Positions 1-64,000 of a stretch of DNA of 64,000 bases are shown piece by piece. The first letter of the stretch is position 1, and every line of letters starts with the position of its first letter. The translations under genes were made by a program, and so were the position numbers. Origin of the DNA: Shinella curvata (GTDB lineage Bacteria > Pseudomonadota > Alphaproteobacteria > Rhizobiales > Rhizobiaceae); contig NZ_JALJCJ010000006.1 in NCBI RefSeq assembly GCF_022899935.1, positions 248,001-312,000 on the forward strand. The letters are read 5' to 3'. The notes under the pieces are model-generated. The model saw nothing but the letters and a program-made list of their open reading frames with translations. It had not been told where the DNA came from and did not search any database.

Positions 1-368
1 GCGCCGACGATGAGCGGCACCGTCGCCGGACCGAAGACGGCGCGACCGATCTCGATGGCGCGGCCGATATTGCCAACGGCGGGAGCGGAATCGAAGGTCG
101 AGCAGACCTTGTAGTGGCAGAGTTCGGCATCGAGCGCCCTCAGCCAATCGAAAGCCGCTCGGAGATGCACATCCATCCAGTCGGGCGTTTCACTGCGGCT
201 GGTGCCGGCCAGGCCGAAGGCGCGCGCGCCAGAGAAGCGCGACAGCAGGTCCGCATTCGGCAGTTTCAGGAAAAGTACGGTCTCGGCGCCGTTCGAGGCC
301 AGCGCCTCCATGACATCGGTCGAACCGGTGAAATCGTCGCCATAGTAGCTGATCAGAGGACGCGTCAT
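1..368 (-). CDS. oiaK: 3-oxo-isoapionate kinase (four-carbon acid sugar kinase family), partial
   Basis: Only the first 122 codons are in the window; the gene runs off the left edge. The reverse-strand reading begins MTRPLISYYGDDFTGSTDV, the DDxTG hallmark of the four-carbon acid sugar kinase (DUF1537) family, which phosphorylates sugar acids with ATP. It starts 3 nt after the stop of the RuBisCO-like gene, so the two are co-transcribed. In characterised apiose pathways a kinase of this family makes 3-oxo-isoapionate 4-phosphate, the substrate of OiaX, and this pairing is the main ground for the name. Other family members act on threonate or erythronate, so the exact substrate is inferred. 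Confidence 0.8.
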   Translation of the reverse strand, partial: MTRPLISYYGDDFTGSTDVMEALASNGAETVLFLKLPNADLLSRFSGARAFGLAGTSRSETPDWMDVHLRAAFDWLRALDAELCHYKVCSTFDSAPAVGNIGRAIEIGRAVFGPATVPLIVG

Positions 369-371
369 GTC

Positions 372-1628
372 TCAGGCCGCCTTGCCGTCGGCAAATTTTT
401 CGATGGATTGCGCAAGTTCAGGATGGTCTTTCGCATAGGTCCCGAGCGGCACGCCGGCGACCGCCGCCTCCCAGGCCTGCTTCACGGCCTTCACCCCTGC
501 GCCGGGTCCCCCCGGATGGCTGACGATGCCGCCACCGCAGAGATAAAGCAGGTTCGTCGAGCCGCCCGTCGCCGCAATCGTATCCGGCGCCTGTCCGCCC
601 CACTGGCCCGAGCCGACGACCGGAAGTGCGACGTCCGCGCCGGAAAACAGCGGTGACGTGACGGCCTGATAGGAACGGACGAAGCTCTCGTCGGGCTCCC
701 AGTATTTCACGCGGATACCGTTGATCTGGAACTGATCTATTCCGAGAAGCCGCCAGAACTGCTGCCAGACGGAAAATTCGAAGCCCAGGCCGGCGTGGCG
801 CGTGAGAACGTCCCAGCCATTGCGGTGAGCGTGCAGCACGAGGCCGGAGCGCTTGCGCAGGAAGGCGAGCCCGCCGAAACCGATCGAGTTGATGTTGACG
901 ACGGCGCAATTGCCGCCGGCTTCCAGCACCATGTCGTGATTGCGCATCATCTCGTCCGGATCGGCATGGCTGATGCCGAAGGCATACATGACCTTCTTGC
1001 CGGTCTTCTGCTCATGGTCGAGGATTTTCGGCATGATCGCCGCCACACGCTCCTTCAGCGGAGAATAGGCCGGGCTCATCAGCTTCTCGTCGTCCTTGAC
1101 GAAATCGACACCGGCATCGATGAGTTCGTCGACCATCTCCGCCGTCTCATGCGGAAGGAGACCGAGCGCCGGCTTGACGATGGTGCCGATGATCGGTCGG
1201 TTCTTGACGCCCGTCAGCGCAAAGCTGCCCGACACGCCGAATTGGGGACCGGGATGTGCGGCGGCGAATTCGGGCGGCAGCTTCATATCGACGATGCGGA
1301 TGCCCGTCATGCCCTTGATGGAAAAGACACCGCCGACGGCAATCGTCATCAACGCAGACAGGTCCGTGCCGATGGCATCCAGCGGGAAATCGATATCGAC
1401 ATCCGCCCGGTTGAAGCTGACGGCGTCGCCCGCCTCATCGGGAAAGGAAGCACGGGCGGTCGGCGGCAGCGGACGAATGGCGACGACACGCGCGGCGACG
1501 CGCGCCTTCAGTTCCTCCGTCTCGCCCGGCAGCGCCACGAAGGTTCCGGTCGACTGGTCGCTGGCGATCTTCGTCGCCATTTTCTCTACCGAGCCCGGCG
1601 TCTCTATCCGATAGGTCAGACGGATCAC
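372..1628 (-). CDS. oiaX: RuBisCO-like protein, 3-oxo-isoapionate-4-phosphate decarboxylase
   Basis: A 418-residue RuBisCO large-subunit-family protein. The metal triad is kept: Lys178, Asp180 and Glu181 in GVDFVKDDE, with Lys152 in TIVKPALG and a phosphate-binding GSGQWGG loop near the C terminus. It starts at GTG, 6-7 nt after GGGAGGAG. As a form IV protein it is not expected to fix CO2. In known apiose pathways OiaX decarboxylates 3-oxo-isoapionate 4-phosphate to L-erythrulose 1-phosphate. Here it sits with a family kinase downstream, a divergent GntR regulator, and apiose dehydrogenase, lactonase and oxidoisomerase genes within 10 kb, which favours this role over other RuBisCO-like functions (methionine salvage, tetronate pathways). 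Confidence 0.85.
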   Translation of the reverse strand: MIRLTYRIETPGSVEKMATKIASDQSTGTFVALPGETEELKARVAARVVAIRPLPPTARASFPDEAGDAVSFNRADVDIDFPLDAIGTDLSALMTIAVGGVFSIKGMTGIRIVDMKLPPEFAAAHPGPQFGVSGSFALTGVKNRPIIGTIVKPALGLLPHETAEMVDELIDAGVDFVKDDEKLMSPAYSPLKERVAAIMPKILDHEQKTGKKVMYAFGISHADPDEMMRNHDMVLEAGGNCAVVNINSIGFGGLAFLRKRSGLVLHAHRNGWDVLTRHAGLGFEFSVWQQFWRLLGIDQFQINGIRVKYWEPDESFVRSYQAVTSPLFSGADVALPVVGSGQWGGQAPDTIAATGGSTNLLYLCGGGIVSHPGGPGAGVKAVKQAWEAAVAGVPLGTYAKDHPELAQSIEKFADGKAA

Positions 1629-1675
1629 GTTTTCTCCTCCCTAGGCTATGCCATATCCCTTGTTAAGGCGCCGCA

Positions 1676-1690
1676 ACTGGTATAATGAGT
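1676..1690. promoter_or_regulatory. Candidate GntR operator, site 1
   Basis: ACTGGTATAATGAGT lies in the 150-bp divergent gap between oiaX and the GntR gene. It is an imperfect palindrome, and its first ten bases recur exactly in front of apnO (10701-10715). The TGGTATA core is typical of FCD-type GntR operators. The match is seen; regulator binding is inferred. Confidence 0.55.
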
Positions 1691-1778
1691 ATTTATGTTA
1701 TTGCAAGCTGATTGCTGCGAAAGCTGTTGCGGCGAAGGCACTTGGTGCATATTCAAACCTGTCGAAATCAGGTGACTC

Positions 1779-2495
1779 ATGAACGTCGTTTCCGAACCGA
1801 TCGTCCGCAAGAAACTCTCCGATGAAGTTTTCGCGCGATTGAAGGCCATGATCGAGACCGGCGAGCTGAAAGCCGGCGACGACATGCCCTCCGAGCGCGA
1901 ACTGATGGAGCGCTATGGCGTCGGACGCCCGGCGATCCGCGAAGCCATGCAGGCGCTTGCCGGCAAGGGCCTCGTCGAAATTTCGCAGGGCGAGCGCGCC
2001 AAGGTGCTGCGCATCACCGCCGAATCCATCATCCGCCAGGTCGATCTGCCGGCCAAGATGATGCTGTCCGGCTCTTCCGACTCGCTCGAGCACCTGAAGA
2101 GCGCCCGTATCTTCTTCGAACGCGGCATGATCCGTGAGGCCGCCACCAAAGCGACACGCGAACATATCGCCGAACTGCGTGCCCTGCTCGACAAGCAGAA
2201 GGCCAGTCTCGGCGACGCCGACGCCTTCATCGATGCCGACATGGAATTCCACCAGTGTATCGCCCAGATCTCGGGCAATCCGATCTTTGCGGCCGTCAGC
2301 GGCGCGATGCTGGGCTGGCTGAAGTCCTATCATACCGAAATGCTCATCTGGACCGGCCGCGAGACTTTCACGCTCGCCGAGCACGAGGAAATCATCCGCA
2401 CCATCGAGAACGGCAATGCGGACATGGCCGAGAAGGCGATGATCAAGCACCTCGAACGCTCCCGCGCGCTCTATGCCCTCAAGGGCCAGAAGTAA
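1779..2495 (+). CDS. GntR-family (FCD domain) transcriptional regulator
   Basis: A 238-residue regulator: winged helix at about residues 10-75 (PSERELMERYGVGRPAIREA is the recognition region), then an all-helical FCD ligand domain of NanR/FadR type in the rest. It is divergent from oiaX-oiaK, and its 3' end almost meets the end of the lactonase gene. Position makes it the likely repressor of the apiose genes, sensing a sugar acid intermediate. Two matching sites, one before oiaX and one before apnO, support a single regulator for both transcripts. The ligand is not deducible from sequence. Confidence 0.85.
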   Translation: MNVVSEPIVRKKLSDEVFARLKAMIETGELKAGDDMPSERELMERYGVGRPAIREAMQALAGKGLVEISQGERAKVLRITAESIIRQVDLPAKMMLSGSSDSLEHLKSARIFFERGMIREAATKATREHIAELRALLDKQKASLGDADAFIDADMEFHQCIAQISGNPIFAAVSGAMLGWLKSYHTEMLIWTGRETFTLAEHEEIIRTIENGNADMAEKAMIKHLERSRALYALKGQK

Positions 2496-2498
2496 GGC

Positions 2499-4361
2499 TC
2501 AGAGTACGATTTTAACGCAGCCATAAGGCGGCAGGGGAACCTTCCTGGCCATAGGCAAAGCGTCTCCGCCGATCAGCGTAACCGCACGCGGCAGCGACGG
2601 CAGGATCACCGTCTGCACCTCCGGCGTGATGTTTGCCATGAGCAGGCAATCCTTCGAGGCGAGACCAAGCACCGCATCCGGGCGCGATGTCTCGACGGCG
2701 TAAACCGCCTGCCCCATCAAAGCGCCAAGGCGAGCCAGAACATGTGCGAGCGGCCGCAAAGCGCCCTGAGCCGTCGGCTCGCCTTCACGCGCGACAAGCC
2801 CGAACGATCCGGCGAGCGTCGAGAGCGTCAGGACCTCCAGCCCCGTCGTCGCAACGGTCGCGGCATAGGCCAGCGTCCAGGCGGCTCCGAACTGGCCGTT
2901 ATGCCTGGCATCGACATTCGCCATCGGAATACGGCCGCCGGAGGGGTTGTCCTTCGTCGCGCTTCCATAGGGGTTCTGGCGCATGGCGATCGTCGAAGGG
3001 CCGATGCGGTAGGGCTTTTCGCCATAGATCGCGCGGGTGGAGCTGACGACGAAACGCAAGGCCTCGAAGGTCTGCATGACCGAAAGATCGTCGGCCGCAT
3101 GCACGATGGGATTGGTGCAATGGCTGACATAGTCGATGCGGTCGCCCGGCACACGCTTGCGGTTGAGCTCGGTAAAATAACTCATCATGCCGCCACCAAG
3201 GCGCACGCCCGGAAAGGCCGCCCGCGCCGCGGCATAGACATCCTCCAGCGGCGGGCAGTCCGGCCAGATGCTGCCCGGCGGCGTCGATTGGCGATCAACC
3301 GCGGGGCAGACGAACAGCGTGTCGAGCACCAGCCCAGCCTCACGCACGAGCGCGGCAAGCTCGGCCATCTCCGCGTTCAGCGACCCTTTGCAGGGCACCG
3401 CGACCTCGAGCGTCACCTTGAGGCCGGATCGTTCGGCAAGCTCGGCATACCCTTTCAGGGCAGGAAGGTCGTGGCCGGCGCCGGGATCGAAATGCACAAT
3501 CAGGTGTCGTGCGCCGATGGTCTGCAGGACGCCGAGTGTGGCCCGTTCTTGCGCCAGGCATTCCGGTCGCAGGCCGACGCCGATCTCCGGAAAACGGCGC
3601 CTCGTCGGCGTCAATTGCAGCGTGATGGCGCCCGATGTACTGGCAACCGGAGCCGCATCGTTCGCGGCCTCAATTGCGACCACGACCTTCTGGCTAAAAG
3701 GTTTACCCTCCGGAACACGATAGGGCCAGGGAAGTGCCAGCGGGCGCACATAGGTCTTGTAGGAGCCATCGGTCCAGTTACGCTGGTCTTCCATCTCGAA
3801 GATATCACCGACGAATTCCGTCATCGCGGAAATACCCGGCGCCACCTGATGGGTGATCGCGGAAATTTCCTTGAACGGCTGCCAAGGCTCGATCTGGTCG
3901 GGCCAGTGCGCATGCTCGACGTTGCCATCGCCATGACGAATCGTGACGGGCTGCCCCGCCACGCCGATCACGGGATGCAGCACCACGAAGCCCGCGCGCG
4001 CCGTCTCGAAATCTGCATCGCTGATGCAGTCAGCGGAAAAGGTGACGGCCTTTTCCGTCCCGGCAATCTTGATGGTGCAGTCGAGGTTGGCACCGGACGG
4101 AGCCGTGAAACGGGCCTTGTAGGAAACGGAAAAGTCCTGCCCTGCGGCCTCGATCCAGAGATCGGCAATTGCGGCGCTGCAGGTGCCCCAGTCCTTGTCG
4201 CGCACGAGGAACGCCACGGCGCGCAGCACCTCATGCCCGCGAAAGCGCAGGGTGCGCAGATTACCATCCTGAAGCGTCACACTCAGGTCGCCGGCAACGA
4301 GCGTGCGGCTTTCAGGCTCACGCTCGTTCGTGCCGTAGAGCCTGAGCAGGTCGCCGCTCAT
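2499..4361 (-). CDS. apnL: D-apionolactonase
   Basis: A 620-residue protein that looks like the D-apionate lactonase family, about the usual family length. It has no signal peptide and so is probably cytoplasmic. In the pathway it hydrolyses D-apionolactone, the product of the adjacent dehydrogenase, to D-apionate. It is the last gene of the minus-strand operon, and its ATG overlaps the upstream dehydrogenase stop (ATGA), implying translational coupling. The N-terminal half appears beta-rich and the middle barrel-like, judging by hydrophobic pattern only. Assignment rests on family recognition and neighbours; I could not identify catalytic residues. Confidence 0.75.
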   Translation of the reverse strand: MSGDLLRLYGTNEREPESRTLVAGDLSVTLQDGNLRTLRFRGHEVLRAVAFLVRDKDWGTCSAAIADLWIEAAGQDFSVSYKARFTAPSGANLDCTIKIAGTEKAVTFSADCISDADFETARAGFVVLHPVIGVAGQPVTIRHGDGNVEHAHWPDQIEPWQPFKEISAITHQVAPGISAMTEFVGDIFEMEDQRNWTDGSYKTYVRPLALPWPYRVPEGKPFSQKVVVAIEAANDAAPVASTSGAITLQLTPTRRRFPEIGVGLRPECLAQERATLGVLQTIGARHLIVHFDPGAGHDLPALKGYAELAERSGLKVTLEVAVPCKGSLNAEMAELAALVREAGLVLDTLFVCPAVDRQSTPPGSIWPDCPPLEDVYAAARAAFPGVRLGGGMMSYFTELNRKRVPGDRIDYVSHCTNPIVHAADDLSVMQTFEALRFVVSSTRAIYGEKPYRIGPSTIAMRQNPYGSATKDNPSGGRIPMANVDARHNGQFGAAWTLAYAATVATTGLEVLTLSTLAGSFGLVAREGEPTAQGALRPLAHVLARLGALMGQAVYAVETSRPDAVLGLASKDCLLMANITPEVQTVILPSLPRAVTLIGGDALPMARKVPLPPYGCVKIVL

Positions 4362-5392
4362 GCCAGCAGATCCGCAATTGCGATGGTCTCGCCGCGCTCG
4401 GCGCTGAGATAGGCGGCCTTGACGAGGGCGAAGGTCTTCAGATTGTCGCGACCGGATGTATCCGGCTCGCGGCCTTGCGACAGCCGCTCCGCCCAGTGTT
4501 TCTGGATGAGCGCAACGCTCTCCTGAATGTTGTGCCAGGGCCGCGACGCCCAGGGCAACAGGTTCGGCTCGACAACGCTTTGTACCGTGCCTTCACGGCC
4601 GTGAACCGTCAGCTTGTAATCCTTGCCGAGACGCAGCGTGCCCTTGGTCCCATCAATCTCGACGAAGGTCTCCGGGAACGGTTCTTCCGGCAGCTTCGAC
4701 GCGTAGCTGACATCGACGATGGAGGTTATGCCATTGTTATGGTCGAGCAACATGGTCGCGACATCCTCGCCGGCGATGTCCGGGTTGATGCGGCGTGTGC
4801 GGGCAGTCATGCGGCTCGCATCGCCGAAGAGAAAGCGGGCGATGTCGAGCGAATGAATGCCGAGGTCTTCGATGATGAAGCGCTTGCCCTTGGCGAGATA
4901 AGGCTGGCCGGAGAAGACATCGAAGCCGGAGCGGAAGGAGACACGGCCCCAGAACGGCTCGCCGATCGCGCCGCTGTCCAGCACGGCCTTGACCGCGAGG
5001 ATCGGGGTCTGCCAGCGGAAATTCTCGTGGATCATCAGCGGAATGCCGGCTGCATCCGCGGCGGCGACCATGGCCTTGGCATCGGCGAGCGTCGGCGCGA
5101 AGGGCTTCTGGCAGATCGCCGGAACCTTGTGGCTGGCCGCAAGCTCGACTAAGGCACGATGACTGCCGACCGTCGTCGCGATATCGACGAAATCGAAGCC
5201 ACCATCGGCGAACATCTCTTCCGCCGACTGGTAGCGCCTTGCAACACCAAACTGCTCGCCGACGATGCGCAGGCGCTCGGGGTCACGGTCGCAGATGGCG
5301 ACGATCTCGACATCGGCGAGATCCTGCCAACCATGCATCTGGTTGACGGCGAAGAAGCCGCAGCCGATCAGCGCACCCTTGGTCTTCGTCAT
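4358..5392 (-). CDS. apsD: D-apiose dehydrogenase (Gfo/Idh/MocA family)
   Basis: A 344-residue oxidoreductase with an N-terminal Rossmann fold (GCGFFAVNQMHGW, residues 10-22) and the family's lysine motif in CQKPF near residue 95, followed by a C-terminal alpha/beta domain with the substrate-side DLGIHSLD motif. It oxidises D-apiose to D-apionolactone with NAD(P) in the expected pathway. It lies 2 nt after the permease gene and overlaps the lactonase gene, so uptake, oxidation and lactone opening are encoded consecutively. The family covers many sugars; the apiose assignment comes from the company it keeps. Confidence 0.78.
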   Translation of the reverse strand: MTKTKGALIGCGFFAVNQMHGWQDLADVEIVAICDRDPERLRIVGEQFGVARRYQSAEEMFADGGFDFVDIATTVGSHRALVELAASHKVPAICQKPFAPTLADAKAMVAAADAAGIPLMIHENFRWQTPILAVKAVLDSGAIGEPFWGRVSFRSGFDVFSGQPYLAKGKRFIIEDLGIHSLDIARFLFGDASRMTARTRRINPDIAGEDVATMLLDHNNGITSIVDVSYASKLPEEPFPETFVEIDGTKGTLRLGKDYKLTVHGREGTVQSVVEPNLLPWASRPWHNIQESVALIQKHWAERLSQGREPDTSGRDNLKTFALVKAAYLSAERGETIAIADLLA

Positions 5393-5394
5393 GC

Positions 5395-6462
5395 TCAGCC
5401 TGCCTTTGCCATCTGCATCAGGGTGACGCGCTGCTGGAGGCGGCGCTGCGCCTGGTCGACGACCACCGCCACGATGATCACGAGACCCTTGATCACCATC
5501 TGCCAGAAGGAACTGACACCCATCATCACCAGACCATCCGAGAGAATACCGATCACGAAGGCGCCGATGATCGTGCCGCCGATCGTGCCGCGCCCGCCCG
5601 ACATGGATGTACCACCGAGAACGGCCGCCGCAATGGCATTCAGCTCGAGATTGGTGCCGGTCGCCGGATGCGAGGCCATCAGTTCCGAGGAGATGACGAG
5701 GCCGACGATCGCCGCGCAGAAGCCGGAGAACATGTAGACGAACATTTTCACGCGGTTGACGCGGATGCCGGACATGCGCGACGCGCGTTCATTGCCGCCG
5801 ACCGCGAAGATATGCCGGCCGAGCGGCACAAAGCGGGCGAAATAGGCCGCACCCAGCGCCACCACGATAAGGATCCAGACGGAGACCGGCAGACCGAGGA
5901 TCGAACCGGAACCGAGATAGGAAAAGCCCTGGTTGCCGAGGTCTTCGCGGCCGGTGAGATTGGGCAGCGTCTGACCATCGGAATAGAGCAGCGCCATGCC
6001 GCGCGCCACATAGAGCGTGCCGAGCGTCGCAATGAAGGGCGCGACGTTGAGGCGAGTGATCAGGAGGCCGTTCACAGCACCGATCACGATGCCGACGATG
6101 GCGACAATGATCGCCACCTCGACCACATTGAAATAGACGGTGTAGCCGAGCGGCAGCGCCACGCCATACATGATGAGGCCGCCGGCGATCATGCCACACA
6201 GGCCGACGATGGAGCCGACCGACAGATCGATGCCGCCGGTGATGATGACGAAGGTCATGCCGATGGCGAGGAAGGCGTTCTGCGTCGCATGCTTCGACAT
6301 CAGAATCATGTTCGCGGTCGACAAAAAATTCGGCGCGAAGATCGAGAAGAAGATGATGACCGCAAAGAGCGCGATGAAGGTTCGAAGCTTCATCAGCGTG
6401 AGCAGGGCGGCGCCGGTGGAGAGGTGGTTGCCGGTGGCGGCAGTTTGCGTTGCTGTCGTCAT
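5395..6462 (-). CDS. Sugar ABC transporter permease (RbsC type), probable D-apiose uptake
   Basis: A 355-residue very hydrophobic inner-membrane protein with about ten predicted membrane segments. It carries RbsC landmarks: GGIDLSVGSIVGL near residue 80 and GGTSMSGGRGT near residue 290. The ATG overlaps the ATPase stop codon; a GTG one codon earlier is the alternative start. It forms the channel with the adjacent RbsA-type ATPase and the binding protein upstream. The substrate is inferred to be D-apiose because dehydrogenase and lactonase genes follow at once. Confidence 0.88.
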   Translation of the reverse strand: MTTATQTAATGNHLSTGAALLTLMKLRTFIALFAVIIFFSIFAPNFLSTANMILMSKHATQNAFLAIGMTFVIITGGIDLSVGSIVGLCGMIAGGLIMYGVALPLGYTVYFNVVEVAIIVAIVGIVIGAVNGLLITRLNVAPFIATLGTLYVARGMALLYSDGQTLPNLTGREDLGNQGFSYLGSGSILGLPVSVWILIVVALGAAYFARFVPLGRHIFAVGGNERASRMSGIRVNRVKMFVYMFSGFCAAIVGLVISSELMASHPATGTNLELNAIAAAVLGGTSMSGGRGTIGGTIIGAFVIGILSDGLVMMGVSSFWQMVIKGLVIIVAVVVDQAQRRLQQRVTLMQMAKAG

Positions 6463-8006
6463 CACGCATGCATCCTTTTGGTTTTATGTCCCTCTGCGGA
6501 GGCCGAAATCACCATGTCCTCGGTGGCGTCCTTTCGGTCCACCACCATCACCAGCCGGCCATTGCTCATGACAGCGATGCGGTCAGAGAGCGCCATGACC
6601 TCTTCGAGGTCGGAGGTGGAGAACAGGATGGCAAGCCCCTCGCCCGCCAACCGCCGCATGGTGCGGAAAACATCCGCCTTGGCGCCGACATCGATGCCGC
6701 GGCTCGGCTCGTCCATCAAAAGCACTTTCGGCCCGGTCATCAACGCCTTGCCGATGACGACCTTCTGCTGATTGCCGCCGGACATGGAGGTGACGTCGAG
6801 ATCGGGGTTCTTCGCCTTGATCGAGAGGTTGCGGATCGCGTTGGCGATCGCCTCCTTCTCGCGCTTCAGGTCGATATGGAAGCCGGCTTTCAGGAACTGA
6901 CTCAAACTCGCCATGGAGAGATTGTCGGCAATCGACATGGATTGCACGAGGCCTTCGCGCTGCCGGTCTTCCGGGATCAGCGACAGGCCCTCGCGGATGC
7001 GCCGGGTCGTGTCGCGCCCCTTCAGTTCCTCGCCCTCGACGAAGATTTTCCCTGTGTAATGCTCGTGGCGGCCCATGATGCATTCAAATAGTTCGGAGCG
7101 CCCCGCGCCCATCAGACCGTAAATGCCGAGTATTTCGCCCTTGCGCACGCCGATCGAGACATGATCGACGGCATAACCACCCTGCGCGCGCGGCAAGCAG
7201 ATGTCTTCCGTTCGAAACACTTCCGCACCCGGCTCGTGCTCGACCTGCTTGGCAAAGTCCTTGGCATCCGAACCGATCATCGAGCGCACGATCCAGCGCG
7301 TGTCGATGTCCTTGACCATGGCATGGCCGGTGATCTGACCGTCCTTGAGAACGGTGATGTAGTCGCCGATGCGCATCAGCTCTTCCAGCCGGTGCGAAAT
7401 ATAGACGATGGCTACGCCGCGCGCCTTGAGATCGGCGATGACGCGGAAGAGCACGTCGACTTCCGCAGCACTCAGCGCCGATGTCGGTTCGTCCATGATG
7501 AGGATGCGCGTGTCGAGCGAGACGGCGCGGGCGATCTCGACAAGCTGTTGCTGGCCGATCGGCAGATCCTCGGCAAGTGTGTCGGCGGAAATACCGGCTT
7601 CCAGGCGGTTCAGGAATTCGTTGGCCTTCTCGACCTGCGCCTTGTGGTCGATGCCGCGCAGGCCGCGCGTTATCTCGCGCGTGGCAAAGATGTTTTCGGC
7701 GACCGAGAGATTGCCGAACAGGTTCAGCTCCTGGAAGACGATGCCGATGCCGTGGCGCACCGCATCCGCCGGGCTGTTGAGATGGATGCGCTCACCATCC
7801 ATCCAGATCTCGCCCAGCGTCGGCCGTTCCACGCCGGCGATGATGCGCATCATGGTGGATTTGCCGGCGCCGTTTTCGCCGACCAGCACGTTGACCGCGC
7901 CACGACGCAGCTTGAGGTCCGCCTTCTTCAGCGCCACGATCCCGGAATAGGCCTTGGTGATGTCCTTCAGTTCGAGAATGACGTCGCCGTCGTCAGTGGC
8001 GTTCAT
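6462..8006 (-). CDS. Sugar ABC transporter ATP-binding protein (RbsA type)
   Basis: A 514-residue tandem ABC ATPase. The first domain has Walker A GENGAGKS near residue 45 and Walker B ILIMDEPTSAL; the second has a degenerate Walker A (GLMGAGRS) but an intact signature MSGGNQQK and Walker B LLMDEPSRGID. This asymmetry is normal for RbsA-type proteins, where one site hydrolyses ATP. It energises the permease encoded next, with which it overlaps by 3 nt, and follows the DUF2291 gene by 1 nt. Confidence 0.93.
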   Translation of the reverse strand: MNATDDGDVILELKDITKAYSGIVALKKADLKLRRGAVNVLVGENGAGKSTMMRIIAGVERPTLGEIWMDGERIHLNSPADAVRHGIGIVFQELNLFGNLSVAENIFATREITRGLRGIDHKAQVEKANEFLNRLEAGISADTLAEDLPIGQQQLVEIARAVSLDTRILIMDEPTSALSAAEVDVLFRVIADLKARGVAIVYISHRLEELMRIGDYITVLKDGQITGHAMVKDIDTRWIVRSMIGSDAKDFAKQVEHEPGAEVFRTEDICLPRAQGGYAVDHVSIGVRKGEILGIYGLMGAGRSELFECIMGRHEHYTGKIFVEGEELKGRDTTRRIREGLSLIPEDRQREGLVQSMSIADNLSMASLSQFLKAGFHIDLKREKEAIANAIRNLSIKAKNPDLDVTSMSGGNQQKVVIGKALMTGPKVLLMDEPSRGIDVGAKADVFRTMRRLAGEGLAILFSTSDLEEVMALSDRIAVMSNGRLVMVVDRKDATEDMVISASAEGHKTKRMHA

Positions 8007-8007
8007 G

Positions 8008-8646
8008 TCAGCCTCCGACCGTGATGGTAACCGGCACGAAGAGCGGCAGCTGACCCTTGGCCGGCAGCGGATAGGCGCCGAGCGCCTTGATCGTCTTGCC
8101 CGTTAGCCCCTCACGCGGCAGCTTTTCGAGCAGCAGGCCGTTCACATGGGTGTTGAACGACTTGCCGTACTGCGCCCATTCGATCTGGTTCTTGAACTCG
8201 TTGAAATTCACGAATTTCAGGCTGTCTCGGATCGCCGTGCCGCGGACGGCAGGACCGATCGCGACGCGCATATCGGCCTTCTGGTCACCATCCACATCCA
8301 CATCGACATAACCCGCGCGGGATTTGGTTTCCTCGGCGACGATTACGCCGTCGATCTTCGCGGCGAAGGTCCAGGGCGCATTGCCCTGCTTTTCCTTGTG
8401 GCCGTATTTTTCGGCCGCCGCATCGAGATTGCTGGTCGCAAGGGCAGAAACCTCCTGGAAGGTGCCCGCGCGCTCCTGAAGGAAGGGCACGACCTTTGAA
8501 TCCCAGATATCGGCAACCAGCTTGTCCGGATTGAAAGCGCCGGCCGCGGCCTGCTTCTGTTCGTCCTCGGTCTTGACGAATTTGCAGCCGGAAAGCGCAA
8601 GCGCGCCGGCGAGCACAAGTGTACAGGCAGCCTGAAACCGTGGCAT
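8008..8646 (-). CDS. DUF2291 lipoprotein of the sugar uptake operon
   Basis: A 212-residue protein with a lipoprotein signal peptide ending in LALSGC (Cys21), so it is probably anchored to the periplasmic face of a membrane. I chose the ATG with GGAG about 10 nt upstream; a longer reading to 8688 would begin inside a strong hairpin. DUF2291 has no established function but here sits between binding protein and ATPase genes. A paralogue without a lipobox occupies the same niche in the operon at 20.6-21.3 kb, which suggests an accessory role in RbsABC-type transport. Confidence 0.8.
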   Translation of the reverse strand: MPRFQAACTLVLAGALALSGCKFVKTEDEQKQAAAGAFNPDKLVADIWDSKVVPFLQERAGTFQEVSALATSNLDAAAEKYGHKEKQGNAPWTFAAKIDGVIVAEETKSRAGYVDVDVDGDQKADMRVAIGPAVRGTAIRDSLKFVNFNEFKNQIEWAQYGKSFNTHVNGLLLEKLPREGLTGKTIKALGAYPLPAKGQLPLFVPVTITVGG

Positions 8647-8673
8647 TCCCAATCTCCGTCTTGAATAGAAAAC

Positions 8674-8700
8674 GCGAGGCAGGGACAAGCCCCGCCTCGC
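8674..8700 (-). other. Intercistronic hairpin after the binding-protein gene
   Basis: GCGAGGC and GCCTCGC arms continue, after one mismatch, as GGG/CCC around a 5-nt loop, immediately after the stop of the binding-protein gene. No U-tract follows on the transcribed strand. It is more likely an mRNA-stabilising or attenuating element that raises binding-protein output over downstream genes than a full terminator. Confidence 0.6.
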
Positions 8701-8715
8701 GCCATCGCGGGAGGA

Positions 8716-10609
<1,894 letters not shown>

Positions 10610-10912
10610 CGAAGATCTCCCTAATGCGCGCGGCTGGAACGAAACCTGTCCAGCCGGAAATTCCCTCCACCGGTCGCCCGGTATGGGCCTATATTTCTCA
10701 ACTGGTATAACAAGTCAATAACTATCTGTGTGGATATGTGATGTTCATGTGAATACCACACGGCGGCGACGCGCTCGCCGTCATCGAAAGAGTCGCTTAA
10801 GAATTTGAAATATTTAATCTTCTCAGCGATCCGCAAACGGTAAAGAGCCGAACGTCACGCGACTTTCAGCTCAATGTCACATCAGACATGGGATATTGGC
10901 GCCGAAAAACCG
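10610..10912. promoter_or_regulatory. apnO promoter region
   Basis: This 303-bp gap separates the stop of the DAK kinase gene from the start of apnO, both read on the minus strand. It is more AT-rich than its surroundings and holds the second GntR-type site. I see no convincing ORF. It marks the break between the ery-type operon and the apiose operon. Confidence 0.6.
10701..10715. promoter_or_regulatory. Candidate GntR operator, site 2
   Basis: ACTGGTATAACAAGT is a quasi-palindrome with five of seven base pairs matching. The 12-mer CAACTGGTATAA starting two bases earlier is identical to the oiaX site at 1674-1685. It lies about 92 bp upstream of apnO, fitting control of both apiose transcripts by the GntR regulator. 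Confidence 0.55.
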
Positions 10913-12613
10913 TCAGAGACGGGCAGCAATCGTCGTGGCGATAAGAGCCAGCGAGACGGCGCCGGCATCGGGATGGCCGATACTGCGTTCGGCAAGCGGG
11001 CGGGCGCGGCCAAGGCGCGGCGAGAGCGGCGCGGTCGCCTCCGCCGCCTGCCGGCACGTCGCGCTCGCCTTCTGCCAGGCGTCCTTCAGCGAGAGGCCAT
11101 CGGCCTTGGCGGTTTCCAGCGCGGCGACAAAGGGCACGAAGGCATCCACCAGCGTCTTGTCGCCGGGCTTCGCGCCGCCCAGGCGCATCACATCGTCGAG
11201 GGCGATGCGCGCACCGCGGATCACATCGGCATCCTCGAATGCCGCCTCGTCAGAGAAGGCGGAACTCCAGGAGCGCAGCAGCAGACCCCAGATGGCGCCG
11301 GAGGTGCCGCCGGCACGGTCAGCCCAGGCGTCGCCGGCGACCGCAAGCGCGCTTCGGGCACCAGCACCGGCCGCCACGGCCTGATGGATCGCCTCGCGGG
11401 CGGCGGTCGCGCCGCGGCGCATGCCCTGTCCGTGGTCGCCATCGCCGGCAAAGGCATCGATCCGGCCAAGCTCGATCTCCGCCTCGCTCAGCGCCGAGAC
11501 CATGGCATCGAGAATGCCGGCAAGGCAGCGGGCGCTCTCACGCGACGCCGAGGATGCGGGCCCAAAAACCGGTGCTTCGTCATCGGTACCCGGACGAACC
11601 GCGGCCGGCTCCGTGCGGAAGGTTTCGCCGCGACAGAAGACAGGTGTGTCGCATGGCGCGAGCCAATAGTGCTCCAGTTCCACATCGAGCCACAGGACCG
11701 TCAGCGAGCAACCCTGCATGTCGAGGCTCGTCACATATTCGCCGACCTCGGGCGCCACGACATCAACACCTGATGCCTGAAGCAGGGTTTCCACCGCACC
11801 CCAGAGAACGAAAAGCTCTTCATATTTGGTGGCGCCGAGACCGTTCAGCAGCACGGCCGCACGGCGCGCGCCGACCGGGCGCTCGGCCAAAATGGTCTCG
11901 ACAAGCAACTCTGCCAGCACCCGCGCGGGCACGATTTCGGCATCGCGGATGCCCGGCTCGCCATGGATGCCGAGGCCGAGCGCCATCGTGCCGCGCGGCA
12001 CGGTGAAGAGCGGTTCCGTGGCGCCCGGCAGCGTGCAGCCGCCAAAGGCGACACCGAAGGAGAAGGTCCGGTCATTGGCATGCCGGGTGATGCGTTCAAC
12101 GGCGTCGATTTCGAGCCCCGCCTCCGCCGCAGCGCCCGCGACCTTGAAGACGACGAAATCGCCGGCGATGCCGCGCCGGCGCAGATGCTGATCCGCCGGA
12201 GCGCTCGCCACATCGTCCGTGACGGTGACGATGCGCACATCGATGCCCTCGGCGCGCAGGCGCTCAGCCGCCACGCCGAAATTCAGCACGTCGCCGGCAT
12301 AATTGCCGAAGCCAAGCAGGATGCCACCGCCGCAATGCGCATTGCGGCAGACGCGGGCAACCGCCGCCGTCGACGGCGACGCAAAGATTTCCCCCGCGAC
12401 GGCCGCATCCGCCATGCCCGGCCCGACATAGCCGGCAAAGGCCGGATAGTGCCCGGAGCCGCCGCCGACGATAACCGAAACCTTGCCTTGCGGCACCGCC
12501 GTGGAGCGCACCACGCCGCCCTTAACCAGCCGGACATAGCGCCCGTAGATACGGGAAAAGCCCGCAAGTGCTGCAGCAGCAAAGGTTTCGGGGTCGTCGA
12601 CGATCTTGGTCAC
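10913..12613 (-). CDS. Dihydroxyacetone kinase family protein (DhaK-DhaL fusion), possible erythrulose kinase
   Basis: A 566-residue ATP-type DAK kinase. The N-terminal DhaK-like domain carries VGGGSGHYPAFAGYVG near residues 50-65 and GLGIHGEPG further on; the C-terminal DhaL-like domain (about 365-566) has the ATP-site pattern DAFAGDGDHGQGM. It starts at GTG behind GGGAGGAA. It is the last gene of the minus-strand operon that begins with EryEFG-like transport genes. Family members phosphorylate dihydroxyacetone or, in tetritol pathways, D- or L-erythrulose. In this tetrose setting erythrulose is the more attractive substrate, but this is inference. Confidence 0.82.
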   Translation of the reverse strand: MTKIVDDPETFAAAALAGFSRIYGRYVRLVKGGVVRSTAVPQGKVSVIVGGGSGHYPAFAGYVGPGMADAAVAGEIFASPSTAAVARVCRNAHCGGGILLGFGNYAGDVLNFGVAAERLRAEGIDVRIVTVTDDVASAPADQHLRRRGIAGDFVVFKVAGAAAEAGLEIDAVERITRHANDRTFSFGVAFGGCTLPGATEPLFTVPRGTMALGLGIHGEPGIRDAEIVPARVLAELLVETILAERPVGARRAAVLLNGLGATKYEELFVLWGAVETLLQASGVDVVAPEVGEYVTSLDMQGCSLTVLWLDVELEHYWLAPCDTPVFCRGETFRTEPAAVRPGTDDEAPVFGPASSASRESARCLAGILDAMVSALSEAEIELGRIDAFAGDGDHGQGMRRGATAAREAIHQAVAAGAGARSALAVAGDAWADRAGGTSGAIWGLLLRSWSSAFSDEAAFEDADVIRGARIALDDVMRLGGAKPGDKTLVDAFVPFVAALETAKADGLSLKDAWQKASATCRQAAEATAPLSPRLGRARPLAERSIGHPDAGAVSLALIATTIAARL

Positions 12614-12703
12614 TGGTTCCTCCCGCAGGCGATCATGCCATGAAGATGCAACAGGGACAGCGCGGAGAAAAGAGCGAAGACGCAGTCTCCGGACCGTGAA
12701 ACC

Positions 12704-14368
12704 TCAAAGGTTTACACGGTTGAAGGCCGTCAGATGCTCGGCAGTCGCGGCAATCTCCGTGGCGCGGCGGGCCTCATCCCAGCCGAGCGCTGCCGCCGCG
12801 ACATCGGCAATCTCGTTCAAGCCGGCCGCAGTTACCTTGCCTTCGATGGCGAGCGTCGTGCGGCGCAGAACGATGTCGGCGAGATGGCCGACCATTTCGT
12901 TGCGCACGATCCAGTCGATTTCCGCGCGCCCATAACCATCGACATGGGGCAGCGGCGCATCGCCGACCTGCGCGATATGGGTGAGCACCGCGTCGGCCGT
13001 CGTGCCGTAGCGGGCGAGAAGGGCTTCGATGCGCTGAGCAGACAGGCCGCTGTTCGCCGCGCGCTCGGAAATCCAGCTACGGCGCGCCGTATCATCGACA
13101 GGAAAACCGCGCCCGCCGCCGATCGGCAGCATCTGCGTGCTGGTCTTTCGGCTGCGCCCGATGCGCGCGAGGATCGTGTCGGCCACCTCCTCGGCAAAGC
13201 CGCGGAAGGTCGTCCATTTGCCGCCGACGAGCGAGATGACCGGAAACGGCCGCCCCTCGCCTGGCTCCGCGACGGGTGCGGAATGGTCGCGACTGATCAG
13301 TCCGGGATTGCTGGCGTCCGACGCCGGGAGCGGACGGATGCCGCTATAGGCATAGACGATCTGGTCGCGGCTGAAATCCAGCTTCGGCAGGAGCGAACTG
13401 AGACTGGCGAGGAAATAATCGACCTCGTCCTCCTCGCAGCGCACCGTCTCCGGGTTGTCGGCCTTGATATCCGTCGAGCCGACCAGCGCGAGACCAAGGA
13501 AATCATAGACAAGGCAGATACGGCCATCGTCCGCCTCGAAATAGATCATCCGGCCTTTCAGGCTCTTCACCAAAGCGGGGTGCCTCAGCAGGATATGCGA
13601 ACCCTTGGTGCCGCCGATCAGTTTGCCCGAAATGCCGAGCGTCGCATTGACGGCATCGATCCACGGCCCCGCGCCATTGACCGCGATGCCGGCGCGAACG
13701 TTGCGCTCACCGCCACGCGGATCCTTGAAGCGCAGCACGCCGTCGGCCTGCCCGAGCAACGTGGTGTCGTTCATCGCGGACGAGGCCGGGCTGGCATCGA
13801 GACCGTCGCGCACCAACTCCCAGACGAGACGTTCCGGCCGGCTGATCTTGGCGTCGTAATAGATTCCGCCCGCGACGATGCGCGGGGTGATTTCCGGCAT
13901 TTCCGCAAGCGCCTTGCGGCGGAAGAAGAACTGGTGCTTCGGCATGACGCGGTGGCGGGCACCATAGAGATCGTAGAGTGCAAGGCCGATCTTAATGAGC
14001 ACGGCGCCGCGGCTGCGCGGTGCCGTCGTCGAGCCGAACAGCGTGCGCAGGGCCGCAAACGCTCCCTTCATCAGCGAGAAGGAGGGAATGAAGGTCGGCA
14101 GCGCCTCGACGCAATGCGGCGCGTTGCGCAAAAGCAGGTTGCGCTCCAGCGTCGATTGCGCGACGAGGCCGAGTTCGCCGGTCTCCAGATATTTGATGCC
14201 GCCATGGATGAGGCGTGAGGGGGCCGCACTCGTGCCCGAGCCGAAATCGGCCTTGTCGACAACAAGGCATTTCAGGCCCTGCAGGCAGAGATCGCGAAAG
14301 AGCCCCGCCCCGTTGATGCCGGCGCCGAGGATGATGACGTCGAAAGTTTCGACCGTGGGATCCGTCAT
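12704..14368 (-). CDS. FAD-dependent glycerol-3-phosphate dehydrogenase-like enzyme
   Basis: A 554-residue flavoprotein with an N-terminal dinucleotide fold (ILGAGINGAGLFRDLCLQG) and the GlpD-type segment PSRLIHGGIKYLETGE near residue 60. I chose the ATG 9 nt after AGGA rather than the ATG three codons earlier. It is clearly a second copy of the EryB type, though diverged from the one at 23.6 kb. It lies 14 nt after the FGGY kinase, so the pair probably phosphorylates a polyol and oxidises the polyol phosphate, passing electrons to the quinone pool. The polyol could be glycerol, threitol or another tetritol. Confidence 0.8.
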   Translation of the reverse strand: MTDPTVETFDVIILGAGINGAGLFRDLCLQGLKCLVVDKADFGSGTSAAPSRLIHGGIKYLETGELGLVAQSTLERNLLLRNAPHCVEALPTFIPSFSLMKGAFAALRTLFGSTTAPRSRGAVLIKIGLALYDLYGARHRVMPKHQFFFRRKALAEMPEITPRIVAGGIYYDAKISRPERLVWELVRDGLDASPASSAMNDTTLLGQADGVLRFKDPRGGERNVRAGIAVNGAGPWIDAVNATLGISGKLIGGTKGSHILLRHPALVKSLKGRMIYFEADDGRICLVYDFLGLALVGSTDIKADNPETVRCEEDEVDYFLASLSSLLPKLDFSRDQIVYAYSGIRPLPASDASNPGLISRDHSAPVAEPGEGRPFPVISLVGGKWTTFRGFAEEVADTILARIGRSRKTSTQMLPIGGGRGFPVDDTARRSWISERAANSGLSAQRIEALLARYGTTADAVLTHIAQVGDAPLPHVDGYGRAEIDWIVRNEMVGHLADIVLRRTTLAIEGKVTAAGLNEIADVAAAALGWDEARRATEIAATAEHLTAFNRVNL

Positions 14369-14382
14369 GATGGGCATTCCTG

Positions 14383-15903
14383 TCAGTTCTTTGCGCCCAG
14401 GCGCCGCAGCACCGGCCAGAGCGGCTTCATGGCCCCGGCGAGATCGAGGAAGACCCGGTATTTCTCGTCATAGGCTCTCCGCCGGTCGGGATCCGGCTGG
14501 TAGGTGGTTTCGATCGACGCGAGATCGCGCGGATCGTCGGTCGGCGAGGTAAAGAGCCCGGCGCCGGCACCCGCGCAGAGCGCAGCCCCCCAGGCGGCGG
14601 CCTCCTCTGTGCGTGTCGCCGTGACCGGCAGGCCGAGGATATCGGCAAACAGCCCAGCCATGGCGGGATTGCGCGAGATACCGCCGGTCAGGCGGGCCGA
14701 TTTAGGCGCAAAGCCGTCCCGCAGCGCATCGACATGGACGCGGTGATTGAAGGCGATGCCCTCTAGCACCGCGCGCACAAGATCGCCGCGGTCGTGCCAG
14801 GCGTTGAGACCGTAAAAGCCGGCGCTGGAGGCGCCGCCGAAGGGCGAGCCGAAGAGATAGGGGTGGAAGAAGGCGCTGGAGGAACGGTCGCGCGCGACTT
14901 CAAATTCCTTGCCGAGGATCGCATGGATGCTCTCGCCGGCGGCTTCCGCCGCCTTTGCATCGGCAGAGCAGAATTGGTCGATGAACCAGTCGTAGTTGGC
15001 GGTCGACGCGGGCGAGATGGACATGTTGTTCCACTCACCCGGCAGAATGCCGTTGCGGCAGAACCAACGGCCATCGACCTTCGGCACCGGCGAGACCGTC
15101 TCGTTGATCGAATAGGTGCCGGCGATGACCGCCACCACGCCCTCACCATACCCGCCCATGCCGAGCGCCGATGCCGTGACATCGTGCAGGCCGGCCATGA
15201 CGGGCGTGCCGGCGACAAGCCCGGTCTGGCGCGCAGTCTCCGCCGTCACGCCGCCGACGATCTCGGTCGAGCCGGCCATCGGCGGCTGCCGCCCGGCAAG
15301 CCGATCCAGCCCGAAAAGGCGGAAGGCATCATCGGCATAATCCTGCGTCAGGACATTGGTGAAGGATGTGCTGGCTTCCGTGCGGTCGGTACCGATCGTC
15401 CCGCACAGGCAAAAGCGCAGCCAGTCCTTCGCGGCGATGAAATGCGCGATGCGATCATAGCGCTCGGGCTCGTGATCGCGGATCCAGCGCAGAAGGGCGG
15501 AGGGCGCGGAGGCATGCGGCTTCTGGCCGGTCAGCGTCAGCGATTGCTCACCGATCTCGCTGTCGTTCCATGCATCGGCGATCGCATCGGCGCGGGTGTC
15601 GAGCGACACGATGGCATTGCCAAGCGGTCGTTTGTCACCGTCGAGCAGATAGATGCCGTCGCCATGCGCCGTCGCGGCAATCGCCACGATATCGGAGGCC
15701 GGACGACCACAAGCGGCGACTGCTTCGCGGATGGCATCCGCCGTCGCGGCCCACAGGCCGTCCATGTCGCGCTCGATATGCTGGGGGGCCGGAATGAGCT
15801 GGGGAACGCGGCGACGGGCAATCGCCAGCACCGTTCCATCCGCATCGAAAATCACGGCCTTGGTCACCGTCAGGCCGCTGTCTATACCCATGATGCAGGG
15901 CAT
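14383..15903 (-). CDS. FGGY-family carbohydrate kinase
   Basis: A 506-residue FGGY kinase starting GIDSGLTVTKAVIFD (N-terminal phosphate loop), with the second ATPase domain marked by TGGISRNPAMAGLFADILG near residue 415. GGAG sits 7 nt before the chosen ATG; another in-frame ATG lies four codons upstream. It resembles L-xylulose/ribulose-type kinases more than the compact erythritol kinase of the divergent operon. It lies downstream of the DeoR regulator and just before the FAD dehydrogenase, suggesting they act in sequence. The substrate is not deducible from sequence. Confidence 0.82.
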   Translation of the reverse strand: MPCIMGIDSGLTVTKAVIFDADGTVLAIARRRVPQLIPAPQHIERDMDGLWAATADAIREAVAACGRPASDIVAIAATAHGDGIYLLDGDKRPLGNAIVSLDTRADAIADAWNDSEIGEQSLTLTGQKPHASAPSALLRWIRDHEPERYDRIAHFIAAKDWLRFCLCGTIGTDRTEASTSFTNVLTQDYADDAFRLFGLDRLAGRQPPMAGSTEIVGGVTAETARQTGLVAGTPVMAGLHDVTASALGMGGYGEGVVAVIAGTYSINETVSPVPKVDGRWFCRNGILPGEWNNMSISPASTANYDWFIDQFCSADAKAAEAAGESIHAILGKEFEVARDRSSSAFFHPYLFGSPFGGASSAGFYGLNAWHDRGDLVRAVLEGIAFNHRVHVDALRDGFAPKSARLTGGISRNPAMAGLFADILGLPVTATRTEEAAAWGAALCAGAGAGLFTSPTDDPRDLASIETTYQPDPDRRRAYDEKYRVFLDLAGAMKPLWPVLRRLGAKN

Positions 15904-15971
15904 CGCTGTCTCCATTCTCAAGCGAAGGAGAGATGGCACCGAGCATCAAGGTATCCGCAACAGCGGAACCC

Positions 15972-16826
15972 TCAGCCGGACCGCTCCCCGTCCGCCACAA
16001 TGACGTTGATCCCCTTCGAGCGCATGCGCGACAGGTGGGAGATCGGGATATCCTCATCGACGATCACGGCGTCGAATTCCTCGAGCGTCGCGAAGTGGTG
16101 CAGCGCGCGCCGTTCGAACTTGGTGCGGTCGGCCAGCAGCACGCGCTTCGACGAGCTTTCGAACATCGCCCGCTTGGTCGCGACCGTCTCCGGCGACTGG
16201 TGGTAGACCACGTCGTCGACGATGGCCGAAAGCGACATGAACACGGTGTCGGCGCGCAGCCGGCGGATTTCGTTGCTGGTGATGTGCCCCATGAAGGCAT
16301 TGCACCAATGGTAGAACTGCCCCCCGAGACAGATGAGGTTGAGATCAACGACCTCCTTCAGCTCGTTGATCAGCACGAGCGAATTGGTGATGACCGTCAG
16401 CGGCACCTTGGCCGGCAGGAAGCGCGTCATCTCGTGCACGGTGGTGGCGTCATCCATGAAGATCGCCTGCCCCGGCTCGACGAACTGCATGGCGGCCTTG
16501 GCGATCGCCTTTTTCTCCTTGGCCTGCTTGGTCGCGCGGTAGGCATCGGAGGATTCGATCAGGCTGGTGGGTGCCGCCGAAACGACACCGCGCGTCTTGC
16601 GGAAAAGGCCGCGGCTGACGAGGTCATCGACATCGCGGTGCGCCGTCATGAGGCTGATGCCGAAGCGCTCGGTCAGGTCCTCGATGCGGATGGAGCCCTC
16701 GGCGATCACCGTCTCGGCGATCATCTGGCGCCGCACGAGCTGGCGCGCATGCCGGCTGTCGCTCGGAAGCTCTTCCGAGAGCAAATCCTTGACGTCGACT
16801 TTCTTGTTCACGGGAGATCCTGCCAT
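15972..16826 (-). CDS. DeoR-family transcriptional regulator
   Basis: A 284-residue DeoR regulator. An unusually long N-terminal arm of about 35 residues precedes the helix-turn-helix (IEDLTERFGISLMTAHRDVD). The C-terminal DeoRC domain carries the sugar-phosphate pocket pattern (FMDDATTVHEMTRF, TNSLVLINEL). It lies between the transporter genes and the FGGY kinase in the same orientation, so it likely controls this operon in response to a phosphorylated sugar. The start has no clear ribosome-binding site, and a shorter start inside the arm is possible. Confidence 0.82.
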   Translation of the reverse strand: MAGSPVNKKVDVKDLLSEELPSDSRHARQLVRRQMIAETVIAEGSIRIEDLTERFGISLMTAHRDVDDLVSRGLFRKTRGVVSAAPTSLIESSDAYRATKQAKEKKAIAKAAMQFVEPGQAIFMDDATTVHEMTRFLPAKVPLTVITNSLVLINELKEVVDLNLICLGGQFYHWCNAFMGHITSNEIRRLRADTVFMSLSAIVDDVVYHQSPETVATKRAMFESSSKRVLLADRTKFERRALHHFATLEEFDAVIVDEDIPISHLSRMRSKGINVIVADGERSG

Positions 16827-16908
16827 GCTTCGAGGTGAGAGCTTTCGTATCTCGTATCGGGCGGCAAGGAAAATGCCAAGCTGGGCCGGGAGGCCCGGTC
16901 CGGAGGGT

Positions 16909-16933
16909 GGGAGCGCCCCGAAGAGGCGCTCCC
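16909..16933 (-). terminator. Strong hairpin after eryG
   Basis: A perfect 9-bp stem, GGGAGCGCC/GGCGCTCCC, with a 7-nt loop begins 8 nt after the stop of the binding-protein gene; a second GC hairpin (GGGCC/GGCCC) follows. There is no U-tract, so it probably gives partial termination or protects the upstream mRNA rather than ending the operon. Confidence 0.5.
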
Positions 16934-16941
16934 GGTATCGA

Positions 16942-17889
16942 TTACTCGCTCAGAACGAAGGGAGCGGTGTACTTGTCGACATTGTCCTTGGTGATCAGCA
17001 GGCAATCGAAGAGCTGCTTTTCGGTATCGACACCGGTCGAGCCGTTCTTGATGACGTTGTCAGCCTGCTTGACGGCTGCTTCCGAGAACACGGCAACCGG
17101 CTGGAGGACGGTGTACTGCAGTTCGCCCGCCTTGATGGCAGCAACCGCGTCCGGCGAACCGTCGAAGCCGCCGACCTTGACCTGCTCGAGCTTGCCGGCT
17201 TCCTTGAGCGCTGCAATGGCACCGAGCGCCATCTCGTCGTTGCCGCTGATCACGCCGATGATATCAGGGTTGGCCTGAAGCAGAGACTGCATCTTGGCAT
17301 GGCCCTTGGTGCGATCCCAGTCAGCCACTTCCTTGCCGGACTTTTCGAGATCCGGATACTGCGTCAGCACGGTTTCGTAGCCGTTCGAACGCGTTGCGGC
17401 GTTGTTGTCGGAAGGAGCCCCGAAGAGTTCGACATACTTGCCCTTGTCGCCGACCGCTTCGACCCACTGCTGGGCACCGAGGGCCGCGCCCTGGGCGTTG
17501 TTCGAGACGAGCTGCGCCTTGGCAAGGCCTTCCTGGTTGATTTCGGCATTGACGAGAATGACCGGGATACCGGCGGCAACGGCCTTCTTCACCGCACCGA
17601 CCGAACCGTCAGCATTTGCCGGATCGAGGATGATCGCGACAGACTTGTTGGTGATGGCGGTGTCTACGAGGTTGCTCTCGGTGTTCGTGTCACCCTTGTG
17701 GGCGCCGACATTGGCCGTGTAGCCGAGGCTTTCAGCGGTCTTCTTGGCAACTTCGCCTTCCGTGAACCAGTAGGGGTTCGACGGATCGTTGACGATGACG
17801 GTGATCAGGCCTTCAGCCCAGGCAGAGCTGAACAGCAGCGGCATGACGGCAGTTGCCGCGAAGAGTACACGCATACCTTTTTTGAACAT
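16942..17889 (-). CDS. eryG: Periplasmic sugar/polyol-binding protein (RbsB type), probable erythritol receptor
   Basis: A 315-residue type I periplasmic-binding protein with a signal peptide (MFKKGMRVLFAATAV, cleavage near SSAWAEG) and the binder motif VIVNDPSNPYWFTEGE just after it. The start is ATG with AAAGGGAG about 8 nt upstream; an upstream extension to 17934 is less likely. It is the last of three transport genes divergent from eryABCD, matching EryG of the rhizobial and Brucella erythritol loci. Because a second polyol kinase and dehydrogenase lie downstream, the transporter may also serve another tetritol. Confidence 0.82.
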   Translation of the reverse strand: MFKKGMRVLFAATAVMPLLFSSAWAEGLITVIVNDPSNPYWFTEGEVAKKTAESLGYTANVGAHKGDTNTESNLVDTAITNKSVAIILDPANADGSVGAVKKAVAAGIPVILVNAEINQEGLAKAQLVSNNAQGAALGAQQWVEAVGDKGKYVELFGAPSDNNAATRSNGYETVLTQYPDLEKSGKEVADWDRTKGHAKMQSLLQANPDIIGVISGNDEMALGAIAALKEAGKLEQVKVGGFDGSPDAVAAIKAGELQYTVLQPVAVFSEAAVKQADNVIKNGSTGVDTEKQLFDCLLITKDNVDKYTAPFVLSE

Positions 17890-18008
17890 GGTCTCACTCC
17901 CTTTGTTGAGTTCGGTTACGCCGATTTTCGGCAATACTTTCCGCTACCGGGCCACTGGATGGTCCGCCTCTCCCGATAGCAGTCAGTTGGTGTCGGTCGT
18001 CGCTGGTC

Positions 18009-19049
18009 TCAGCGGCGGCCGTATTTCACGCTGTTCAGCAGAACGGCGGTAACGATGACGGCGCCGGTGAAAACCGTCTGCCAGTAGGCCGAGACGCCGA
18101 TGATCACGAGGCCATCCGACAGGAAGCCGATCACGAAGGCGCCAAGCATGGTGCCGATGACCGTGCCGCGACCGCCCGTCAGCGCGGCACCGCCGATGAC
18201 GACGGCGGCGATCGCCGTCAGTTCATAGGTGGTGCCGGCGGTCGGGCCTGCGGAGGTCAGCTGCGAGGAGAGAACGAGGCCGGCGACGGCGGCGCAGATG
18301 CCGGAGAGAACATAGACCGTGATCTTCACGCGCTTGACCGGGACACCCGACAGTTCCGCCGCACGCTCATTACCGCCCGAGGAATAGAGCCAGCGACCGA
18401 AGGCCGTGCGGGCGAGCAGGATGTGGCAGGCGATGGCGAAGACGAAGAGCACGAGGACACCGATCGGCACGCCGGCCAGACGGTTGAAGCCGAGCCAGTC
18501 GAAACCGGTATTGCCGAGTTCCGGGCGGCCGCCGAGATTGTTGTAGGTGAGGCCATTGGTCATCAGGAGCGCGATGCCGCGGGCGACATAGAGCACGCCA
18601 AGCGTCGCGACGAAGGCCGGTACACGGAGATAGGCGATGAGTACGCCGTTGACCGCCCCGACGACGGCGCCGAGCAGGCAGGTCAACACTACGACGACCC
18701 AGACCGAGGGATAGAGGATGATGCCGAGCTGCGGCAGCGTCACGCCCTGCATAAGGAAGCCCGCCACGACGCCGGCAAGGCCCAATGTCGAGCCGACGGA
18801 GAGATCGATGCCACCGTTCAGGATGACCAGCAGCATGCCGATGGCGAGCAGGCCGAAGATGGCGACATGCGAGGCCATGATCAGGAAGTTGCTGACCGTG
18901 AAATAGTTGGGCGACATCAGCGAGAAGACGACGATGATGGCGATCAGCGCGAAGAAGGCGCGGCCTTCGAACAGGAGCTCGATCAGGCTCTTCTTGCGCT
19001 TGCCGCCGCTTGCCGCTGCCTTGGTCTGGATTGCAGGTGTGACTGACAT
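18009..19049 (-). CDS. eryF: Sugar/polyol ABC transporter permease (RbsC type)
   Basis: A 346-residue inner-membrane permease with about ten predicted membrane segments and the RbsC signatures GGIDLSVGSTLGLAG (near residue 85) and GGAALTGGRGT. I chose the ATG behind AGGAG; an upstream ATG at 19073 overlaps the ATPase gene and lacks such a site. It pairs with the ATPase gene just upstream. It is a paralogue of the permease at 5.4-6.5 kb but not a recent copy, since the two diverge through most of their length. Confidence 0.85.
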   Translation of the reverse strand: MSVTPAIQTKAAASGGKRKKSLIELLFEGRAFFALIAIIVVFSLMSPNYFTVSNFLIMASHVAIFGLLAIGMLLVILNGGIDLSVGSTLGLAGVVAGFLMQGVTLPQLGIILYPSVWVVVVLTCLLGAVVGAVNGVLIAYLRVPAFVATLGVLYVARGIALLMTNGLTYNNLGGRPELGNTGFDWLGFNRLAGVPIGVLVLFVFAIACHILLARTAFGRWLYSSGGNERAAELSGVPVKRVKITVYVLSGICAAVAGLVLSSQLTSAGPTAGTTYELTAIAAVVIGGAALTGGRGTVIGTMLGAFVIGFLSDGLVIIGVSAYWQTVFTGAVIVTAVLLNSVKYGRR

Positions 19050-19062
19050 GGCTTCAGCGCTC

Positions 19063-20604
19063 CTAATGGGCATGCACGGCTTCGCCCGAGGCGGCCATGA
19101 TCTGTTCTTTGGTCACGTCGGGACCGAATTCGGCGGAGATGCGGCCGCGCCGCATGACGATGATGCGATGCGCGATGCTGAGGCATTCGCCGACTTCCGA
19201 GGTCGTGTAGACGACGGCGAGCCCCTGCCTGGCGCGCTCGGCGAGCAGCTTGAAGACCTCGGCCTTGGCGCCGATATCGATGCCGCGGCTCGGCTCGTCG
19301 AGCAGGATGACATCGGGGTCCGTCGCCAGCATCTTGCCGATGACGACCTTCTGCTGGTTGCCGCCGGAGAGCGAGCCGATCGGGGCTGCACCGCCATCCG
19401 TCTTGATATGCACCTTGCGGATCGCGCTATCGACGAGCCCGCCTTCGCGCGACGTGGAGGTGAAGAGACCGCGCGTGAAAGCGCCGAGGCTGGCAAGCGA
19501 GAGATTGCGGCCGACGGTCATGGTCTGCACCAGGCCGTCGCGCTGCCGGTCTTCCGGTACCAGCACGAGACCGTCACGGATGCACTGTGCGATCGTCTGG
19601 CCGGTGACATCCCTGCCCTTCAGCACGACCTTGCCGGCCGTGGCCTTCAGGCGGCCCGCGACGGTTTCGAGCAGTTCCGTGCGTCCGGCACCCATCAGGC
19701 CGTAGATGCAGACGATTTCGCCCGCGCGTACCGACAGCGACATGCCATCGACAACCGAATAGCCGGCACCGCCCGGATCGGGAACCGTCAGCCCCTCGAT
19801 GGCGAGCGAGACATCGCCCATATCATAGCCGGTCGGCGGGGAGCCGAGGTCGAAATTGTCGCCGACCATGTGGCGGACGATCCATTCGAGATCGATGTCC
19901 TTGCGCTCGGCATAGGCCGTCATCGTGCCGTCGCGCAGCACCACCGCATGGTGGGTGATCTGCAAGGCTTCTTCGAGATGGTGCGAGATATAGACGATGG
20001 ACACGCCGCGGCTGGTGAGGTCGCGAATGACCTTGAACAGCACCTCGACTTCGGAGGCCGAGAGCGCCGAGGTCGGCTCGTCCATGATCAGGATGCGCGA
20101 ATTGACCGAGAGCGCGCGCGCGATCTCGACGATCTGCTGCTGGCCGAGGCGAAGGTCCTCGACAGGCGTCAGAGGATCGATGTCCTCTTCGAGTTCTTCC
20201 ATCAGGAGGCGCGTCTGGCGCTCTTCCTCAGCAAAGTCCACGCCCGTGGAGGTCATGATTTCGCGACCCATGAAGATGTTGTCGCGAACATTCATGTTCG
20301 GGGCCAGGCTGAGCTCCTGATGGATGATGGAGATACCGCGGTCACGTGCTTGGGAGGATGACGCGAAAACGACCGATTCCCCATCGAGAATGATGTCGCC
20401 CGATGTCGGCTTGACCACACCGGACAGGATTTTCATCAGCGTCGATTTGCCGGCGCCGTTTTCGCCGAACAGGGTCGTCACCTGCCCGCGATGGATATCG
20501 AAATTCACGCCCTTGAGGGCATGCACGCTGCCATAGGACTTCGCCACGTTGCGCGCGGCAAGAACGACTTCGCCTTTCGGGCCGGCTTCCGGGATCGCGC
20601 TCAT
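19063..20604 (-). CDS. eryE: Sugar/polyol ABC transporter ATP-binding protein (RbsA type)
   Basis: A 513-residue double ABC ATPase. Domain one has Walker A GENGAGKS, a degenerate signature (LRLGQQQIVE) and Walker B ILIMDEPTSAL; domain two has the degenerate GLMGAGRT loop, signature LSGGNQQK and Walker B ILLDEPSRGID. The ATG overlaps the DUF2291 stop codon. It matches EryE of erythritol loci by position, divergent from eryABCD. Its organisation mirrors the apiose transporter exactly: DUF2291, ATPase, permease. Confidence 0.87.
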   Translation of the reverse strand: MSAIPEAGPKGEVVLAARNVAKSYGSVHALKGVNFDIHRGQVTTLFGENGAGKSTLMKILSGVVKPTSGDIILDGESVVFASSSQARDRGISIIHQELSLAPNMNVRDNIFMGREIMTSTGVDFAEEERQTRLLMEELEEDIDPLTPVEDLRLGQQQIVEIARALSVNSRILIMDEPTSALSASEVEVLFKVIRDLTSRGVSIVYISHHLEEALQITHHAVVLRDGTMTAYAERKDIDLEWIVRHMVGDNFDLGSPPTGYDMGDVSLAIEGLTVPDPGGAGYSVVDGMSLSVRAGEIVCIYGLMGAGRTELLETVAGRLKATAGKVVLKGRDVTGQTIAQCIRDGLVLVPEDRQRDGLVQTMTVGRNLSLASLGAFTRGLFTSTSREGGLVDSAIRKVHIKTDGGAAPIGSLSGGNQQKVVIGKMLATDPDVILLDEPSRGIDIGAKAEVFKLLAERARQGLAVVYTTSEVGECLSIAHRIIVMRRGRISAEFGPDVTKEQIMAASGEAVHAH

Positions 20605-21251
20605 TGGACGTCGAACCTCACGGGGGTGACGATCCAGCTCTTGGGATTGACGAGCTTGAAGACGCCGATGACGGAAACGGTCTTGCCGGAAAGGGCGGCC
20701 GGGTCGATGCCGCCGAGAACAACCTTCTTGACCTCGTTGTTGATCGCCGAGCCAGCATCCTGGTATTCGATCTGGTTCTTGAACTGGCCGAATTCGATCT
20801 GGCCGGTCGCGTCGCGCAGATCCGTGCCATTTAGCGCCGGGCCGGTCTGGACGCGCACCGTCAGTTCGGCCGGAAGGCCTTCGACGGCGACGACATTATA
20901 GTTCGCCTTGCGCTCGCCGATCACACCGGTGAACTTGACCGGGAAGACTGGGCCGGTGGAGGTCTTGACGCCGTACTTCTCGCTGGCCGCCTTCTTGTCG
21001 GCAGCGATGGCCTGTGCCAGCTCGACCGCATCGGCCGCGCGCGTCTCGACGCTCTGCTTGATAAGCGGGAACTGCTCCGTGCCGAAGGCTTCCGGCGAGA
21101 ATTTCTGAACCTGAACGTCGGCTTCCGAGCCGATCTGCACGATCTTGGTATCGAAGGCCATGGCGCCGACCAGCACGACGGCGGCGGCGATGCCGATCCA
21201 GCCGTAGCTGCGGGCGGGCTGAGACGATTTCTGGAGCGTGGCGTCAGTCAT
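20601..21251 (-). CDS. DUF2291 membrane-anchored protein of the ery transport operon
   Basis: A 216-residue DUF2291 protein. A single N-terminal membrane segment (GWIGIAAAVVLVGAMAFDT, about residues 17-35) lacks a lipobox cysteine, so it is a signal-anchored protein facing the periplasm. It overlaps the ATPase start by 4 nt. The other copy in this window (8.0-8.6 kb) is a lipoprotein in the same place in its operon. Function is unknown; association with RbsA-type ATPases is the only clue. Confidence 0.75.
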   Translation of the reverse strand: MTDATLQKSSQPARSYGWIGIAAAVVLVGAMAFDTKIVQIGSEADVQVQKFSPEAFGTEQFPLIKQSVETRAADAVELAQAIAADKKAASEKYGVKTSTGPVFPVKFTGVIGERKANYNVVAVEGLPAELTVRVQTGPALNGTDLRDATGQIEFGQFKNQIEYQDAGSAINNEVKKVVLGGIDPAALSGKTVSVIGVFKLVNPKSWIVTPVRFDVQ

Positions 21252-21381
21252 GTCGGTTGGCCTTGCGGTTGAACGATGGAAGCGTCAGCGGTTGCGCCGG
21301 GAGGGGTTCGGCGACAGGAACGGGCTGAGAGGCACATCTATGGCGCTGCGGCCTGATATCGATGTCTTCCAAACAGAACAT
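21244..21381 (-). CDS. Small ORF leading the ery transport operon, unknown function
   Basis: A possible 45-residue protein starting MFCLEDIDIRPQRHR, with a proline-rich middle and a basic C terminus (NRKANRHD). It has no membrane segment and I do not recognise it. In its favour, GGGAGGA lies upstream at a workable distance and its stop overlaps the DUF2291 start by 8 nt, as in coupled genes. Against it, a competing out-of-frame ATG lies 5 nt upstream and the DUF2291 gene lacks a strong site of its own, so this may only be a leader reading. Confidence 0.35.
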   Translation of the reverse strand: MFCLEDIDIRPQRHRCASQPVPVAEPLPAQPLTLPSFNRKANRHD

Positions 21382-22041
21382 GTCATGATGTCCTCCCCAT
21401 GAACGGCGCCGGCCTGATCTCCTCATCCGCCTTGCGCTGCAGTGCACACTTTTTCGCAGTTGCGATATATGTGTGTGATATGTCCCGATATGTATGTTAA
21501 CTTATCACAGGCTGTCAATCGATGTTTTTCGGCTACCTTAAAACAATTCAGTTTCTTTTTTCGTACCACCACCCACGCCGCACAGGCACACAACGCAGAC
21601 AATCGCCCAATTGGTCGAGATATCAAGCAAACCTTATTCCGCATCAGCGAAGATAAACCAGAGCTGTTTTTGCTCGATAAATTTCGGAGTTCAGGCGCCC
21701 AGACGAAATCAAGAGACCCACCAATCCCTGAATTGGAGCGAAAAGCACCCACGGTCGGGACGTGGCTCGCCTTCCGCAACAGCGGCTATCTTTGACATCA
21801 AGCATATCTGAAAAATAATTCGATGTGCGAAAAATTTTACGAGACATGTGATAACTTTATGGTATGTTTTCTCGTGAGGTTCGCGAGATCTCGTGGTACA
21901 TTCCTTGAAAGGTCGCCATGACCTTGGCCGAGACGGCCGGAACACCATGCGCTTCAGCGAAAGACGATCGGGAGGATGGAATGCTTTGTTTCGGATCAGG
22001 CGAAGCGACGCTTGCTGTCGCAGGCTGCGCGGGTGCGCATC
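21382..22041. promoter_or_regulatory. Divergent ery control region
   Basis: About 660 bp between the transport operon (minus) and eryA (plus), distinctly AT-rich. It must hold both promoters. TGTGATAA(G/C)TT occurs once on each side in opposite orientation: 21499-21509 read on the minus strand and 21847-21857 on the plus strand. Three GATAT repeats (from 21464, 21477 and 21487) lie near the transport promoter. These are candidate sites for EryD or EryR. No protein-coding gene was supported here; an antisense reading into eryA was discarded. Confidence 0.5.
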
Positions 22042-23592
22042 ATGACTGAGACGGCAGACCTGATCATCGGCATCGACGCAGGCACCTCCGTCATGAAGGC
22101 CGTCGCCTTCACGCTTTCCGGCCGCCAGATCGCCAGCGCCTCCGTGCGCAACAGCTACAAGACCAGCGACGACGCTTCCGTCACGCAATCCCTCGACCAG
22201 ACTTGGCTCGATTGTACGCGCGCCTTGCGCGGTCTCGGCGAAAAGGTCCCCGACCTTGCGGGCCGCGCTGCCGCCATTGCCGTCACCGCCCAGGGCGACG
22301 GCACCTGGCTCGTCGGCGCCGGCAACCGCCCTGTCGGCGATGCCTGGCTGTGGCTCGATGCCCGTGCCGCCCCGACCGTCGAGCGCCTTGCCGCCAGCGC
22401 TGCCGATCGCCAGCGTTTCGAGGCGACTGGTACCGGCCTCAACACCTGCCAGCAGGGCACGCAACTTGCCCATATGGACCGCCATTTTCCGGAATTGCTT
22501 GCTGGCGCGGAAGCCGCGATGCACTGCAAGGACTGGCTTTACCTCAACCTGACGGGCGTGCGCGCCACCGACCCCTCCGAGGCGAGCTTCACCTTCGGCA
22601 ATTTCCGCACCCGCTGCTATGATGGCGACGTGCTCGCCGCGCTCGGCCTGACGCACCGCCGCAACCTGCTGCCCGAAGTCCTCGAGGGCACCGAAACCAC
22701 GCATCCCTTGACGGCGGAAGCCGCCGCTGCGGCTGGTCTCAAGGCCGGCACGCCGGTTTGTCTCGGTTATGTCGACATGTGCATGACGGCGCTTGGCGCC
22801 GGCGTGCGCAGCGAGGGCCGCAACGCCGCCTGCTCCGCCATCGGCTCGACAGGCGTGCATCTCCAGGCGAAATCCGTGGCCGACGTCGTGCTGAACGCCG
22901 AGCGCACCGGCTATGTCATCGCGCTGCCCATCCCCGGCATCGTCACCCAGGTGCAGACCAATATGGGCGCGACGATCAATCTCGACTGGCTGCTCCAGCT
23001 CGGCGCCGATCTGCTCGGCGAATTCGGCGTGACCGTCGCCCTCAACGATATGATCGGCCGCGTCGACCGGTGGATTGCCGCAAGCAAGCCGGGCAATGTG
23101 CTCTATCACCCGTATATTTCCGAGGCCGGCGAACGCGGCCCCTTCGTCAATGCCCGTGCGCGCGCCAATTTCACCGGCCTCGCCAGCCGCCACCGCTATC
23201 CCGATCTCGTCCGCGCCGTCGTCGAAGGCCTCGGCATGGCGACGCGCGATTGTTACGCTGCCATGGGGGCGCTGCCCTCCGAACTGCGCGTCAGCGGCGG
23301 TGCGGCCCGCTCGGCCTCGCTGCGCAACACGCTGGGTGCCGCCCTCGGCGCGCCGGTGCGTGTCAGCACCCGCGAGGAAGCGGGTGCGGCCGGTGCCTCG
23401 ATGATGGCGGCTGTCGCCATCGGCGCCTACCGCACGATGGACGATTGCATCGCCGACTGGGTGACCCCGGAGCTTGGCGATGCCGAGCAGCCGAAACCGG
23501 AAGACACCGAACGCATGAACCGCCTCTTCGCCGCCTATTCCGAGGTGCGCCGGGGCATCGCGCCGGCCTGGGACATCCTGGCCGCACGCTGA
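22042..23592 (+). CDS. eryA: Erythritol kinase (FGGY family)
   Basis: A 516-residue FGGY kinase. The N-terminal phosphate loop reads IIGIDAGTSVMKAVAF, and the C-terminal half has the adenosine-side RVSGGAARSASLRNTLGAA. It phosphorylates erythritol to L-erythritol 4-phosphate, the first committed step. It leads eryABCD, the gene order known from Brucella and rhizobia. Start choice is uncertain: the in-frame ATG at 21976 directly abuts a GGGAGG, giving almost no spacing, so I prefer 22042 where family similarity begins, although its own ribosome site is weak. Confidence 0.85.
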   Translation: MTETADLIIGIDAGTSVMKAVAFTLSGRQIASASVRNSYKTSDDASVTQSLDQTWLDCTRALRGLGEKVPDLAGRAAAIAVTAQGDGTWLVGAGNRPVGDAWLWLDARAAPTVERLAASAADRQRFEATGTGLNTCQQGTQLAHMDRHFPELLAGAEAAMHCKDWLYLNLTGVRATDPSEASFTFGNFRTRCYDGDVLAALGLTHRRNLLPEVLEGTETTHPLTAEAAAAAGLKAGTPVCLGYVDMCMTALGAGVRSEGRNAACSAIGSTGVHLQAKSVADVVLNAERTGYVIALPIPGIVTQVQTNMGATINLDWLLQLGADLLGEFGVTVALNDMIGRVDRWIAASKPGNVLYHPYISEAGERGPFVNARARANFTGLASRHRYPDLVRAVVEGLGMATRDCYAAMGALPSELRVSGGAARSASLRNTLGAALGAPVRVSTREEAGAAGASMMAAVAIGAYRTMDDCIADWVTPELGDAEQPKPEDTERMNRLFAAYSEVRRGIAPAWDILAAR

Positions 23593-23642
23593 CGAAACGA
23601 CAAGTGCGCCGCCCTATCCGGCTGGCGCTGAAGGAGACCCAA

Positions 23643-25154
23643 ATGAACGAGCCCGAGCTTATTGACCTCTTCGTGATCGGCGGCGGCATCAACGGCGCCG
23701 GCATTGCCCGCGATGCGGCGGGCCGCGGATTGAAGGTCGTGCTCTGCGAGAAGGACGACCTGGCCGAGGGCACCTCCTCGCGCTCCGGCAAGCTGGTGCA
23801 TGGTGGCCTGCGCTATCTCGAATATTACGAGTTCCGCCTGGTGCGCGAGGCGCTGATCGAGCGCGAAGTGCTGCTCAATGCCGCCCCGCATATCATCTGG
23901 CCCATGCGCTTCGTGCTGCCGCATAGCCCTGAGGATCGTCCGGCCTGGCTCGTGCGCCTCGGCCTCTTCCTCTACGACCATCTCGGCGGCCGCAAGAAGC
24001 TGCCGGGCACCCGCACGCTCGATCTCAAGCGCGACCCCGAGGGAACGCCGATCCTCGACCAGTACACGCGTGGCTTCGAATATTCCGACTGCTGGGTGGA
24101 TGACGCCCGCCTCGTCACGCTGAACGCCATAGGCGCCGCCGAAAAGGGCGCCGTCGTGCTCACCCGCTCGCCCGCCACTTCCGCCCGCCGCGAAAACGGC
24201 GCCTGGACGGTCACGACGAAGAACAGCACGACCGGCGAAACCAGAACCTTCCGCGCAAAATGCCTCGTCAACTGTGCCGGCCCCTGGGTCTCCGACGTCA
24301 TCAACCGCGTCGCCGGCTCGAACTCGTCGCGCAATGTGCGTCTCGTCAAGGGCAGCCATATCATCGTGCCGAAGTTCTGGGCCGGTGCGAATGCCTATCT
24401 CGTACAGAACCACGACAAGCGCGTCATCTTCATCAACCCCTATGAGGGCGACAAGGCGCTGATCGGCACCACCGATATCGCCTATGAGGGCCGCGCCGAG
24501 GATGTCTCGGCCGACGAGGCGGAGATCGACTACCTGCTGAAGGCGGTGAACCGCTACTTCAAGGAGAAGCTACGCCGGCAGGACGTGCTGCATTCTTTCT
24601 CCGGCGTGCGCCCGCTGTTCGACGACGGCAAGGGCAACCCCTCCGCCGTCACCCGCGACTATGTCTTCGATCTCGACGAGACCGGCGGCGCGCCGCTGCT
24701 CAACGTGTTCGGCGGCAAGATCACCACCTTCCGCGAGCTCGCCGAGCGTGGCATGCATCGCCTCCAGCACATCTTCCCCAAGATGGGCGGCGACTGGACG
24801 GAAAAGGCCCCGCTGCCGGGTGGCGACATGCCGGGGGCCGATTACGAGACCTTCGCCAACAGCCTGCGCGACAGCTACCCCTGGATGCCGCGCAAGCTCG
24901 TGCAGCATTACGGCCGGCTCTACGGCACTCGCACCAAGACGATCGTCGGCAATGCGACCAGCCTTGACGGCCTCGGCCGGCATTTCGGTGGACAGTTCTA
25001 TGAGGCGGAAGCACGTTACCTCGTCGCCAGCGAATGGGCAGAGCGCCCGGAAGACGTGCTCTACCGCCGCACCAAACATTATCTGCACCTGACGGAAGCC
25101 GAACGCGCGGCCTTCGCCGACTGGTTCAATGCTGCCCGCCTTGCTGCGGCCTGA
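23643..25154 (+). CDS. eryB: Erythritol-4-phosphate dehydrogenase (GlpD family)
   Basis: A 503-residue FAD enzyme with VIGGGINGAGIARDAAGRG at the N terminus and SGKLVHGGLRYLEYYE near residue 58, as in GlpD. It oxidises L-erythritol 4-phosphate to L-erythrulose 1-phosphate (L-3-tetrulose 4-phosphate), feeding electrons to quinones. AGGAGACCC precedes the ATG, which is 50 nt after eryA; the frame stays open far upstream, but that part is a shadow of eryA. The next gene, eryC, starts 7 nt after its stop. A diverged second copy lies at 12.7-14.4 kb. Confidence 0.88.
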   Translation: MNEPELIDLFVIGGGINGAGIARDAAGRGLKVVLCEKDDLAEGTSSRSGKLVHGGLRYLEYYEFRLVREALIEREVLLNAAPHIIWPMRFVLPHSPEDRPAWLVRLGLFLYDHLGGRKKLPGTRTLDLKRDPEGTPILDQYTRGFEYSDCWVDDARLVTLNAIGAAEKGAVVLTRSPATSARRENGAWTVTTKNSTTGETRTFRAKCLVNCAGPWVSDVINRVAGSNSSRNVRLVKGSHIIVPKFWAGANAYLVQNHDKRVIFINPYEGDKALIGTTDIAYEGRAEDVSADEAEIDYLLKAVNRYFKEKLRRQDVLHSFSGVRPLFDDGKGNPSAVTRDYVFDLDETGGAPLLNVFGGKITTFRELAERGMHRLQHIFPKMGGDWTEKAPLPGGDMPGADYETFANSLRDSYPWMPRKLVQHYGRLYGTRTKTIVGNATSLDGLGRHFGGQFYEAEARYLVASEWAERPEDVLYRRTKHYLHLTEAERAAFADWFNAARLAAA

Positions 25155-25161
25155 GGTTCCC

Positions 25162-26097
25162 ATGCCGCTGACACTCTCGCTCAACACCAATCCGCTGGTC
25201 AACCGCTTCGCCGATCCCGATGATCTCATCGAGACCGTCGCACGCGACCTGAAGCTGCGCGACCTCCAGCTCACGCATGAATTCATCAATCCGAGCTGGA
25301 ACGCCGCGACGATCCGCCGGCTGACTCACCAGATGGACAAGGCGCTTCAGCGCACCGGCGTGCGCATCACGTCAGGCATGACCGGCCCCTATGGCCGCCT
25401 CAACCATTTCGGCCATCCCGATGCGGATGTACGCCGCTACTATGTCGACTGGTTCAAGACCTTCGCCGACATCATCGGCGATCTCGGCGGCACCTCGGTC
25501 GGCACGCAATTCGCCATCTTCACCTACAAGGATTACGACGATCCGGTCCGCCGTGAGGAGCTGATCCAGATCGCCATCGACTGCTGGGCCGAGGTGGCTG
25601 AGCACGCGAAAGGTGCCGGCCTGTCCTATGTGTTCTGGGAGCCGATGAGCATAGGCCGCGAGTTCGGCGAAACCATCGCCGAATGCATCAAGCTTCAGGA
25701 CCGCCTGACCGCCGCCGACATGGCGATCCCCATGTGGATGATGGCCGATATCGACCATGGCGACGTCACCTCCAGCAATCCCGACGATTATGAACCCTAT
25801 GCCTGGGCGCGCGCCGTGCCGAAAGTGTCGCCGATCATCCACATCAAGCAGAGCCTGATGGACAAGGGCGGCCACCGTCCTTTCACCGCCGAATTCAACG
25901 CCAAGGGCCGCATCCAGCCGGAACCGTTGCTGAAGGCCTTTGCCGAGGGCGGTGCTGATGACAACGAGATCTGCCTCGAACTCTCCTTCAAGGAGCGCGA
26001 GCCGAACGACCGGCAAGTCATTCCGCAGATCGCCGAAAGCATCGCCTTCTGGGCGCCGCATATCGATACCGGTGCATCCGATCTCAAGCTGGGCTGA
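25162..26097 (+). CDS. eryC: L-erythrulose-1-phosphate isomerase (TIM-barrel)
   Basis: A 311-residue xylose-isomerase/AP-endonuclease-2-like TIM-barrel protein (TLSLNTNPLVNRFA start; HEFINPSW near residue 37; YVFWEPMSIGREFGET mid-protein). In the erythritol pathway EryC converts L-erythrulose 1-phosphate to D-erythrulose 4-phosphate. I chose the ATG just after the eryB stop, where GAGG lies about 6 nt upstream; an overlapping start 11 codons earlier is less likely. This is the point where the RuBisCO-like apiose branch would join the erythritol branch. Confidence 0.85.
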   Translation: MPLTLSLNTNPLVNRFADPDDLIETVARDLKLRDLQLTHEFINPSWNAATIRRLTHQMDKALQRTGVRITSGMTGPYGRLNHFGHPDADVRRYYVDWFKTFADIIGDLGGTSVGTQFAIFTYKDYDDPVRREELIQIAIDCWAEVAEHAKGAGLSYVFWEPMSIGREFGETIAECIKLQDRLTAADMAIPMWMMADIDHGDVTSSNPDDYEPYAWARAVPKVSPIIHIKQSLMDKGGHRPFTAEFNAKGRIQPEPLLKAFAEGGADDNEICLELSFKEREPNDRQVIPQIAESIAFWAPHIDTGASDLKLG

Positions 26098-26128
26098 CCG
26101 TAACAGGGCTGCTTGCTAAGACTGGACC

Positions 26129-26142
26129 TGAAAGCGCTTTCG
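26129..26142. promoter_or_regulatory. Palindrome between eryC and eryD
   Basis: TGAAAGCGCTTTCG contains the perfect 12-bp palindrome GAAAGCGCTTTC, a LacI-family-like operator shape. A 13-of-14 match lies before the LacI-type gene at 62578-62591. Neither EryD (SorC type) nor EryR (DeoR type) would be expected to use such a site. Function is unknown. Confidence 0.4.
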
Positions 26143-26170
26143 CTTGCTCGAGCAGGACAGGACATCGCCG

Positions 26171-27115
26171 ATGACCGACAATGAAGATTCCCTCGCCGTC
26201 CGCGCCGCCTGGCTGCATTACATCGGGGGCTTCACCCAGTCCGCCGTCGCCAAGCGCCTCGGCATTCCCTCAGTGAAGGCGCACCGGCTGATCGCGCGCG
26301 CGGTCGCAGAGGGCGTGGTGAAGGTCAGCATCGACGGCGATATCGCCGAATGCGTCAATCTGGAGGTCGAACTCTCCAAGCGCTACGGCCTCGATTATTG
26401 TGAAGTCGCGCCCGATGTCGACGACGATGCGTTGGCGTTGACGACGCTCGGCCATGTCGGCGCGGATTTCCTGCGACGCGAAATCGAGCGCGGCGAAGTC
26501 GCCGTGATCGGGCTCGGTCATGGGCGCACACTGTCGGCCGCCGTGCATCACCTGCCGCGCATCAGCGCCGGCGGCACCCGCTTCGTCTCGCTGCTCGGCG
26601 GTCTCACCCGCAATTATGCCGCCAATCCCTACGATGTCATGCACCGTCTGGCGGCCAAGACCGGCACACAGGCCTATGTGATGCCCGTGCCCTTCTTCGC
26701 CAATACGGAGGAAGACCGCGAGGTCCTGCTCTCCCAGCGCGGCGTCAGCGAGGTGTTCAATCTCGCCCGCAATGCCGATCTGAAACTCGTCGGCATCGGC
26801 ACGGTGGATAACCAGGCGCATCTCGTCACCTCCGGCATGCTGCAACCGAACGAGCTGGAGGAGATTGTCGCCCTCGGTGGTGTCGGCGAATTGCTCGGGC
26901 ATTTCTTCGACGGCAAGGGCCGCATTCTCGAGACATCGGTGACGGCGCGCACACTGGCGGCCTCCTTTTCGGAAGAAGGCGGCGACCGGGTCGTCGCCAT
27001 TGCCGGCGGCCGGTCCAAGACGGAAGCGATCCGCGCCGTTCTGCACAGCCACAAGCTCCATGGACTGATCACGGATGAACGGACAGCGCGCACGCTGCTA
27101 CAAAGCTCCGCATAG
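26171..27115 (+). CDS. eryD: Erythritol operon regulator (SorC/DeoR sugar-binding family)
   Basis: A 314-residue regulator with an N-terminal helix-turn-helix (FTQSAVAKRLGIPSVKAHRLI) and a large C-terminal sugar-binding domain of SorC type (VIGLGHGRTLSAAV; FVSLLGGLTRNY). In Brucella EryD represses the ery genes and erythritol relieves it. It is the fourth gene of the operon, so autoregulation is likely. I chose the ATG with AGGACA upstream; one nine codons earlier is possible. Confidence 0.88.
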   Translation: MTDNEDSLAVRAAWLHYIGGFTQSAVAKRLGIPSVKAHRLIARAVAEGVVKVSIDGDIAECVNLEVELSKRYGLDYCEVAPDVDDDALALTTLGHVGADFLRREIERGEVAVIGLGHGRTLSAAVHHLPRISAGGTRFVSLLGGLTRNYAANPYDVMHRLAAKTGTQAYVMPVPFFANTEEDREVLLSQRGVSEVFNLARNADLKLVGIGTVDNQAHLVTSGMLQPNELEEIVALGGVGELLGHFFDGKGRILETSVTARTLAASFSEEGGDRVVAIAGGRSKTEAIRAVLHSHKLHGLITDERTARTLLQSSA

Positions 27116-27116
27116 A

Positions 27117-27132
27117 AAATCACAAAATCACA
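27117..27132. repeat. Tandem AAATCACA before eryR
   Basis: Two exact tandem copies of AAATCACA lie just after the eryD stop and about 60 bp before eryR. ATCACA is also the core of the TGTGAT motif that flanks the divergent ery promoters, so this may be a regulator half-site array. The pattern is seen; the role is inferred. Confidence 0.4.
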
Positions 27133-27193
27133 ATTTCTATGTTATATTCTGCCAAGAATGATGTTATAGAACTGCGGACAGCGGGAGGACGCG

Positions 27194-27979
27194 GTGAAAC
27201 GGGAAGAGCGCAGGCAGGAGATCATCAATCTGCTCGTCGAAAGCCGTGCCGTCGAACTCGATGATATCGCCGAGCGTTTCGGCGTCTCCAAGATGACCAT
27301 CCACCGCGATCTCGACGACCTCGAACGGGCTGGCGTGCTGCGCAAGGTGCGCGGCGGCGCGACGATCGATGCCGGCACGCAGTTCGAAAGCGATTTCCGG
27401 TTCCGGGAATTGCAGGAGGCCGATGTCAAGCGGGCCTTGGCCGAGACGGCCGCCGAGCTTGTAGAGCCCGGCATGACCGTGATGATCAACGACGGCTCGA
27501 TGGCCTCCGTGCTCGGCGACGTGCTCGCGGACAGGAAGCCGATCACCATCATCACCAACAATGCTGCGATCATGGAGCGCGCCAAGGGTCTTTCCGGCGT
27601 GACGCTGATTGGCCTCGGCGGCGTCTACTCCTCCAAGTTCAACGCCTATTTCGGCATCGTCACGGAAGAAGCGCTGTCGCGCCTGCGCGCCGACATCGCC
27701 TTCATCTCTGCGCCTGCCGCATCCGGCCGGCTCGCCTACCATATGGACGAGGCCGTCGTACGCACCAAGCGGGCGATGATGGCCTCCAGCCGCCAGACCT
27801 GCCTCATGATCAACAGCAGGCGCTTCGGCCACACGGCACTGCATGTGCTCGCCGATATCGCCGAATTCGATACCGTCATTTCCGACAAACCCCTGCCCCA
27901 CGACACATCGGCCGAACTTGGCGCCCAAGTCGACGATAGCAAGACCGTGGTCCGCATCGCCAAGGAGACAACACCATGA
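27194..27979 (+). CDS. eryR: DeoR-family regulator of the tpiB-rpiB transcript
   Basis: A 261-residue DeoR regulator: helix-turn-helix LDDIAERFGVSKMTIHRDLD at residues 21-40, then a DeoRC ligand domain (MINDGSMASVLGDV; TNNAAIMERA). It starts at GTG, 5 nt after GGGAGGAC. It overlaps tpiB by 4 nt. The same order, eryR-tpiB-rpiB, is known next to rhizobial ery genes, where this regulator controls the isomerase genes. The ligand is probably a tetrose phosphate. Confidence 0.85.
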   Translation: MKREERRQEIINLLVESRAVELDDIAERFGVSKMTIHRDLDDLERAGVLRKVRGGATIDAGTQFESDFRFRELQEADVKRALAETAAELVEPGMTVMINDGSMASVLGDVLADRKPITIITNNAAIMERAKGLSGVTLIGLGGVYSSKFNAYFGIVTEEALSRLRADIAFISAPAASGRLAYHMDEAVVRTKRAMMASSRQTCLMINSRRFGHTALHVLADIAEFDTVISDKPLPHDTSAELGAQVDDSKTVVRIAKETTP

Positions 27980-28746
27980 GCCAAGGCCGGAATTTCTGGG
28001 TCGGCACGAGCTGGAAGATGAACAAGACGCTTGCCGAGGCGAAACGCTTCGCCGAGGGCCTGAAGGCGGCCGACGGCGGCCGCAATGCCCGCATCCAGCG
28101 CTTCGTCATCCCGCCGTTCACCGCCGTGCGCGAGGTTAAGGCGCTGCTCGCCGACACCTCCGTCAAGGTCGGCGCGCAGAACATGCACTGGGCCGACGAC
28201 GGCGCCTGGACCGGCGAAGTCTCGCCCGTGATGCTGAAGGATTGCAATCTCGATCTCGTCGAGCTCGGCCATTCCGAGCGCCGTGAACATTTCGGCGAGA
28301 CGGACGAGACGGTCGGCCTCAAGACGGAAGCCGCCGTGCGCCATGGCCTCGTGCCGCTGATCTGCATCGGCGAGACCCTGACCGACCGCGAAAGCGGCCG
28401 TGCGGACGAGGTGCTCGCCAAGGAAGTGCGCGGCGCGCTCGGCGAGCTCCAGGGCGCCCAGAAGCAGGCTGAAATCCTTCTCGCCTACGAGCCTGTCTGG
28501 GCGATCGGCGAAAAAGGCATTCCCGCCACCGCCGACTATGCCAATGCCCGCCATGCGGAAATCGCAAAGGTGGCGGAAGATGTGCTCGGCCGCCGCATTC
28601 CCTGCCTCTATGGCGGTTCGGTCAACCCGCAGAATTGCGAAGAACTGATCGCCTGCCCCGACATCGACGGGCTCTTCATCGGCCGCTCGGCCTGGAAGGT
28701 CGAAGGCTATCTCGACATCCTGGCGCGCTGCGCCACCACCATCTGA
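27976..28746 (+). CDS. tpiB: Triose-phosphate isomerase paralogue acting on D-erythrulose 4-phosphate
   Basis: A 256-residue TIM-barrel isomerase with the full triose-phosphate isomerase set: Lys in [10 protein letters not shown], His in [12 protein letters not shown], catalytic Glu in [11 protein letters not shown], and the phosphate loop YGGSVNP. In erythritol catabolism this copy (EryH) interconverts D-erythrulose 4-phosphate with a tetrose 4-phosphate. It overlaps eryR and precedes rpiB by 14 nt. It could also complement triose-phosphate isomerase, as the active site is intact. Confidence 0.88.
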
Positions 28747-28760
28747 AAAGGAGAACTCCC

Positions 28761-29219
28761 ATGAAACTCGCTATTGCCGGTGACAGCGCAGGCAAAGGCC
28801 TTGCCAAGATCCTTGCCGACCACCTGAAGGCCAGCCATGACGTGCACGAAATCTCGCGCACCGATGCCGGCCCGGATGCCTTTTACGCCACCCTCTCCGA
28901 TCGCGTCGCCTCGGCCGTCATCGCTGGCGAATACGACCGCGCCATCCTCGTCTGCGGCACCGGCATCGGCGTCTGCATTTCGGCCAACAAGGTGCCGGGC
29001 ATTCGCGCCGCGCTGACGCACGACACCTATTCGGCCGAGCGCGCCGCCCTTTCCAACAATGCCCAGATCATCACCATGGGCGCCCGCGTCATCGGCTCGG
29101 AACTGGCCAAGGCCATCGCCGACGCCTATCTCGCCCAGACCTTTGACGAAAACGGCCGCTCGGCCGGCAACGTCCAGGCGATCAACGAAGTCGACGCCAA
29201 GTACAACGCCGGAAAATAA
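28761..29219 (+). CDS. rpiB: Ribose-5-phosphate isomerase B family, erythrose-4-phosphate isomerase
   Basis: A 152-residue RpiB/LacAB-type isomerase ([18 protein letters not shown] at the start; [20 protein letters not shown] holds the active-site cysteine and anion loop). In the Brucella pathway this enzyme (EryI) produces D-erythrose 4-phosphate. AAAGGAGAA lies 7 nt before ATG. It is the last gene of the transcript, with a strong GC hairpin 10 nt after its stop. Confidence 0.88.
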
Positions 29220-29228
29220 GACCGGCAT

Positions 29229-29260
29229 AGGCCGGCGCGCCTCATCGGACGCGCCGGCCT
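29229..29260 (+). terminator. GC-rich hairpin after rpiB
   Basis: AGGCCGGCGCG pairs with CGCGCCGGCCT over 11 bp around a 10-nt loop, directly after the rpiB stop. No T-tract follows, so termination may need Rho, but position and stability fit the end of the ery transcript. Confidence 0.6.
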
Positions 29261-29687
29261 GAGCGATACGAATCGCTGCCTCCCGAGGCAGCCCCGAATC
29301 ATCTTTCAAAAGCGCGATTGCCCGAGATGGCTCCGCCTTGGCGCGGAATGCGGCTAAAGCAGCGGCCCGAGCCGGCCCGTCCAAGCCTCGCGACGGCCGG
29401 CCTTTCGCGTGCCGACCGTGTTTCCCAGCCTCCGCTTACCACCATGGCAGCATCGCGAGGGCCGCCTGTTCGCCGCCATGATGGCCGCCACGCGACGGCG
29501 CATTTCAGTACTTCCAGAAGAACACAATATTTTCAAATATTTAAATTAACGTTCCGGCTTCGGCATCGCGCGCGCATGCGCCAAACAGCACATTGTGGCA
29601 CGGCATGCCTCGCACCAGCCAGCGCTGTAAATTAACCATTTGTTAACCATTTCACAGCTACACCGGAGCAACCGAAAATTAACCAAG
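29261..29687. promoter_or_regulatory. minC upstream region
   Basis: A gap of about 430 bp without a supported gene. Its right part turns AT-rich (near 29520-29545) and then holds a CtrA-type box. Short open frames over the GC-rich left part show no ribosome site or recognisable product. Confidence 0.5.
29632..29646. promoter_or_regulatory. CtrA-type box before minC
   Basis: TTAACCATTTGTTAA is an exact match to the alphaproteobacterial CtrA consensus TTAA-N7-TTAA, about 42 bp upstream of the minC start. CtrA control of the min genes is reported in Ensifer meliloti, so this is a likely cell-cycle input. Confidence 0.65.
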
Positions 29688-30443
29688 ATGACTGACGTGT
29701 TAACTCAACCCCGGCCGATCCGCCTCAAGGGGCGCTCCTTCCTTGCGCTCGCATTGACCCCAGAGCTGCCCGTCCAGGACTGGCTGGTGCGGCTCGACGA
29801 TCTGGCCGCCCGTTCGGCCGGGTTCTTCCTTCGCCGGCCCGTTGTGCTCGATGTCGATGGCCTCGATATCGACCGTCAGGAACTGCGCGATCTCGTCAGC
29901 GAACTCTCGACCCGCAATGTGCGCGTCATGGGCATCGAGGGCGCCCGCACCTCGCAGCTTGGCCCCGACATGCCGCCCGCCATGACCGACGGCCGCCCGG
30001 CCGCCGATTTCGAGGCACCTGCGGAAGAGGAGAAGGCAGCCACCGGTAAGGCGAAATCGGCCGAACCGGTCCAGACCGCCATGGTCGAGCCGGTCGTCAC
30101 CCCGGCCACCGTCACGCCGTCGCTCGTCGTCTCGCGGCCGGTGCGTTCGGGACAGTCGATCTTCTTCCCGGAAGGCGACGTCACCATCATCGGCTCGGTC
30201 GCCTCGGGCGCGGAAGTCGTCGCCGGCGGCTCGATCCACGTCTATGGCCCGCTGCGCGGCCGCGCCATGGCCGGCACGACCGGCAATGCCAGCGCCCGCA
30301 TCTTCTGCCGCAAGCTGGAAGCGGAACTCATTGCCATCGACGGCTTCTACAAGACGGCCGACGACATGGAAGAGACCCTGCGCGGCAAGCCGGCGCAGAT
30401 CTGGCTCGAAGGCGAAAAAATCACGGCCGCGACACTCGGCTGA
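29688..30443 (+). CDS. minC: Septum-site determining protein MinC
   Basis: A 251-residue MinC. The N-terminal FtsZ-interacting domain (RPIRLKGRSFLALALTPEL) is joined by a Pro/Ala/Glu-rich linker (about residues 100-145) to the C-terminal beta-helical domain (DVTIIGSVASGAEVVAGGSI; HVYGPLRGRAMAG), which binds MinD. It inhibits Z-ring assembly away from midcell. I chose the ATG where family similarity starts; an upstream ATG at 29640 would place the CtrA box partly inside the gene. First gene of minCDE. Confidence 0.93.
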   Translation: MTDVLTQPRPIRLKGRSFLALALTPELPVQDWLVRLDDLAARSAGFFLRRPVVLDVDGLDIDRQELRDLVSELSTRNVRVMGIEGARTSQLGPDMPPAMTDGRPAADFEAPAEEEKAATGKAKSAEPVQTAMVEPVVTPATVTPSLVVSRPVRSGQSIFFPEGDVTIIGSVASGAEVVAGGSIHVYGPLRGRAMAGTTGNASARIFCRKLEAELIAIDGFYKTADDMEETLRGKPAQIWLEGEKITAATLG

Positions 30444-30471
30444 ACAGAATTCCCAACCACTGGAGAGGTAC

Positions 30472-31287
30472 ATGGGTAAGGTAATCGTTGTCACATCGGG
30501 CAAGGGCGGCGTCGGCAAGACGACGTCGTCGGCAGCCCTCGGCGCCGCGCTGGCGCAGAATGGCGAAAAGGTCGTGGTCGTGGATTTCGACGTCGGCCTG
30601 CGCAATCTCGATCTCGTCATGGGCGCCGAGCGCCGCGTCGTCTATGACCTCGTCAACGTCATCCAGGGCGAAGCCAAGCTCACCCAGGCGCTGATCCGCG
30701 ACAAGCGCGTCGAGACGCTCTACCTGCTGCCGGCCTCCCAGACACGCGACAAGGACAACCTCACGCCTGAGGGCGTCGAGAAGGTCATTGCAGCGCTGAA
30801 GAACGCCTTCGACTGGGTGATCTGCGACAGCCCGGCCGGCATCGAACGCGGCGCAACGCTTGCCATGCGCCATGCCGATATCGCCATCGTCGTGACCAAC
30901 CCGGAAGTGTCGTCGGTTCGCGACTCTGACCGCATCATCGGCCTGCTCGATTCCAAGACGCTGAAGGCGGAAAACGGCGAGCGCGTCGAAAAGCACCTGC
31001 TGCTCACCCGCTACGACGCCGTGCGCGCTGAGCGCGGCGACATGCTGAAGGTCGACGACGTGCTGGAAATCCTCTCCATCCCGCTGCTCGGCATCATTCC
31101 CGAGAGCATGGACGTGCTGCGCGCCTCCAACGTCGGCGCCCCCGTGACGCTCGCCGATACCCGCAGCGCCCCGGCGCTCGCCTATTTCGAAGCGACCCGT
31201 CGCCTGAAGGGTGAAAACCTGCCGATCACCATTCCCGGCGACAAGCGCGGATTCTTCGGCAAGATCTTCGGAAGGAAGGCGGCATGA
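30472..31287 (+). CDS. minD: Septum-site determining ATPase MinD
   Basis: A 271-residue ParA/MinD ATPase with the deviant Walker A SGKGGVGKTT at residues 9-18, the MinD switch VVDFDVGLRNLDL, and a C-terminal amphipathic membrane-targeting helix ending GFFGKIFGRKAA. It binds the membrane with ATP, recruits MinC and is released by MinE. GGAGAGG precedes the ATG. The stop overlaps the minE start (ATGA). Confidence 0.96.
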   Translation: MGKVIVVTSGKGGVGKTTSSAALGAALAQNGEKVVVVDFDVGLRNLDLVMGAERRVVYDLVNVIQGEAKLTQALIRDKRVETLYLLPASQTRDKDNLTPEGVEKVIAALKNAFDWVICDSPAGIERGATLAMRHADIAIVVTNPEVSSVRDSDRIIGLLDSKTLKAENGERVEKHLLLTRYDAVRAERGDMLKVDDVLEILSIPLLGIIPESMDVLRASNVGAPVTLADTRSAPALAYFEATRRLKGENLPITIPGDKRGFFGKIFGRKAA

Positions 31288-31547
31288 ACCTGTTCCGCTT
31301 CTTTTCCAAGGGCCAGTCGGCACCGGCCGCCCGCGAGCGGTTGCAGGTGCTGCTCGCCCATGAGCGCGCCGCCACCGGCGACATCGATCTTGTCAACAAG
31401 CTGCGCGACGAAATCCTGAAGGCGATTTCCAAGCACATGCAGGTCGACGACGAGAAGGTTTCGATCAAGATGGAGCGCGGGGCACAAGTCTCGACGCTTG
31501 CCGTCGACATCGAGATCCCGTTCGACGCCGGCAAGAAGGCCGCCTGA
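31284..31547 (+). CDS. minE: Cell division topological specificity factor MinE
   Basis: An 87-residue MinE: N-terminal membrane/MinD-interacting stretch MNLFRFFSKGQSAPAARERL, then the dimerisation domain with VDIEIPF near the end. It stimulates MinD ATP hydrolysis and sets the division site. Normal length, translationally coupled to minD. Confidence 0.95.
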   Translation: MNLFRFFSKGQSAPAARERLQVLLAHERAATGDIDLVNKLRDEILKAISKHMQVDDEKVSIKMERGAQVSTLAVDIEIPFDAGKKAA

Positions 31548-31666
31548 TCGACCACAGCTTCAACCGCCGCGCCTATGCGGCGATGGGCAACCCCGAAGAA
31601 GGACCCAGCCGACCACCGGTCTCCCACAAGGAGGCACACGCCAAAACCACTGAAAAGGAGAGTGTC

Positions 31667-31855
31667 ATGAGCCGTCTAGCGTTACTGGAAAGACTGAAGG
31701 TCGCCCAGCAGATGCCCAAATATCAGGGCCGTGACATCACCACGATCAGCGCCATCCTCTCCAATCAGGCGCTGGCACGGCATGTGGAGGTGTGCGAGCA
31801 GGCAGCGGGCATCGTGCAGCAACCGGCGGGCGATACCGCCCGGCAACAGGCTTAG
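31667..31855 (+). CDS. Small hypothetical protein after minE
   Basis: A 62-residue protein (MSRLALLERLKVAQQMPKYQ start) with AAAAGGAGAG 6 nt before the ATG and a textbook terminator 10 nt after its stop. Those two signals make it a likely real gene, read either from the min promoter or from its own in the 119-nt gap. It is mostly helical by composition, with no membrane segment. I do not recognise the family. Confidence 0.6.
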   Translation: MSRLALLERLKVAQQMPKYQGRDITTISAILSNQALARHVEVCEQAAGIVQQPAGDTARQQA

Positions 31856-31864
31856 GCATGGACA

Positions 31865-31896
31865 AACAACCCCGCTCATGCGGGGTTGTTGCTTTT
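31865..31896 (+). terminator. Rho-independent terminator
   Basis: An 11-bp perfect stem, AACAACCCCGC/GCGGGGTTGTT, with a TCAT loop is followed by GCTTTT. It lies between the min-side genes and the converging dctA end; the A-rich bases on the other side let it serve both directions in part. Confidence 0.85.
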
Positions 31897-31907
31897 CGGA
31901 CTCCGGA

Positions 31908-33239
31908 TCACTCGGCCGGCTGGAGGACCGGCGTCTCGACAAATGTCTCCGTGACGCCGCCATTCAATGCCGCATTCAGCTTTTCGACATCAAGTTCGTT
32001 TTCCCAGCGAGCGACGACGATCGTCGCGACTGCATTGCCGACAAAGTTGGTCAGTGCGCGGCATTCGGACATGAAGCGGTCGATGCCGAGGATCAGCGCC
32101 ATGCCGGCAACCGGTACGGAGGGCACGACCGAGAGGGTCGCAGCCAACGTGATGAAGCCCGCGCCGGTAATACCGGCAGCGCCCTTCGAACTCAGCATCG
32201 CGACGAGCAGCAAGAGGATCTGGTCGCCGATCGACAACGGGATATCGACAGCCTGCGCGATGAAGAGTGCTGCCAGCGTCATGTAGATGTTCGTGCCGTC
32301 GAGATTGAACGAATAGCCGGTGGGAATGACGAGGCCCACGACCGAGCGCTTGCAGCCGGCCTGCTCCATCTTCTGCATCAGACCCGGCAACGCCGCCTCG
32401 GAGGAAGAGGTGCCGAGGACCAGAAGCAGCTCCTCCTTGATGTAGCGGATGAGCGCTAGGATCGAGAAGCCGTTGTATTTTGCGACCGCCCCCAGCACCA
32501 CGAAAACGAAGAGGAACGCGGTGAGGTAGAAGGTGGCGATCAGGAAGGCGAGGTTGGCGACCGAGCCTATGCCGTATTTGCCGATGGTGAAGGCCATGGC
32601 GCCAAAGGCGCCGATCGGTGCCGCCTTCATGAGAATGGCGACCAGACGGAAGATCGGCGACGTCAGCGACTGCAGGAAATCGACGACGGGCCTGCCCTGC
32701 TCGCCGACCATGCCGAGCGCGATGCCGAAGAGCACCGAGAAGAACAGCACCTGCAGGATGTCTCCCTCGGCAAAAGCGCCGACGATGGTCTGCGGAATGA
32801 TGTTCATCAGGAAGCCGGTAATGGTCGATTCATGCGCTTTGGTGGCATAGGTCGCGACCGCGTCGGCATCGAGCGACGCCGGGTCGATATGCATGCCCGC
32901 TCCCGGCTGCACGACATTGGCGACGAGCATGCCGACCACGAGCGCCAGCGTCGAGAATGTGAAGAAGTAGATCATCGCCTTGCCGGCAACACGGCCGACC
33001 TTCTTCAGATCCGACATGCCGGCAATGCCGGTTGCAACGGTCAGGAAGATCACCGGGGCGATAATCATCTTGACGAGCTTGATGAAGGCATCGCCAAGCG
33101 GCTTCAGCCCGGCGCCGAAATCGGGATAGAAATGGCCGACAAGCATACCGGCGACGATGGCGACGATCACCTGGAAATAGAGGTGGGTGTAGAAAGGCTT
33201 CGGGTCACGCGTTTCCGTGACGGCGGACGAGATATGCAC
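31908..33239 (-). CDS. dctA: C4-dicarboxylate:H+ symporter DctA
   Basis: A 443-residue DAACS-family transporter for succinate, fumarate and malate, with about eight membrane segments. Landmarks are the serine-rich [13 protein letters not shown] hairpin and the [19 protein letters not shown] segment. It starts at GTG, 6 nt after AAGGAGG; the frame runs on upstream but would cross the sigma-54 promoter. It is divergent from dctBD, which switch it on when dicarboxylate is present. It is needed for symbiotic nitrogen fixation in rhizobia. Confidence 0.95.
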
Positions 33240-33311
33240 GGCTTCCTCCTTTCGCACCCCAACCGGAAAACCGGCTCTTCCCGGGGTGACTTGCTGTAAC
33301 TGCGATAAGTT

Positions 33312-33329
33312 CAGCAAGCGGCGTGCCAA
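33312..33329 (-). promoter_or_regulatory. Sigma-54 promoter of dctA
   Basis: Read on the minus strand, TTGGCACGCCGCTTGCTG matches the -24/-12 consensus TGGCAC-N5-TTGC exactly. It lies about 73 bp before the dctA start, as expected for a DctD-activated gene. Confidence 0.9.
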
Positions 33330-33401
33330 GTGACAAAGCGCGAATTAAGCCTTTGCTATGATTGGCATATTTTTGAAATCACAGAATTCGGCGCCAGGAA
33401 T

Positions 33402-33439
33402 GTGCGGAAATTCGCACTATTCGCATTGAGAATAGTGCG
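33402..33439. promoter_or_regulatory. Tandem DctD activator sites
   Basis: Two overlapping inverted repeats lie 75-125 bp upstream of the sigma-54 promoter: GTGCG-N6-CGCAC (33402-33417) and the perfect 10-bp arms CGCACTATTC/GAATAGTGCG with a 7-nt spacer (33413-33439). Position and pairing fit cooperative DctD binding. They also lie within 60 bp of the dctB start and may affect it. Confidence 0.75.
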
Positions 33440-33460
33440 GCTTTATGCTCAAATCCAATC

Positions 33461-35302
33461 ATGGATGTGTTTTCGGCCAACCACAGGTCCGCGGACCTCT
33501 CCCGCTCGACACGTCGGCAGTGGTTTGCCTTCGCTGCCCTTCTCCTTGTCCTGTCGCTCGGCGCGCTTTATGCGGCTGGTCTCTATGGGCGGGCCACGGC
33601 GCTTTCATCCCTGGAGGAACAGGGACGAACCGAGGCGAACCTCAAGGTTGCCCTTCTGCGCGCCGTTCTCGAACGGCCACGCGCGCTGCCTTTCCTGCTT
33701 TCCCGCGACCGGGACGTCACGGATGCGCTGACGAACACCGCGGCCAGCAAACGTGAATTTCTCGACCGAAAGCTGGAGGAGCTCGTCACCGGCACGAGCG
33801 CGGCGGTGATCTACGTCATCGACACCAAAGGCGTCGCGGTCTCGGCCAGCAACTGGCGCGAGCCGACCAGTTTTGTCGGAAACGACTATTCCTTCCGCGC
33901 CTATTTTTCCCGCGCGATGAAAGACGGCACGGCGGAGCATTTCGCGCTCGGCTCGGTCAGCAAACGGCCCGGCCTTTACATCTCGCATCGGATCGGCCCG
34001 GCGGCCGCACCGCTCGGCGTGGTCGTCGTCAAGATGGAATTCGACCAGCTCGAAAAGGACTGGCACGAAACGCAGCGCCCTTCCTATGTGGTGGATGCCA
34101 ACCATGTCGTGCTGATCAGCAGCCTTCCGTCCTGGCGCTTCATGACCACCGAGCCGCTGCCGGCCGACAGCCTGGCTGCCATCCGCGAAAGCCTCCAGTT
34201 CGGCGAGGCGCCGCTCGCGCCGCTTCCCTTCGAAAAGCAGGCCGGGGACAATCTTCTTCGCGTCCTGCTGCCCGGCGGTGGCGCGCAGTCCTACCTGCGT
34301 ATCGCCGCCCCAGTCTCCACGACGCCGTGGCAGTTCGAATATCTCGTCCCGACGGGCGAGACCGTTGCCGCAGCCGTGCGCGAGATCCGGCTCCTGGCAC
34401 TTCTTCTGCTCGGCGCGATCAGCCTTGTCGCCGCATTCTGGCTGCGGCGCCGCCAGAGGGCGTTCGCCAATATGGCGCACGAACAGACAGCACGCGAGGA
34501 ACTCGAGCGACGTGTCGCCGAGCGGACGCAAGATCTGAGCCTGGCACGCGACCGCCTCCAGGCCGAGATCGCCGACCACCGGGAGACCGAGACAAAACTT
34601 CAGTTCGTGCAACAGGATCTGGTGCAGGCAAACCGGCTTGCCATCCTCGGCCAGGTCGCGGCCGGCGTGGCGCATGAAATCAACCAGCCGCTCGCCACCA
34701 TTCGCGCCTATGCCGACAATGCGAAAGTGTTCCTCGGCCGCAGCAAACCCGAGCCCGCTCTCGAAAATCTCGACCACATCGCCGGCCTGACGGACCGCAT
34801 CGCCACCATCACGGAAGACCTCAAGGCACTGGCGCGCAAGGGCCGCACCGCCGAGGAGCCGGTCGCCGTGCGCGAGGTCATCGACGGAGCGGTCCTCCTG
34901 CTGCGCAGCCGCTTCACCGGCCGGCTGGAGCGGCTCGTCATCGCGCCCTTGCCAGCGGATCTTCGCGTTCGCGGCAACCGGCTGCGGCTGGAACAGGTGC
35001 TGATCAACCTCTTCCAGAACGCGCTGGAAGCCGTCGAACTCCGCGCCGACGGTCGCGTCGACGTCATCGTGGAAGTCCAGGAGCGCATCGTGTCGATTAC
35101 CGTTAGCGACAATGGCCCCGGCCTGTCGGACGCGATCCTCACCCAGCTCTTCGAGCCCTTCAACACCTCGAAAGAAAAGGGCCTGGGGTTGGGTCTCGTC
35201 ATCGCCAAGGACATCGTTTCCGACTATGGCGGGCAATTGGAGGTCGAGAGCGATTCCGGCGGTGCCAGCTTCCGTATCCATCTCAGAAAGGTGGACGAAT
35301 GA
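33461..35302 (+). CDS. dctB: C4-dicarboxylate sensor histidine kinase DctB
   Basis: A 613-residue membrane kinase: membrane segment 1 near residues 24-45, a periplasmic PDC/PAS-type sensor to about 305, membrane segment 2 ([17 protein letters not shown]), a coiled-coil linker, then HisKA with the H-box [18 protein letters not shown] and an ATPase domain with N-box [12 protein letters not shown] and GLGLGL. It senses external dicarboxylates and phosphorylates DctD. No good ribosome-binding site precedes the ATG. It overlaps dctD by 4 nt. Confidence 0.95.
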
Positions 35303-36654
35303 TCACGCCCGTTCTTCTCATCGACGACGACAAACCGCTGCTGCGCGCCACGGCACAGACGCTGGAACTCGCCGACTTCGCCGTCAAGGCCCTCAGCTCC
35401 GCACCCGAAGCCCTGGCGCTTCTTGGTGCGGATTTCTCCGGCGTCGTCGTCTCCGACATCCGCATGCCGGGCATGGACGGCCTCCAGCTCTTCGAGCGCA
35501 TCCGCCAGATCGACGCGGAAATTCCCGTCATCCTCGTCACCGGCCACGGCGACGTTCCCACAGCCGTAAAGGCTATTCAGGATGGTGCCTACGACTTCAT
35601 CGCCAAACCCTTCGCCGCCGAACGACTGATCCAGTGTGTGCACAGAGCGGCGGAAAAACGCGGCCTTGTGCTGGAGAACCGCCGCCTTCGCGACGCCGCC
35701 CGACAGGCGGAGGACGATTTCCCCCTGATCGGCCAGACACCCGTGATGGATCGCCTGCGCCAGACGCTCCGCCAGATCGCCGATACCGATGTCGATGTGC
35801 TGGTGACCGGCGAAACGGGTAGCGGGAAAGAAGTCGTGGCGCGCCTGCTGCATGGCTGGAGCCGGCGCGCGAAGGGTAATTTCGTGGCGCTCAATTGCGG
35901 CGCCCTGCCCGAGCAGGTCATCGAGAGCGAACTCTTCGGCCACGAGCCCGGCGCCTTTACCGGCGCGCAGAAGAAACGCATCGGCCGCATCGAGCATTCG
36001 AGCGGCGGCACGCTCTTCCTCGACGAGCTGGAGAGCATGCCGCTCTCGACCCAGGTCCAGTTGCTGCGTGTGCTGGAAATGCGCGAGGTAACGCCGCTTG
36101 GCACCAACGAGGTGCGCCCCGTCGATATCCGCATCGTTGCGGCCGCCAAGGTCGATCTTGCCGATCCAGAACAGCGCAGGGCATTCCGCGAGGATCTCTA
36201 TTACCGCCTCAACGTCGTCTCTCTCACCATCCCGCCGCTGCGCGAACGGCGCGACGACATCCCGCTGCTCTTCAGTTATTTCGCCGAACGCGCCGCCCGG
36301 CGTTTTCAACGTGCGGCACCGACGCTGTCGGGCGGCATCCTGCGCCACCTGCGCGATCACAACTGGCCGGGCAACGTGCGGGAACTCTCCCACTTCGCCG
36401 AACGCGCCGTGCTCGGCATGATGCCACCGACTGCCACATCAACGACACCTTCCGCAAGGGCACCGGAAACCGCCTCGCTCCCCGAAAGGCTGGAGCGGCT
36501 GGAAGCGGACATCATTCGCGAAACGCTCACCACCCATGGCGGCAACGTGCAGGAAACGATCGCAGCGCTCGGTATTCCAAGAAAAACCTTCTATGACAAA
36601 CTCCAGCGTCACGGCATCGTCAGGAAGGACTTTTCCGCAAGCGATGATCCCTAG
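35299..36654 (+). CDS. dctD: Sigma-54-dependent response regulator DctD
   Basis: A 451-residue NtrC-family activator: receiver domain with phosphorylatable Asp in [10 protein letters not shown] (about residue 53), AAA+ domain with Walker A GETGSGKE, the sigma-54-contacting [16 protein letters not shown] loop and Walker [11 protein letters not shown], then a Fis-type helix-turn-helix ([20 protein letters not shown]). It activates dctA from the inverted repeats upstream of the sigma-54 promoter. Arranged as in other rhizobia. Confidence 0.95.
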
Positions 36655-36776
36655 GCATCCCTCTCCGGCACCATCCGGGCCCCCAGGCTTCCCGATGGTT
36701 GCCGACAGGAAACAGCGGGACGTACTGTGCGTTCCTCTCGCAACCGCTTATGCCGCTTCACCTTTCCGGATATCCC

Positions 36777-37313
36777 ATGCTGACGCTGACACCTTTCACG
36801 CCCGCGCATTTCAACCTGCTGCTCGACTGGTTCCCGACCCATACCGAACTCGTACAATGGGGCGGACCGCTTCTGGAGTTTCCGCTGTCGCGGGATCAAC
36901 TGGAAGGCATGCTGGCGGAAAGCAGGTCCAATCCCCCGGCGCGACTGTGCTGGATGGCCGAGAGCGAAGGCACCATCGTCGGTCATGTCCAGCTTGGCTT
37001 CGACTGGCGCAACGGAAACGCCCTGCTTTCGCGCGTCGCCATCGCACCCGACATGAGGGGCCGGCATCTGGCTTCACCGCTGATTGCCCTTGCGATCGAA
37101 AAGGCATTCCATTTCGAGAGGATGGAGCGGCTGGAACTGAACGTCTACACCTGGAACACGCCGGCCATACGGACCTACGAACGATCGGGCTTCGTCCTGG
37201 AAGGAGTGCGCAGAGCCTCCGCACTTGTCGATGGCACGCGTTGGGACACGGCCATGATGAGCCTGCTGCGGCGAGACCTCACCGATCGGCAATCAACGGC
37301 CGAAGACGACTGA
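36777..37313 (+). CDS. GNAT-family N-acetyltransferase
   Basis: A 178-residue GCN5-related acetyltransferase with the acetyl-CoA loop VAIAPDMRGRHLASPL and the C-terminal NVYTWNTPAIRTYERSGF motif of the RimJ/RimL-like branch. The acceptor is unknown. It stands alone between dctD and a converging MCP-like gene. The chosen ATG has no strong ribosome site, but the fold starts here. Confidence 0.8.
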   Translation: MLTLTPFTPAHFNLLLDWFPTHTELVQWGGPLLEFPLSRDQLEGMLAESRSNPPARLCWMAESEGTIVGHVQLGFDWRNGNALLSRVAIAPDMRGRHLASPLIALAIEKAFHFERMERLELNVYTWNTPAIRTYERSGFVLEGVRRASALVDGTRWDTAMMSLLRRDLTDRQSTAEDD

Positions 37314-37362
37314 ACCCGGAAACGCGAGGGGTCTTGCAAGCGCTCTCCCCACTCGACGGCGG

Positions 37363-39099
37363 TCAGAACAGCGCGTCGTCGAAGAGATCGTCGTCACTCA
37401 TGGCGGCAGATTGCGCGGCCGGCATCTCGGCCATCCCGCCGAAGACGCGCATATGGATCTCGCGTTCTGAGGCCATGGTATAGACACGGGCAATACGGTT
37501 GCCGACATCGGACATCGCCTCTTCGAGGCCGGCCGTGTCGAGCATCTCATGATCGATGAGGGTACCGGCACTGGCCGCGCAGTCGGCAAGGACGTCGCCG
37601 AGTTCGGCGTTGAAGTCGAGGCCGGCAATGGTCCTTCCGGCCTTGGCGGAGACGTCGGCGCCGCAATCGCGCAGCGCCGCCATATCCTCCTCCATGCGGT
37701 CGCCCGCGCGGCGGATATGCCCGAGCACCTCTTCGAGATGGGCGTCGAGCGAGTCACCGGCCGTATTGCCCGTCTCACCAAGCTTGCCGGCATCGCCTTC
37801 CAGAGAGCGCAATGCGGTGAGAATGCGTTCGGCCGTCTCGTCCAGCTGGGCGGAGAAGGTGCGCAGTTCCGCAGTCACTACATTGATCGCCCGTCCTTCT
37901 TCCCCCAGCTTGCTGCAACGCAGGTTGGTGTTGAGAGCCATGTAGTGGATGTCGGTGCGAACCAGCTGGATTGTCTTCACGCCCTTCAGCAACTCCTGCA
38001 CGGTCTCCACCGTGCTCGAACCCAGCGCATTCGCCTTGCCGGCCGCCTCCTCGATCTCGCGCACGACGGCGCGCGCCGCATCGATATCGGCCTCCAGCGT
38101 GCGCATGGCGCGGTCGGCCGAGAGGCCGTCTGTCGAATCCATGTCGCCGTAGAGCGCCATCAGTCCATCGATATCAGCCCCAAAACTGCGGATCGTACCG
38201 ACGACGGTCTTGCATTCGCGGCCGAAGTCGCTGGCGATCTCGACAAGCTGGTCGCGCACGAGATGCCGCACGAGCGTGGTGAGGCGCCCGGCCTCTTCTT
38301 CGGTCAGCGTGGCGGTCGCGAGATACTCTTCCAGAAACGTGAAGGCCGACTGGCAATGTTCGATGCGCTGGCGCGTGATATCGCCGATCTGCATCGAGGA
38401 GAGCGTGGTTGCGACCTTCGTCTGCACCAGGCGCGCAGAACTGCCGACCTTGCCGGCGAGCTGTGAAAGATGCCTGCGTTGGGCGGTGAGTTCCCGCGCA
38501 TTGCGCGAGAGATTGCCGGCGATGTCGGGCACGCTGCGGCGGAAGCGCTCCAGTGCTTCACCGCCCCCCGCCGAAGCCGCGTCGATCACGCTGCCAAGCG
38601 TGCCGATCTTCGCACCGAGCGCATTGACTTCGCGCGTGCCGAACTGGATACGCTCGAGGATCTCCTCCGCGAAGCCGGAAAAATCCGGAATGGCGGCGCC
38701 GGTGATCTTGGCCGTCGTCGCAAAGGTGCGCAGATAGCGCAACGTCTCCTGCATGTCCGCGATACAGGTGCCGAGCGACTTTTCCGTCACCGCGACGCTG
38801 GCGAGGCGCTGCTGGCGCATATCCTCTATGGCAGGCAGGGCCGTCAGCCGATCGACCGTCGCGACCAGTCGGCCGATCGTCGTCTCGGCGGTCTCGTCGT
38901 CGAGAGAGCGTGACAGGTTCTCCAGCGATGCAACCAGACGGTTCAGGACGTCGAGTACCGCGAGCAGCACCACCCCGCCATCGAGGAAGCGCTGTTCGAT
39001 ACGCGAACGAGCCCCTTCGAGACGCGAAACGAGCTCCCCCTCGGCCGTCTGCCGCTCAACGCGGACTGCGTTCGCTGTTCCTGACACGCTATACCCCAC
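37363..39099 (-). CDS. Soluble MCP-like chemotaxis signalling protein with degenerate tip
   Basis: A protein of about 578 residues with no membrane segment and long helical, coiled-coil composition. Near residue 400 it has ALNTNLRCSKLGEEGRAINV, recognisably the MCP hairpin-tip region (normally [20 protein letters not shown]) but with altered core residues. The C terminus is acidic (DDDLFDDALF). It is divergent from the chemotaxis operon. It could be a cytoplasmic receptor, an array scaffold or a decoy. The start is unsure: no ATG exists near the beginning, so I chose a GTG; a TTG 12 codons earlier is the alternative. Confidence 0.65.
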   Translation of the reverse strand: MGYSVSGTANAVRVERQTAEGELVSRLEGARSRIEQRFLDGGVVLLAVLDVLNRLVASLENLSRSLDDETAETTIGRLVATVDRLTALPAIEDMRQQRLASVAVTEKSLGTCIADMQETLRYLRTFATTAKITGAAIPDFSGFAEEILERIQFGTREVNALGAKIGTLGSVIDAASAGGGEALERFRRSVPDIAGNLSRNARELTAQRRHLSQLAGKVGSSARLVQTKVATTLSSMQIGDITRQRIEHCQSAFTFLEEYLATATLTEEEAGRLTTLVRHLVRDQLVEIASDFGRECKTVVGTIRSFGADIDGLMALYGDMDSTDGLSADRAMRTLEADIDAARAVVREIEEAAGKANALGSSTVETVQELLKGVKTIQLVRTDIHYMALNTNLRCSKLGEEGRAINVVTAELRTFSAQLDETAERILTALRSLEGDAGKLGETGNTAGDSLDAHLEEVLGHIRRAGDRMEEDMAALRDCGADVSAKAGRTIAGLDFNAELGDVLADCAASAGTLIDHEMLDTAGLEEAMSDVGNRIARVYTMASEREIHMRVFGGMAEMPAAQSAAMSDDDLFDDALF

Positions 39100-39449
39100 T
39101 TTCAAGAAACCCTGATCGAACCGTAGGGGGAACAATGTAACGCGCAGTAAATTCGCATTTCCTGATGTAGTAAATTACCCAATCCTGGAGGCTTCGTTGA
39201 GCACCACCCGTGGATGTATGCATCCCTAGAATTAGGGATTTATAAATAATATCACTAATGCCTAATTCTCATATAAATGTAGTTATATCATATAGATAAT
39301 AGAATATCCTACCGTTAGGGAAGCTGATGCATTCTGGCATTGCCAACCACCAATGGATGAATTTAGCAACCGTGGTTTACCGTTCATTAAGCCTGCCGGG
39401 GAATTCTGGCGCGGGGAATATTCCCCAGAAAACGTTTATCGGGATCCAC
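39100..39449. promoter_or_regulatory. AT-rich divergent chemotaxis promoter region
   Basis: 350 bp between the MCP-like gene and the STAS gene. The part from about 39220 to 39320 is strikingly AT-rich for this genome and holds CCCTAGAATTAGGG (5-bp arms). The perfect 14-bp palindrome GGGGAATATTCCCC at 39413-39426 lies 24 bp before the STAS start, a good operator candidate. No gene was seen. Confidence 0.55.
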
Positions 39450-39776
39450 ATGTCCTCCACCATGTCCGGTGACGCGTCGTTAACCTTACCAACTGCGCTT
39501 ACCATCAGAAATATATCAGCCGTTCGAGAACTTATCCTGGACAGTCTCAACAACAAATCGACGACAATACTTGACATCGACGGGGACGCGCAGGTCGATC
39601 TCAGCTTCGTCCAACTCGTGACGGCGGCGCGCAAGCAGGCGGAAGCACAGGCGGCCCGGCTTGTACTTGCCCGCCCCGCGGCAGGAGACCTTTACGACGT
39701 GCTGAAGCGTGGCGGATTTCTCGATGAGATGACGCCGGACGCCGCACATTTCTGGTTGCATCAGGAGAAAAATTGA
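39450..39776 (+). CDS. STAS-domain protein of the chemotaxis operon
   Basis: A 108-residue protein with the STAS fold pattern: TILDIDGDAQVDLSFVQLVT has the loop where anti-sigma antagonists carry a phosphorylatable Ser/Thr, here DLSF. It overlaps cheY (TGATG) and so is co-translated with the chemotaxis proteins. STAS proteins in such operons may act as phosphorylation-dependent switches for arrays or adaptation. I chose the ATG behind GGGA; the frame is open upstream through the palindrome. Confidence 0.72.
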   Translation: MSSTMSGDASLTLPTALTIRNISAVRELILDSLNNKSTTILDIDGDAQVDLSFVQLVTAARKQAEAQAARLVLARPAAGDLYDVLKRGGFLDEMTPDAAHFWLHQEKN

Positions 39777-40144
39777 TGACCGCGAAAATCTTGACCGTGG
39801 ACGATTCCGCCAGCATCCGGCTGACGACACGCGTCACCCTGAGCAATGCCGGCTACACCGTGACCGAGGCGGTCGACGGGCTCGACGGCCTGAGCAAGCT
39901 TCAGGCGGGTGAATACGATCTCGTGATCACCGACCTGAACATGCCGAATATGGACGGCCTGACGATGATCCGCGAGCTGCGCAAGCTGCCCGCACATACC
40001 GGCGTGCCGGTCATCTTCCTCACCACCGAATCCGACGGCGAGATCAAGGCACAGGCCAAGGCCGCCGGCGCCACGGGCTGGCTCACCAAGCCGTTCGATC
40101 CCGAAAGCCTCGTCAAGATCGCCAGGAAGGTTCTCGGCAAATGA
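39776..40144 (+). CDS. cheY: Chemotaxis response regulator CheY
   Basis: A 122-residue single receiver domain: acidic pair Asp9-Asp10, phosphorylation site Asp53 in ITDLNMPNMDG, Thr83/Thr84 and Lys105 in LTKPFDP. With no output domain it is a CheY-type motor signal or phosphate sink. It overlaps both neighbours by a few bases (STAS and cheA). Confidence 0.92.
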   Translation: MTAKILTVDDSASIRLTTRVTLSNAGYTVTEAVDGLDGLSKLQAGEYDLVITDLNMPNMDGLTMIRELRKLPAHTGVPVIFLTTESDGEIKAQAKAAGATGWLTKPFDPESLVKIARKVLGK

Positions 40145-42150
40145 GCAATCCGGACCCGATCTCAGTTTTCCGGACAGAAGCGGCCGAACTGCTGGAACAG
40201 ATCGAGTCCGGCCTTCTCGACCTGACGCGTAGCCTCGACGACCGCGACCAGATCGATGCCGTCTTCCGCGGCCTGCACACGCTGAAAGGCTCCGGCGCGA
40301 TGTTCGGCTTCGAGGCGCTGGCCGCCTTCACGCACCATTGCGAAACCGCCTTCGACCGCGTGCGCAAGGGCGACGTGCCGGCGACGCACGAACTGGTCTC
40401 GGCGGTCTTGTCCGCGCAGGACCATATGCGCGCCCTGCTCGAAACGCCCAACGGCGACCACGACGCGATGAGCGCCAGCCTGCTCGACAACCTGCACCGC
40501 GCCGTCAACGGCGCGGGCTCGCCCGCCCCGGCCGCCAGCCTTGCCGCGACGAGCGCGCCTGCCGTCGAAACGGCCGTCGGTATGCGCGAATGGCGCATCC
40601 GCTTCAGCCTGCCGGCCAATGCCATGGCGAACGGCACCAATCCGCTCGGCCTGCTCGATGAGATGCGCGACCTCGGCGAATGCAGGATCATCGCCGACAC
40701 CACTGATGTTCCCGATCTCGCCACGCTCGAGCCGCGCGACATCCATCTCGCCTGGGACGTCAGCCTCAAGACGGAAAAGCCGCGCAGCGATATCGAGGAT
40801 GTCTTCATCTTCGTCATGGACGACATGGCGCTCGACATCACGGAGATCACCGCCGAGCACCCGGCAGCCCTTCCCGTCGCCACCGCACCGGCAGCCACCA
40901 TGCCGAAGGCCGTGGTGGTTTCGGAACGCGAAGCCCCCGCTATTCAGGCCGCCAACGATTCCAAGCAGGCGAAATCCGCCGAAAACGTCCGCGTGCCCGC
41001 CGAACGTCTCGACGAGATGATGGACCGCGTCGGCGAGCTGGTCATCGCGCAATCCCGCCTCACCCAGCTTGCGGGCGCCGCGGCCGATCTCGGTCTTCGC
41101 TCCGTCTCCGAGGAAATCGAGCGCCTGTCCGGCGAACTGCGCGACACGATGATGGTGCTGCGCATGATGCCGGTCGCCAGCCTCTTCAGCCGCTTCCGCC
41201 GCCTCGTGCATGACCTGTCGCGCGAGACCGGCAAGGAAATCGAACTCATCACCGAGGGCGAAAGCACCGAGGTCGACAAGACAGTCATCGATCGTCTCGC
41301 CGATCCGCTCGTCCATCTCGTGCGCAATTCCATCGACCATGGGCTGGAAAAACCCGAGGAACGCATTGCCGCCGGCAAGGATCCCAAGGGCAAGGTCATT
41401 CTCTCCGCGCACCAGACGGGCGGCGAGGTCATCATCACTATCAAGGACGACGGTCGCGGCATCAACCGTGATCGCGTGCGCGCCAAGGCGGAATCCTCCG
41501 GCCTCATCCAGCCGGGCCAGACGCTGTCCGATCCGGAACTGTTGCAGCTCATCTTCCAGCCGGGTTTCTCGACCGCCCAGGCCGTCACCAATCTCTCCGG
41601 CCGCGGTGTCGGCATGGATGTGGTGAAGAAGACCGTCGAAGCCCTGCGCGGTGCCATCGACATCGTCAGCAAGCCCGGCGACGGCTCCGAAGTGTCGCTA
41701 CGCATTCCGCTGACGCTCGCCATCATCGACGGCCTGCTCGTACGTGTCGGCGGCGGCTGCTACGTCATCCCGCTTTCGGCTGTCGAGGAATGCCTGGAAC
41801 TGTCGCTCGAAGACGACCTGCGCTCGCGGGGGCGCTCCTTCATCTCGCTGCGCGACAGCCTCGTGCCGTTCCTGCGGCTGCGTGAACTCTTCCGCACCGG
41901 CACCCAGCCGGACCAGCACCAGAAGGTCGTCGTCATCTCGACCGGCTCCGAGCGCGTCGGCCTCGTCGTCGACCAGATCATCGGCGACCACCAGACAGTC
42001 ATCAAATCCATGTCCAAGCTGCACCATGACGTCGCGACCTTCTCGGGCGCAACCATTCTGGGAGACGGCAGCGTCGCGCTGATCCTCGACGTCACCCATC
42101 TCGTCGCGGCCGGACAGCACCAGGAGGCGCAGATGCGGGCGGCAGGATGA
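40141..42150 (+). CDS. cheA: Chemotaxis histidine kinase CheA
   Basis: A 669-residue CheA: HPT domain with His46 in FRGLHTLKGSG, a linker/P2-like region to about 290, dimerisation helices (VPAERLDEMMDRVGELVIAQ), the ATPase domain (HLVRNSIDHGLE; DDGRGIN; GRGVGMDVVK) and a C-terminal CheW-like domain. It phosphorylates CheY and CheB under receptor control. Coupled to cheY and cheW by ATGA overlaps. Confidence 0.95.
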   Translation: MSNPDPISVFRTEAAELLEQIESGLLDLTRSLDDRDQIDAVFRGLHTLKGSGAMFGFEALAAFTHHCETAFDRVRKGDVPATHELVSAVLSAQDHMRALLETPNGDHDAMSASLLDNLHRAVNGAGSPAPAASLAATSAPAVETAVGMREWRIRFSLPANAMANGTNPLGLLDEMRDLGECRIIADTTDVPDLATLEPRDIHLAWDVSLKTEKPRSDIEDVFIFVMDDMALDITEITAEHPAALPVATAPAATMPKAVVVSEREAPAIQAANDSKQAKSAENVRVPAERLDEMMDRVGELVIAQSRLTQLAGAAADLGLRSVSEEIERLSGELRDTMMVLRMMPVASLFSRFRRLVHDLSRETGKEIELITEGESTEVDKTVIDRLADPLVHLVRNSIDHGLEKPEERIAAGKDPKGKVILSAHQTGGEVIITIKDDGRGINRDRVRAKAESSGLIQPGQTLSDPELLQLIFQPGFSTAQAVTNLSGRGVGMDVVKKTVEALRGAIDIVSKPGDGSEVSLRIPLTLAIIDGLLVRVGGGCYVIPLSAVEECLELSLEDDLRSRGRSFISLRDSLVPFLRLRELFRTGTQPDQHQKVVVISTGSERVGLVVDQIIGDHQTVIKSMSKLHHDVATFSGATILGDGSVALILDVTHLVAAGQHQEAQMRAAG

Positions 42151-42665
42151 GCGAAGCGGCACGGAAACTCGACTACGGCACCATCTGGGGCAATGAGGAG
42201 GACCTGTCCGTCCTCACCTTCAACCTCAATGGCGAGACCTTCGCCATCGAGGCGATCGTCGTGCAGGAAATCCTCGATCTCTTGCCGGAAACCCATGTTC
42301 CCGGCAGCAAGCCCTTCGTTTCCAGCGTCATCAACTTCCGCGGCAAGGTAATCCCGCTTGCCGATATCCGCCTTGCCTTCGGCATGGACGCTACGGAAAC
42401 CACCATCGACAGCCGCATCATCGTCATCGAGCTCGATCTCGACGACGAGCCGACCCTCGTCGGCATCCGCACCGACAAGGTCAACGAAGTCACGACCCTT
42501 GCCAAGGTCGCCAGTGAGCCGCCGCCGAGCGTCGGCATGCGCTGGCGCGCCGACTACATCAACTGCCTCGTCAAACGGGGTGGCGAATTCATCATCGTCC
42601 CGAACCTGCATGCGATCTTCTCTTCCCGGAAGGATCGCGCCGGCACCACCCAAGCGCCGAACTAG
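42147..42665 (+). CDS. cheW: Chemotaxis adaptor CheW (first copy)
   Basis: A 172-residue CheW with an N-terminal extension of about 18 residues, then the SH3-like core ([33 protein letters not shown]). It links receptors to CheA. It overlaps cheA by 4 nt. A second, diverged cheW lies at 46.4 kb, so the operon encodes one adaptor on either side of the two receptors. Confidence 0.92.
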
Positions 42666-42682
42666 GCCCTCAGGAGAGACCC

Positions 42683-44380
42683 ATGCGCCTCACCATCAAA
42701 CTCAAGCTGTTCCTGGCCTTCAGCTTCATGATCGCCGTGCTTCTCGGCACCGCCGGTTATGGCATCATGAGCCTCGGCGGCCTCAACACGACACTCGGCG
42801 ACGTGCTGAACGGCCCGGCCGAGCGCCTGAAGCTCGCCCAATCGCTGAACAGCCTCCAGCTCCAGCAGATCCGGCAGCAGAAGAACATGCTGCTCTCTGC
42901 AAATGCCACCGAGACCAACCGCTACATCGGCCTGAGCGACGAGGCGCGCAAGGCGTTCGATGCGACGTTCGAAGAGGTCCTCGCCAAGGCGACCGAACAG
43001 GGCAAGGTGATGTGGAGCAAGCTCTCCTCCTTCACCACAGACTTCCGCCGCGACGACGACCGCATCCGCGCGCTGGCGCTGGCCGGCGACATGGCCGGGG
43101 CAACCCGCATTTCGACCACCGACGCCCGCGCGGTGACCAACGAGATCGATACGCTGCTCGCCGACGTCGTCAAGCTTGAAGAGGGCCGCCTCGGCGAAGC
43201 GGAAGAAAACGCTCAGGCGCAGTACGAAAGCACCCGGACGATCATGGTGGCCGCCGCCGCGCTTGCGGTCCTGGTTGCCGCCATGGCCGCCCTCTGGATC
43301 GTCCTGTCGATCAACCGTGGCCTCAACCGTGCAGCGACCGCGGTACAGGGCGTGGCGGACGGCGACCTCACCCGTTTTGCGGAGATCACCACGAAGGACG
43401 AGATCGGCGACATGCTCGGGCACGTCAACACGATGATCGAGCGCCTGCGCGGCGTGGTCGCCGACGCTCTGTCGGCCTCCGACAACGTCTCCTCGGGCAG
43501 CCAGGAGCTGTCGGCCAGCTCCGAGCAGCTTTCGCAAGGCGCCACCGAGCAGGCATCTTCGGCCGAAGAAGCTTCCGCCTCGATGGAAGAGATGGCCGCC
43601 AACATCAAGCAGAACGCCGACAACGCTGCCCAGACCGAGAAGATCGCCCGCCAGTCCGCCAAGGATGCCGAAGCCTCCGGCGAGGCCGTCGGCCGGGCCG
43701 TCGGTGCCATGCGCACCATCGCGGAGAAGATTTCCATCGTTCAGGAGATCGCCCGCCAGACCGACCTGCTCGCCCTGAACGCCGCCGTCGAAGCGGCCCG
43801 CGCCGGTGAACACGGCAAAGGTTTTGCCGTCGTCGCCTCGGAGGTGCGCAAACTCGCCGAGCGCAGCCAGGCTGCGGCCGCCGAGATCAGCACGCTGTCG
43901 GGCCAGACGGTCTCCGTCGCCACCGAAGCCGGCGACATGCTGACCCGTCTGGTGCCCGACATCCGCAAGACCGCCGAACTGATCTCGGAAATCTCGGCGG
44001 CCTGCCGTGAGCAGGATATTGGTGCATCCCAGATCAACGAGGCGATCCAGCAGCTCGACAAAGTGACCCAGCAGAATGCCGGGGCATCGGAAGAGATGTC
44101 GGGAACCTCGGAGGAACTGGCAGCCCAGGCCGAAGAGCTGCAGGCTTCGATTGCCTTCTTCCGCGTCGACAATGCCGGCCGCAAGCAAACGAACCACGCC
44201 GAGAAGCTGCGGGCGACAGCCGCGAAGATGGCTGCCCCTGCCGCCAAGCGTCCGGCCGCCAGCACCGGCCATCGCGCTGCCCCGACAACCGCCAAGGTTA
44301 CCCGCGGCAATGGCTTTGCCCTCGACATGTCGATGGGCGGCCCGGACTCGGACGACGCGGACTTCCGCGAAAGCGCCTGA
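42683..44380 (+). CDS. Methyl-accepting chemotaxis protein (first copy)
   Basis: A 565-residue receptor: membrane segment 1 ([20 protein letters not shown]), a periplasmic four-helix sensor to about residue 185, membrane segment 2 ([19 protein letters not shown]), HAMP domain, then the signalling domain with the intact tip [20 protein letters not shown]. An Ala/Pro/Lys-rich linker leads to the tail [14 protein letters not shown]. Residues from about 251 on are nearly identical to the next receptor. The ligand is unknown. Confidence 0.93.
43433..44170. repeat. Duplicated MCP signalling segment, copy 1
   Basis: A 738-bp segment with an equal-length partner at 45435-46172. The 246 encoded residues differ at only three positions (Ile/Val, Ser/Ala, Ala/Thr), with scattered silent changes. 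The sequence before and after is unrelated or weakly similar, so homogenisation by gene conversion is more likely than a whole-gene duplication of the same age. Confidence 0.9.
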
Positions 44381-44567
44381 ACGCATTCGACGATGACGGC
44401 GCGCCGCCAGCGGCGCGCCGTGCAAACGGATCCGGCGCATGTAGGCGGCGGTAGAAAGGGCTGCATCGACAGTCCGCGGAAGGGTGAGTGTATCGGTCTT
44501 CTCGCATGGCAGCGCCGCAATCGCGGCCGCTCCGCCCAACAGGCATCTGCGACAAGGAGAATCCGTG

Positions 44568-46373
44568 ATGCGCCTTACCATCAAGCTGAAGCTGGGCCTC
44601 GCCTTCGGCTTCCTGATCACCCTGCTTTGCGTTTCGGCCGGCATCGGCATCCGCAGCCTCAGCGAAATGAACACGCTGCGCAACGATCTCATCGAAGGCC
44701 CGATCCAGCAGGACGACTACGCCAACGATCTTGCGGGCGCCTTCGACGGGCTCGGCCTGGCGGAAGGCGACCTGCTGATGGCTACCACGCCCGAGCGCGC
44801 AAACAGGGCCAAGGCCACGATCACCGCCGAACGAGAAGCGTTTGAAAAGGCGCTGAACGAAGGCCAAGCCGATGCAACCGGCGAGTTCACGGCCAAGTGG
44901 CAGGAAATCCGCGACTTCTGGGACGACTACACGGCAATCAACGACCGCATCATCTCGCTCGTCGCCTCCGGTCAGCGCGACCTCGCCCTTGAAGTCAACC
45001 AGACGGAAGGCGGCGCGGCCGCAGACAAGCTCGATGGGATGACGGCGGCGCTTTCGACGCTGACCGAAGCGGCCATCAAGGAGTCCGATACGGTCGCCGA
45101 CGCAGGCTACGAGATTGCTTTTTACACGCTCGTCGGCCTCGCGCTCGCCGCCTTCCTGCTTTCCACCGGCGCGGCCCTGTGGATTGCGCTCGGCATCAAC
45201 GCCGGCCTGCGCAAGATCAGGACGGTCGCGGAAGCTGTCGCCGTCGGTGATCTCGACCAGACTGTCGAGATCAGAACGAATGACGAGATCAAGGATCTGG
45301 TCGATACGATCAATGTCATGACCGGCAACCTGCGCAACACCGCGACCATCGCCGATCAGATCGCCAATGGCGACCTCACGGTGACGCCGAAGCCGCTTTC
45401 CGAAAAGGATACGCTCGGCGTGTCCTTGCAAAGCATGGTGGAGCGCCTGCGCGGCGTGGTCGCCGACGCGCTGTCGGCAGCCAACAACGTCTCGTCGGGC
45501 AGCCAGGAGCTGTCGGCCAGTTCCGAGCAGCTCTCGCAGGGCGCGACCGAGCAAGCATCCTCGGCCGAAGAAGCTTCCGCATCGATGGAGGAAATGGCCG
45601 CCAACATCAAGCAGAACGCCGACAACGCCGCCCAGACCGAGAAGATCGCCCGCCAGTCCGCCAAGGATGCCGAAGCCTCCGGCGAGGCCGTCGGCCGGGC
45701 CGTCGGCGCCATGCGCACCATCGCGGAGAAGATTTCCATCGTTCAGGAAATCGCCCGCCAGACCGACCTGCTTGCACTCAATGCCGCCGTCGAAGCGGCA
45801 CGTGCCGGTGAACACGGCAAGGGCTTTGCCGTCGTCGCCTCGGAGGTGCGCAAGCTCGCCGAGCGCAGCCAGGCTGCTGCCGCCGAGATCAGCACGCTCT
45901 CGGGCCAGACGGTCTCCGTCGCCACCGAAGCCGGCGACATGCTGACCCGTCTGGTGCCCGACATCCGCAAGACCGCCGAACTGATCTCGGAAATCTCGGC
46001 AGCCTGCCGCGAGCAGGATATTGGTGCATCCCAGATCAACGAGGCGATCCAGCAGCTCGACAAGGTGACCCAGCAGAATGCCGGGGCATCCGAAGAGATG
46101 TCGGGAACCTCGGAGGAGCTGGCAGCCCAGGCAGAAGAGCTGCAGACCTCCATTGCCTTCTTCCGTGTCGATCGCGCTTCCAGCGCCGCACCGTCGGCCC
46201 AGCGCCGTCCGGCACCCGTTGCCGCACGTCCCGCAACCAAGCCCGCCGCTGCACCGGTTCGCAAGAACGACAACAGCGTCAACGCCCAGCAGGCTCGCGC
46301 CCGCGGTTTTGCCCTCGACATGTCGATGGGCGGCCCGGATGCCGACGACGCTGACTTCCGGGAAAGCGCCTGA
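44568..46373 (+). CDS. Methyl-accepting chemotaxis protein (second copy)
   Basis: A 601-residue receptor: membrane segment 1 ([20 protein letters not shown]), a periplasmic four-helix sensor different from that of copy 1, membrane segment 2 ([24 protein letters not shown]), HAMP plus a second HAMP-like stretch ([15 protein letters not shown]), then the signalling domain. Its tail reads [14 protein letters not shown] like copy 1, although the linker before it differs. AAGGAG precedes the ATG; an adjacent GTG is the alternative. The ligand is unknown. Confidence 0.93.
45435..46172. repeat. Duplicated MCP signalling segment, copy 2
   Basis: Partner of 43433-44170, in direct orientation about 2.0 kb away. 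Recombination between the two would fuse the receptors and delete one sensor domain. Confidence 0.9.
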
Positions 46374-46375
46374 TC

Positions 46376-46870
46376 ATGGCCGGCACGTCCTCCGAATCCC
46401 AGTACGTCACCTTCTCCCTCGACAACGAGGTCTTTGCGGTCCCCGTCTCGGTGGTCCGCGAAATCCTCGACCATGAGGATGCCTTCAGGATCCCGCATGG
46501 GCCGGATTATCTGCTCGGTCTCAGGGACGTGCGCGGCCAGGGCGTGCCGGTCATCGATCTGCGTCTTCGTCTCGGCATGACGAAGACGGAGAAGACGCCG
46601 CACACGCGGGCTTTGGTGCTCGATGTGCCCATCGGCGAGAAGACCCTGACGCTCGGCCTTGTCGCCGATCGTGTCTACGAGGTCATTCCCTTCCGAAACG
46701 AAGAGATCGAGGGCGCACCTGATATCGGCGTGCGCTGGCCCTCCGACTACATCGCCGGCGTGGTGCGCCGCAACGGCGGTTTCGTCGTCATCGTCGACCT
46801 CGCCCGCCTCTTTTCGGGTGCGGAGGTCGCGATGATGGGATCGGCAAACCGGCTCGCCGCCACAGCATAA
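46376..46870 (+). CDS. cheW: Chemotaxis adaptor CheW (second copy)
   Basis: A 164-residue CheW (VTFSLDNEVFAVPVSVVREIL; LRDVRGQGVPVIDLRLRLG) starting 2 nt after the second receptor. It is only distantly similar to the first CheW, so the two may bind different receptors or occupy different array positions. Confidence 0.92.
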   Translation: MAGTSSESQYVTFSLDNEVFAVPVSVVREILDHEDAFRIPHGPDYLLGLRDVRGQGVPVIDLRLRLGMTKTEKTPHTRALVLDVPIGEKTLTLGLVADRVYEVIPFRNEEIEGAPDIGVRWPSDYIAGVVRRNGGFVVIVDLARLFSGAEVAMMGSANRLAATA

Positions 46871-46885
46871 CTCAGGAGAACGGGC

Positions 46886-47737
46886 GTGGGAGCAGCAATG
46901 CGGGCGCAGGCGGGCGAAGACGGCTTGAGCAGCCGGAATTTCGAAGCCCTGTCGCGCTACATCTACGACTACAGCGGCATCAAGATGCCGATCACGAAGC
47001 TAACGATGTTGGAAGGCCGCCTGCGGCGACGCCTCAGGGCGACCGGCATCCCCAATTTCAATGCCTATTGCGACTATCTCTTCAAACATGGCGGCATCGA
47101 GAAGGAAGCGATCTTCCTGATCGACGCCGTGACGACCAACAAGACGGACTTCTTCCGCGAGCCGAAACATTTCGAGTTCATGGAGCGCACGGGCCTGCCG
47201 GAACTCGCCGCCGCCGGGCACAAGCGGCTGCGCCTGTGGAGTGCCGCCTGCTCCATCGGCGCCGAGCCTTATACGATGGCCATGGTGCTGCAGGATTTCG
47301 CCGACAGCACGCCGGGTATCGACTACCGCATTCTCGCAACCGACCTTTCGACCGACGTGCTGCAGGCCGCTCGCCGCGGTGTCTATCCACGCGACATGAT
47401 TCACCCCGTGTCGACCGACATGCAACGCCGCTATGTGATGGTTTCGCGCGATGCCGCCCGCGGTGAAGTGCGAATTCACCCGAGCCTGCGCGCGACCGTC
47501 GGCTTTGCCCGCCTGAACCTCATGGACAGCGCCTACAAGGTGGGCGAGCCGATGCACATGATCTTCTGCCGCAACGTGCTGATCTATTTCGACAAGCCGA
47601 CACAGGCCAAGGTGCTGTCACGGCTTTGCGACTGCCTCATCCCCGGCGGCTATCTCTATGTGGGTCATTCCGAAACGGTCACCGGCATTTCCCTGCCGGT
47701 GCGCCAGGTCGCCAACACGGTTTTCAAGAAGATCTGA
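46886..47737 (+). CDS. cheR: Chemotaxis protein methyltransferase CheR
   Basis: A 283-residue CheR: an N-terminal helical domain, then the SAM domain with [20 protein letters not shown] (usually GEEPY, here GAEPY) and [11 protein letters not shown]. It methylates receptor glutamates. It starts at GTG behind CAGGAGA. The stop overlaps the cheB start. Confidence 0.93.
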
Positions 47738-48825
47738 TGCCCCTTCCCGGCCGCAAAATCCGCGTTCTCATCATCGACGATTCCGCAAGCGTGCGCCAGG
47801 CGCTGACCCATGTGCTGGAAGAGGACCCCGAGATCGAGGTAATGGGGGCGGCCTCCGACCCCTTCATGGCGGCCAAGAAGATCCAGGAAGAACTGCCCGA
47901 CGTGATTACGCTCGACGTGGAAATGCCACGCATGGACGGCATCACCTTCCTGCGCAAGATCATGTCGCAGCGACCGATTCCCGTCGTCATGTGCTCCTCG
48001 CTGACCGAGGAAGGCTCCGAGACGCTGATGCAGGCGCTGGAGGCGGGCGCTGTCGATATCATTCTGAAGCCGAAGATCGGTGCGGCCGACCATCTCGCCG
48101 AGTCCGGCACGCGCATTCGAGAGGCGGTCAAGGGGGCGGCCGTCGCCCGCCTCGGCACGAACCGCCGCAGCACCGCCGCAAGCGGCCCGACGGCAAAGCT
48201 CACCGCCGATGCCGTGCTGCCCCCGCCGACCGGCCGTGCCATGGCCAAGACGACGGAAATGGTCGCCTGCATCGGCGCTTCGACCGGCGGCACGGAGGCG
48301 CTGCGCGTTCTCCTGGAGCAGCTGCCGGCCAATTCGCCCGGTATCGTCATCGTCCAGCACATGCCGGAAAAATTCACCGCCGCCTTCGCCAAGCGACTGA
48401 ACAGCCTGTGCGAGGTTGAGGTCAAGGAAGCGGCGCATGGCGACCCGGTGCTGCGCGGTCATGTGCTGATCGCTCCCGGCGACCGCCACATGATGCTGGA
48501 GCGACAGGGTGCACGCTACCATGTCGCCGTGCGCGAAGGGCCGCTTGTTTCCCGCCACCGGCCGTCCGTCGACGTGCTCTTCCGCTCCGCAGCCCGCGCT
48601 GCTGGCGCCAACGCCATGGGCGTCATCATGACCGGCATGGGGGACGACGGTGCGCGCGGCATGGCCGAAATGCACCAGGCCGGCGCCTATACGGTGGCGC
48701 AGGACGAGGCGAGTTCCATCGTCTTCGGCATGCCGAAGGAGGCCATCGCGCATGGCGGCGTCGACAGGATCCTGCCACTCGACCAGCTCGCCCGCGAAAT
48801 CCTTGCCGCGGACCGACGTCGCTAA
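47737..48825 (+). CDS. cheB: Protein-glutamate methylesterase CheB
   Basis: A 362-residue CheB: receiver domain with Asp60 in [11 protein letters not shown], an Ala/Thr-rich linker, and an esterase domain with catalytic Ser in [12 protein letters not shown], His in [13 protein letters not shown] and Asp in [12 protein letters not shown]. With CheR it sets receptor adaptation. It ends the chemotaxis operon; no CheD gene is present. Confidence 0.95.
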
Positions 48826-49006
48826 GGTTGGAAGTACGCTATCTCTCTGTTTTCATGCGATTCCACGCGAAAAATGATCCTGCGCTTTTGGTCCGAATTT
48901 TTCGGATTTTCACCGGCCGTTAACCATAATTGGCAACAGTGAAGAGACACCATGCAGGGTGTTTGTTCGAGCGATGACTGGCTCACGAACCGATCCGGAG
49001 AGGCCC

Positions 49007-49714
49007 ATGCCCGTCATCACCTTCGCCAACACCAAGGGCGGCGCCGGCAAGACGACCGCGGTGCTTTTGCTTGCAACCGAGCTTGCCCGTCTCGGCTTTC
49101 GCGTCTCGGTGCTCGATGCGGACCCGCAGCACTGGATCACCCGCTGGTACGAGAATTCCGAGGGCGCGCTCGGCAGACGCCTGAATGTCGTTCCCTATGT
49201 CACGATGAGCACGATCGACCGGCAGCTCGCCGAGGAAAAGGCCCGCGCCGATTTCGTGCTGATCGACCTGCCGGGTTCGCGCAGTTCCCTGCTCGCCAAG
49301 GCGGTCGGCCATGCCGACTATGTGTTGATCCCCGTACAGGGCTCGGCCATGGATGCCCAGGGCGGCGCCAATGTCATCGAGCTCCTGCAATATCTGGAGG
49401 ACAAGGCCGATATCCGCATCCGCCATTCCGTCGTGCTCACCCGCGTCAATTCCATGGTGACGACCCGCGCGATGAATGCCGTAAAGGACCTGCTCGCCGC
49501 CCGTCGCGTGCATCTCCTGGAGACCCCGATCATCGAACGCTCCGCCTTCCGCGACATCTTCGGCTGCGGCGGCACGCTCTATTCGATGGATGCCAAGCGC
49601 GTCAGCAATCTCGACAAGGCGCAGGAAAATGCCCGCGTGCTGGCGCTTGAGGTGCTGCAACAGGTTCCCAGAAGTGTTCCCGCGGCGGTTCCCGGCCTGA
49701 GGGATGTCGCATAA
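49007..49714 (+). CDS. ParA-family ATPase next to the chemotaxis operon
   Basis: A 235-residue ParA/MinD-type ATPase with the deviant Walker A FANTKGGAGKTT at residues 5-16 and VLDADPQHWITRWY as the switch region. No DNA-binding domain and no partner parB gene lie nearby. CGGAGAGG precedes the ATG. ParA proteins beside che genes can position chemotaxis arrays (ParC/PpfA type), which is one possible role; it could also be a solitary plasmid-type ParA. It lies 181 bp after cheB, perhaps with its own promoter. Confidence 0.85.
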   Translation: MPVITFANTKGGAGKTTAVLLLATELARLGFRVSVLDADPQHWITRWYENSEGALGRRLNVVPYVTMSTIDRQLAEEKARADFVLIDLPGSRSSLLAKAVGHADYVLIPVQGSAMDAQGGANVIELLQYLEDKADIRIRHSVVLTRVNSMVTTRAMNAVKDLLAARRVHLLETPIIERSAFRDIFGCGGTLYSMDAKRVSNLDKAQENARVLALEVLQQVPRSVPAAVPGLRDVA

Positions 49715-49834
49715 CGCTACGTCGGATTTTTCGCTCCGGAAAAGCCGCACCGATTTCGCAAAACAGATTGCCTGACGCAAGGCGGCTGAGGCCGGCGCCA
49801 CGGAAGGTTGCGAAATCAACGTTTCCGGCCGTTT

Positions 49835-50812
49835 TCAGACCTCCATATCAGCCGCAAGAGAGCGCACATCGGCGACGTAGCGTTTCAGGCGAGCGGCGTT
49901 GTCGGCAAGGTCCGGTCGGGCCGCCGCCCAGCCGATATAGGTGAGCCCGCGCAGGAGCAGGAAAAGCGGCAAATGCGTGAAATCCGCCTCAGCTTGCGGC
50001 CGGATGGCAGCATAGCCTTCAAGCAGTGCCTCCCGCAGTGCCGGATAGGATGGTTCGCGCCGGTTGCGCAGCAGCGCCGTCGCCAGATCGAACAGGCGAA
50101 AGCCGAAGCCGCAATCGTCGAAATCGATGAAGGCGACGGCGCCTTTGCGCACGAAGATGTTTTCGCGCACGATATCGGCATGGATCAGGCCGTAGTCGAG
50201 AGCGGGAGCGATGGCTGCGAGACGTGCGATCAGCGTTGCGCGCAGGGCCGTCAGATAGGTTCGATCCTCGTCAGACAGCACCGCGCAATCCCAGAACCGC
50301 CCCCAGAACGGTGTTTCTCCGAGCAGACCGTCGGCATCCCAGGCCGGGCGCTCGAAGCCCACCGGTTGGCGGAAGGCATCGGCCGCACCATGCAGTAGCG
50401 CGAGTTCCCGGCCGATGGAGCGGAAGATCGCCTGGAGATCGCGGCCTTCCTGTACCAGGGGAACACCGGTTTCACCCAACGGTTCGCCATCGATCCAACC
50501 GATGAGGTCGGCGTAATAGGGTCCGTCTCCGAAGGCGACGAGCAGGGCGCCGTTCGCAGCCGGGATCGGCTGCGGTACAGCGAGGCCCCGGTCGCGCAGG
50601 TTCGCCATGAAGGCGAGCTCCGAGGCAAGCGCCGCCTGGGAATGGTAGGCCGGGCGATGCAGACGAAGGGCCGCCGGATCGCCCCAGGCGAGCCTCACCT
50701 TGAAGACCGCGTTTTCGCGGTATTTGATCAGTTCCGGCACCTGCTCCGGCAGATCCCAATGGGCAAGAGCGGCGATCGCCCGTTGCGTCAGCATCTCCTC
50801 CATGCCGCTCAT
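49835..50812 (-). CDS. APH-type small-molecule kinase (hydroxylysine/homoserine kinase-like)
   Basis: A 325-residue protein of the aminoglycoside phosphotransferase fold, with the catalytic loop YGLIHADIVRENIFV and the metal-binding FIDFDDCGFGF. It ends a five-gene operon, 4 nt after a phospholyase-like aminotransferase gene. In eukaryotes a kinase of this branch (hydroxylysine kinase) makes the substrate of such a PLP enzyme, and the same pair is fused in some bacteria. Its substrate may therefore be a hydroxylated amine or amino acid; this is inference. Confidence 0.72.
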   Translation of the reverse strand: MSGMEEMLTQRAIAALAHWDLPEQVPELIKYRENAVFKVRLAWGDPAALRLHRPAYHSQAALASELAFMANLRDRGLAVPQPIPAANGALLVAFGDGPYYADLIGWIDGEPLGETGVPLVQEGRDLQAIFRSIGRELALLHGAADAFRQPVGFERPAWDADGLLGETPFWGRFWDCAVLSDEDRTYLTALRATLIARLAAIAPALDYGLIHADIVRENIFVRKGAVAFIDFDDCGFGFRLFDLATALLRNRREPSYPALREALLEGYAAIRPQAEADFTHLPLFLLLRGLTYIGWAAARPDLADNAARLKRYVADVRSLAADMEV

Positions 50813-50816
50813 CGGT

Positions 50817-52100
50817 TCAGAGCCCGCCCAGCACGTCGTCGAGTGTCGACAGCATCAGGTCGGCATTGTCCTTCGAGAAGGGCATGGGCGGGCGGATCTT
50901 CGTAGCATTCTGGTGAATGCCGAGCTTGCCCATCAGCACGCCGCGCTCGCGCATGCCGTTGATGACACGGGTGGCTATATCGGAGGCCGGCGTCTTCTCC
51001 GCCCGGTCGAGCACCAGCTCGGCGCCGAAAAACAGGCCGGAGCCGCGCACATTTCCGATCAGCGCATGCTTTTCCGCGAGATTTTGCAGGCCCTGTCGCG
51101 CATAGGCACCGACGTCGAGCGCATTGGCCTGAAGCTTCTCGTCTTCCAGCACATCGAGAACGGCCAAGGCCGCCGCGCAGGAAACCGGGTTGCCGCCGAA
51201 GGTGTTGAAATAGCGAAACGCCTTACGGAAGGCATTCAAGGTCTCGGAATTCGCAACGACCCCGCCGACCGGATGGCCATTACCCATCGGCTTACCGAGC
51301 GTGACGACATCGGGAGCGATGCCTGCCTTCTGATGGCCCCACATATGGGTGCCGGTGCGGCCGAAACCGGGCTGCACCTCGTCGCAGATGACGAGGCCGC
51401 CGGCCCTGCGCACCGCCGCCACGGCTGGCACAAGGAAGTTTTCGGGCAGGTCGGGAAAGCCTTCATTGGCAAAGAACGGATCGATGATCAGCGCGGAAAA
51501 GCCGAAGGGGCTCTCCTGCAGGGAGGCGATGGCCTCCTCCACCTTCGCCGCCCAGGCCGCTGCGAACGCAGCCCCGCCCTCGCCGCCGAGCGGACGATAG
51601 GCATCGGGCGCCGGCACGTGGCGGACATGGCCACCGTAACCGCCGACCGGCGGCATACGCGTTGAAAGCTGCGACACCGCGGTCGTGTTGCCGTGATAGG
51701 TGAAGTCGGTGGCGATGACGCCCGTCTTGCCGGTCACGGCCTGCGCCATGCGCAGCGCGACATCGTTCGCCTCGCTGCCGGTGCAGGTGAGGATCGCGGT
51801 ATCGAGGCTCTCGTCGAAGGTCGCGGTCAGGCGCTCGACATAGTCGAGAATGCCCTCGTGCAGGTAGCGGGTATGGGTGTTCAGCGTCGAGGCCTGCCGG
51901 CAGATCGCCTCCACCACGCGCGGATGACAATGGCCGACATGCGGCACGTTGTTGTAGCAGTCGAGATACTTTTTCCCGTCCGCATCCCACAGCCAGACAC
52001 CCTCGCCCTTCACCAGATGGACCGGATCCTCGTAGAAGAGCGACATGTTGCGGCCGAGCAGTTTTTCGCGCCGCGCGCGCAGAGCTTCCTCGCCCGCCAT
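50817..52100 (-). CDS. Class III PLP enzyme, AGXT2L/phospholyase-like aminotransferase
   Basis: A 427-residue class III aminotransferase-fold enzyme. LDCYNNVPHVGHCHPRVVEA near the N terminus is the segment typical of the AGXT2L (ethanolamine-phosphate or phosphohydroxylysine phospholyase) branch; CTGSEANDVALR binds cofactor, and ICDEVQPGFGRTG precedes the catalytic Lys in TLGKPMGNGHPVGGVV. It starts 1 nt after the previous gene's stop. With the kinase next to it, a two-step removal of a hydroxyl as phosphate is possible. A plain aminotransferase role is the alternative. Confidence 0.78.
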   Translation of the reverse strand: MAGEEALRARREKLLGRNMSLFYEDPVHLVKGEGVWLWDADGKKYLDCYNNVPHVGHCHPRVVEAICRQASTLNTHTRYLHEGILDYVERLTATFDESLDTAILTCTGSEANDVALRMAQAVTGKTGVIATDFTYHGNTTAVSQLSTRMPPVGGYGGHVRHVPAPDAYRPLGGEGGAAFAAAWAAKVEEAIASLQESPFGFSALIIDPFFANEGFPDLPENFLVPAVAAVRRAGGLVICDEVQPGFGRTGTHMWGHQKAGIAPDVVTLGKPMGNGHPVGGVVANSETLNAFRKAFRYFNTFGGNPVSCAAALAVLDVLEDEKLQANALDVGAYARQGLQNLAEKHALIGNVRGSGLFFGAELVLDRAEKTPASDIATRVINGMRERGVLMGKLGIHQNATKIRPPMPFSKDNADLMLSTLDDVLGGL

Positions 52101-52101
52101 C

Positions 52102-53460
52102 TTATTTGCCTTCCGCAGCACTAAGGCCTTCGTCCAGCGCCGAGACGATCTTCTGGACGTCAGCGGCGGTGATGATGAGCGGCGGCGAGATGATGACGTT
52201 GGACCCCGAGGTGCGAACCATGACACCGGCCTCATAGGCCGTGTCATAGACCTTCTGCACCACGTCCTTGGCCGCGCCGCTCTTCTTGGCGCGATCCGAA
52301 ACGAGCTCCAGCGCCGCCATCAGGCCGCGGCCTCTGATGTCACCGACCAGTTCATGCTTTGCCTTCAGGCCTTCGAGGCCGGCCATCAGCTCGACGCCGC
52401 GGGCGGCGGCGTTGGCGGCCGTGTTGACCCTGGCGGTTTCCTTCAGCGTCGCAAGAGCGGCGGCGGCACCGACCGGGTGGCCGGAATAGGTATAGCCGTG
52501 GCCGATAGCGCCAAACGAGTCCTTGTTGCTTTCGAAGGCGGTGGCGACCTTGTCGGAAATCATCACGGCGCCGAAGGGGAAGTAGCCGTTGGTGATAGCC
52601 TTGGCGGTCGTCATCATGTCGGGCTTGACGCCCCACCCGCGCGAGCCGGTCCAGGCGCCGGTGCGGCCGAAGGCGGTGATGACCTCGTCGGCGATCAGCA
52701 GAATGCCGTGCTTGTCGCAGATGGCGCGCATCAGCGGCATGAAGGTCTCGTGCGGCACGATAACGCCGCCGGCACCCAGAACCGGCTCCATGATAAAGGC
52801 GGCGATGGTATCGGCGCCCTGGAAAGCCACCTCATCCTCAAACTGGCGGGCAATCGCCTGCGCGATTTCGGCCGGATCGGTCGTGTTGAAGGGATTGCGG
52901 TAGGGGAAGGGTGCGGCAAGGTGGAAGACGCCGGGCAGCAGCGGCTCGTAGTTGCGGCGGAAATTGGCGTTGCCGTTGACCGAGGCGCCGCCGAAATGCG
53001 TGCCGTGATAGCCCTTCTTCAGCGCGACGAATTTCGTGCGCTCCGGCTGGCCGTTGATCTTGTGGTACTGGCGGGCGAGCCTGAGCGCCGTCTCCACCGA
53101 ATCCGAACCACCCGAGGTGAAGAAGGACCGCGTCAGCCCGTCTTCCTTGAAGAACTCGGCAAGCTCATAAGACAGTTCGATCAGTGGCGAATTGGTCGTG
53201 CCGCGGAAGGTGGAATAGTAGGGCAGCGCGTCGAGCTGGTCGCGGATCGCCTGCTTCACCGGCTCGCAGGAATAGCCGAGATTGACGTTCCACAGGCCGC
53301 CGACGGCATCCAACACCGTCTTGCCGTGGATATCCACCACCTCGACGCCCGCGCCGCCATTGATGATGCGCGGCGGCTTGGCCTGCATTTCGGCAGGGTG
53401 CGCCATCGGGTGCCAGAGATGGCGGGCGTTGTTTTCGATCAGGAAATTGGAATCGCGCAT
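52102..53460 (-). CDS. Class III omega-aminotransferase
   Basis: A 452-residue class III aminotransferase with HLWHPMAHPAEM at the start, the cofactor site SGGSDSVETALRLAR and the catalytic Lys in TTAKAITNGYFPFGAV. It resembles omega-amino-acid or polyamine:pyruvate aminotransferases that convert a primary amine to an aldehyde. Third gene of the operon. The amine is unknown; dopamine or tyramine-like amines are possible given the divergent aromatic genes. Confidence 0.82.
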   Translation of the reverse strand: MRDSNFLIENNARHLWHPMAHPAEMQAKPPRIINGGAGVEVVDIHGKTVLDAVGGLWNVNLGYSCEPVKQAIRDQLDALPYYSTFRGTTNSPLIELSYELAEFFKEDGLTRSFFTSGGSDSVETALRLARQYHKINGQPERTKFVALKKGYHGTHFGGASVNGNANFRRNYEPLLPGVFHLAAPFPYRNPFNTTDPAEIAQAIARQFEDEVAFQGADTIAAFIMEPVLGAGGVIVPHETFMPLMRAICDKHGILLIADEVITAFGRTGAWTGSRGWGVKPDMMTTAKAITNGYFPFGAVMISDKVATAFESNKDSFGAIGHGYTYSGHPVGAAAALATLKETARVNTAANAAARGVELMAGLEGLKAKHELVGDIRGRGLMAALELVSDRAKKSGAAKDVVQKVYDTAYEAGVMVRTSGSNVIISPPLIITAADVQKIVSALDEGLSAAEGK

Positions 53461-53472
53461 GGGGATATCCTT

Positions 53473-54117
53473 TCAGAGTCCAAGCATTGTCAGCGCCTGC
53501 GCATAGGATTGCGCGGGCTGGAGCACGTCGAAATGCACATAGGGGAGGTTCACGGCGGCCGCACCCTCGATGTTCTTCAACTGGTCATCGACGAACACGC
53601 AGTCGGCGCGGTCGATGCCGACCTCGGCGATCACCTGTTCATAGGCCCGCGGATCGGGCTTCAGGATCTTCGTATAGGTGGCGTCGACAATGACGTCGAA
53701 AAGCTCGATCAGCGGGAAGCGCTTGCGAAACTCGACGCCATAGAACAGGTCCAGTTCGTTGGAGAGGATGGCAAGCTTCAACCCGGCCTCCTTCGCCTTC
53801 AGGATCGCGTCGCGCGCTTCAGGACGCAGCACCAGTTCGGCATCCGCGCCGCGGGCGCGCTGAACGAAGGTCTTCATATCCGCCCAGTCTTCACCGAGCA
53901 TCGCGCCAACCTCACGGGTGCGGGTCATCCAGTAGTCGCGCTCGGTGATCTCACGTGCCTGCATCGACACCCAGAGCGGGTCGGTCGAGGGATCGAACGG
54001 ACCACGCCAGGTCAGGGTGCCGGCAGGCAGGCCAAGCGCGCGTTCGGTGATGTCATGCGTCTCGAACAGAGTGCGGGTGACCACGCCACCGAAATCGAGG
54101 ATCAATGCCTTGGTCAT
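53473..54117 (-). CDS. HAD-family hydrolase
   Basis: A 214-residue HAD hydrolase. Motif I is LILDFGGVVTRTL; here the usual DxDxT/V nucleophile pattern is DFGGV, seen in the haloacid dehalogenase/epoxide-hydrolase-N-like branch. Motif II is AILSNELDLFYG and the final acidic motif is CVFVDDQLKNIEGA. It may remove phosphate from an operon intermediate. Coupled to the UPF0261 gene by an ATGA overlap. Confidence 0.8.
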   Translation of the reverse strand: MTKALILDFGGVVTRTLFETHDITERALGLPAGTLTWRGPFDPSTDPLWVSMQAREITERDYWMTRTREVGAMLGEDWADMKTFVQRARGADAELVLRPEARDAILKAKEAGLKLAILSNELDLFYGVEFRKRFPLIELFDVIVDATYTKILKPDPRAYEQVIAEVGIDRADCVFVDDQLKNIEGAAAVNLPYVHFDVLQPAQSYAQALTMLGL

Positions 54118-55373
54118 GATGCGTTCCGGCCTTTTACGATGATGCCCTCTGCGACCCAGCGGTCGAAGACTTCCAAAGCCTTCACCGCAAAATCCGGGGC
54201 GTTAATATGCGCATCCACTTCCTCGAAGGTGACGCTTGCCGGCATGGCCTTGCGCATAGCGTCGAGGAAGGCTTCGAGGGCGGCGGGCTCGTGCAGCGGC
54301 TCACCCTCCTGGTCCCATTCCTGAATGCCTTGCATTGGCAGGAGGAAGGCGACCGGGGCCACGGCGCCGGCCATCTTGCCGGCAACCACGCGGGCGACAT
54401 CGCGGCGCTGCTCCGGCGAGACGGTGACGGAAGCGATCAGCCGGTTGTGAGCATGGAACGGACGACCGGCGAAGCGCGCTGGCGTGTCCTGCCAGGCGGG
54501 CATGTCCACCATATCGACCGCACCGGGCGCGACGATCTGCGGGATACCGGCGCGGCCGGCATTTTCCAGGCGGTCGGGACCTGACGTGACGACGGAGCCG
54601 TTTTCCGCATTGGTGACTTCCTGGATGCAGAAATCGAAGACGGCGGCAAAGCCCCGGTCCGCGGCCACGGCCTCATAGGCGCGGCCACCCATGCCGGTTG
54701 AGTGGAAGACAGCGACGTCATAACCGCGCTTTTCCAGCTCGGGCTTCAGGAATTTCATATATTTGAGGCAGGAGGACCCAAGCGAGGTCATGCCGATCAG
54801 CGGGCGCGCGCGGTCCGGCCGTTCGGCCGCCTTCGCCGCGCCGACGACCGCACCGCAGGCCTGCGACAGCACCGCCCGGCAGATCGGGTTCAGCCCGTAG
54901 AGCCCGCCGGCCCACAGGATCATCATCAGGTCGGGCGCGATGCGCTCCGGCGGCAGGAGATGGGAATAGGCGATGGTGGAGACGATGAATTTCGGCACGC
55001 CGAGCGGCAGCACGGCGGCGACATCAAGCGCGAGATCCGTGCCGAGCGAACCGCCGAGCGCGATCATGCCGTCGACCTCGCCGGCCTCCGAAAGCTCGCG
55101 CACCAGCGCGGCAGCGCCCTTCGCCATCAGGGACATGGCAGTGTTTTCGTCGCCGCTGTCGATGATATTCTGAATGCTCGTGCCCGCGGCCCTGGCGATA
55201 TCATGCTTGGAATGACCGGGCACATAGGGCGGCTCGCCGAGCACGCTGACATCGACCATGACGGGAACGCCGCCGGCCGTGCCGATAATCTCGGCCATGA
55301 ACAGCAATTCCTCGCTCTTGGTGTCGCCGGTACCGATCACCACAATCTTCGGCGGACGGGCGCTCAGGCTCAT
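54114..55373 (-). CDS. UPF0261/Tm-1-like ATP-binding domain protein
   Basis: A 419-residue UPF0261 protein (KIVVIGTGDTKSEELLFMAE start; MIALGGSLGTDLALDVAAVLPLG split around the glycine loop). The family shares a domain with the plant Tm-1 resistance protein and binds ATP, but its bacterial role is unknown. It is the first gene of the operon, with AAGGAGGAA 9 nt before the ATG; an in-frame extension to 55418 is less likely. The divergent partner is hpaD. Confidence 0.78.
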   Translation of the reverse strand: MSLSARPPKIVVIGTGDTKSEELLFMAEIIGTAGGVPVMVDVSVLGEPPYVPGHSKHDIARAAGTSIQNIIDSGDENTAMSLMAKGAAALVRELSEAGEVDGMIALGGSLGTDLALDVAAVLPLGVPKFIVSTIAYSHLLPPERIAPDLMMILWAGGLYGLNPICRAVLSQACGAVVGAAKAAERPDRARPLIGMTSLGSSCLKYMKFLKPELEKRGYDVAVFHSTGMGGRAYEAVAADRGFAAVFDFCIQEVTNAENGSVVTSGPDRLENAGRAGIPQIVAPGAVDMVDMPAWQDTPARFAGRPFHAHNRLIASVTVSPEQRRDVARVVAGKMAGAVAPVAFLLPMQGIQEWDQEGEPLHEPAALEAFLDAMRKAMPASVTFEEVDAHINAPDFAVKALEVFDRWVAEGIIVKGRNAS

Positions 55374-55481
55374 CAACCATTCCTCCTTGTTGCTGGCAGG
55401 CCATGCCGGGACATCCATTCGGTTCTCCCGGCATCAAGCCCACTCCGCCTGCCCACCCCTCCGGCGGCACAGACAGATTAC

Positions 55482-55497
55482 TTAACATGCGAATTAA
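55482..55497. promoter_or_regulatory. TTAAC-type site 1, UPF0261 operon promoter
   Basis: TTAACATGCGAATTAA shares its first eight bases with the perfect palindrome at 56624-56635. It is 109 bp before the UPF0261 start. Candidate MarR (HpaR) operator. Confidence 0.45.
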
Positions 55498-55581
55498 TCT
55501 GGCAAGAAACGAAACGCATTGCAAGTCTATATTTGAAGCATTGGTTCACTTATTGAACCGAAACGCCCAGCCGCTTGATAC

Positions 55582-55593
55582 TTAACGTGTTTA
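55582..55593. promoter_or_regulatory. TTAAC-type site 2, hpaD promoter
   Basis: TTAACGTGTTTA matches the palindrome TTAACATGTTAA at 10 of 12 positions and lies about 76 bp before the hpaD start. Together with site 1 it would let one regulator cover both divergent promoters. Confidence 0.45.
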
Positions 55594-55668
55594 GTATTTG
55601 ATCTGAATCAACGTGCGCATCTCCACCCCGGCTATCCTTTTCCCACACGGCCAACGGAGGAGAAAGCC

Positions 55669-56520
55669 ATGGGTACCCTGTCGCTCGCAGCCAAGATCAC
55701 GCATGTTCCATCCATGTTCATTTCCGAAATGCCAGGCCCCAACCACGGTTGCCGGCAGGCGGCGATCAACGGGCTGAAGGAGATCGGCCGGCGCTGCGAT
55801 GCGGCGGACGTCGATACGATCGTCGTCTTCGACACGCACTGGCTGGTCAACACGGCCTATCACATCAATGCCCGCGACCGGTACAAGGGCGTCTATACCA
55901 GCAACGAGTTCCCCCATTTCATTCAGGACCTCGCCTACGACTATCGCGGCGCGCCCGAGCTCGGCGACGACATCGCCCGGCGCGTCACCGCCGACGGCAT
56001 CCGCATGATGGCGCATCATGTCGATACGCTGGAACTGGAATATGGCACGCTGGTGCCGATGCGCTACATCAATGCCGACGGCCGCTTCCGGGTGCTGTCG
56101 ATTGCCGCCTGGTGCCCATGGCACGAGATGGAGGAGAGCTTTCGCATCGGCCGCGCGGTGTGCGAGGCAATTGAGGCCAGCAAGTGCAACGCCGCCATCC
56201 TCGCCAGCGGCTCGCTCTCGCACCGCATCCACGACAACAACGCGGCCCTGGCCGGCATCCACACCATCTCGGACGAATTCTACAGGCAGGTGGACCTGCG
56301 TGTGCTCGAGCTCTGGCAGAGCGGCCGCAACGCGGATTTCGTGAAGATGCTGCCGCTCTATTCCAGGCTCTGCCACGGCGAGGGCTTCATGCACGACACC
56401 GCCATGCTTTTCGGCGCGCTCGGCGGCGACCACTATGCCGGCCGCGCCGAAATCCTGACGGATTATTTCACCTCGTCCGGCACGGGCCAGGTGAACGCCG
56501 TTTTTCCGCTCGCGGCCTGA
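55669..56520 (+). CDS. hpaD: 3,4-dihydroxyphenylacetate 2,3-dioxygenase (class III extradiol)
   Basis: A 283-residue LigB/DODA-type Fe(II) extradiol dioxygenase. VVFDTHWLVNTAYHIN carries one metal-site histidine region, and the ILASGSLSHRIHDNN segment another, as in HpaD. It opens the ring of homoprotocatechuate. AGGAGAAAGCC precedes the ATG. An HpaR-like regulator lies 1.7 kb away, but the later hpa genes (EFGHI) are not in the window. A related pyridinediol or mimosine-type dioxygenase is the alternative. Confidence 0.82.
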   Translation: MGTLSLAAKITHVPSMFISEMPGPNHGCRQAAINGLKEIGRRCDAADVDTIVVFDTHWLVNTAYHINARDRYKGVYTSNEFPHFIQDLAYDYRGAPELGDDIARRVTADGIRMMAHHVDTLELEYGTLVPMRYINADGRFRVLSIAAWCPWHEMEESFRIGRAVCEAIEASKCNAAILASGSLSHRIHDNNAALAGIHTISDEFYRQVDLRVLELWQSGRNADFVKMLPLYSRLCHGEGFMHDTAMLFGALGGDHYAGRAEILTDYFTSSGTGQVNAVFPLAA

Positions 56521-56623
56521 CGGCGCGCGACGCATCGCGACTGGCCTGCGGAAACACAGGCCAGTCGAAGTCTGCCGCGGATATCTTGCACTGTCCCCTC
56601 CCCTTGACATCCACGCTATATTT

Positions 56624-56635
56624 TTAACATGTTAA
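56624..56635. promoter_or_regulatory. TTAAC-type site 3, decarboxylase promoter
   Basis: TTAACATGTTAA is a perfect 12-bp palindrome, 83 bp before the decarboxylase start, followed by another TTAA. The shape fits a MarR-family operator. It is the best copy of the three. Confidence 0.55.
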
Positions 56636-56717
56636 TTAATAATCCCTCGACGAAGATCTGGGGCATTGCAATTGCGCATCCAACCGCCGAGAAAGGCAAC
56701 CGGACAGGGAGTGAGAC

Positions 56718-58124
56718 ATGGACAGCGAAGAATTCCGTCAGTGGTCGCGAACGGTGGCCGATTGGGGTGCCGATTATCGTGCCGGCCTGCGTGAGCGGCC
56801 GGTCCGCGCGCAGACCAAGCCGGGCGACATCATCCGGCAGATCGCCGATGCCGCGCCTGAGGCCGGCGAGGCGATGGAGGCGATCTTCGCCGATTTCGAG
56901 CGCATCATTCCCGATGGCCTCACCCATTGGCAGCACCCGCGCTTCTTCGCCTATTTCCCGGCCAATGCAGCGCCGGTCTCGGTGATCGCCGATTACCTCG
57001 TCACCTCGGTCGCCGCCCAGTGCATGCTGTGGCAGACCTCCCCCGCCGCCACCGAACTGGAAACCCGCGTCGTCGACTGGCTGCGCCAGGCGATGGGCCT
57101 GCCGGACGGTTTTTCCGGCGTCATCCAGGATTCCGCCTCCACCGCAACGCTCGCCGCCGTCCTCGTGATGCGCGAAAAGGCGCTCGGCTGGAAGGGCAAC
57201 AGCGAGGGGCTCGCCGCGCACAAGGCGGTGCGTGTCTACGCTTCCAAGCAGGTGCATACCTCCATCGACCGGGCGATCTGGATTGCCGGCATCGGCGAGG
57301 CGAACCTCGTGCGCATCCCGACCAAGGGGCCGCTCAACGGCATGGATCCGGAAGCGCTCGACGCCGCCATCAAGGCCGATCTGGCCGCCGGGCATATCCC
57401 GGCCGGCGTCATCGCCTGCACCGGCGGCACGTCGATCGGCGCCTGCGACCCGATCCGCGATGTCGCGGCCGTCGTCAAGGCGCATGGCATTTACCTGCAT
57501 GTCGATGCCGCCTGGGCGGGTTCGGCAATGATCTGCCCGGAATTCCGCATGCTCTGGGACGGCGTCGAGGAGGCCGATTCGATCGTCTTCAACCCGCACA
57601 AATGGCTCGGCGCCAATTTCGACTGCTCGGTGCAGTTCATCAAGAGCCCCGAGGATCAGGTGCGCACGCTTGCCATCCAGCCGGAATATCTCAAGACCCA
57701 CGGCCATGACGGCATCATCAACTATTCCGAATGGTCCGTGCCGCTCGGCCGCCGGTTCCGCGCGCTGAAACTGTGGTTCCTCATGCGCTATCACGGGCTG
57801 GAAGGCCTGCGCACGATGATCCGCAACCATGTCGCCTGGTCGGAGGAACTGGCGGAGCGCTTGTCGAAGGAGCCGGATTTCGAGATCGTCAGCGCGCCGG
57901 TCCTGTCGCTGTTCTCCTTCCGCCACACGGGCGGCGCGGATGCCGACCAGCACAATATCGCGCTCACCAATGCCATCAACGACGACGGCCGCATCTATCT
58001 GACGCAGACGCGTGTGGACGGCCGCATCGCCATCCGCTTCCAGGCCGGCCAGTTCGAGATGACGCGCGACGACGCGGACACGGCTTTCACCGTGATTACC
58101 GAAATCGCCCGCGCAATGAAATGA
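56718..58124 (+). CDS. Aromatic L-amino acid decarboxylase (PLP group II)
   Basis: A 468-residue group II decarboxylase, normal length. HWQHPRFFAYFPAN near residue 75, YLHVDAAWAGSAMICPE (PLP-binding Asp) and NPHKWLGANFDCS (Schiff-base Lys) are all intact. It removes CO2 from Tyr, DOPA, Phe or Trp. The start lies 12 nt after a GGAG-like stretch and well after the palindrome. With HpaD beside it, DOPA or tyrosine is the attractive substrate. It converges on the hpaR-like gene. Confidence 0.88.
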   Translation: MDSEEFRQWSRTVADWGADYRAGLRERPVRAQTKPGDIIRQIADAAPEAGEAMEAIFADFERIIPDGLTHWQHPRFFAYFPANAAPVSVIADYLVTSVAAQCMLWQTSPAATELETRVVDWLRQAMGLPDGFSGVIQDSASTATLAAVLVMREKALGWKGNSEGLAAHKAVRVYASKQVHTSIDRAIWIAGIGEANLVRIPTKGPLNGMDPEALDAAIKADLAAGHIPAGVIACTGGTSIGACDPIRDVAAVVKAHGIYLHVDAAWAGSAMICPEFRMLWDGVEEADSIVFNPHKWLGANFDCSVQFIKSPEDQVRTLAIQPEYLKTHGHDGIINYSEWSVPLGRRFRALKLWFLMRYHGLEGLRTMIRNHVAWSEELAERLSKEPDFEIVSAPVLSLFSFRHTGGADADQHNIALTNAINDDGRIYLTQTRVDGRIAIRFQAGQFEMTRDDADTAFTVITEIARAMK

Positions 58125-58129
58125 AACGA

Positions 58130-58206
58130 TAGACTCTGTCAGGTTCATTTGTTTTCGTTTGTCTTTTCGGGAAAACCGGTTCCCACTTTTCCCTGACAAA
58201 CTCTAG
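58130..58206. repeat. Rhizobial-type extragenic repeat
   Basis: The gap between two converging genes holds GGGAAAACCGGTTCCCACTT, a sequence I recognise as common between genes in Rhizobiaceae. Its ends form an imperfect inverted repeat (TAGACTCTGTCAGG at 58130 against CCCTGACAAACTCTA). It may act as a bidirectional terminator. Only one copy is in this window. Confidence 0.55.
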
Positions 58207-58214
58207 CGGCGGGG

Positions 58215-58715
58215 TTATTCCTCGCTGCCCGCCTTGCCCTCGAGCTTGAGGGCCGCCAACTCCTCAAGCATGTCGAGCAGCTGCTCGACCCGCTCGCCGC
58301 CGAAGCGCGCATCGAGATCCGCATAGACGCGGCGCGAATCCGGCATCACCTCGTCGATGACCGCCTGCCCCGCCGGCTCGAGCCTGAGCAGCACGCGGCG
58401 GCCGTCGGCCTTGTCCTTGTGGCGGCTGATGAAACCGCGCTCCTCCAGCGAGCGCAGCATGCGCGTCAAGCTCGGCGCCAGGATGAAGGCCTTCTCTGCC
58501 ACTTCCGTCGCATCGAGCAGGCCGGCATCCGACAGCGTGCGCAGCACGCGCCATTGCTGCTCGGTCACGTCGTGATCGGCGAGAATCGGCCGGAAATGGC
58601 TCATGACGGCTTCCCGTGCCTTGAGAAGGCCGATTGCCAGCGACCGCCGGCGTTCGCGCCGCGGCTTGTCCGTCGTGTTGGGGGTCGTCATGTCCACTGA
58701 GGCATCCTTCGTCAT
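58215..58715 (-). CDS. hpaR: MarR-family regulator, HpaR-like
   Basis: A 166-residue MarR regulator of the homoprotocatechuate type: RRSLAIGLLKAREAVMSHFR, then the winged helix (LLDATEVAEKAFILAPSLTRML; wing SRHKDKADGRRVLLRL) and an acidic C terminus. It likely represses hpaD and linked genes until an aromatic acid binds. I chose the ATG with AGAGG 6 nt upstream; one eight codons later is possible. It is divergent from the FAH gene. No copy of the TTAACATG palindrome was seen at its own promoter. Confidence 0.8.
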   Translation of the reverse strand: MTKDASVDMTTPNTTDKPRRERRRSLAIGLLKAREAVMSHFRPILADHDVTEQQWRVLRTLSDAGLLDATEVAEKAFILAPSLTRMLRSLEERGFISRHKDKADGRRVLLRLEPAGQAVIDEVMPDSRRVYADLDARFGGERVEQLLDMLEELAALKLEGKAGSEE

Positions 58716-58845
58716 TCTGCCTCTATCCGCGATTTTTAGAGTTCGCGCAATCGCAAGCCAGTATAGGGCAAGACGAACGGGTCGATTGCCGCCGGGCGCC
58801 ATGCTACCGTCCGCTGCAAATCAGCGTCTCGAAAGTGCAGCCGTC

Positions 58846-59538
58846 ATGACCCAAGCCTATGTTTTTGCCCCCGCCCCGGTCCCCGCCCTGCCGGTCGAAG
58901 GCAGCACAGAACTCTTTCCGGTGCACCGCATCTATTGCGTCGGCCGCAACTTTGCCGACCATGCGATCGAGATGGGGCACGACCCGGACAAGGAGCCACC
59001 GTTCTTTTTCCAGAAAAACCCAGACACACTGGTATCTCCATCCGAAGGCTTCCCCTATCCGCCCGCCAGCAAGGATGTGCACCACGAGGTCGAACTGGTT
59101 GTGGCCCTGAAGGACGGCGGCAGCGATATTCCGGTCGAAAATGCTCTCGACTGTGTCTTCGGCTATGCCATCGGCCTCGACATGACGCGCCGCGACCTGC
59201 AGGCGGAAGCCAAGAAACACGGCCGCCCCTGGGAGATCGCAAAAGCCTTCGAAAAGTCCGCACCCTGCGGTCCGCTCCATGCGGCAAGCGATATCGGCCA
59301 CCCGGCGAGGGGCGCCATCCGGCTGTCCGTCAACGGGGTATCGCGCCAGAGCGGCAATCTCGACCAGATGATCTGGAAAGTGCCGGAGATGATCGCCTAT
59401 CTCTCCCGCTTCTTCGCGCTGCAACCGGGCGACCTCATTTTCTCCGGCACGCCGGCCGGCGTCGGTGCCGTTGAAAAGGGCGATGTGATGAAGGCCGAAA
59501 TCGCCGGCCTCGGCGAGATCGCCGTCACGGTCCTCTGA
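58846..59538 (+). CDS. Fumarylacetoacetate hydrolase (FAH) family protein
   Basis: A 230-residue single-domain FAH protein. IYCVGRNFADHAIEMG, FFFQKNPDTL and the metal-binding HHEVELVVAL segment are present, with LIFSGTPAGVG near the end. Such enzymes hydrolyse fumarylpyruvate or isomerise/decarboxylate ring-fission products (HpcE type). Divergent from hpaR, it could handle a product of the HpaD step, but the family is broad. The ATG at 58846 begins the conserved fold; the upstream open frame crosses the hpaR promoter. Confidence 0.8.
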   Translation: MTQAYVFAPAPVPALPVEGSTELFPVHRIYCVGRNFADHAIEMGHDPDKEPPFFFQKNPDTLVSPSEGFPYPPASKDVHHEVELVVALKDGGSDIPVENALDCVFGYAIGLDMTRRDLQAEAKKHGRPWEIAKAFEKSAPCGPLHAASDIGHPARGAIRLSVNGVSRQSGNLDQMIWKVPEMIAYLSRFFALQPGDLIFSGTPAGVGAVEKGDVMKAEIAGLGEIAVTVL

Positions 59539-59552
59539 CGACGGGCGCGGCC

Positions 59553-60020
59553 GTGAAGCCGACCTTCCGCACCATTGCGGACCGTGCCGGCGTCGGCACG
59601 GCAACGGTCGAGCGCGTGCTGAACGGACGTGGCGGCGTGCGGCCGGAACTGGTGGAAAAGGTCATCGCCGCCGCGCGCGCACTCGATTACCCAAAACGTT
59701 TGCCGGAGGTTCACAACGGCATCCGGCGCATCGACGTCCTGCTGGTGCGCCCGGAAACCACCTTTTTCGCGCGCCTCGCCCAGGCCTTCGCCCGCATTGC
59801 CGCATCCCTCGACCCTTCCATCGCGCTCCACCGAACCTTTCTCGACGAGCATGATCCGGCCGCGATCGCCCGCCATATCGCCGATCCCGGAACGCGGCGT
59901 GCGGGCCTTGTCGTTGCAATGCCCGATCTGCCGGCGATCCGCGCCGCGCTGCAGCGTGCGACCGCGACAGGCACGCGTCGAGGATGGCGTGGTGCTGATC
60001 GACCTGCCTGCCTGACCTAG
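59553..60020 (+). pseudogene. Truncated LacI-family regulator
   Basis: The frame starts at GTG with a full LacI helix-turn-helix (IADRAGVGTATVERVLNGRG) and the first third of the ligand domain (RIDVLLVRPETTFFARLAQA), then stops after 155 residues where about 340 are usual. Near the end, similarity seems to shift frame and jump to a short C-terminal-like piece (VEDGVVLIDLPA), as if an internal deletion of about 180 codons had joined the two ends. It overlaps the AraC gene end. It may still bind DNA without sensing ligand. Confidence 0.65.
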
Positions 60021-60922
60021 TCCGCCTCCTCCGGCCCGACCGGCAGGCTGGCATACATCCCGGTCGTGCGGAACTCCGTGGGACTTGCGCCGAAATGCCG
60101 ACGAAAAACCTTGGCGAAGTAGTTGGCATTGTCAAAACCGCAAAGGGCGGAGACTTCCTTGATGGATACGGCATGCGTCTCCGTCAGAAGCTTCGTTGCC
60201 CGGGCAAGCCTTCGGGCCAGAACGAATTCCGCCGGCGGCATGCCCTCCGCTCTCAGGAAGGCGCGGGAGAAATGCGAGCGGCTGAGGCCCGACAGGCGGG
60301 ACAGTTCCTCGACCGGGATCGGCCGGCCGAGATGCCGTTCGACATGCTCGATGACATGCCGCATCGCGCCGTCCTCCGGACCATCCTGCGAATGCGCACC
60401 GAAGACGTCGTCGTAGAGCGCCATCGCCGCTTCATAGGCCACAGCCGAAGCACGGCCGGGTGTCTCGCCCTCGCCGTCGGCCAGACGCAGGCTGCACGCA
60501 GCGATCTGTTCGATCGTTGCCGGCTTCAGCCGCAGGACGGGACCGGCCGCGGCAAGCGCCGCCCTGTGCAAACGCAGCGCCTCCTCACCGTTCATCGACA
60601 ACCAGAAAAAAGCCCAGCGCCCTCCCTCCTCCAGCCAGTAGCGGTGATTGTGCGGCACGGTGAGAAGCAGTGTGTCCCCGGGTTTAAGGCGGTAGACGCG
60701 GTTTTCGTAGCGAAGGTTTCCAGCCCCTTCCAGCGTATGCTGCAGCACCGTGAACGGCGTCTGGCCGCGCCTGCGGCCATCCCAATCATAGCTCGGCTGC
60801 GTGCGGATCTCGTAGCCCGTGCTGGTCGGCATGGTGTGCAGGCGCTGGCGCCCGTGCGGCAGCGAGATGGTTTTCATGAACGGTCCGCAAGCACTGAACC
60901 GCTCCAGCACAGAATTACCCAT
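60017..60922 (-). CDS. AraC-family regulator of the GH4 gene
   Basis: A 301-residue AraC regulator: an N-terminal cupin-like sensor (YENRVYRLKPGDTLLLTVPH) and two C-terminal helix-turn-helices (PVEELSRLSGLSRSHFSRAF; VSALCGFDNANYFAKVFRR). Divergent from the alpha-galactosidase gene, so it is probably its melibiose- or raffinose-responsive activator (MelR/RafR role). The ORF can extend to a TTG at 60961, but the ATG behind GAGAGGG is preferred. Confidence 0.83.
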   Translation of the reverse strand: MGNSVLERFSACGPFMKTISLPHGRQRLHTMPTSTGYEIRTQPSYDWDGRRRGQTPFTVLQHTLEGAGNLRYENRVYRLKPGDTLLLTVPHNHRYWLEEGGRWAFFWLSMNGEEALRLHRAALAAAGPVLRLKPATIEQIAACSLRLADGEGETPGRASAVAYEAAMALYDDVFGAHSQDGPEDGAMRHVIEHVERHLGRPIPVEELSRLSGLSRSHFSRAFLRAEGMPPAEFVLARRLARATKLLTETHAVSIKEVSALCGFDNANYFAKVFRRHFGASPTEFRTTGMYASLPVGPEEAD

Positions 60923-61049
60923 GAAAGCACAATCCCTCTCTATACGCGCCGGTATGGGCAAAATAATGCTTGGTGCACCCCGTCGGCAAGCCGATTGGCG
61001 ACACGCGCGATTTTACCCTCATCTTCCCGCACAGAGAACGAAGACACCC

Positions 61050-62402
61050 ATGCAGCACCCCAGGATCACCTTCATCGGCGCCGGTTCCACGGTCTTCATG
61101 AAGAACATCATCGGCGATGCTCTGCAAAGGCCGGCACTGGCCAATGCAACGATTGCCCTGATGGATATCGATCGGGAACGGCTTGCCGAAAGCGAGATCG
61201 TTGCACGAAAACTCGCTGCGACACTCGGCAGCAAGGCTGTGATCGAAACGCACACGGACCAGCGCAGGGCGCTTGAAGGGGCCGACTTCGTCGTCGTCGC
61301 CTTCCAGATCGGCGGCTACGAGCCTTGCACCGTCACGGATTTCGAAGTGCCGAAGAAATATGGCCTGCGGCAGACCATCGCCGATACGCTTGGCGTCGGC
61401 GGCATCATGCGCGGCCTTCGCACCGTGCCGCATCTCTGGAAAATCTGCGCGGATATGCTTGAGGTCTGCCCGCGCGCGATCCTGCTGCAATATGTCAACC
61501 CGATGGCCATCAACACCTGGGCGATCGCCGAGAAATACCCAGCGATCCGCCAGGTGGGCCTCTGCCATTCCGTGCAGGGCACCGCCTACGAACTGGCGCG
61601 CGATCTCGACATCCCAGTAAGCGAAATCCGCTACCGAGCCGCCGGCATCAACCACATGGCATTCTATCTCGCCTTCGAGCACCGGCAACCCGACGGCAGC
61701 TACCGCGATCTCTACCCGGACCTTCTCGCCGGCTATCGCGACGGCCGCATCCCCAAACCCAGCCACTGGAACCCGCGCTGCCCGAACAAGGTGCGCTACG
61801 AGATGCTGACGCGGCTCGGCTACTTCGTCACCGAAAGCTCCGAGCATTTTGCCGAATACACACCCTATTTCATCAAGGAAGGCCGCGACGACCTGATCGA
61901 GAAATTCGGGATCCCGCTCGATGAATATCCCAAGCGCTGCATCGAGCAGGTGGAGCGATGGAAGAGCGAGGCGGCGACCTACAAGGCGGCCGAGACGATC
62001 GAGGTGAAGGCGAGCCACGAATACGCCTCCTCCATCATGAACTCAGTCTGGACGGGCGAACCCTCGGTCATCTACGGCAATGTGCGCAACAACGGCTGCA
62101 TCACCTCGCTGCCGGACAACTGCGCCGTGGAAGTGCCCTGTCTCGTCGATGCCTCCGGCATACAGCCGACGCATATCGGCGCGCTGCCACCGCAACTGAC
62201 GGCACTGATGCGCACCAACATCAACGTACAGGAGTTGACCGTGGCTGCACTGATGACGGAAAACCGCGACCACCTCTACCACGCCGCCATGCTGGATCCG
62301 CACACCGCCGCCGAACTCGACCTTGACCAGATCTGGGCCCTGATGGACGATCTCCTGATCGCCCATCACGCGTGGATCCCCGAATGGGCGCGTATCGGGT
62401 AG
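61050..62402 (+). CDS. GH4 alpha-galactosidase (MelA-like)
   Basis: A 450-residue family-4 glycosidase using NAD and Mn. FIGAGSTVFMKNIIGDAL is the NAD loop; the metal ligands sit in GLCHSVQGTAYEL (Cys) and AAGINHMAFYL (His), with NPMAINTWA between. The CHSVQ motif favours alpha-galactosidase over 6-phospho-glucosidase members. Cytoplasmic, no signal peptide, so the substrate must be imported. The chosen ATG is where the fold begins; its ribosome site is weak. No transporter gene is adjacent except the partial one at the right edge. Confidence 0.85.
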   Translation: MQHPRITFIGAGSTVFMKNIIGDALQRPALANATIALMDIDRERLAESEIVARKLAATLGSKAVIETHTDQRRALEGADFVVVAFQIGGYEPCTVTDFEVPKKYGLRQTIADTLGVGGIMRGLRTVPHLWKICADMLEVCPRAILLQYVNPMAINTWAIAEKYPAIRQVGLCHSVQGTAYELARDLDIPVSEIRYRAAGINHMAFYLAFEHRQPDGSYRDLYPDLLAGYRDGRIPKPSHWNPRCPNKVRYEMLTRLGYFVTESSEHFAEYTPYFIKEGRDDLIEKFGIPLDEYPKRCIEQVERWKSEAATYKAAETIEVKASHEYASSIMNSVWTGEPSVIYGNVRNNGCITSLPDNCAVEVPCLVDASGIQPTHIGALPPQLTALMRTNINVQELTVAALMTENRDHLYHAAMLDPHTAAELDLDQIWALMDDLLIAHHAWIPEWARIG

Positions 62403-62564
62403 GACGGTTTTTTACCGGGCATTTTACTTCGAACGGCCACTTGGCCATTCCTGAGACGATCCCCAGACCCCGCTTGAGAAGATTTTACCACTTGGCTATA
62501 CCGGCAACATACGGCATTCACGCCGTAATCGCCGTTCGGGCGGGGTTTGCGCGCGTCACGCTGA

Positions 62565-62578
62565 AGTAAAAATTTACT
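62565..62578. promoter_or_regulatory. Candidate LacI/EbgR-type operator, site 1
   Basis: AGTAAAAATTTACT is a palindrome with 6-bp arms (AGTAAA/TTTACT) 60 bp before the LacI-type gene. The same shape recurs before the next gene at 63711-63724. Autoregulation is likely. The adjacent TGAAAGCGATTTCG (62578-62591) is a second LacI-like motif. Confidence 0.6.
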
Positions 62579-62637
62579 GAAAGCGATTTCGATTTTCCCA
62601 AATCCGTGTCACATTGCGGCGGGCAAGGAATGTCGGA

Positions 62638-63684
62638 ATGGTGACGATCAAGGAAATCGCCAAGGCCGTTGGGGTCTCCTCCGCGACGGTCTCTCGCGTT
62701 TTGAACTACGACCCGGCTTTGTCGATCTCGCCCGTCAAGCGGCAGGCGATCATCGAGACGGCCGAGGCGCTCAATTACGAGACGCCGCGCAACCGCAACA
62801 AGGCGAGCGGCCCCGTCGCGCCGAGCCTGCTCACCAAACTCGTCATCGTGCATTTCCTGGAGCCGTCTGACGAGATCTCCGACCCCTACTATGTCGGCGT
62901 GCGCCTCGGCATTGAAACGCGCTGCCGTGATCTCAAGACGGAGATCGTGAAGGTCTTCCATTCCGATGACCTGCCGGAGGCTTCGCTGCTCGAAAGCGCC
63001 GCCGGGGTCATCGTTATCGGCAAACATTCCGATCATGAAATCGCCTGGCTGCGGCAGCATGCCCGCCACGTCGTCTTCGCCGATTTCGACCCCAAGAGCG
63101 ACCACCTCGACAGCGTCTTCTCCGATGTCGGACTTGCCACACAAAAGATCCTGGATTCCCTGAAATCCAGCGGCTACAAGCGCGTCGGCTTCATCGGTAG
63201 CCATGAGAGCCTGAACGGTAGCGTCCAGCATTTCGCAGAAAAACGCTGCGTCGCCTTCATCGAATGGCAGAAGAGGAACGGCACCTTCGATCCGGACCTT
63301 CTGGTGCTCGCCGACTGTTCCAATGGCCAGAGCCTGCGGCTCGACACGGGCTACCGCCTCGCCCGGGATCTTCTTGCGCTGGCGGAACGACCCGACGTCA
63401 TTGTCACCTCGAACGACAACATGGCGATCGGCGCCTACCGGGCGCTGCAGGAAGCTGGCCTCTCGATCCCCAAGGACATAGCCGTCATCTCCTTCAACGA
63501 CATCCCCGTCGCGCAATTCCTCACTCCGCCACTCACCACCGTGCGCATTCACGGCGAGCATATCGGCGAGACGGCGGTCGATCTTCTCTTGGAGCGCCTT
63601 TCCGGGCGAAGCTACGGCAAGCAGGTGCGCATCGCCACCGAACTGATCTGGCGCGACAGTTGCCGCAAGCCATTGGATTTGTAG
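62638..63684 (+). CDS. LacI-family regulator (EbgR-like)
   Basis: A 348-residue LacI regulator: the helix-turn-helix TIKEIAKAVGVSSATVSRVL opens the protein, followed by the hinge (ALNYETPRNRN) and a complete periplasmic-binding-like domain ending ELIWRDSCRKPL. The DNA-binding part resembles the EbgR/galactoside branch. AAGGA lies 10 nt before the ATG. It precedes the binding-protein gene and shares a near-identical palindrome with it, so it probably represses that sugar uptake operon. Confidence 0.88.
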   Translation: MVTIKEIAKAVGVSSATVSRVLNYDPALSISPVKRQAIIETAEALNYETPRNRNKASGPVAPSLLTKLVIVHFLEPSDEISDPYYVGVRLGIETRCRDLKTEIVKVFHSDDLPEASLLESAAGVIVIGKHSDHEIAWLRQHARHVVFADFDPKSDHLDSVFSDVGLATQKILDSLKSSGYKRVGFIGSHESLNGSVQHFAEKRCVAFIEWQKRNGTFDPDLLVLADCSNGQSLRLDTGYRLARDLLALAERPDVIVTSNDNMAIGAYRALQEAGLSIPKDIAVISFNDIPVAQFLTPPLTTVRIHGEHIGETAVDLLLERLSGRSYGKQVRIATELIWRDSCRKPLDL

Positions 63685-63710
63685 TACTTTTAAAACACCT
63701 TCGCAGACGC

Positions 63711-63724
63711 AATAAATATTTACT
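63711..63724. promoter_or_regulatory. Candidate LacI/EbgR-type operator, site 2
   Basis: AATAAATATTTACT matches site 1 at 12 of 14 positions and continues as TTTACTAAA, 95 bp before the binding-protein start. It fits repression of the downstream transporter by the LacI-type protein. Confidence 0.6.
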
Positions 63725-63818
63725 AAATTTTCCTTGCGCGTTTCCTGAAATTCGGTAAATCTTCCCTCCGACGGCAGGAGAGGAGATCCCTGCCGCATAG
63801 GTTTCTTGGGAGGAAACG

Positions 63819-64000
63819 ATGAACAAGATGATTCTGTCGCGCCTTGCCGCCGGCCTGTTTGCCGGTGCGAGCCTCTTGGCATCCACGGCCGCCTTCGCCG
63901 GCGAAGTCACCGTCTGGTGCTGGGACCCGAACTTCAACGTCGCCATCATGAAGGAAGCCGCAGCGCGCTACACCGCAAAGCACCCGGAAACGACCTTCAA
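63819..64000 (+). CDS. Sugar ABC transporter substrate-binding protein (family 1), partial
   Basis: The first 60 codons are present; the gene runs off the right edge. The signal peptide (MNKMILSRLAAGLFAG, cleavage near AAFAGE) is followed by VTVWCWDPNFNVAIMKEAA, typical of large oligosaccharide-binding proteins (MalE/CUT1 class). GGGAGGAA lies 5 nt before the ATG. An alpha- or beta-galactoside could be the ligand given the GH4 and LacI neighbours, but that is inferred. Confidence 0.85.
   Translation, partial: MNKMILSRLAAGLFAGASLLASTAAFAGEVTVWCWDPNFNVAIMKEAAARYTAKHPETTF

Follow-up and report, generated by a model that had tools for sequence, protein, structure and literature searches.

A D-apiose cluster joined to the erythritol locus of Shinella curvata, with a probable meeting point of the two routes at TpiB and RpiB

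D-apiose is a plant cell-wall sugar, and Shinella curvata is a soil bacterium. In the 64,000-nucleotide stretch of its DNA that was analysed (the window), genes for D-apiose breakdown adjoin a complete erythritol locus, which raises the question of whether the two routes share enzymes and at which compound they would meet. A first-pass annotation had proposed that EryB and the RuBisCO-like decarboxylase OiaX give the same compound, and that EryC, TpiB and RpiB form a common lower pathway. Our analysis modifies this proposal: two known pathways probably meet at L-erythrulose 1-phosphate, TpiB and RpiB being common to both and EryC serving erythritol only. Gene content, copy number, co-occurrence and operator sites were computed, while reactions and stereochemistry are those described in the literature.

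All the genes named in the first-pass annotation, that is, the apiose genes and the complete eryABCD-eryR-tpiB-rpiB set within 29 kb, were found by family matches (Table 1). OiaX and the lactonase ApnL pass the cut-offs of their equivalog models (779 bits to NF042437, cut-off 700; 822 bits to NF049900, curated cut-off 750). The kinase previously placed in the window is assigned to oiaK, and only its start lies inside, the 434-residue frame continuing for 930-odd bases across the left edge; it matches nearly the whole of its best family, NF042436, at 435 bits, below the curated equivalog cut-off of 700, and is thus OiaK-like by position only, directly after oiaX. ApsD and ApnO are identified from their families and their places in the cluster. 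ApsD is a putative dehydrogenase of the Gfo/Idh family, for which every listed equivalog model scores below its own cut-off, and ApnO a putative oxidoisomerase matching PF16896 (PGDH_C) at 251.6 bits. Both recur around oiaX, apsD at no less than 55% identity in 77 of 80 loci and apnO in 69 of 80, as does the GntR/FCD gene (79/80), whose product would regulate the apiose genes. The nearest solved structures to the transporter binding protein are PDB 5ibq/4ry0. A frame opposite the GntR gene (1698-2450, minus strand) has no family match and is regarded as spurious.

Table 1. Features of the joined apiose and erythritol loci (window positions unless stated otherwise)
Feature	Position	Strand	Remarks
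oiaK, 3-oxo-isoapionate kinase (OiaK-like)	1-371; whole gene contig 247070-248371	-	gene start only in window
oiaX, 3-oxo-isoapionate-4-phosphate decarboxylase (RuBisCO-like)	372-1628	-	NF042437
GntR operator candidate CTGGTATAATGAGT	1677-1690	+	oiaX/gntR promoter region
GntR/FCD regulator	1779-2495	+	PF00392, PF07729
apnL, D-apionate lactonase	2499-4361	-	NF049900
apsD, D-apiose dehydrogenase, putative	4358-5392	-	Gfo/Idh family and position
Apiose ABC transporter, ribose-type	5395-9741	-	family matches; permease 5395-6465, ATPase 6462-8006, DUF2291 lipoprotein 8008-8688, binding protein 8716-9741
apnO, D-apionate oxidoisomerase, putative	9782-10609	-	PGDH_C family and position
Second GntR operator candidate CTGGTATAACAAGT	10702-10715	+	upstream of apnO
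Dak1-Dak2 ketose kinase	10913-12613	-	
Second polyol set	12704-16826	-	GlpD-like 12704-14377, FGGY kinase 14383-15939, DeoR 15972-16826
eryGFE-type ABC transporter (binding protein, permease, ATPase) and DUF2291 lipoprotein	16942-21251	-	divergent from eryA
eryA, erythritol kinase (FGGY)	21976-23592	+	
eryB, erythritol-phosphate dehydrogenase	about 23640-25154	+	start approximate; glycerol-3-phosphate dehydrogenase family
eryC, D-erythrulose 1-phosphate 3-epimerase	25129-26097	+	
eryD, regulator	26144-27115	+	
Candidate EryR operator, inverted pair TTCTAT..ATAGAA	27135-27171		upstream of eryR; read by eye
eryR, DeoR-family regulator	27194-27979	+	
tpiB (eryH/lerI function), L-erythrulose-1-phosphate isomerase	27976-28746	+	predicted shared enzyme 1
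rpiB/DerI	28761-29219	+	NF051858; predicted shared enzyme 2

In the erythritol locus, TpiB matches NCBIfam NF000722 at 434.9 bits, a model named merely triose-phosphate isomerase, yet it is nearer to L-erythrulose-1-phosphate isomerase (EryH/TpiB) than to triosephosphate isomerases: its nearest solved structure is PDB 11ef, 'L-erythrulose-1-phosphate isomerase' (E 3.6e-140), as against 1.5e-52 for the best triosephosphate isomerase. RpiB/DerI passes the NF051858 cut-off of 240 with 253.7 bits, and the solved structure nearest to it, 5ifz, carries the name ribose 5-phosphate isomerase. The depositors of PDB 4k3z, which EryC matches at E 3.5e-201, gave that structure the older name D-erythrulose 4-phosphate dehydrogenase.

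Under the proposed scheme, D-apiose would be taken up by the ABC transporter, oxidised by ApsD, opened by ApnL, rearranged by ApnO and phosphorylated by OiaK, after which decarboxylation by OiaX would yield L-erythrulose 1-phosphate. This compound is released in the OiaX reaction (EC 4.1.1.121), and Carter and colleagues reportedly identified it as the OiaX product in 2018. Growth on D-apiose of a strain that has the five corresponding enzymes is reported in the available part of PMC11747546. Erythritol would be phosphorylated by EryA and oxidised by EryB to D-erythrulose 1-phosphate, which EryC would epimerise to L-erythrulose 1-phosphate. From there, TpiB would form D-erythrulose 4-phosphate and RpiB D-erythrose 4-phosphate for both sugars. 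The nomenclature differs between systems: Barbier is said to have described the EryB product in 2014 as the L-3-form (L-3-tetrulose-4-P), and D-3-tetrulose-4-P is L-erythrulose 1-phosphate once the chain is renumbered. In Brucella, according to the accessible text of PMC5468441 and PMC11508834, EryC is a tetrulose-4-P racemase and EryH acts on D-3-tetrulose-4-P. The roles of EryC, LerI and DerI are described in the available excerpt of PMC10733421, where EryC is a D-erythrulose 1-phosphate 3-epimerase feeding L-erythrulose 1-phosphate. On this basis the EryB route would reach the L-form via EryC, and the earlier claim of a common EryB and OiaX product is not supported. Since OiaX gives the L-form directly and EryC converts the D-form to the L-form, the expected junction of the two routes lies downstream of EryC, first at TpiB and then at RpiB.

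In the S. curvata genome, TpiB-type, DerI and EryC searches each give a single match, and all three lie inside the window, in agreement with the earlier remark that no other erythrulose-phosphate enzyme is seen beside oiaX; in the 18 kb to the left (10 frames, kinases and transport genes among them), no erythrulose-phosphate isomerase was found. As tpiB and rpiB are single-copy and both lie in the ery locus, sharing is the simplest reading, and we infer that in the cell the apiose cluster borrows the two isomerases.

The survey of oiaX and eryC co-occurrence that had been suggested points the same way. Among 81 oiaX genomes searched, EryC being scored absent when no match was found at E 1e-20, the protein is present in 70 (41/51 in one set and 29/30 of the remaining named ones) and missing from 11. 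In all 11 EryC-less genomes, the distance from oiaX to tpiB is no more than 3 kb (gap 1.35-1.42 kb), as it is in 3 of the 70 genomes with EryC. The association gives a Fisher p of 2e-8, uncorrected for kinship, in the set of 51, which was chosen after the neighbourhoods were seen, EryC-less genomes being over-represented in it (10/51 vs 1/30 elsewhere); on the OiaX tree of these genomes, 5/5 independent pairs agree with the pattern (p 0.06). A TpiB-type enzyme (at least 68% identity; TpiA at most 42%) and a DerI above cut-off were each found in 51/51 genomes; the predicted shared lower pathway is supported for TpiB and RpiB, but not for EryC. A survey across the order (297 genomes) found TpiB in 20/21 oiaX genomes vs 18/276 others, and EryC (E 1e-70) in 12/21 vs 11/276. 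The TpiB-less exception, G087, carries gntR-oiaX-tpiB-rpiB-oiaK consecutively, with a diverged gene directly after oiaX (46% identity, 265 bits to NF000722, cut-off 293) that is tpiB largely by position, and an rpiB above the DerI cut-off. In G135, an EryC-less genome of this survey, tpiB and oiaX are on different contigs. A class-wide survey found OiaX (E <1e-180) in S. curvata alone (1/385) and does not inform the pairing. Of 80 named loci, 14 have tpiB-rpiB no more than 3 kb away from oiaX while the stretch stored for them contains no eryC; some relatives hold a tpiB-rpiB pair of their own next to oiaX.

The same joined order is present in 4 Shinella genomes, one of them missing the Dak gene, and related joins occur in B. 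pituitosa and O. chromiisoli. In one survey, window included, 16/41 EryC-bearing genomes have eryC no farther than 31 kb from oiaX, for a chance expectation estimated at about 1% per genome (6 Mb genome; kinship ignored). Joining of the two loci thus recurs in several lineages with differing layouts. It is not required, since in many EryC-bearing genomes the loci are far apart or on separate contigs; in Ensifer canadensis, the apiose cluster adjoins kduI, kduD and GH88 genes instead.

A GntR operator candidate (at most 4 mismatches) is found in 78/80 oiaX loci, and the candidate apiose operator has 2 sites in the whole S. curvata genome, both at apiose promoters. A search for an operator common to the apiose and tpiB promoters found none. 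With the apiose operator at the two apiose promoters only, tpiB-rpiB must be induced another way: on apiose, EryR may sense an erythrulose phosphate and thereby induce eryR-tpiB-rpiB. The candidate EryR operator is not conserved in every relative displayed.

These observations bear on three other readings. That EryB and OiaX share a product, with EryC, TpiB and RpiB all common, accords with the three genes lying in one cluster with a complete ery locus and with the enrichment of EryC in oiaX genomes; it is made very improbable by the place of EryC upstream of the L-form (PMC10733421, available excerpt) and by genomes that have oiaX without EryC (11/81 at 1e-20, 9/21 at 1e-70), while TpiB and DerI are present in all 51 searched. 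The two blocks might also be mere neighbours in a plant-sugar island, the OiaX product being handled elsewhere, for instance by a promiscuous TpiA, an aldolase or a phosphatase. The frequent separation of the loci, the E. canadensis arrangement and the lack of a common operator in our search fit this reading, but the eryC-free tpiB-rpiB pairs close to oiaX, the G087 order with tpiB-rpiB directly between oiaX and oiaK, and the far greater frequency of TpiB in oiaX genomes make it improbable.

Finally, the RuBisCO-like protein could perform another reaction (transcarboxylase/hydrolase or hamamelose-type) and make no erythrulose phosphate. RuBisCO-like proteins with such activities exist, according to the accessible parts of PMC6302742 and PMC8914248; against the OiaX equivalog score and the conservation of apsD, apnO and gntR around oiaX, we regard this as extremely unlikely. 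Convergence at L-erythrulose 1-phosphate, after EryC, remains the most probable reading.

The tetritol route of Mycobacterium smegmatis, which Huang et al. reportedly described in 2015, is said to use LerI and DerI. It likewise runs from L-erythrulose 1-phosphate through D-erythrulose 4-phosphate to D-erythrose 4-phosphate; the first isomerase in the window is of the triosephosphate-isomerase family. The RuBisCO-like-decarboxylase pathway for D-apiose, which Carter et al. reportedly described in 2018 and on which PMC6302742 also touches, has the same clustered oiaX, oiaK, apnL, Gfo/Idh dehydrogenase, PGDH_C protein and ribose-type transporter; in the window, no private tpiB-rpiB lies next to oiaX, and the cluster abuts a complete ery locus that holds the only copies. 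The ery locus follows the arrangement described for Rhizobium leguminosarum in the accessible part of Geddes et al. 2013 (PMC3599248), with eryEFG, headed by a hypothetical gene, divergent from eryABCD, plus eryR-tpiB-rpiB; here an apiose cluster occupies one flank, and that text contains neither apiose nor RuBisCO. Brucella EryABCHI, in the available portions of PMC5468441 and PMC11508834 and as reportedly described by Barbier et al. in 2014, also takes five steps to D-erythrose 4-phosphate (TpiB = EryH, RpiB = EryI), with one substrate described, whereas the last two steps are predicted here to serve apiose too. No description of a joined apiose-ery cluster was found in titles or abstract openings among the literature matches listed, subscription papers being outside this scope. 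The chemistry is largely known; what is new is the layout and the corrected branch point.

A pectin sugar and a polyol, unrelated plant-associated carbon sources, would thus merge at one four-carbon phosphate, after EryC. If TpiB and RpiB are shared, mutant phenotypes can be predicted sugar by sugar: tpiB and rpiB would be needed for both and eryC for erythritol only, an eryC mutant being expected to grow on apiose. Sharing may also explain tpiB-rpiB pairs outside erythritol loci, and lineages with a private isomerase pair offer a natural comparison with those sharing one.

The GntR regulator, the Dak1-Dak2 kinase and the second FGGY/GlpD-like/DeoR set had passed without mention in the first-pass annotation. 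As a candidate for the 3-oxo-isoapionate kinase, the Dak1-Dak2 protein was set aside once OiaK had been located across the window edge and no Dak gene had been found in the cluster of S. kummerowiae. Likewise, the second FGGY/GlpD-like set was moved from the apiose genes to the ery locus, since its FGGY kinase has 31 close orthologues of which 28 lie within 15 kb of eryC. A DhaK-SorC-ABC cluster lies just left of the window. Tentatively, and with rather low probability, the locus might be a C4 hub that takes in more than two substrates, in which the second FGGY kinase with the GlpD-like protein, Dak1-Dak2 and DhaK-SorC-ABC would all feed the single TpiB-RpiB pair. EryR would then sense the erythrulose phosphate that these routes have in common and so switch on the exit for all of them together. 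Possible further inputs are polyols or ketotetroses, e.g., threitol, erythrulose or apiitol.

The product of EryB is the L-3-form of tetrulose-4-phosphate, and that of OiaX is presumably L-erythrulose 1-phosphate, as the first-pass annotation also stated. D-3-tetrulose-4-phosphate is the same compound as L-erythrulose 1-phosphate, counted from the phosphate end, both being S-configured (worked out by hand). Passages of two Brucella papers (PMC5468441, PMC11508834) describe EryC as a tetrulose-4-phosphate racemase and EryH, whose function is that of TpiB, as acting on D-3-tetrulose-4-phosphate. In PMC10733421, EryC is a D-erythrulose 1-phosphate 3-epimerase that supplies L-erythrulose 1-phosphate. 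The products of EryB and OiaX, equated in the first-pass annotation, are distinct according to these passages. The two routes would then merge after EryC, one step below the EryB product, and EryC would be no part of apiose use.

Family searches across the window bear out the gene inventory drawn up earlier from the sequence; the kinase counted there is presumably the oiaK fragment. The genome containing the window (C16:248001-312000) measures 6.07 Mb, and among 80 named oiaX loci the closest relative of the window OiaX is a Shinella protein (93-94%).

Gene layout of the window around the apiose and erythritol genes
Feature	Position	Strand	Remark
oiaK	1-371	minus	remainder beyond left edge
oiaX	372-1628	minus	
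gntR	1779-2495	plus	divergent from oiaX
apnL, apsD, ribose-type transporter (with DUF2291 lipoprotein and binding protein), apnO	to 10609	minus	in that order
Dak1-Dak2 kinase, GlpD-like dehydrogenase, FGGY kinase, DeoR regulator	10913-16826	minus	in that order
ery-type transporter	16942-21251	minus	divergent from eryABCD
eryABCD	21976-27115	plus	
eryR-tpiB-rpiB	27194-29219	plus	
minC	from 29640		right border of the gene block

Curated cut-offs are passed by OiaX, ApnL and DerI (the rpiB product). OiaK falls below its own (435 bits against 700), yet this remains its best family and the gene directly follows oiaX, while the ApsD and ApnO assignments rest on family and conserved position. With loci truncated at contig ends scored as misses, the 80 named oiaX loci contain gntR in 79 cases, apsD in 77 and apnO in 69 (both at >=55% identity), and apnL in 68 (>=40%). 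The structures nearest to the apiose-cluster binding protein are 5ibq, which reportedly contains apiose, and 4ry0. TpiB is closest to 11ef, named L-erythrulose-1-phosphate isomerase (E 3.6e-140), as against E 1.5e-52 for the best triosephosphate isomerase structure. EryC and RpiB are closest to 4k3z and 5ifz, deposited as D-erythrulose 4-phosphate dehydrogenase and ribose 5-phosphate isomerase, respectively, and both names differ from the revised pathway.

EryC, TpiB, DerI and OiaX were searched for in 51 oiaX genomes, i.e., the window genome and 50 of the 80 named ones. The convergence proposed in the first-pass annotation is supported at TpiB and RpiB (a TpiB-type protein and a DerI above cut-off are each present in 51/51 genomes) but not at EryC, which is found in 41. 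TpiB-type matches reach at least 68% identity and ordinary TpiA at most 42%, which gives a clean split. All ten EryC-less genomes carry tpiB within 3 kb of oiaX, across a gap of 1.36-1.42 kb that approximates the length of oiaK; this is true of only 3/41 EryC-bearing genomes, all three with a second tpiB near eryC. Because the 50 named genomes had been hand-picked after their neighbourhoods were seen, the remaining 30 were also searched for EryC. It is present in 29, and in the extent of the extracted loci none of these shows a tpiB less than 3 kb from oiaX; in the sole EryC-less one (locus L110), tpiB lies 1.35 kb from oiaX. Pooled over 81 genomes, oiaX and tpiB are less than 3 kb apart in 11/11 EryC-less and 3/70 EryC-bearing genomes; the hand-picked set over-represents EryC-less genomes, yet the association holds in full. 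For the 51 genomes only and with kinship ignored, Fisher's test gives p 2e-8. Five independent pairs on the OiaX tree all point in the expected direction (p 0.06), so that the association is suggestive but not significant once corrected for kinship.

In an order-wide survey of 297 genomes, OiaX exceeds its cut-off in 21. TpiB (E < 1e-70) is found in 20 of these versus 18/276 others, and EryC in 12 versus 11/276. The one oiaX genome missed, G087, has a tpiB only 46% identical to that of the window (265 bits, below the NF000722 cut-off of 293), along with an rpiB scoring above the cut-off for DerI; its tpiB was found by local inspection and the other 276 genomes were judged by E < 1e-70 only, so a count of 21/21 would not be like-for-like. 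Its contiguous gntR-oiaX-tpiB-rpiB-oiaK row (L132:8788-13622) is the tightest private arrangement observed, that is, with its own tpiB-rpiB pair beside oiaX. The tpiB start lies within 9 kb of oiaX in 8/9 EryC-less oiaX genomes (G087 included) versus 2/12 with EryC; in the EryC-less G135 it is on a different contig. TpiB matches weaken to 56-58% for five f23 genomes and to 54% for G050. The two samples overlap, G105 and G346 having identical coordinates.

The joined layout takes several forms. In 16 of the first sample's 41 genomes with EryC (window counted), no more than 31 kb separate eryC from oiaX. The window's gene order recurs in four Shinella genomes; the Dak gene was not found in the S. 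kummerowiae version. B. pituitosa and O. chromiisoli share the GlpD-like/FGGY/DeoR/ery half, with the apiose genes ordered differently. In two Rhizobium and one Rhizobiales genome, the row eryABCD-R-tpiB-rpiB places tpiB 3-4 kb upstream of oiaX; in Mesorhizobium genomes eryC is on the opposite strand, 4-12 kb (once 30 kb) from oiaX. The remaining genomes have a private pair or loci far apart. On the OiaX tree, with five rows whose oiaX is near a contig end left unscored, the joined state needs at least nine changes when private layouts are scored as not joined, the joined group among all rows 11 (five forced by starred branches) and the private copies seven, so joining was gained or lost repeatedly. 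Among all rows, the joined group is only weakly clustered (29/500 shuffles as low). Next after oiaX-oiaK in M. hawassense (G323, locus L125) comes a truncated DerI-like rpiB (positions 1-126 matched, below cut-off) with no adjoining tpiB match, and the ery copy is 28 kb away; the remnant is perhaps a decaying private pair. In Ensifer canadensis (L133:25570-36156), the apiose cluster adjoins GH88, DUF2264, kduI and kduD genes, neighbours fitting apiose release from pectin.

Identities to the ery counterparts are 29% for the FGGY kinase (EryA), 29% for the GlpD-like protein (EryB) and 36% for the first DeoR regulator (EryR). FGGY kinase orthologues (>=57%) occur in 31/51 genomes, within 15 kb of eryC in 28 of them, and do so also where oiaX is elsewhere, which places the FGGY/GlpD-like/DeoR set (12704-16826) with the ery locus. 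Some of these orthologues apparently have a stop inside the matched stretch. To the left of the window, L112:5770-14466 (C16:235770-244466 on the contig) contains an ABC sugar transporter, then genes of DhaK type and a reading frame that combines SorC/LsrR-like with DhaK parts; this may be a further ketotetrose or dihydroxyacetone uptake/kinase cluster.

A 15-base word, CTGGTATAATGAGT preceded by a variable base, lies upstream of oiaX in 78/80 loci (at most four mismatches to the apnO-site word), a limit also reached in 18/400 stretches of 300 bases drawn at random from these loci, some of the hits probably being true sites. At no more than one mismatch, its 14-base core has two sites in the whole genome of the window, the oiaX-gntR and apnO promoters, and GntR would be the protein that binds it. 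This places tpiB and rpiB outside apiose GntR control by this signal. The DeoR-family regulator gene eryR overlaps tpiB by four bases, and the simplest way to tpiB-rpiB expression on apiose would be for EryR to respond to an erythrulose phosphate formed by both routes. A TTCTAT..ATAGAA pair upstream of eryR, only loosely conserved in relatives, is a candidate site.

Both pathways are already known, and the steps downstream of the OiaX product were reportedly drawn by Carter in 2018. Part of one report credits strain LCG007 with an OiaX-type cluster and growth on D-apiose (PMC11747546). Geddes 2013 (PMC3599248) describes ery loci and nowhere mentions apiose, and among the matches listed in the open-licence literature no description of the joined layout was found. 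New here are how joined and private layouts are spread over the genomes, how closely oiaX is paired with tpiB-rpiB, that EryC is dispensable alongside oiaX, and the regulatory separation of the apiose genes from tpiB-rpiB. Passages of PMC3599248 place a second, possibly xenologous eryR-tpiB-rpiB of S. fredii outside the erythritol locus, which an apiose role could explain. In R. etli and R. phaseoli, a "Rubisco-like protein" that an excerpt of PMC8914248 ties to biotin-independent growth, with neighbours described there as ribose transport and assimilation genes, may be OiaX.
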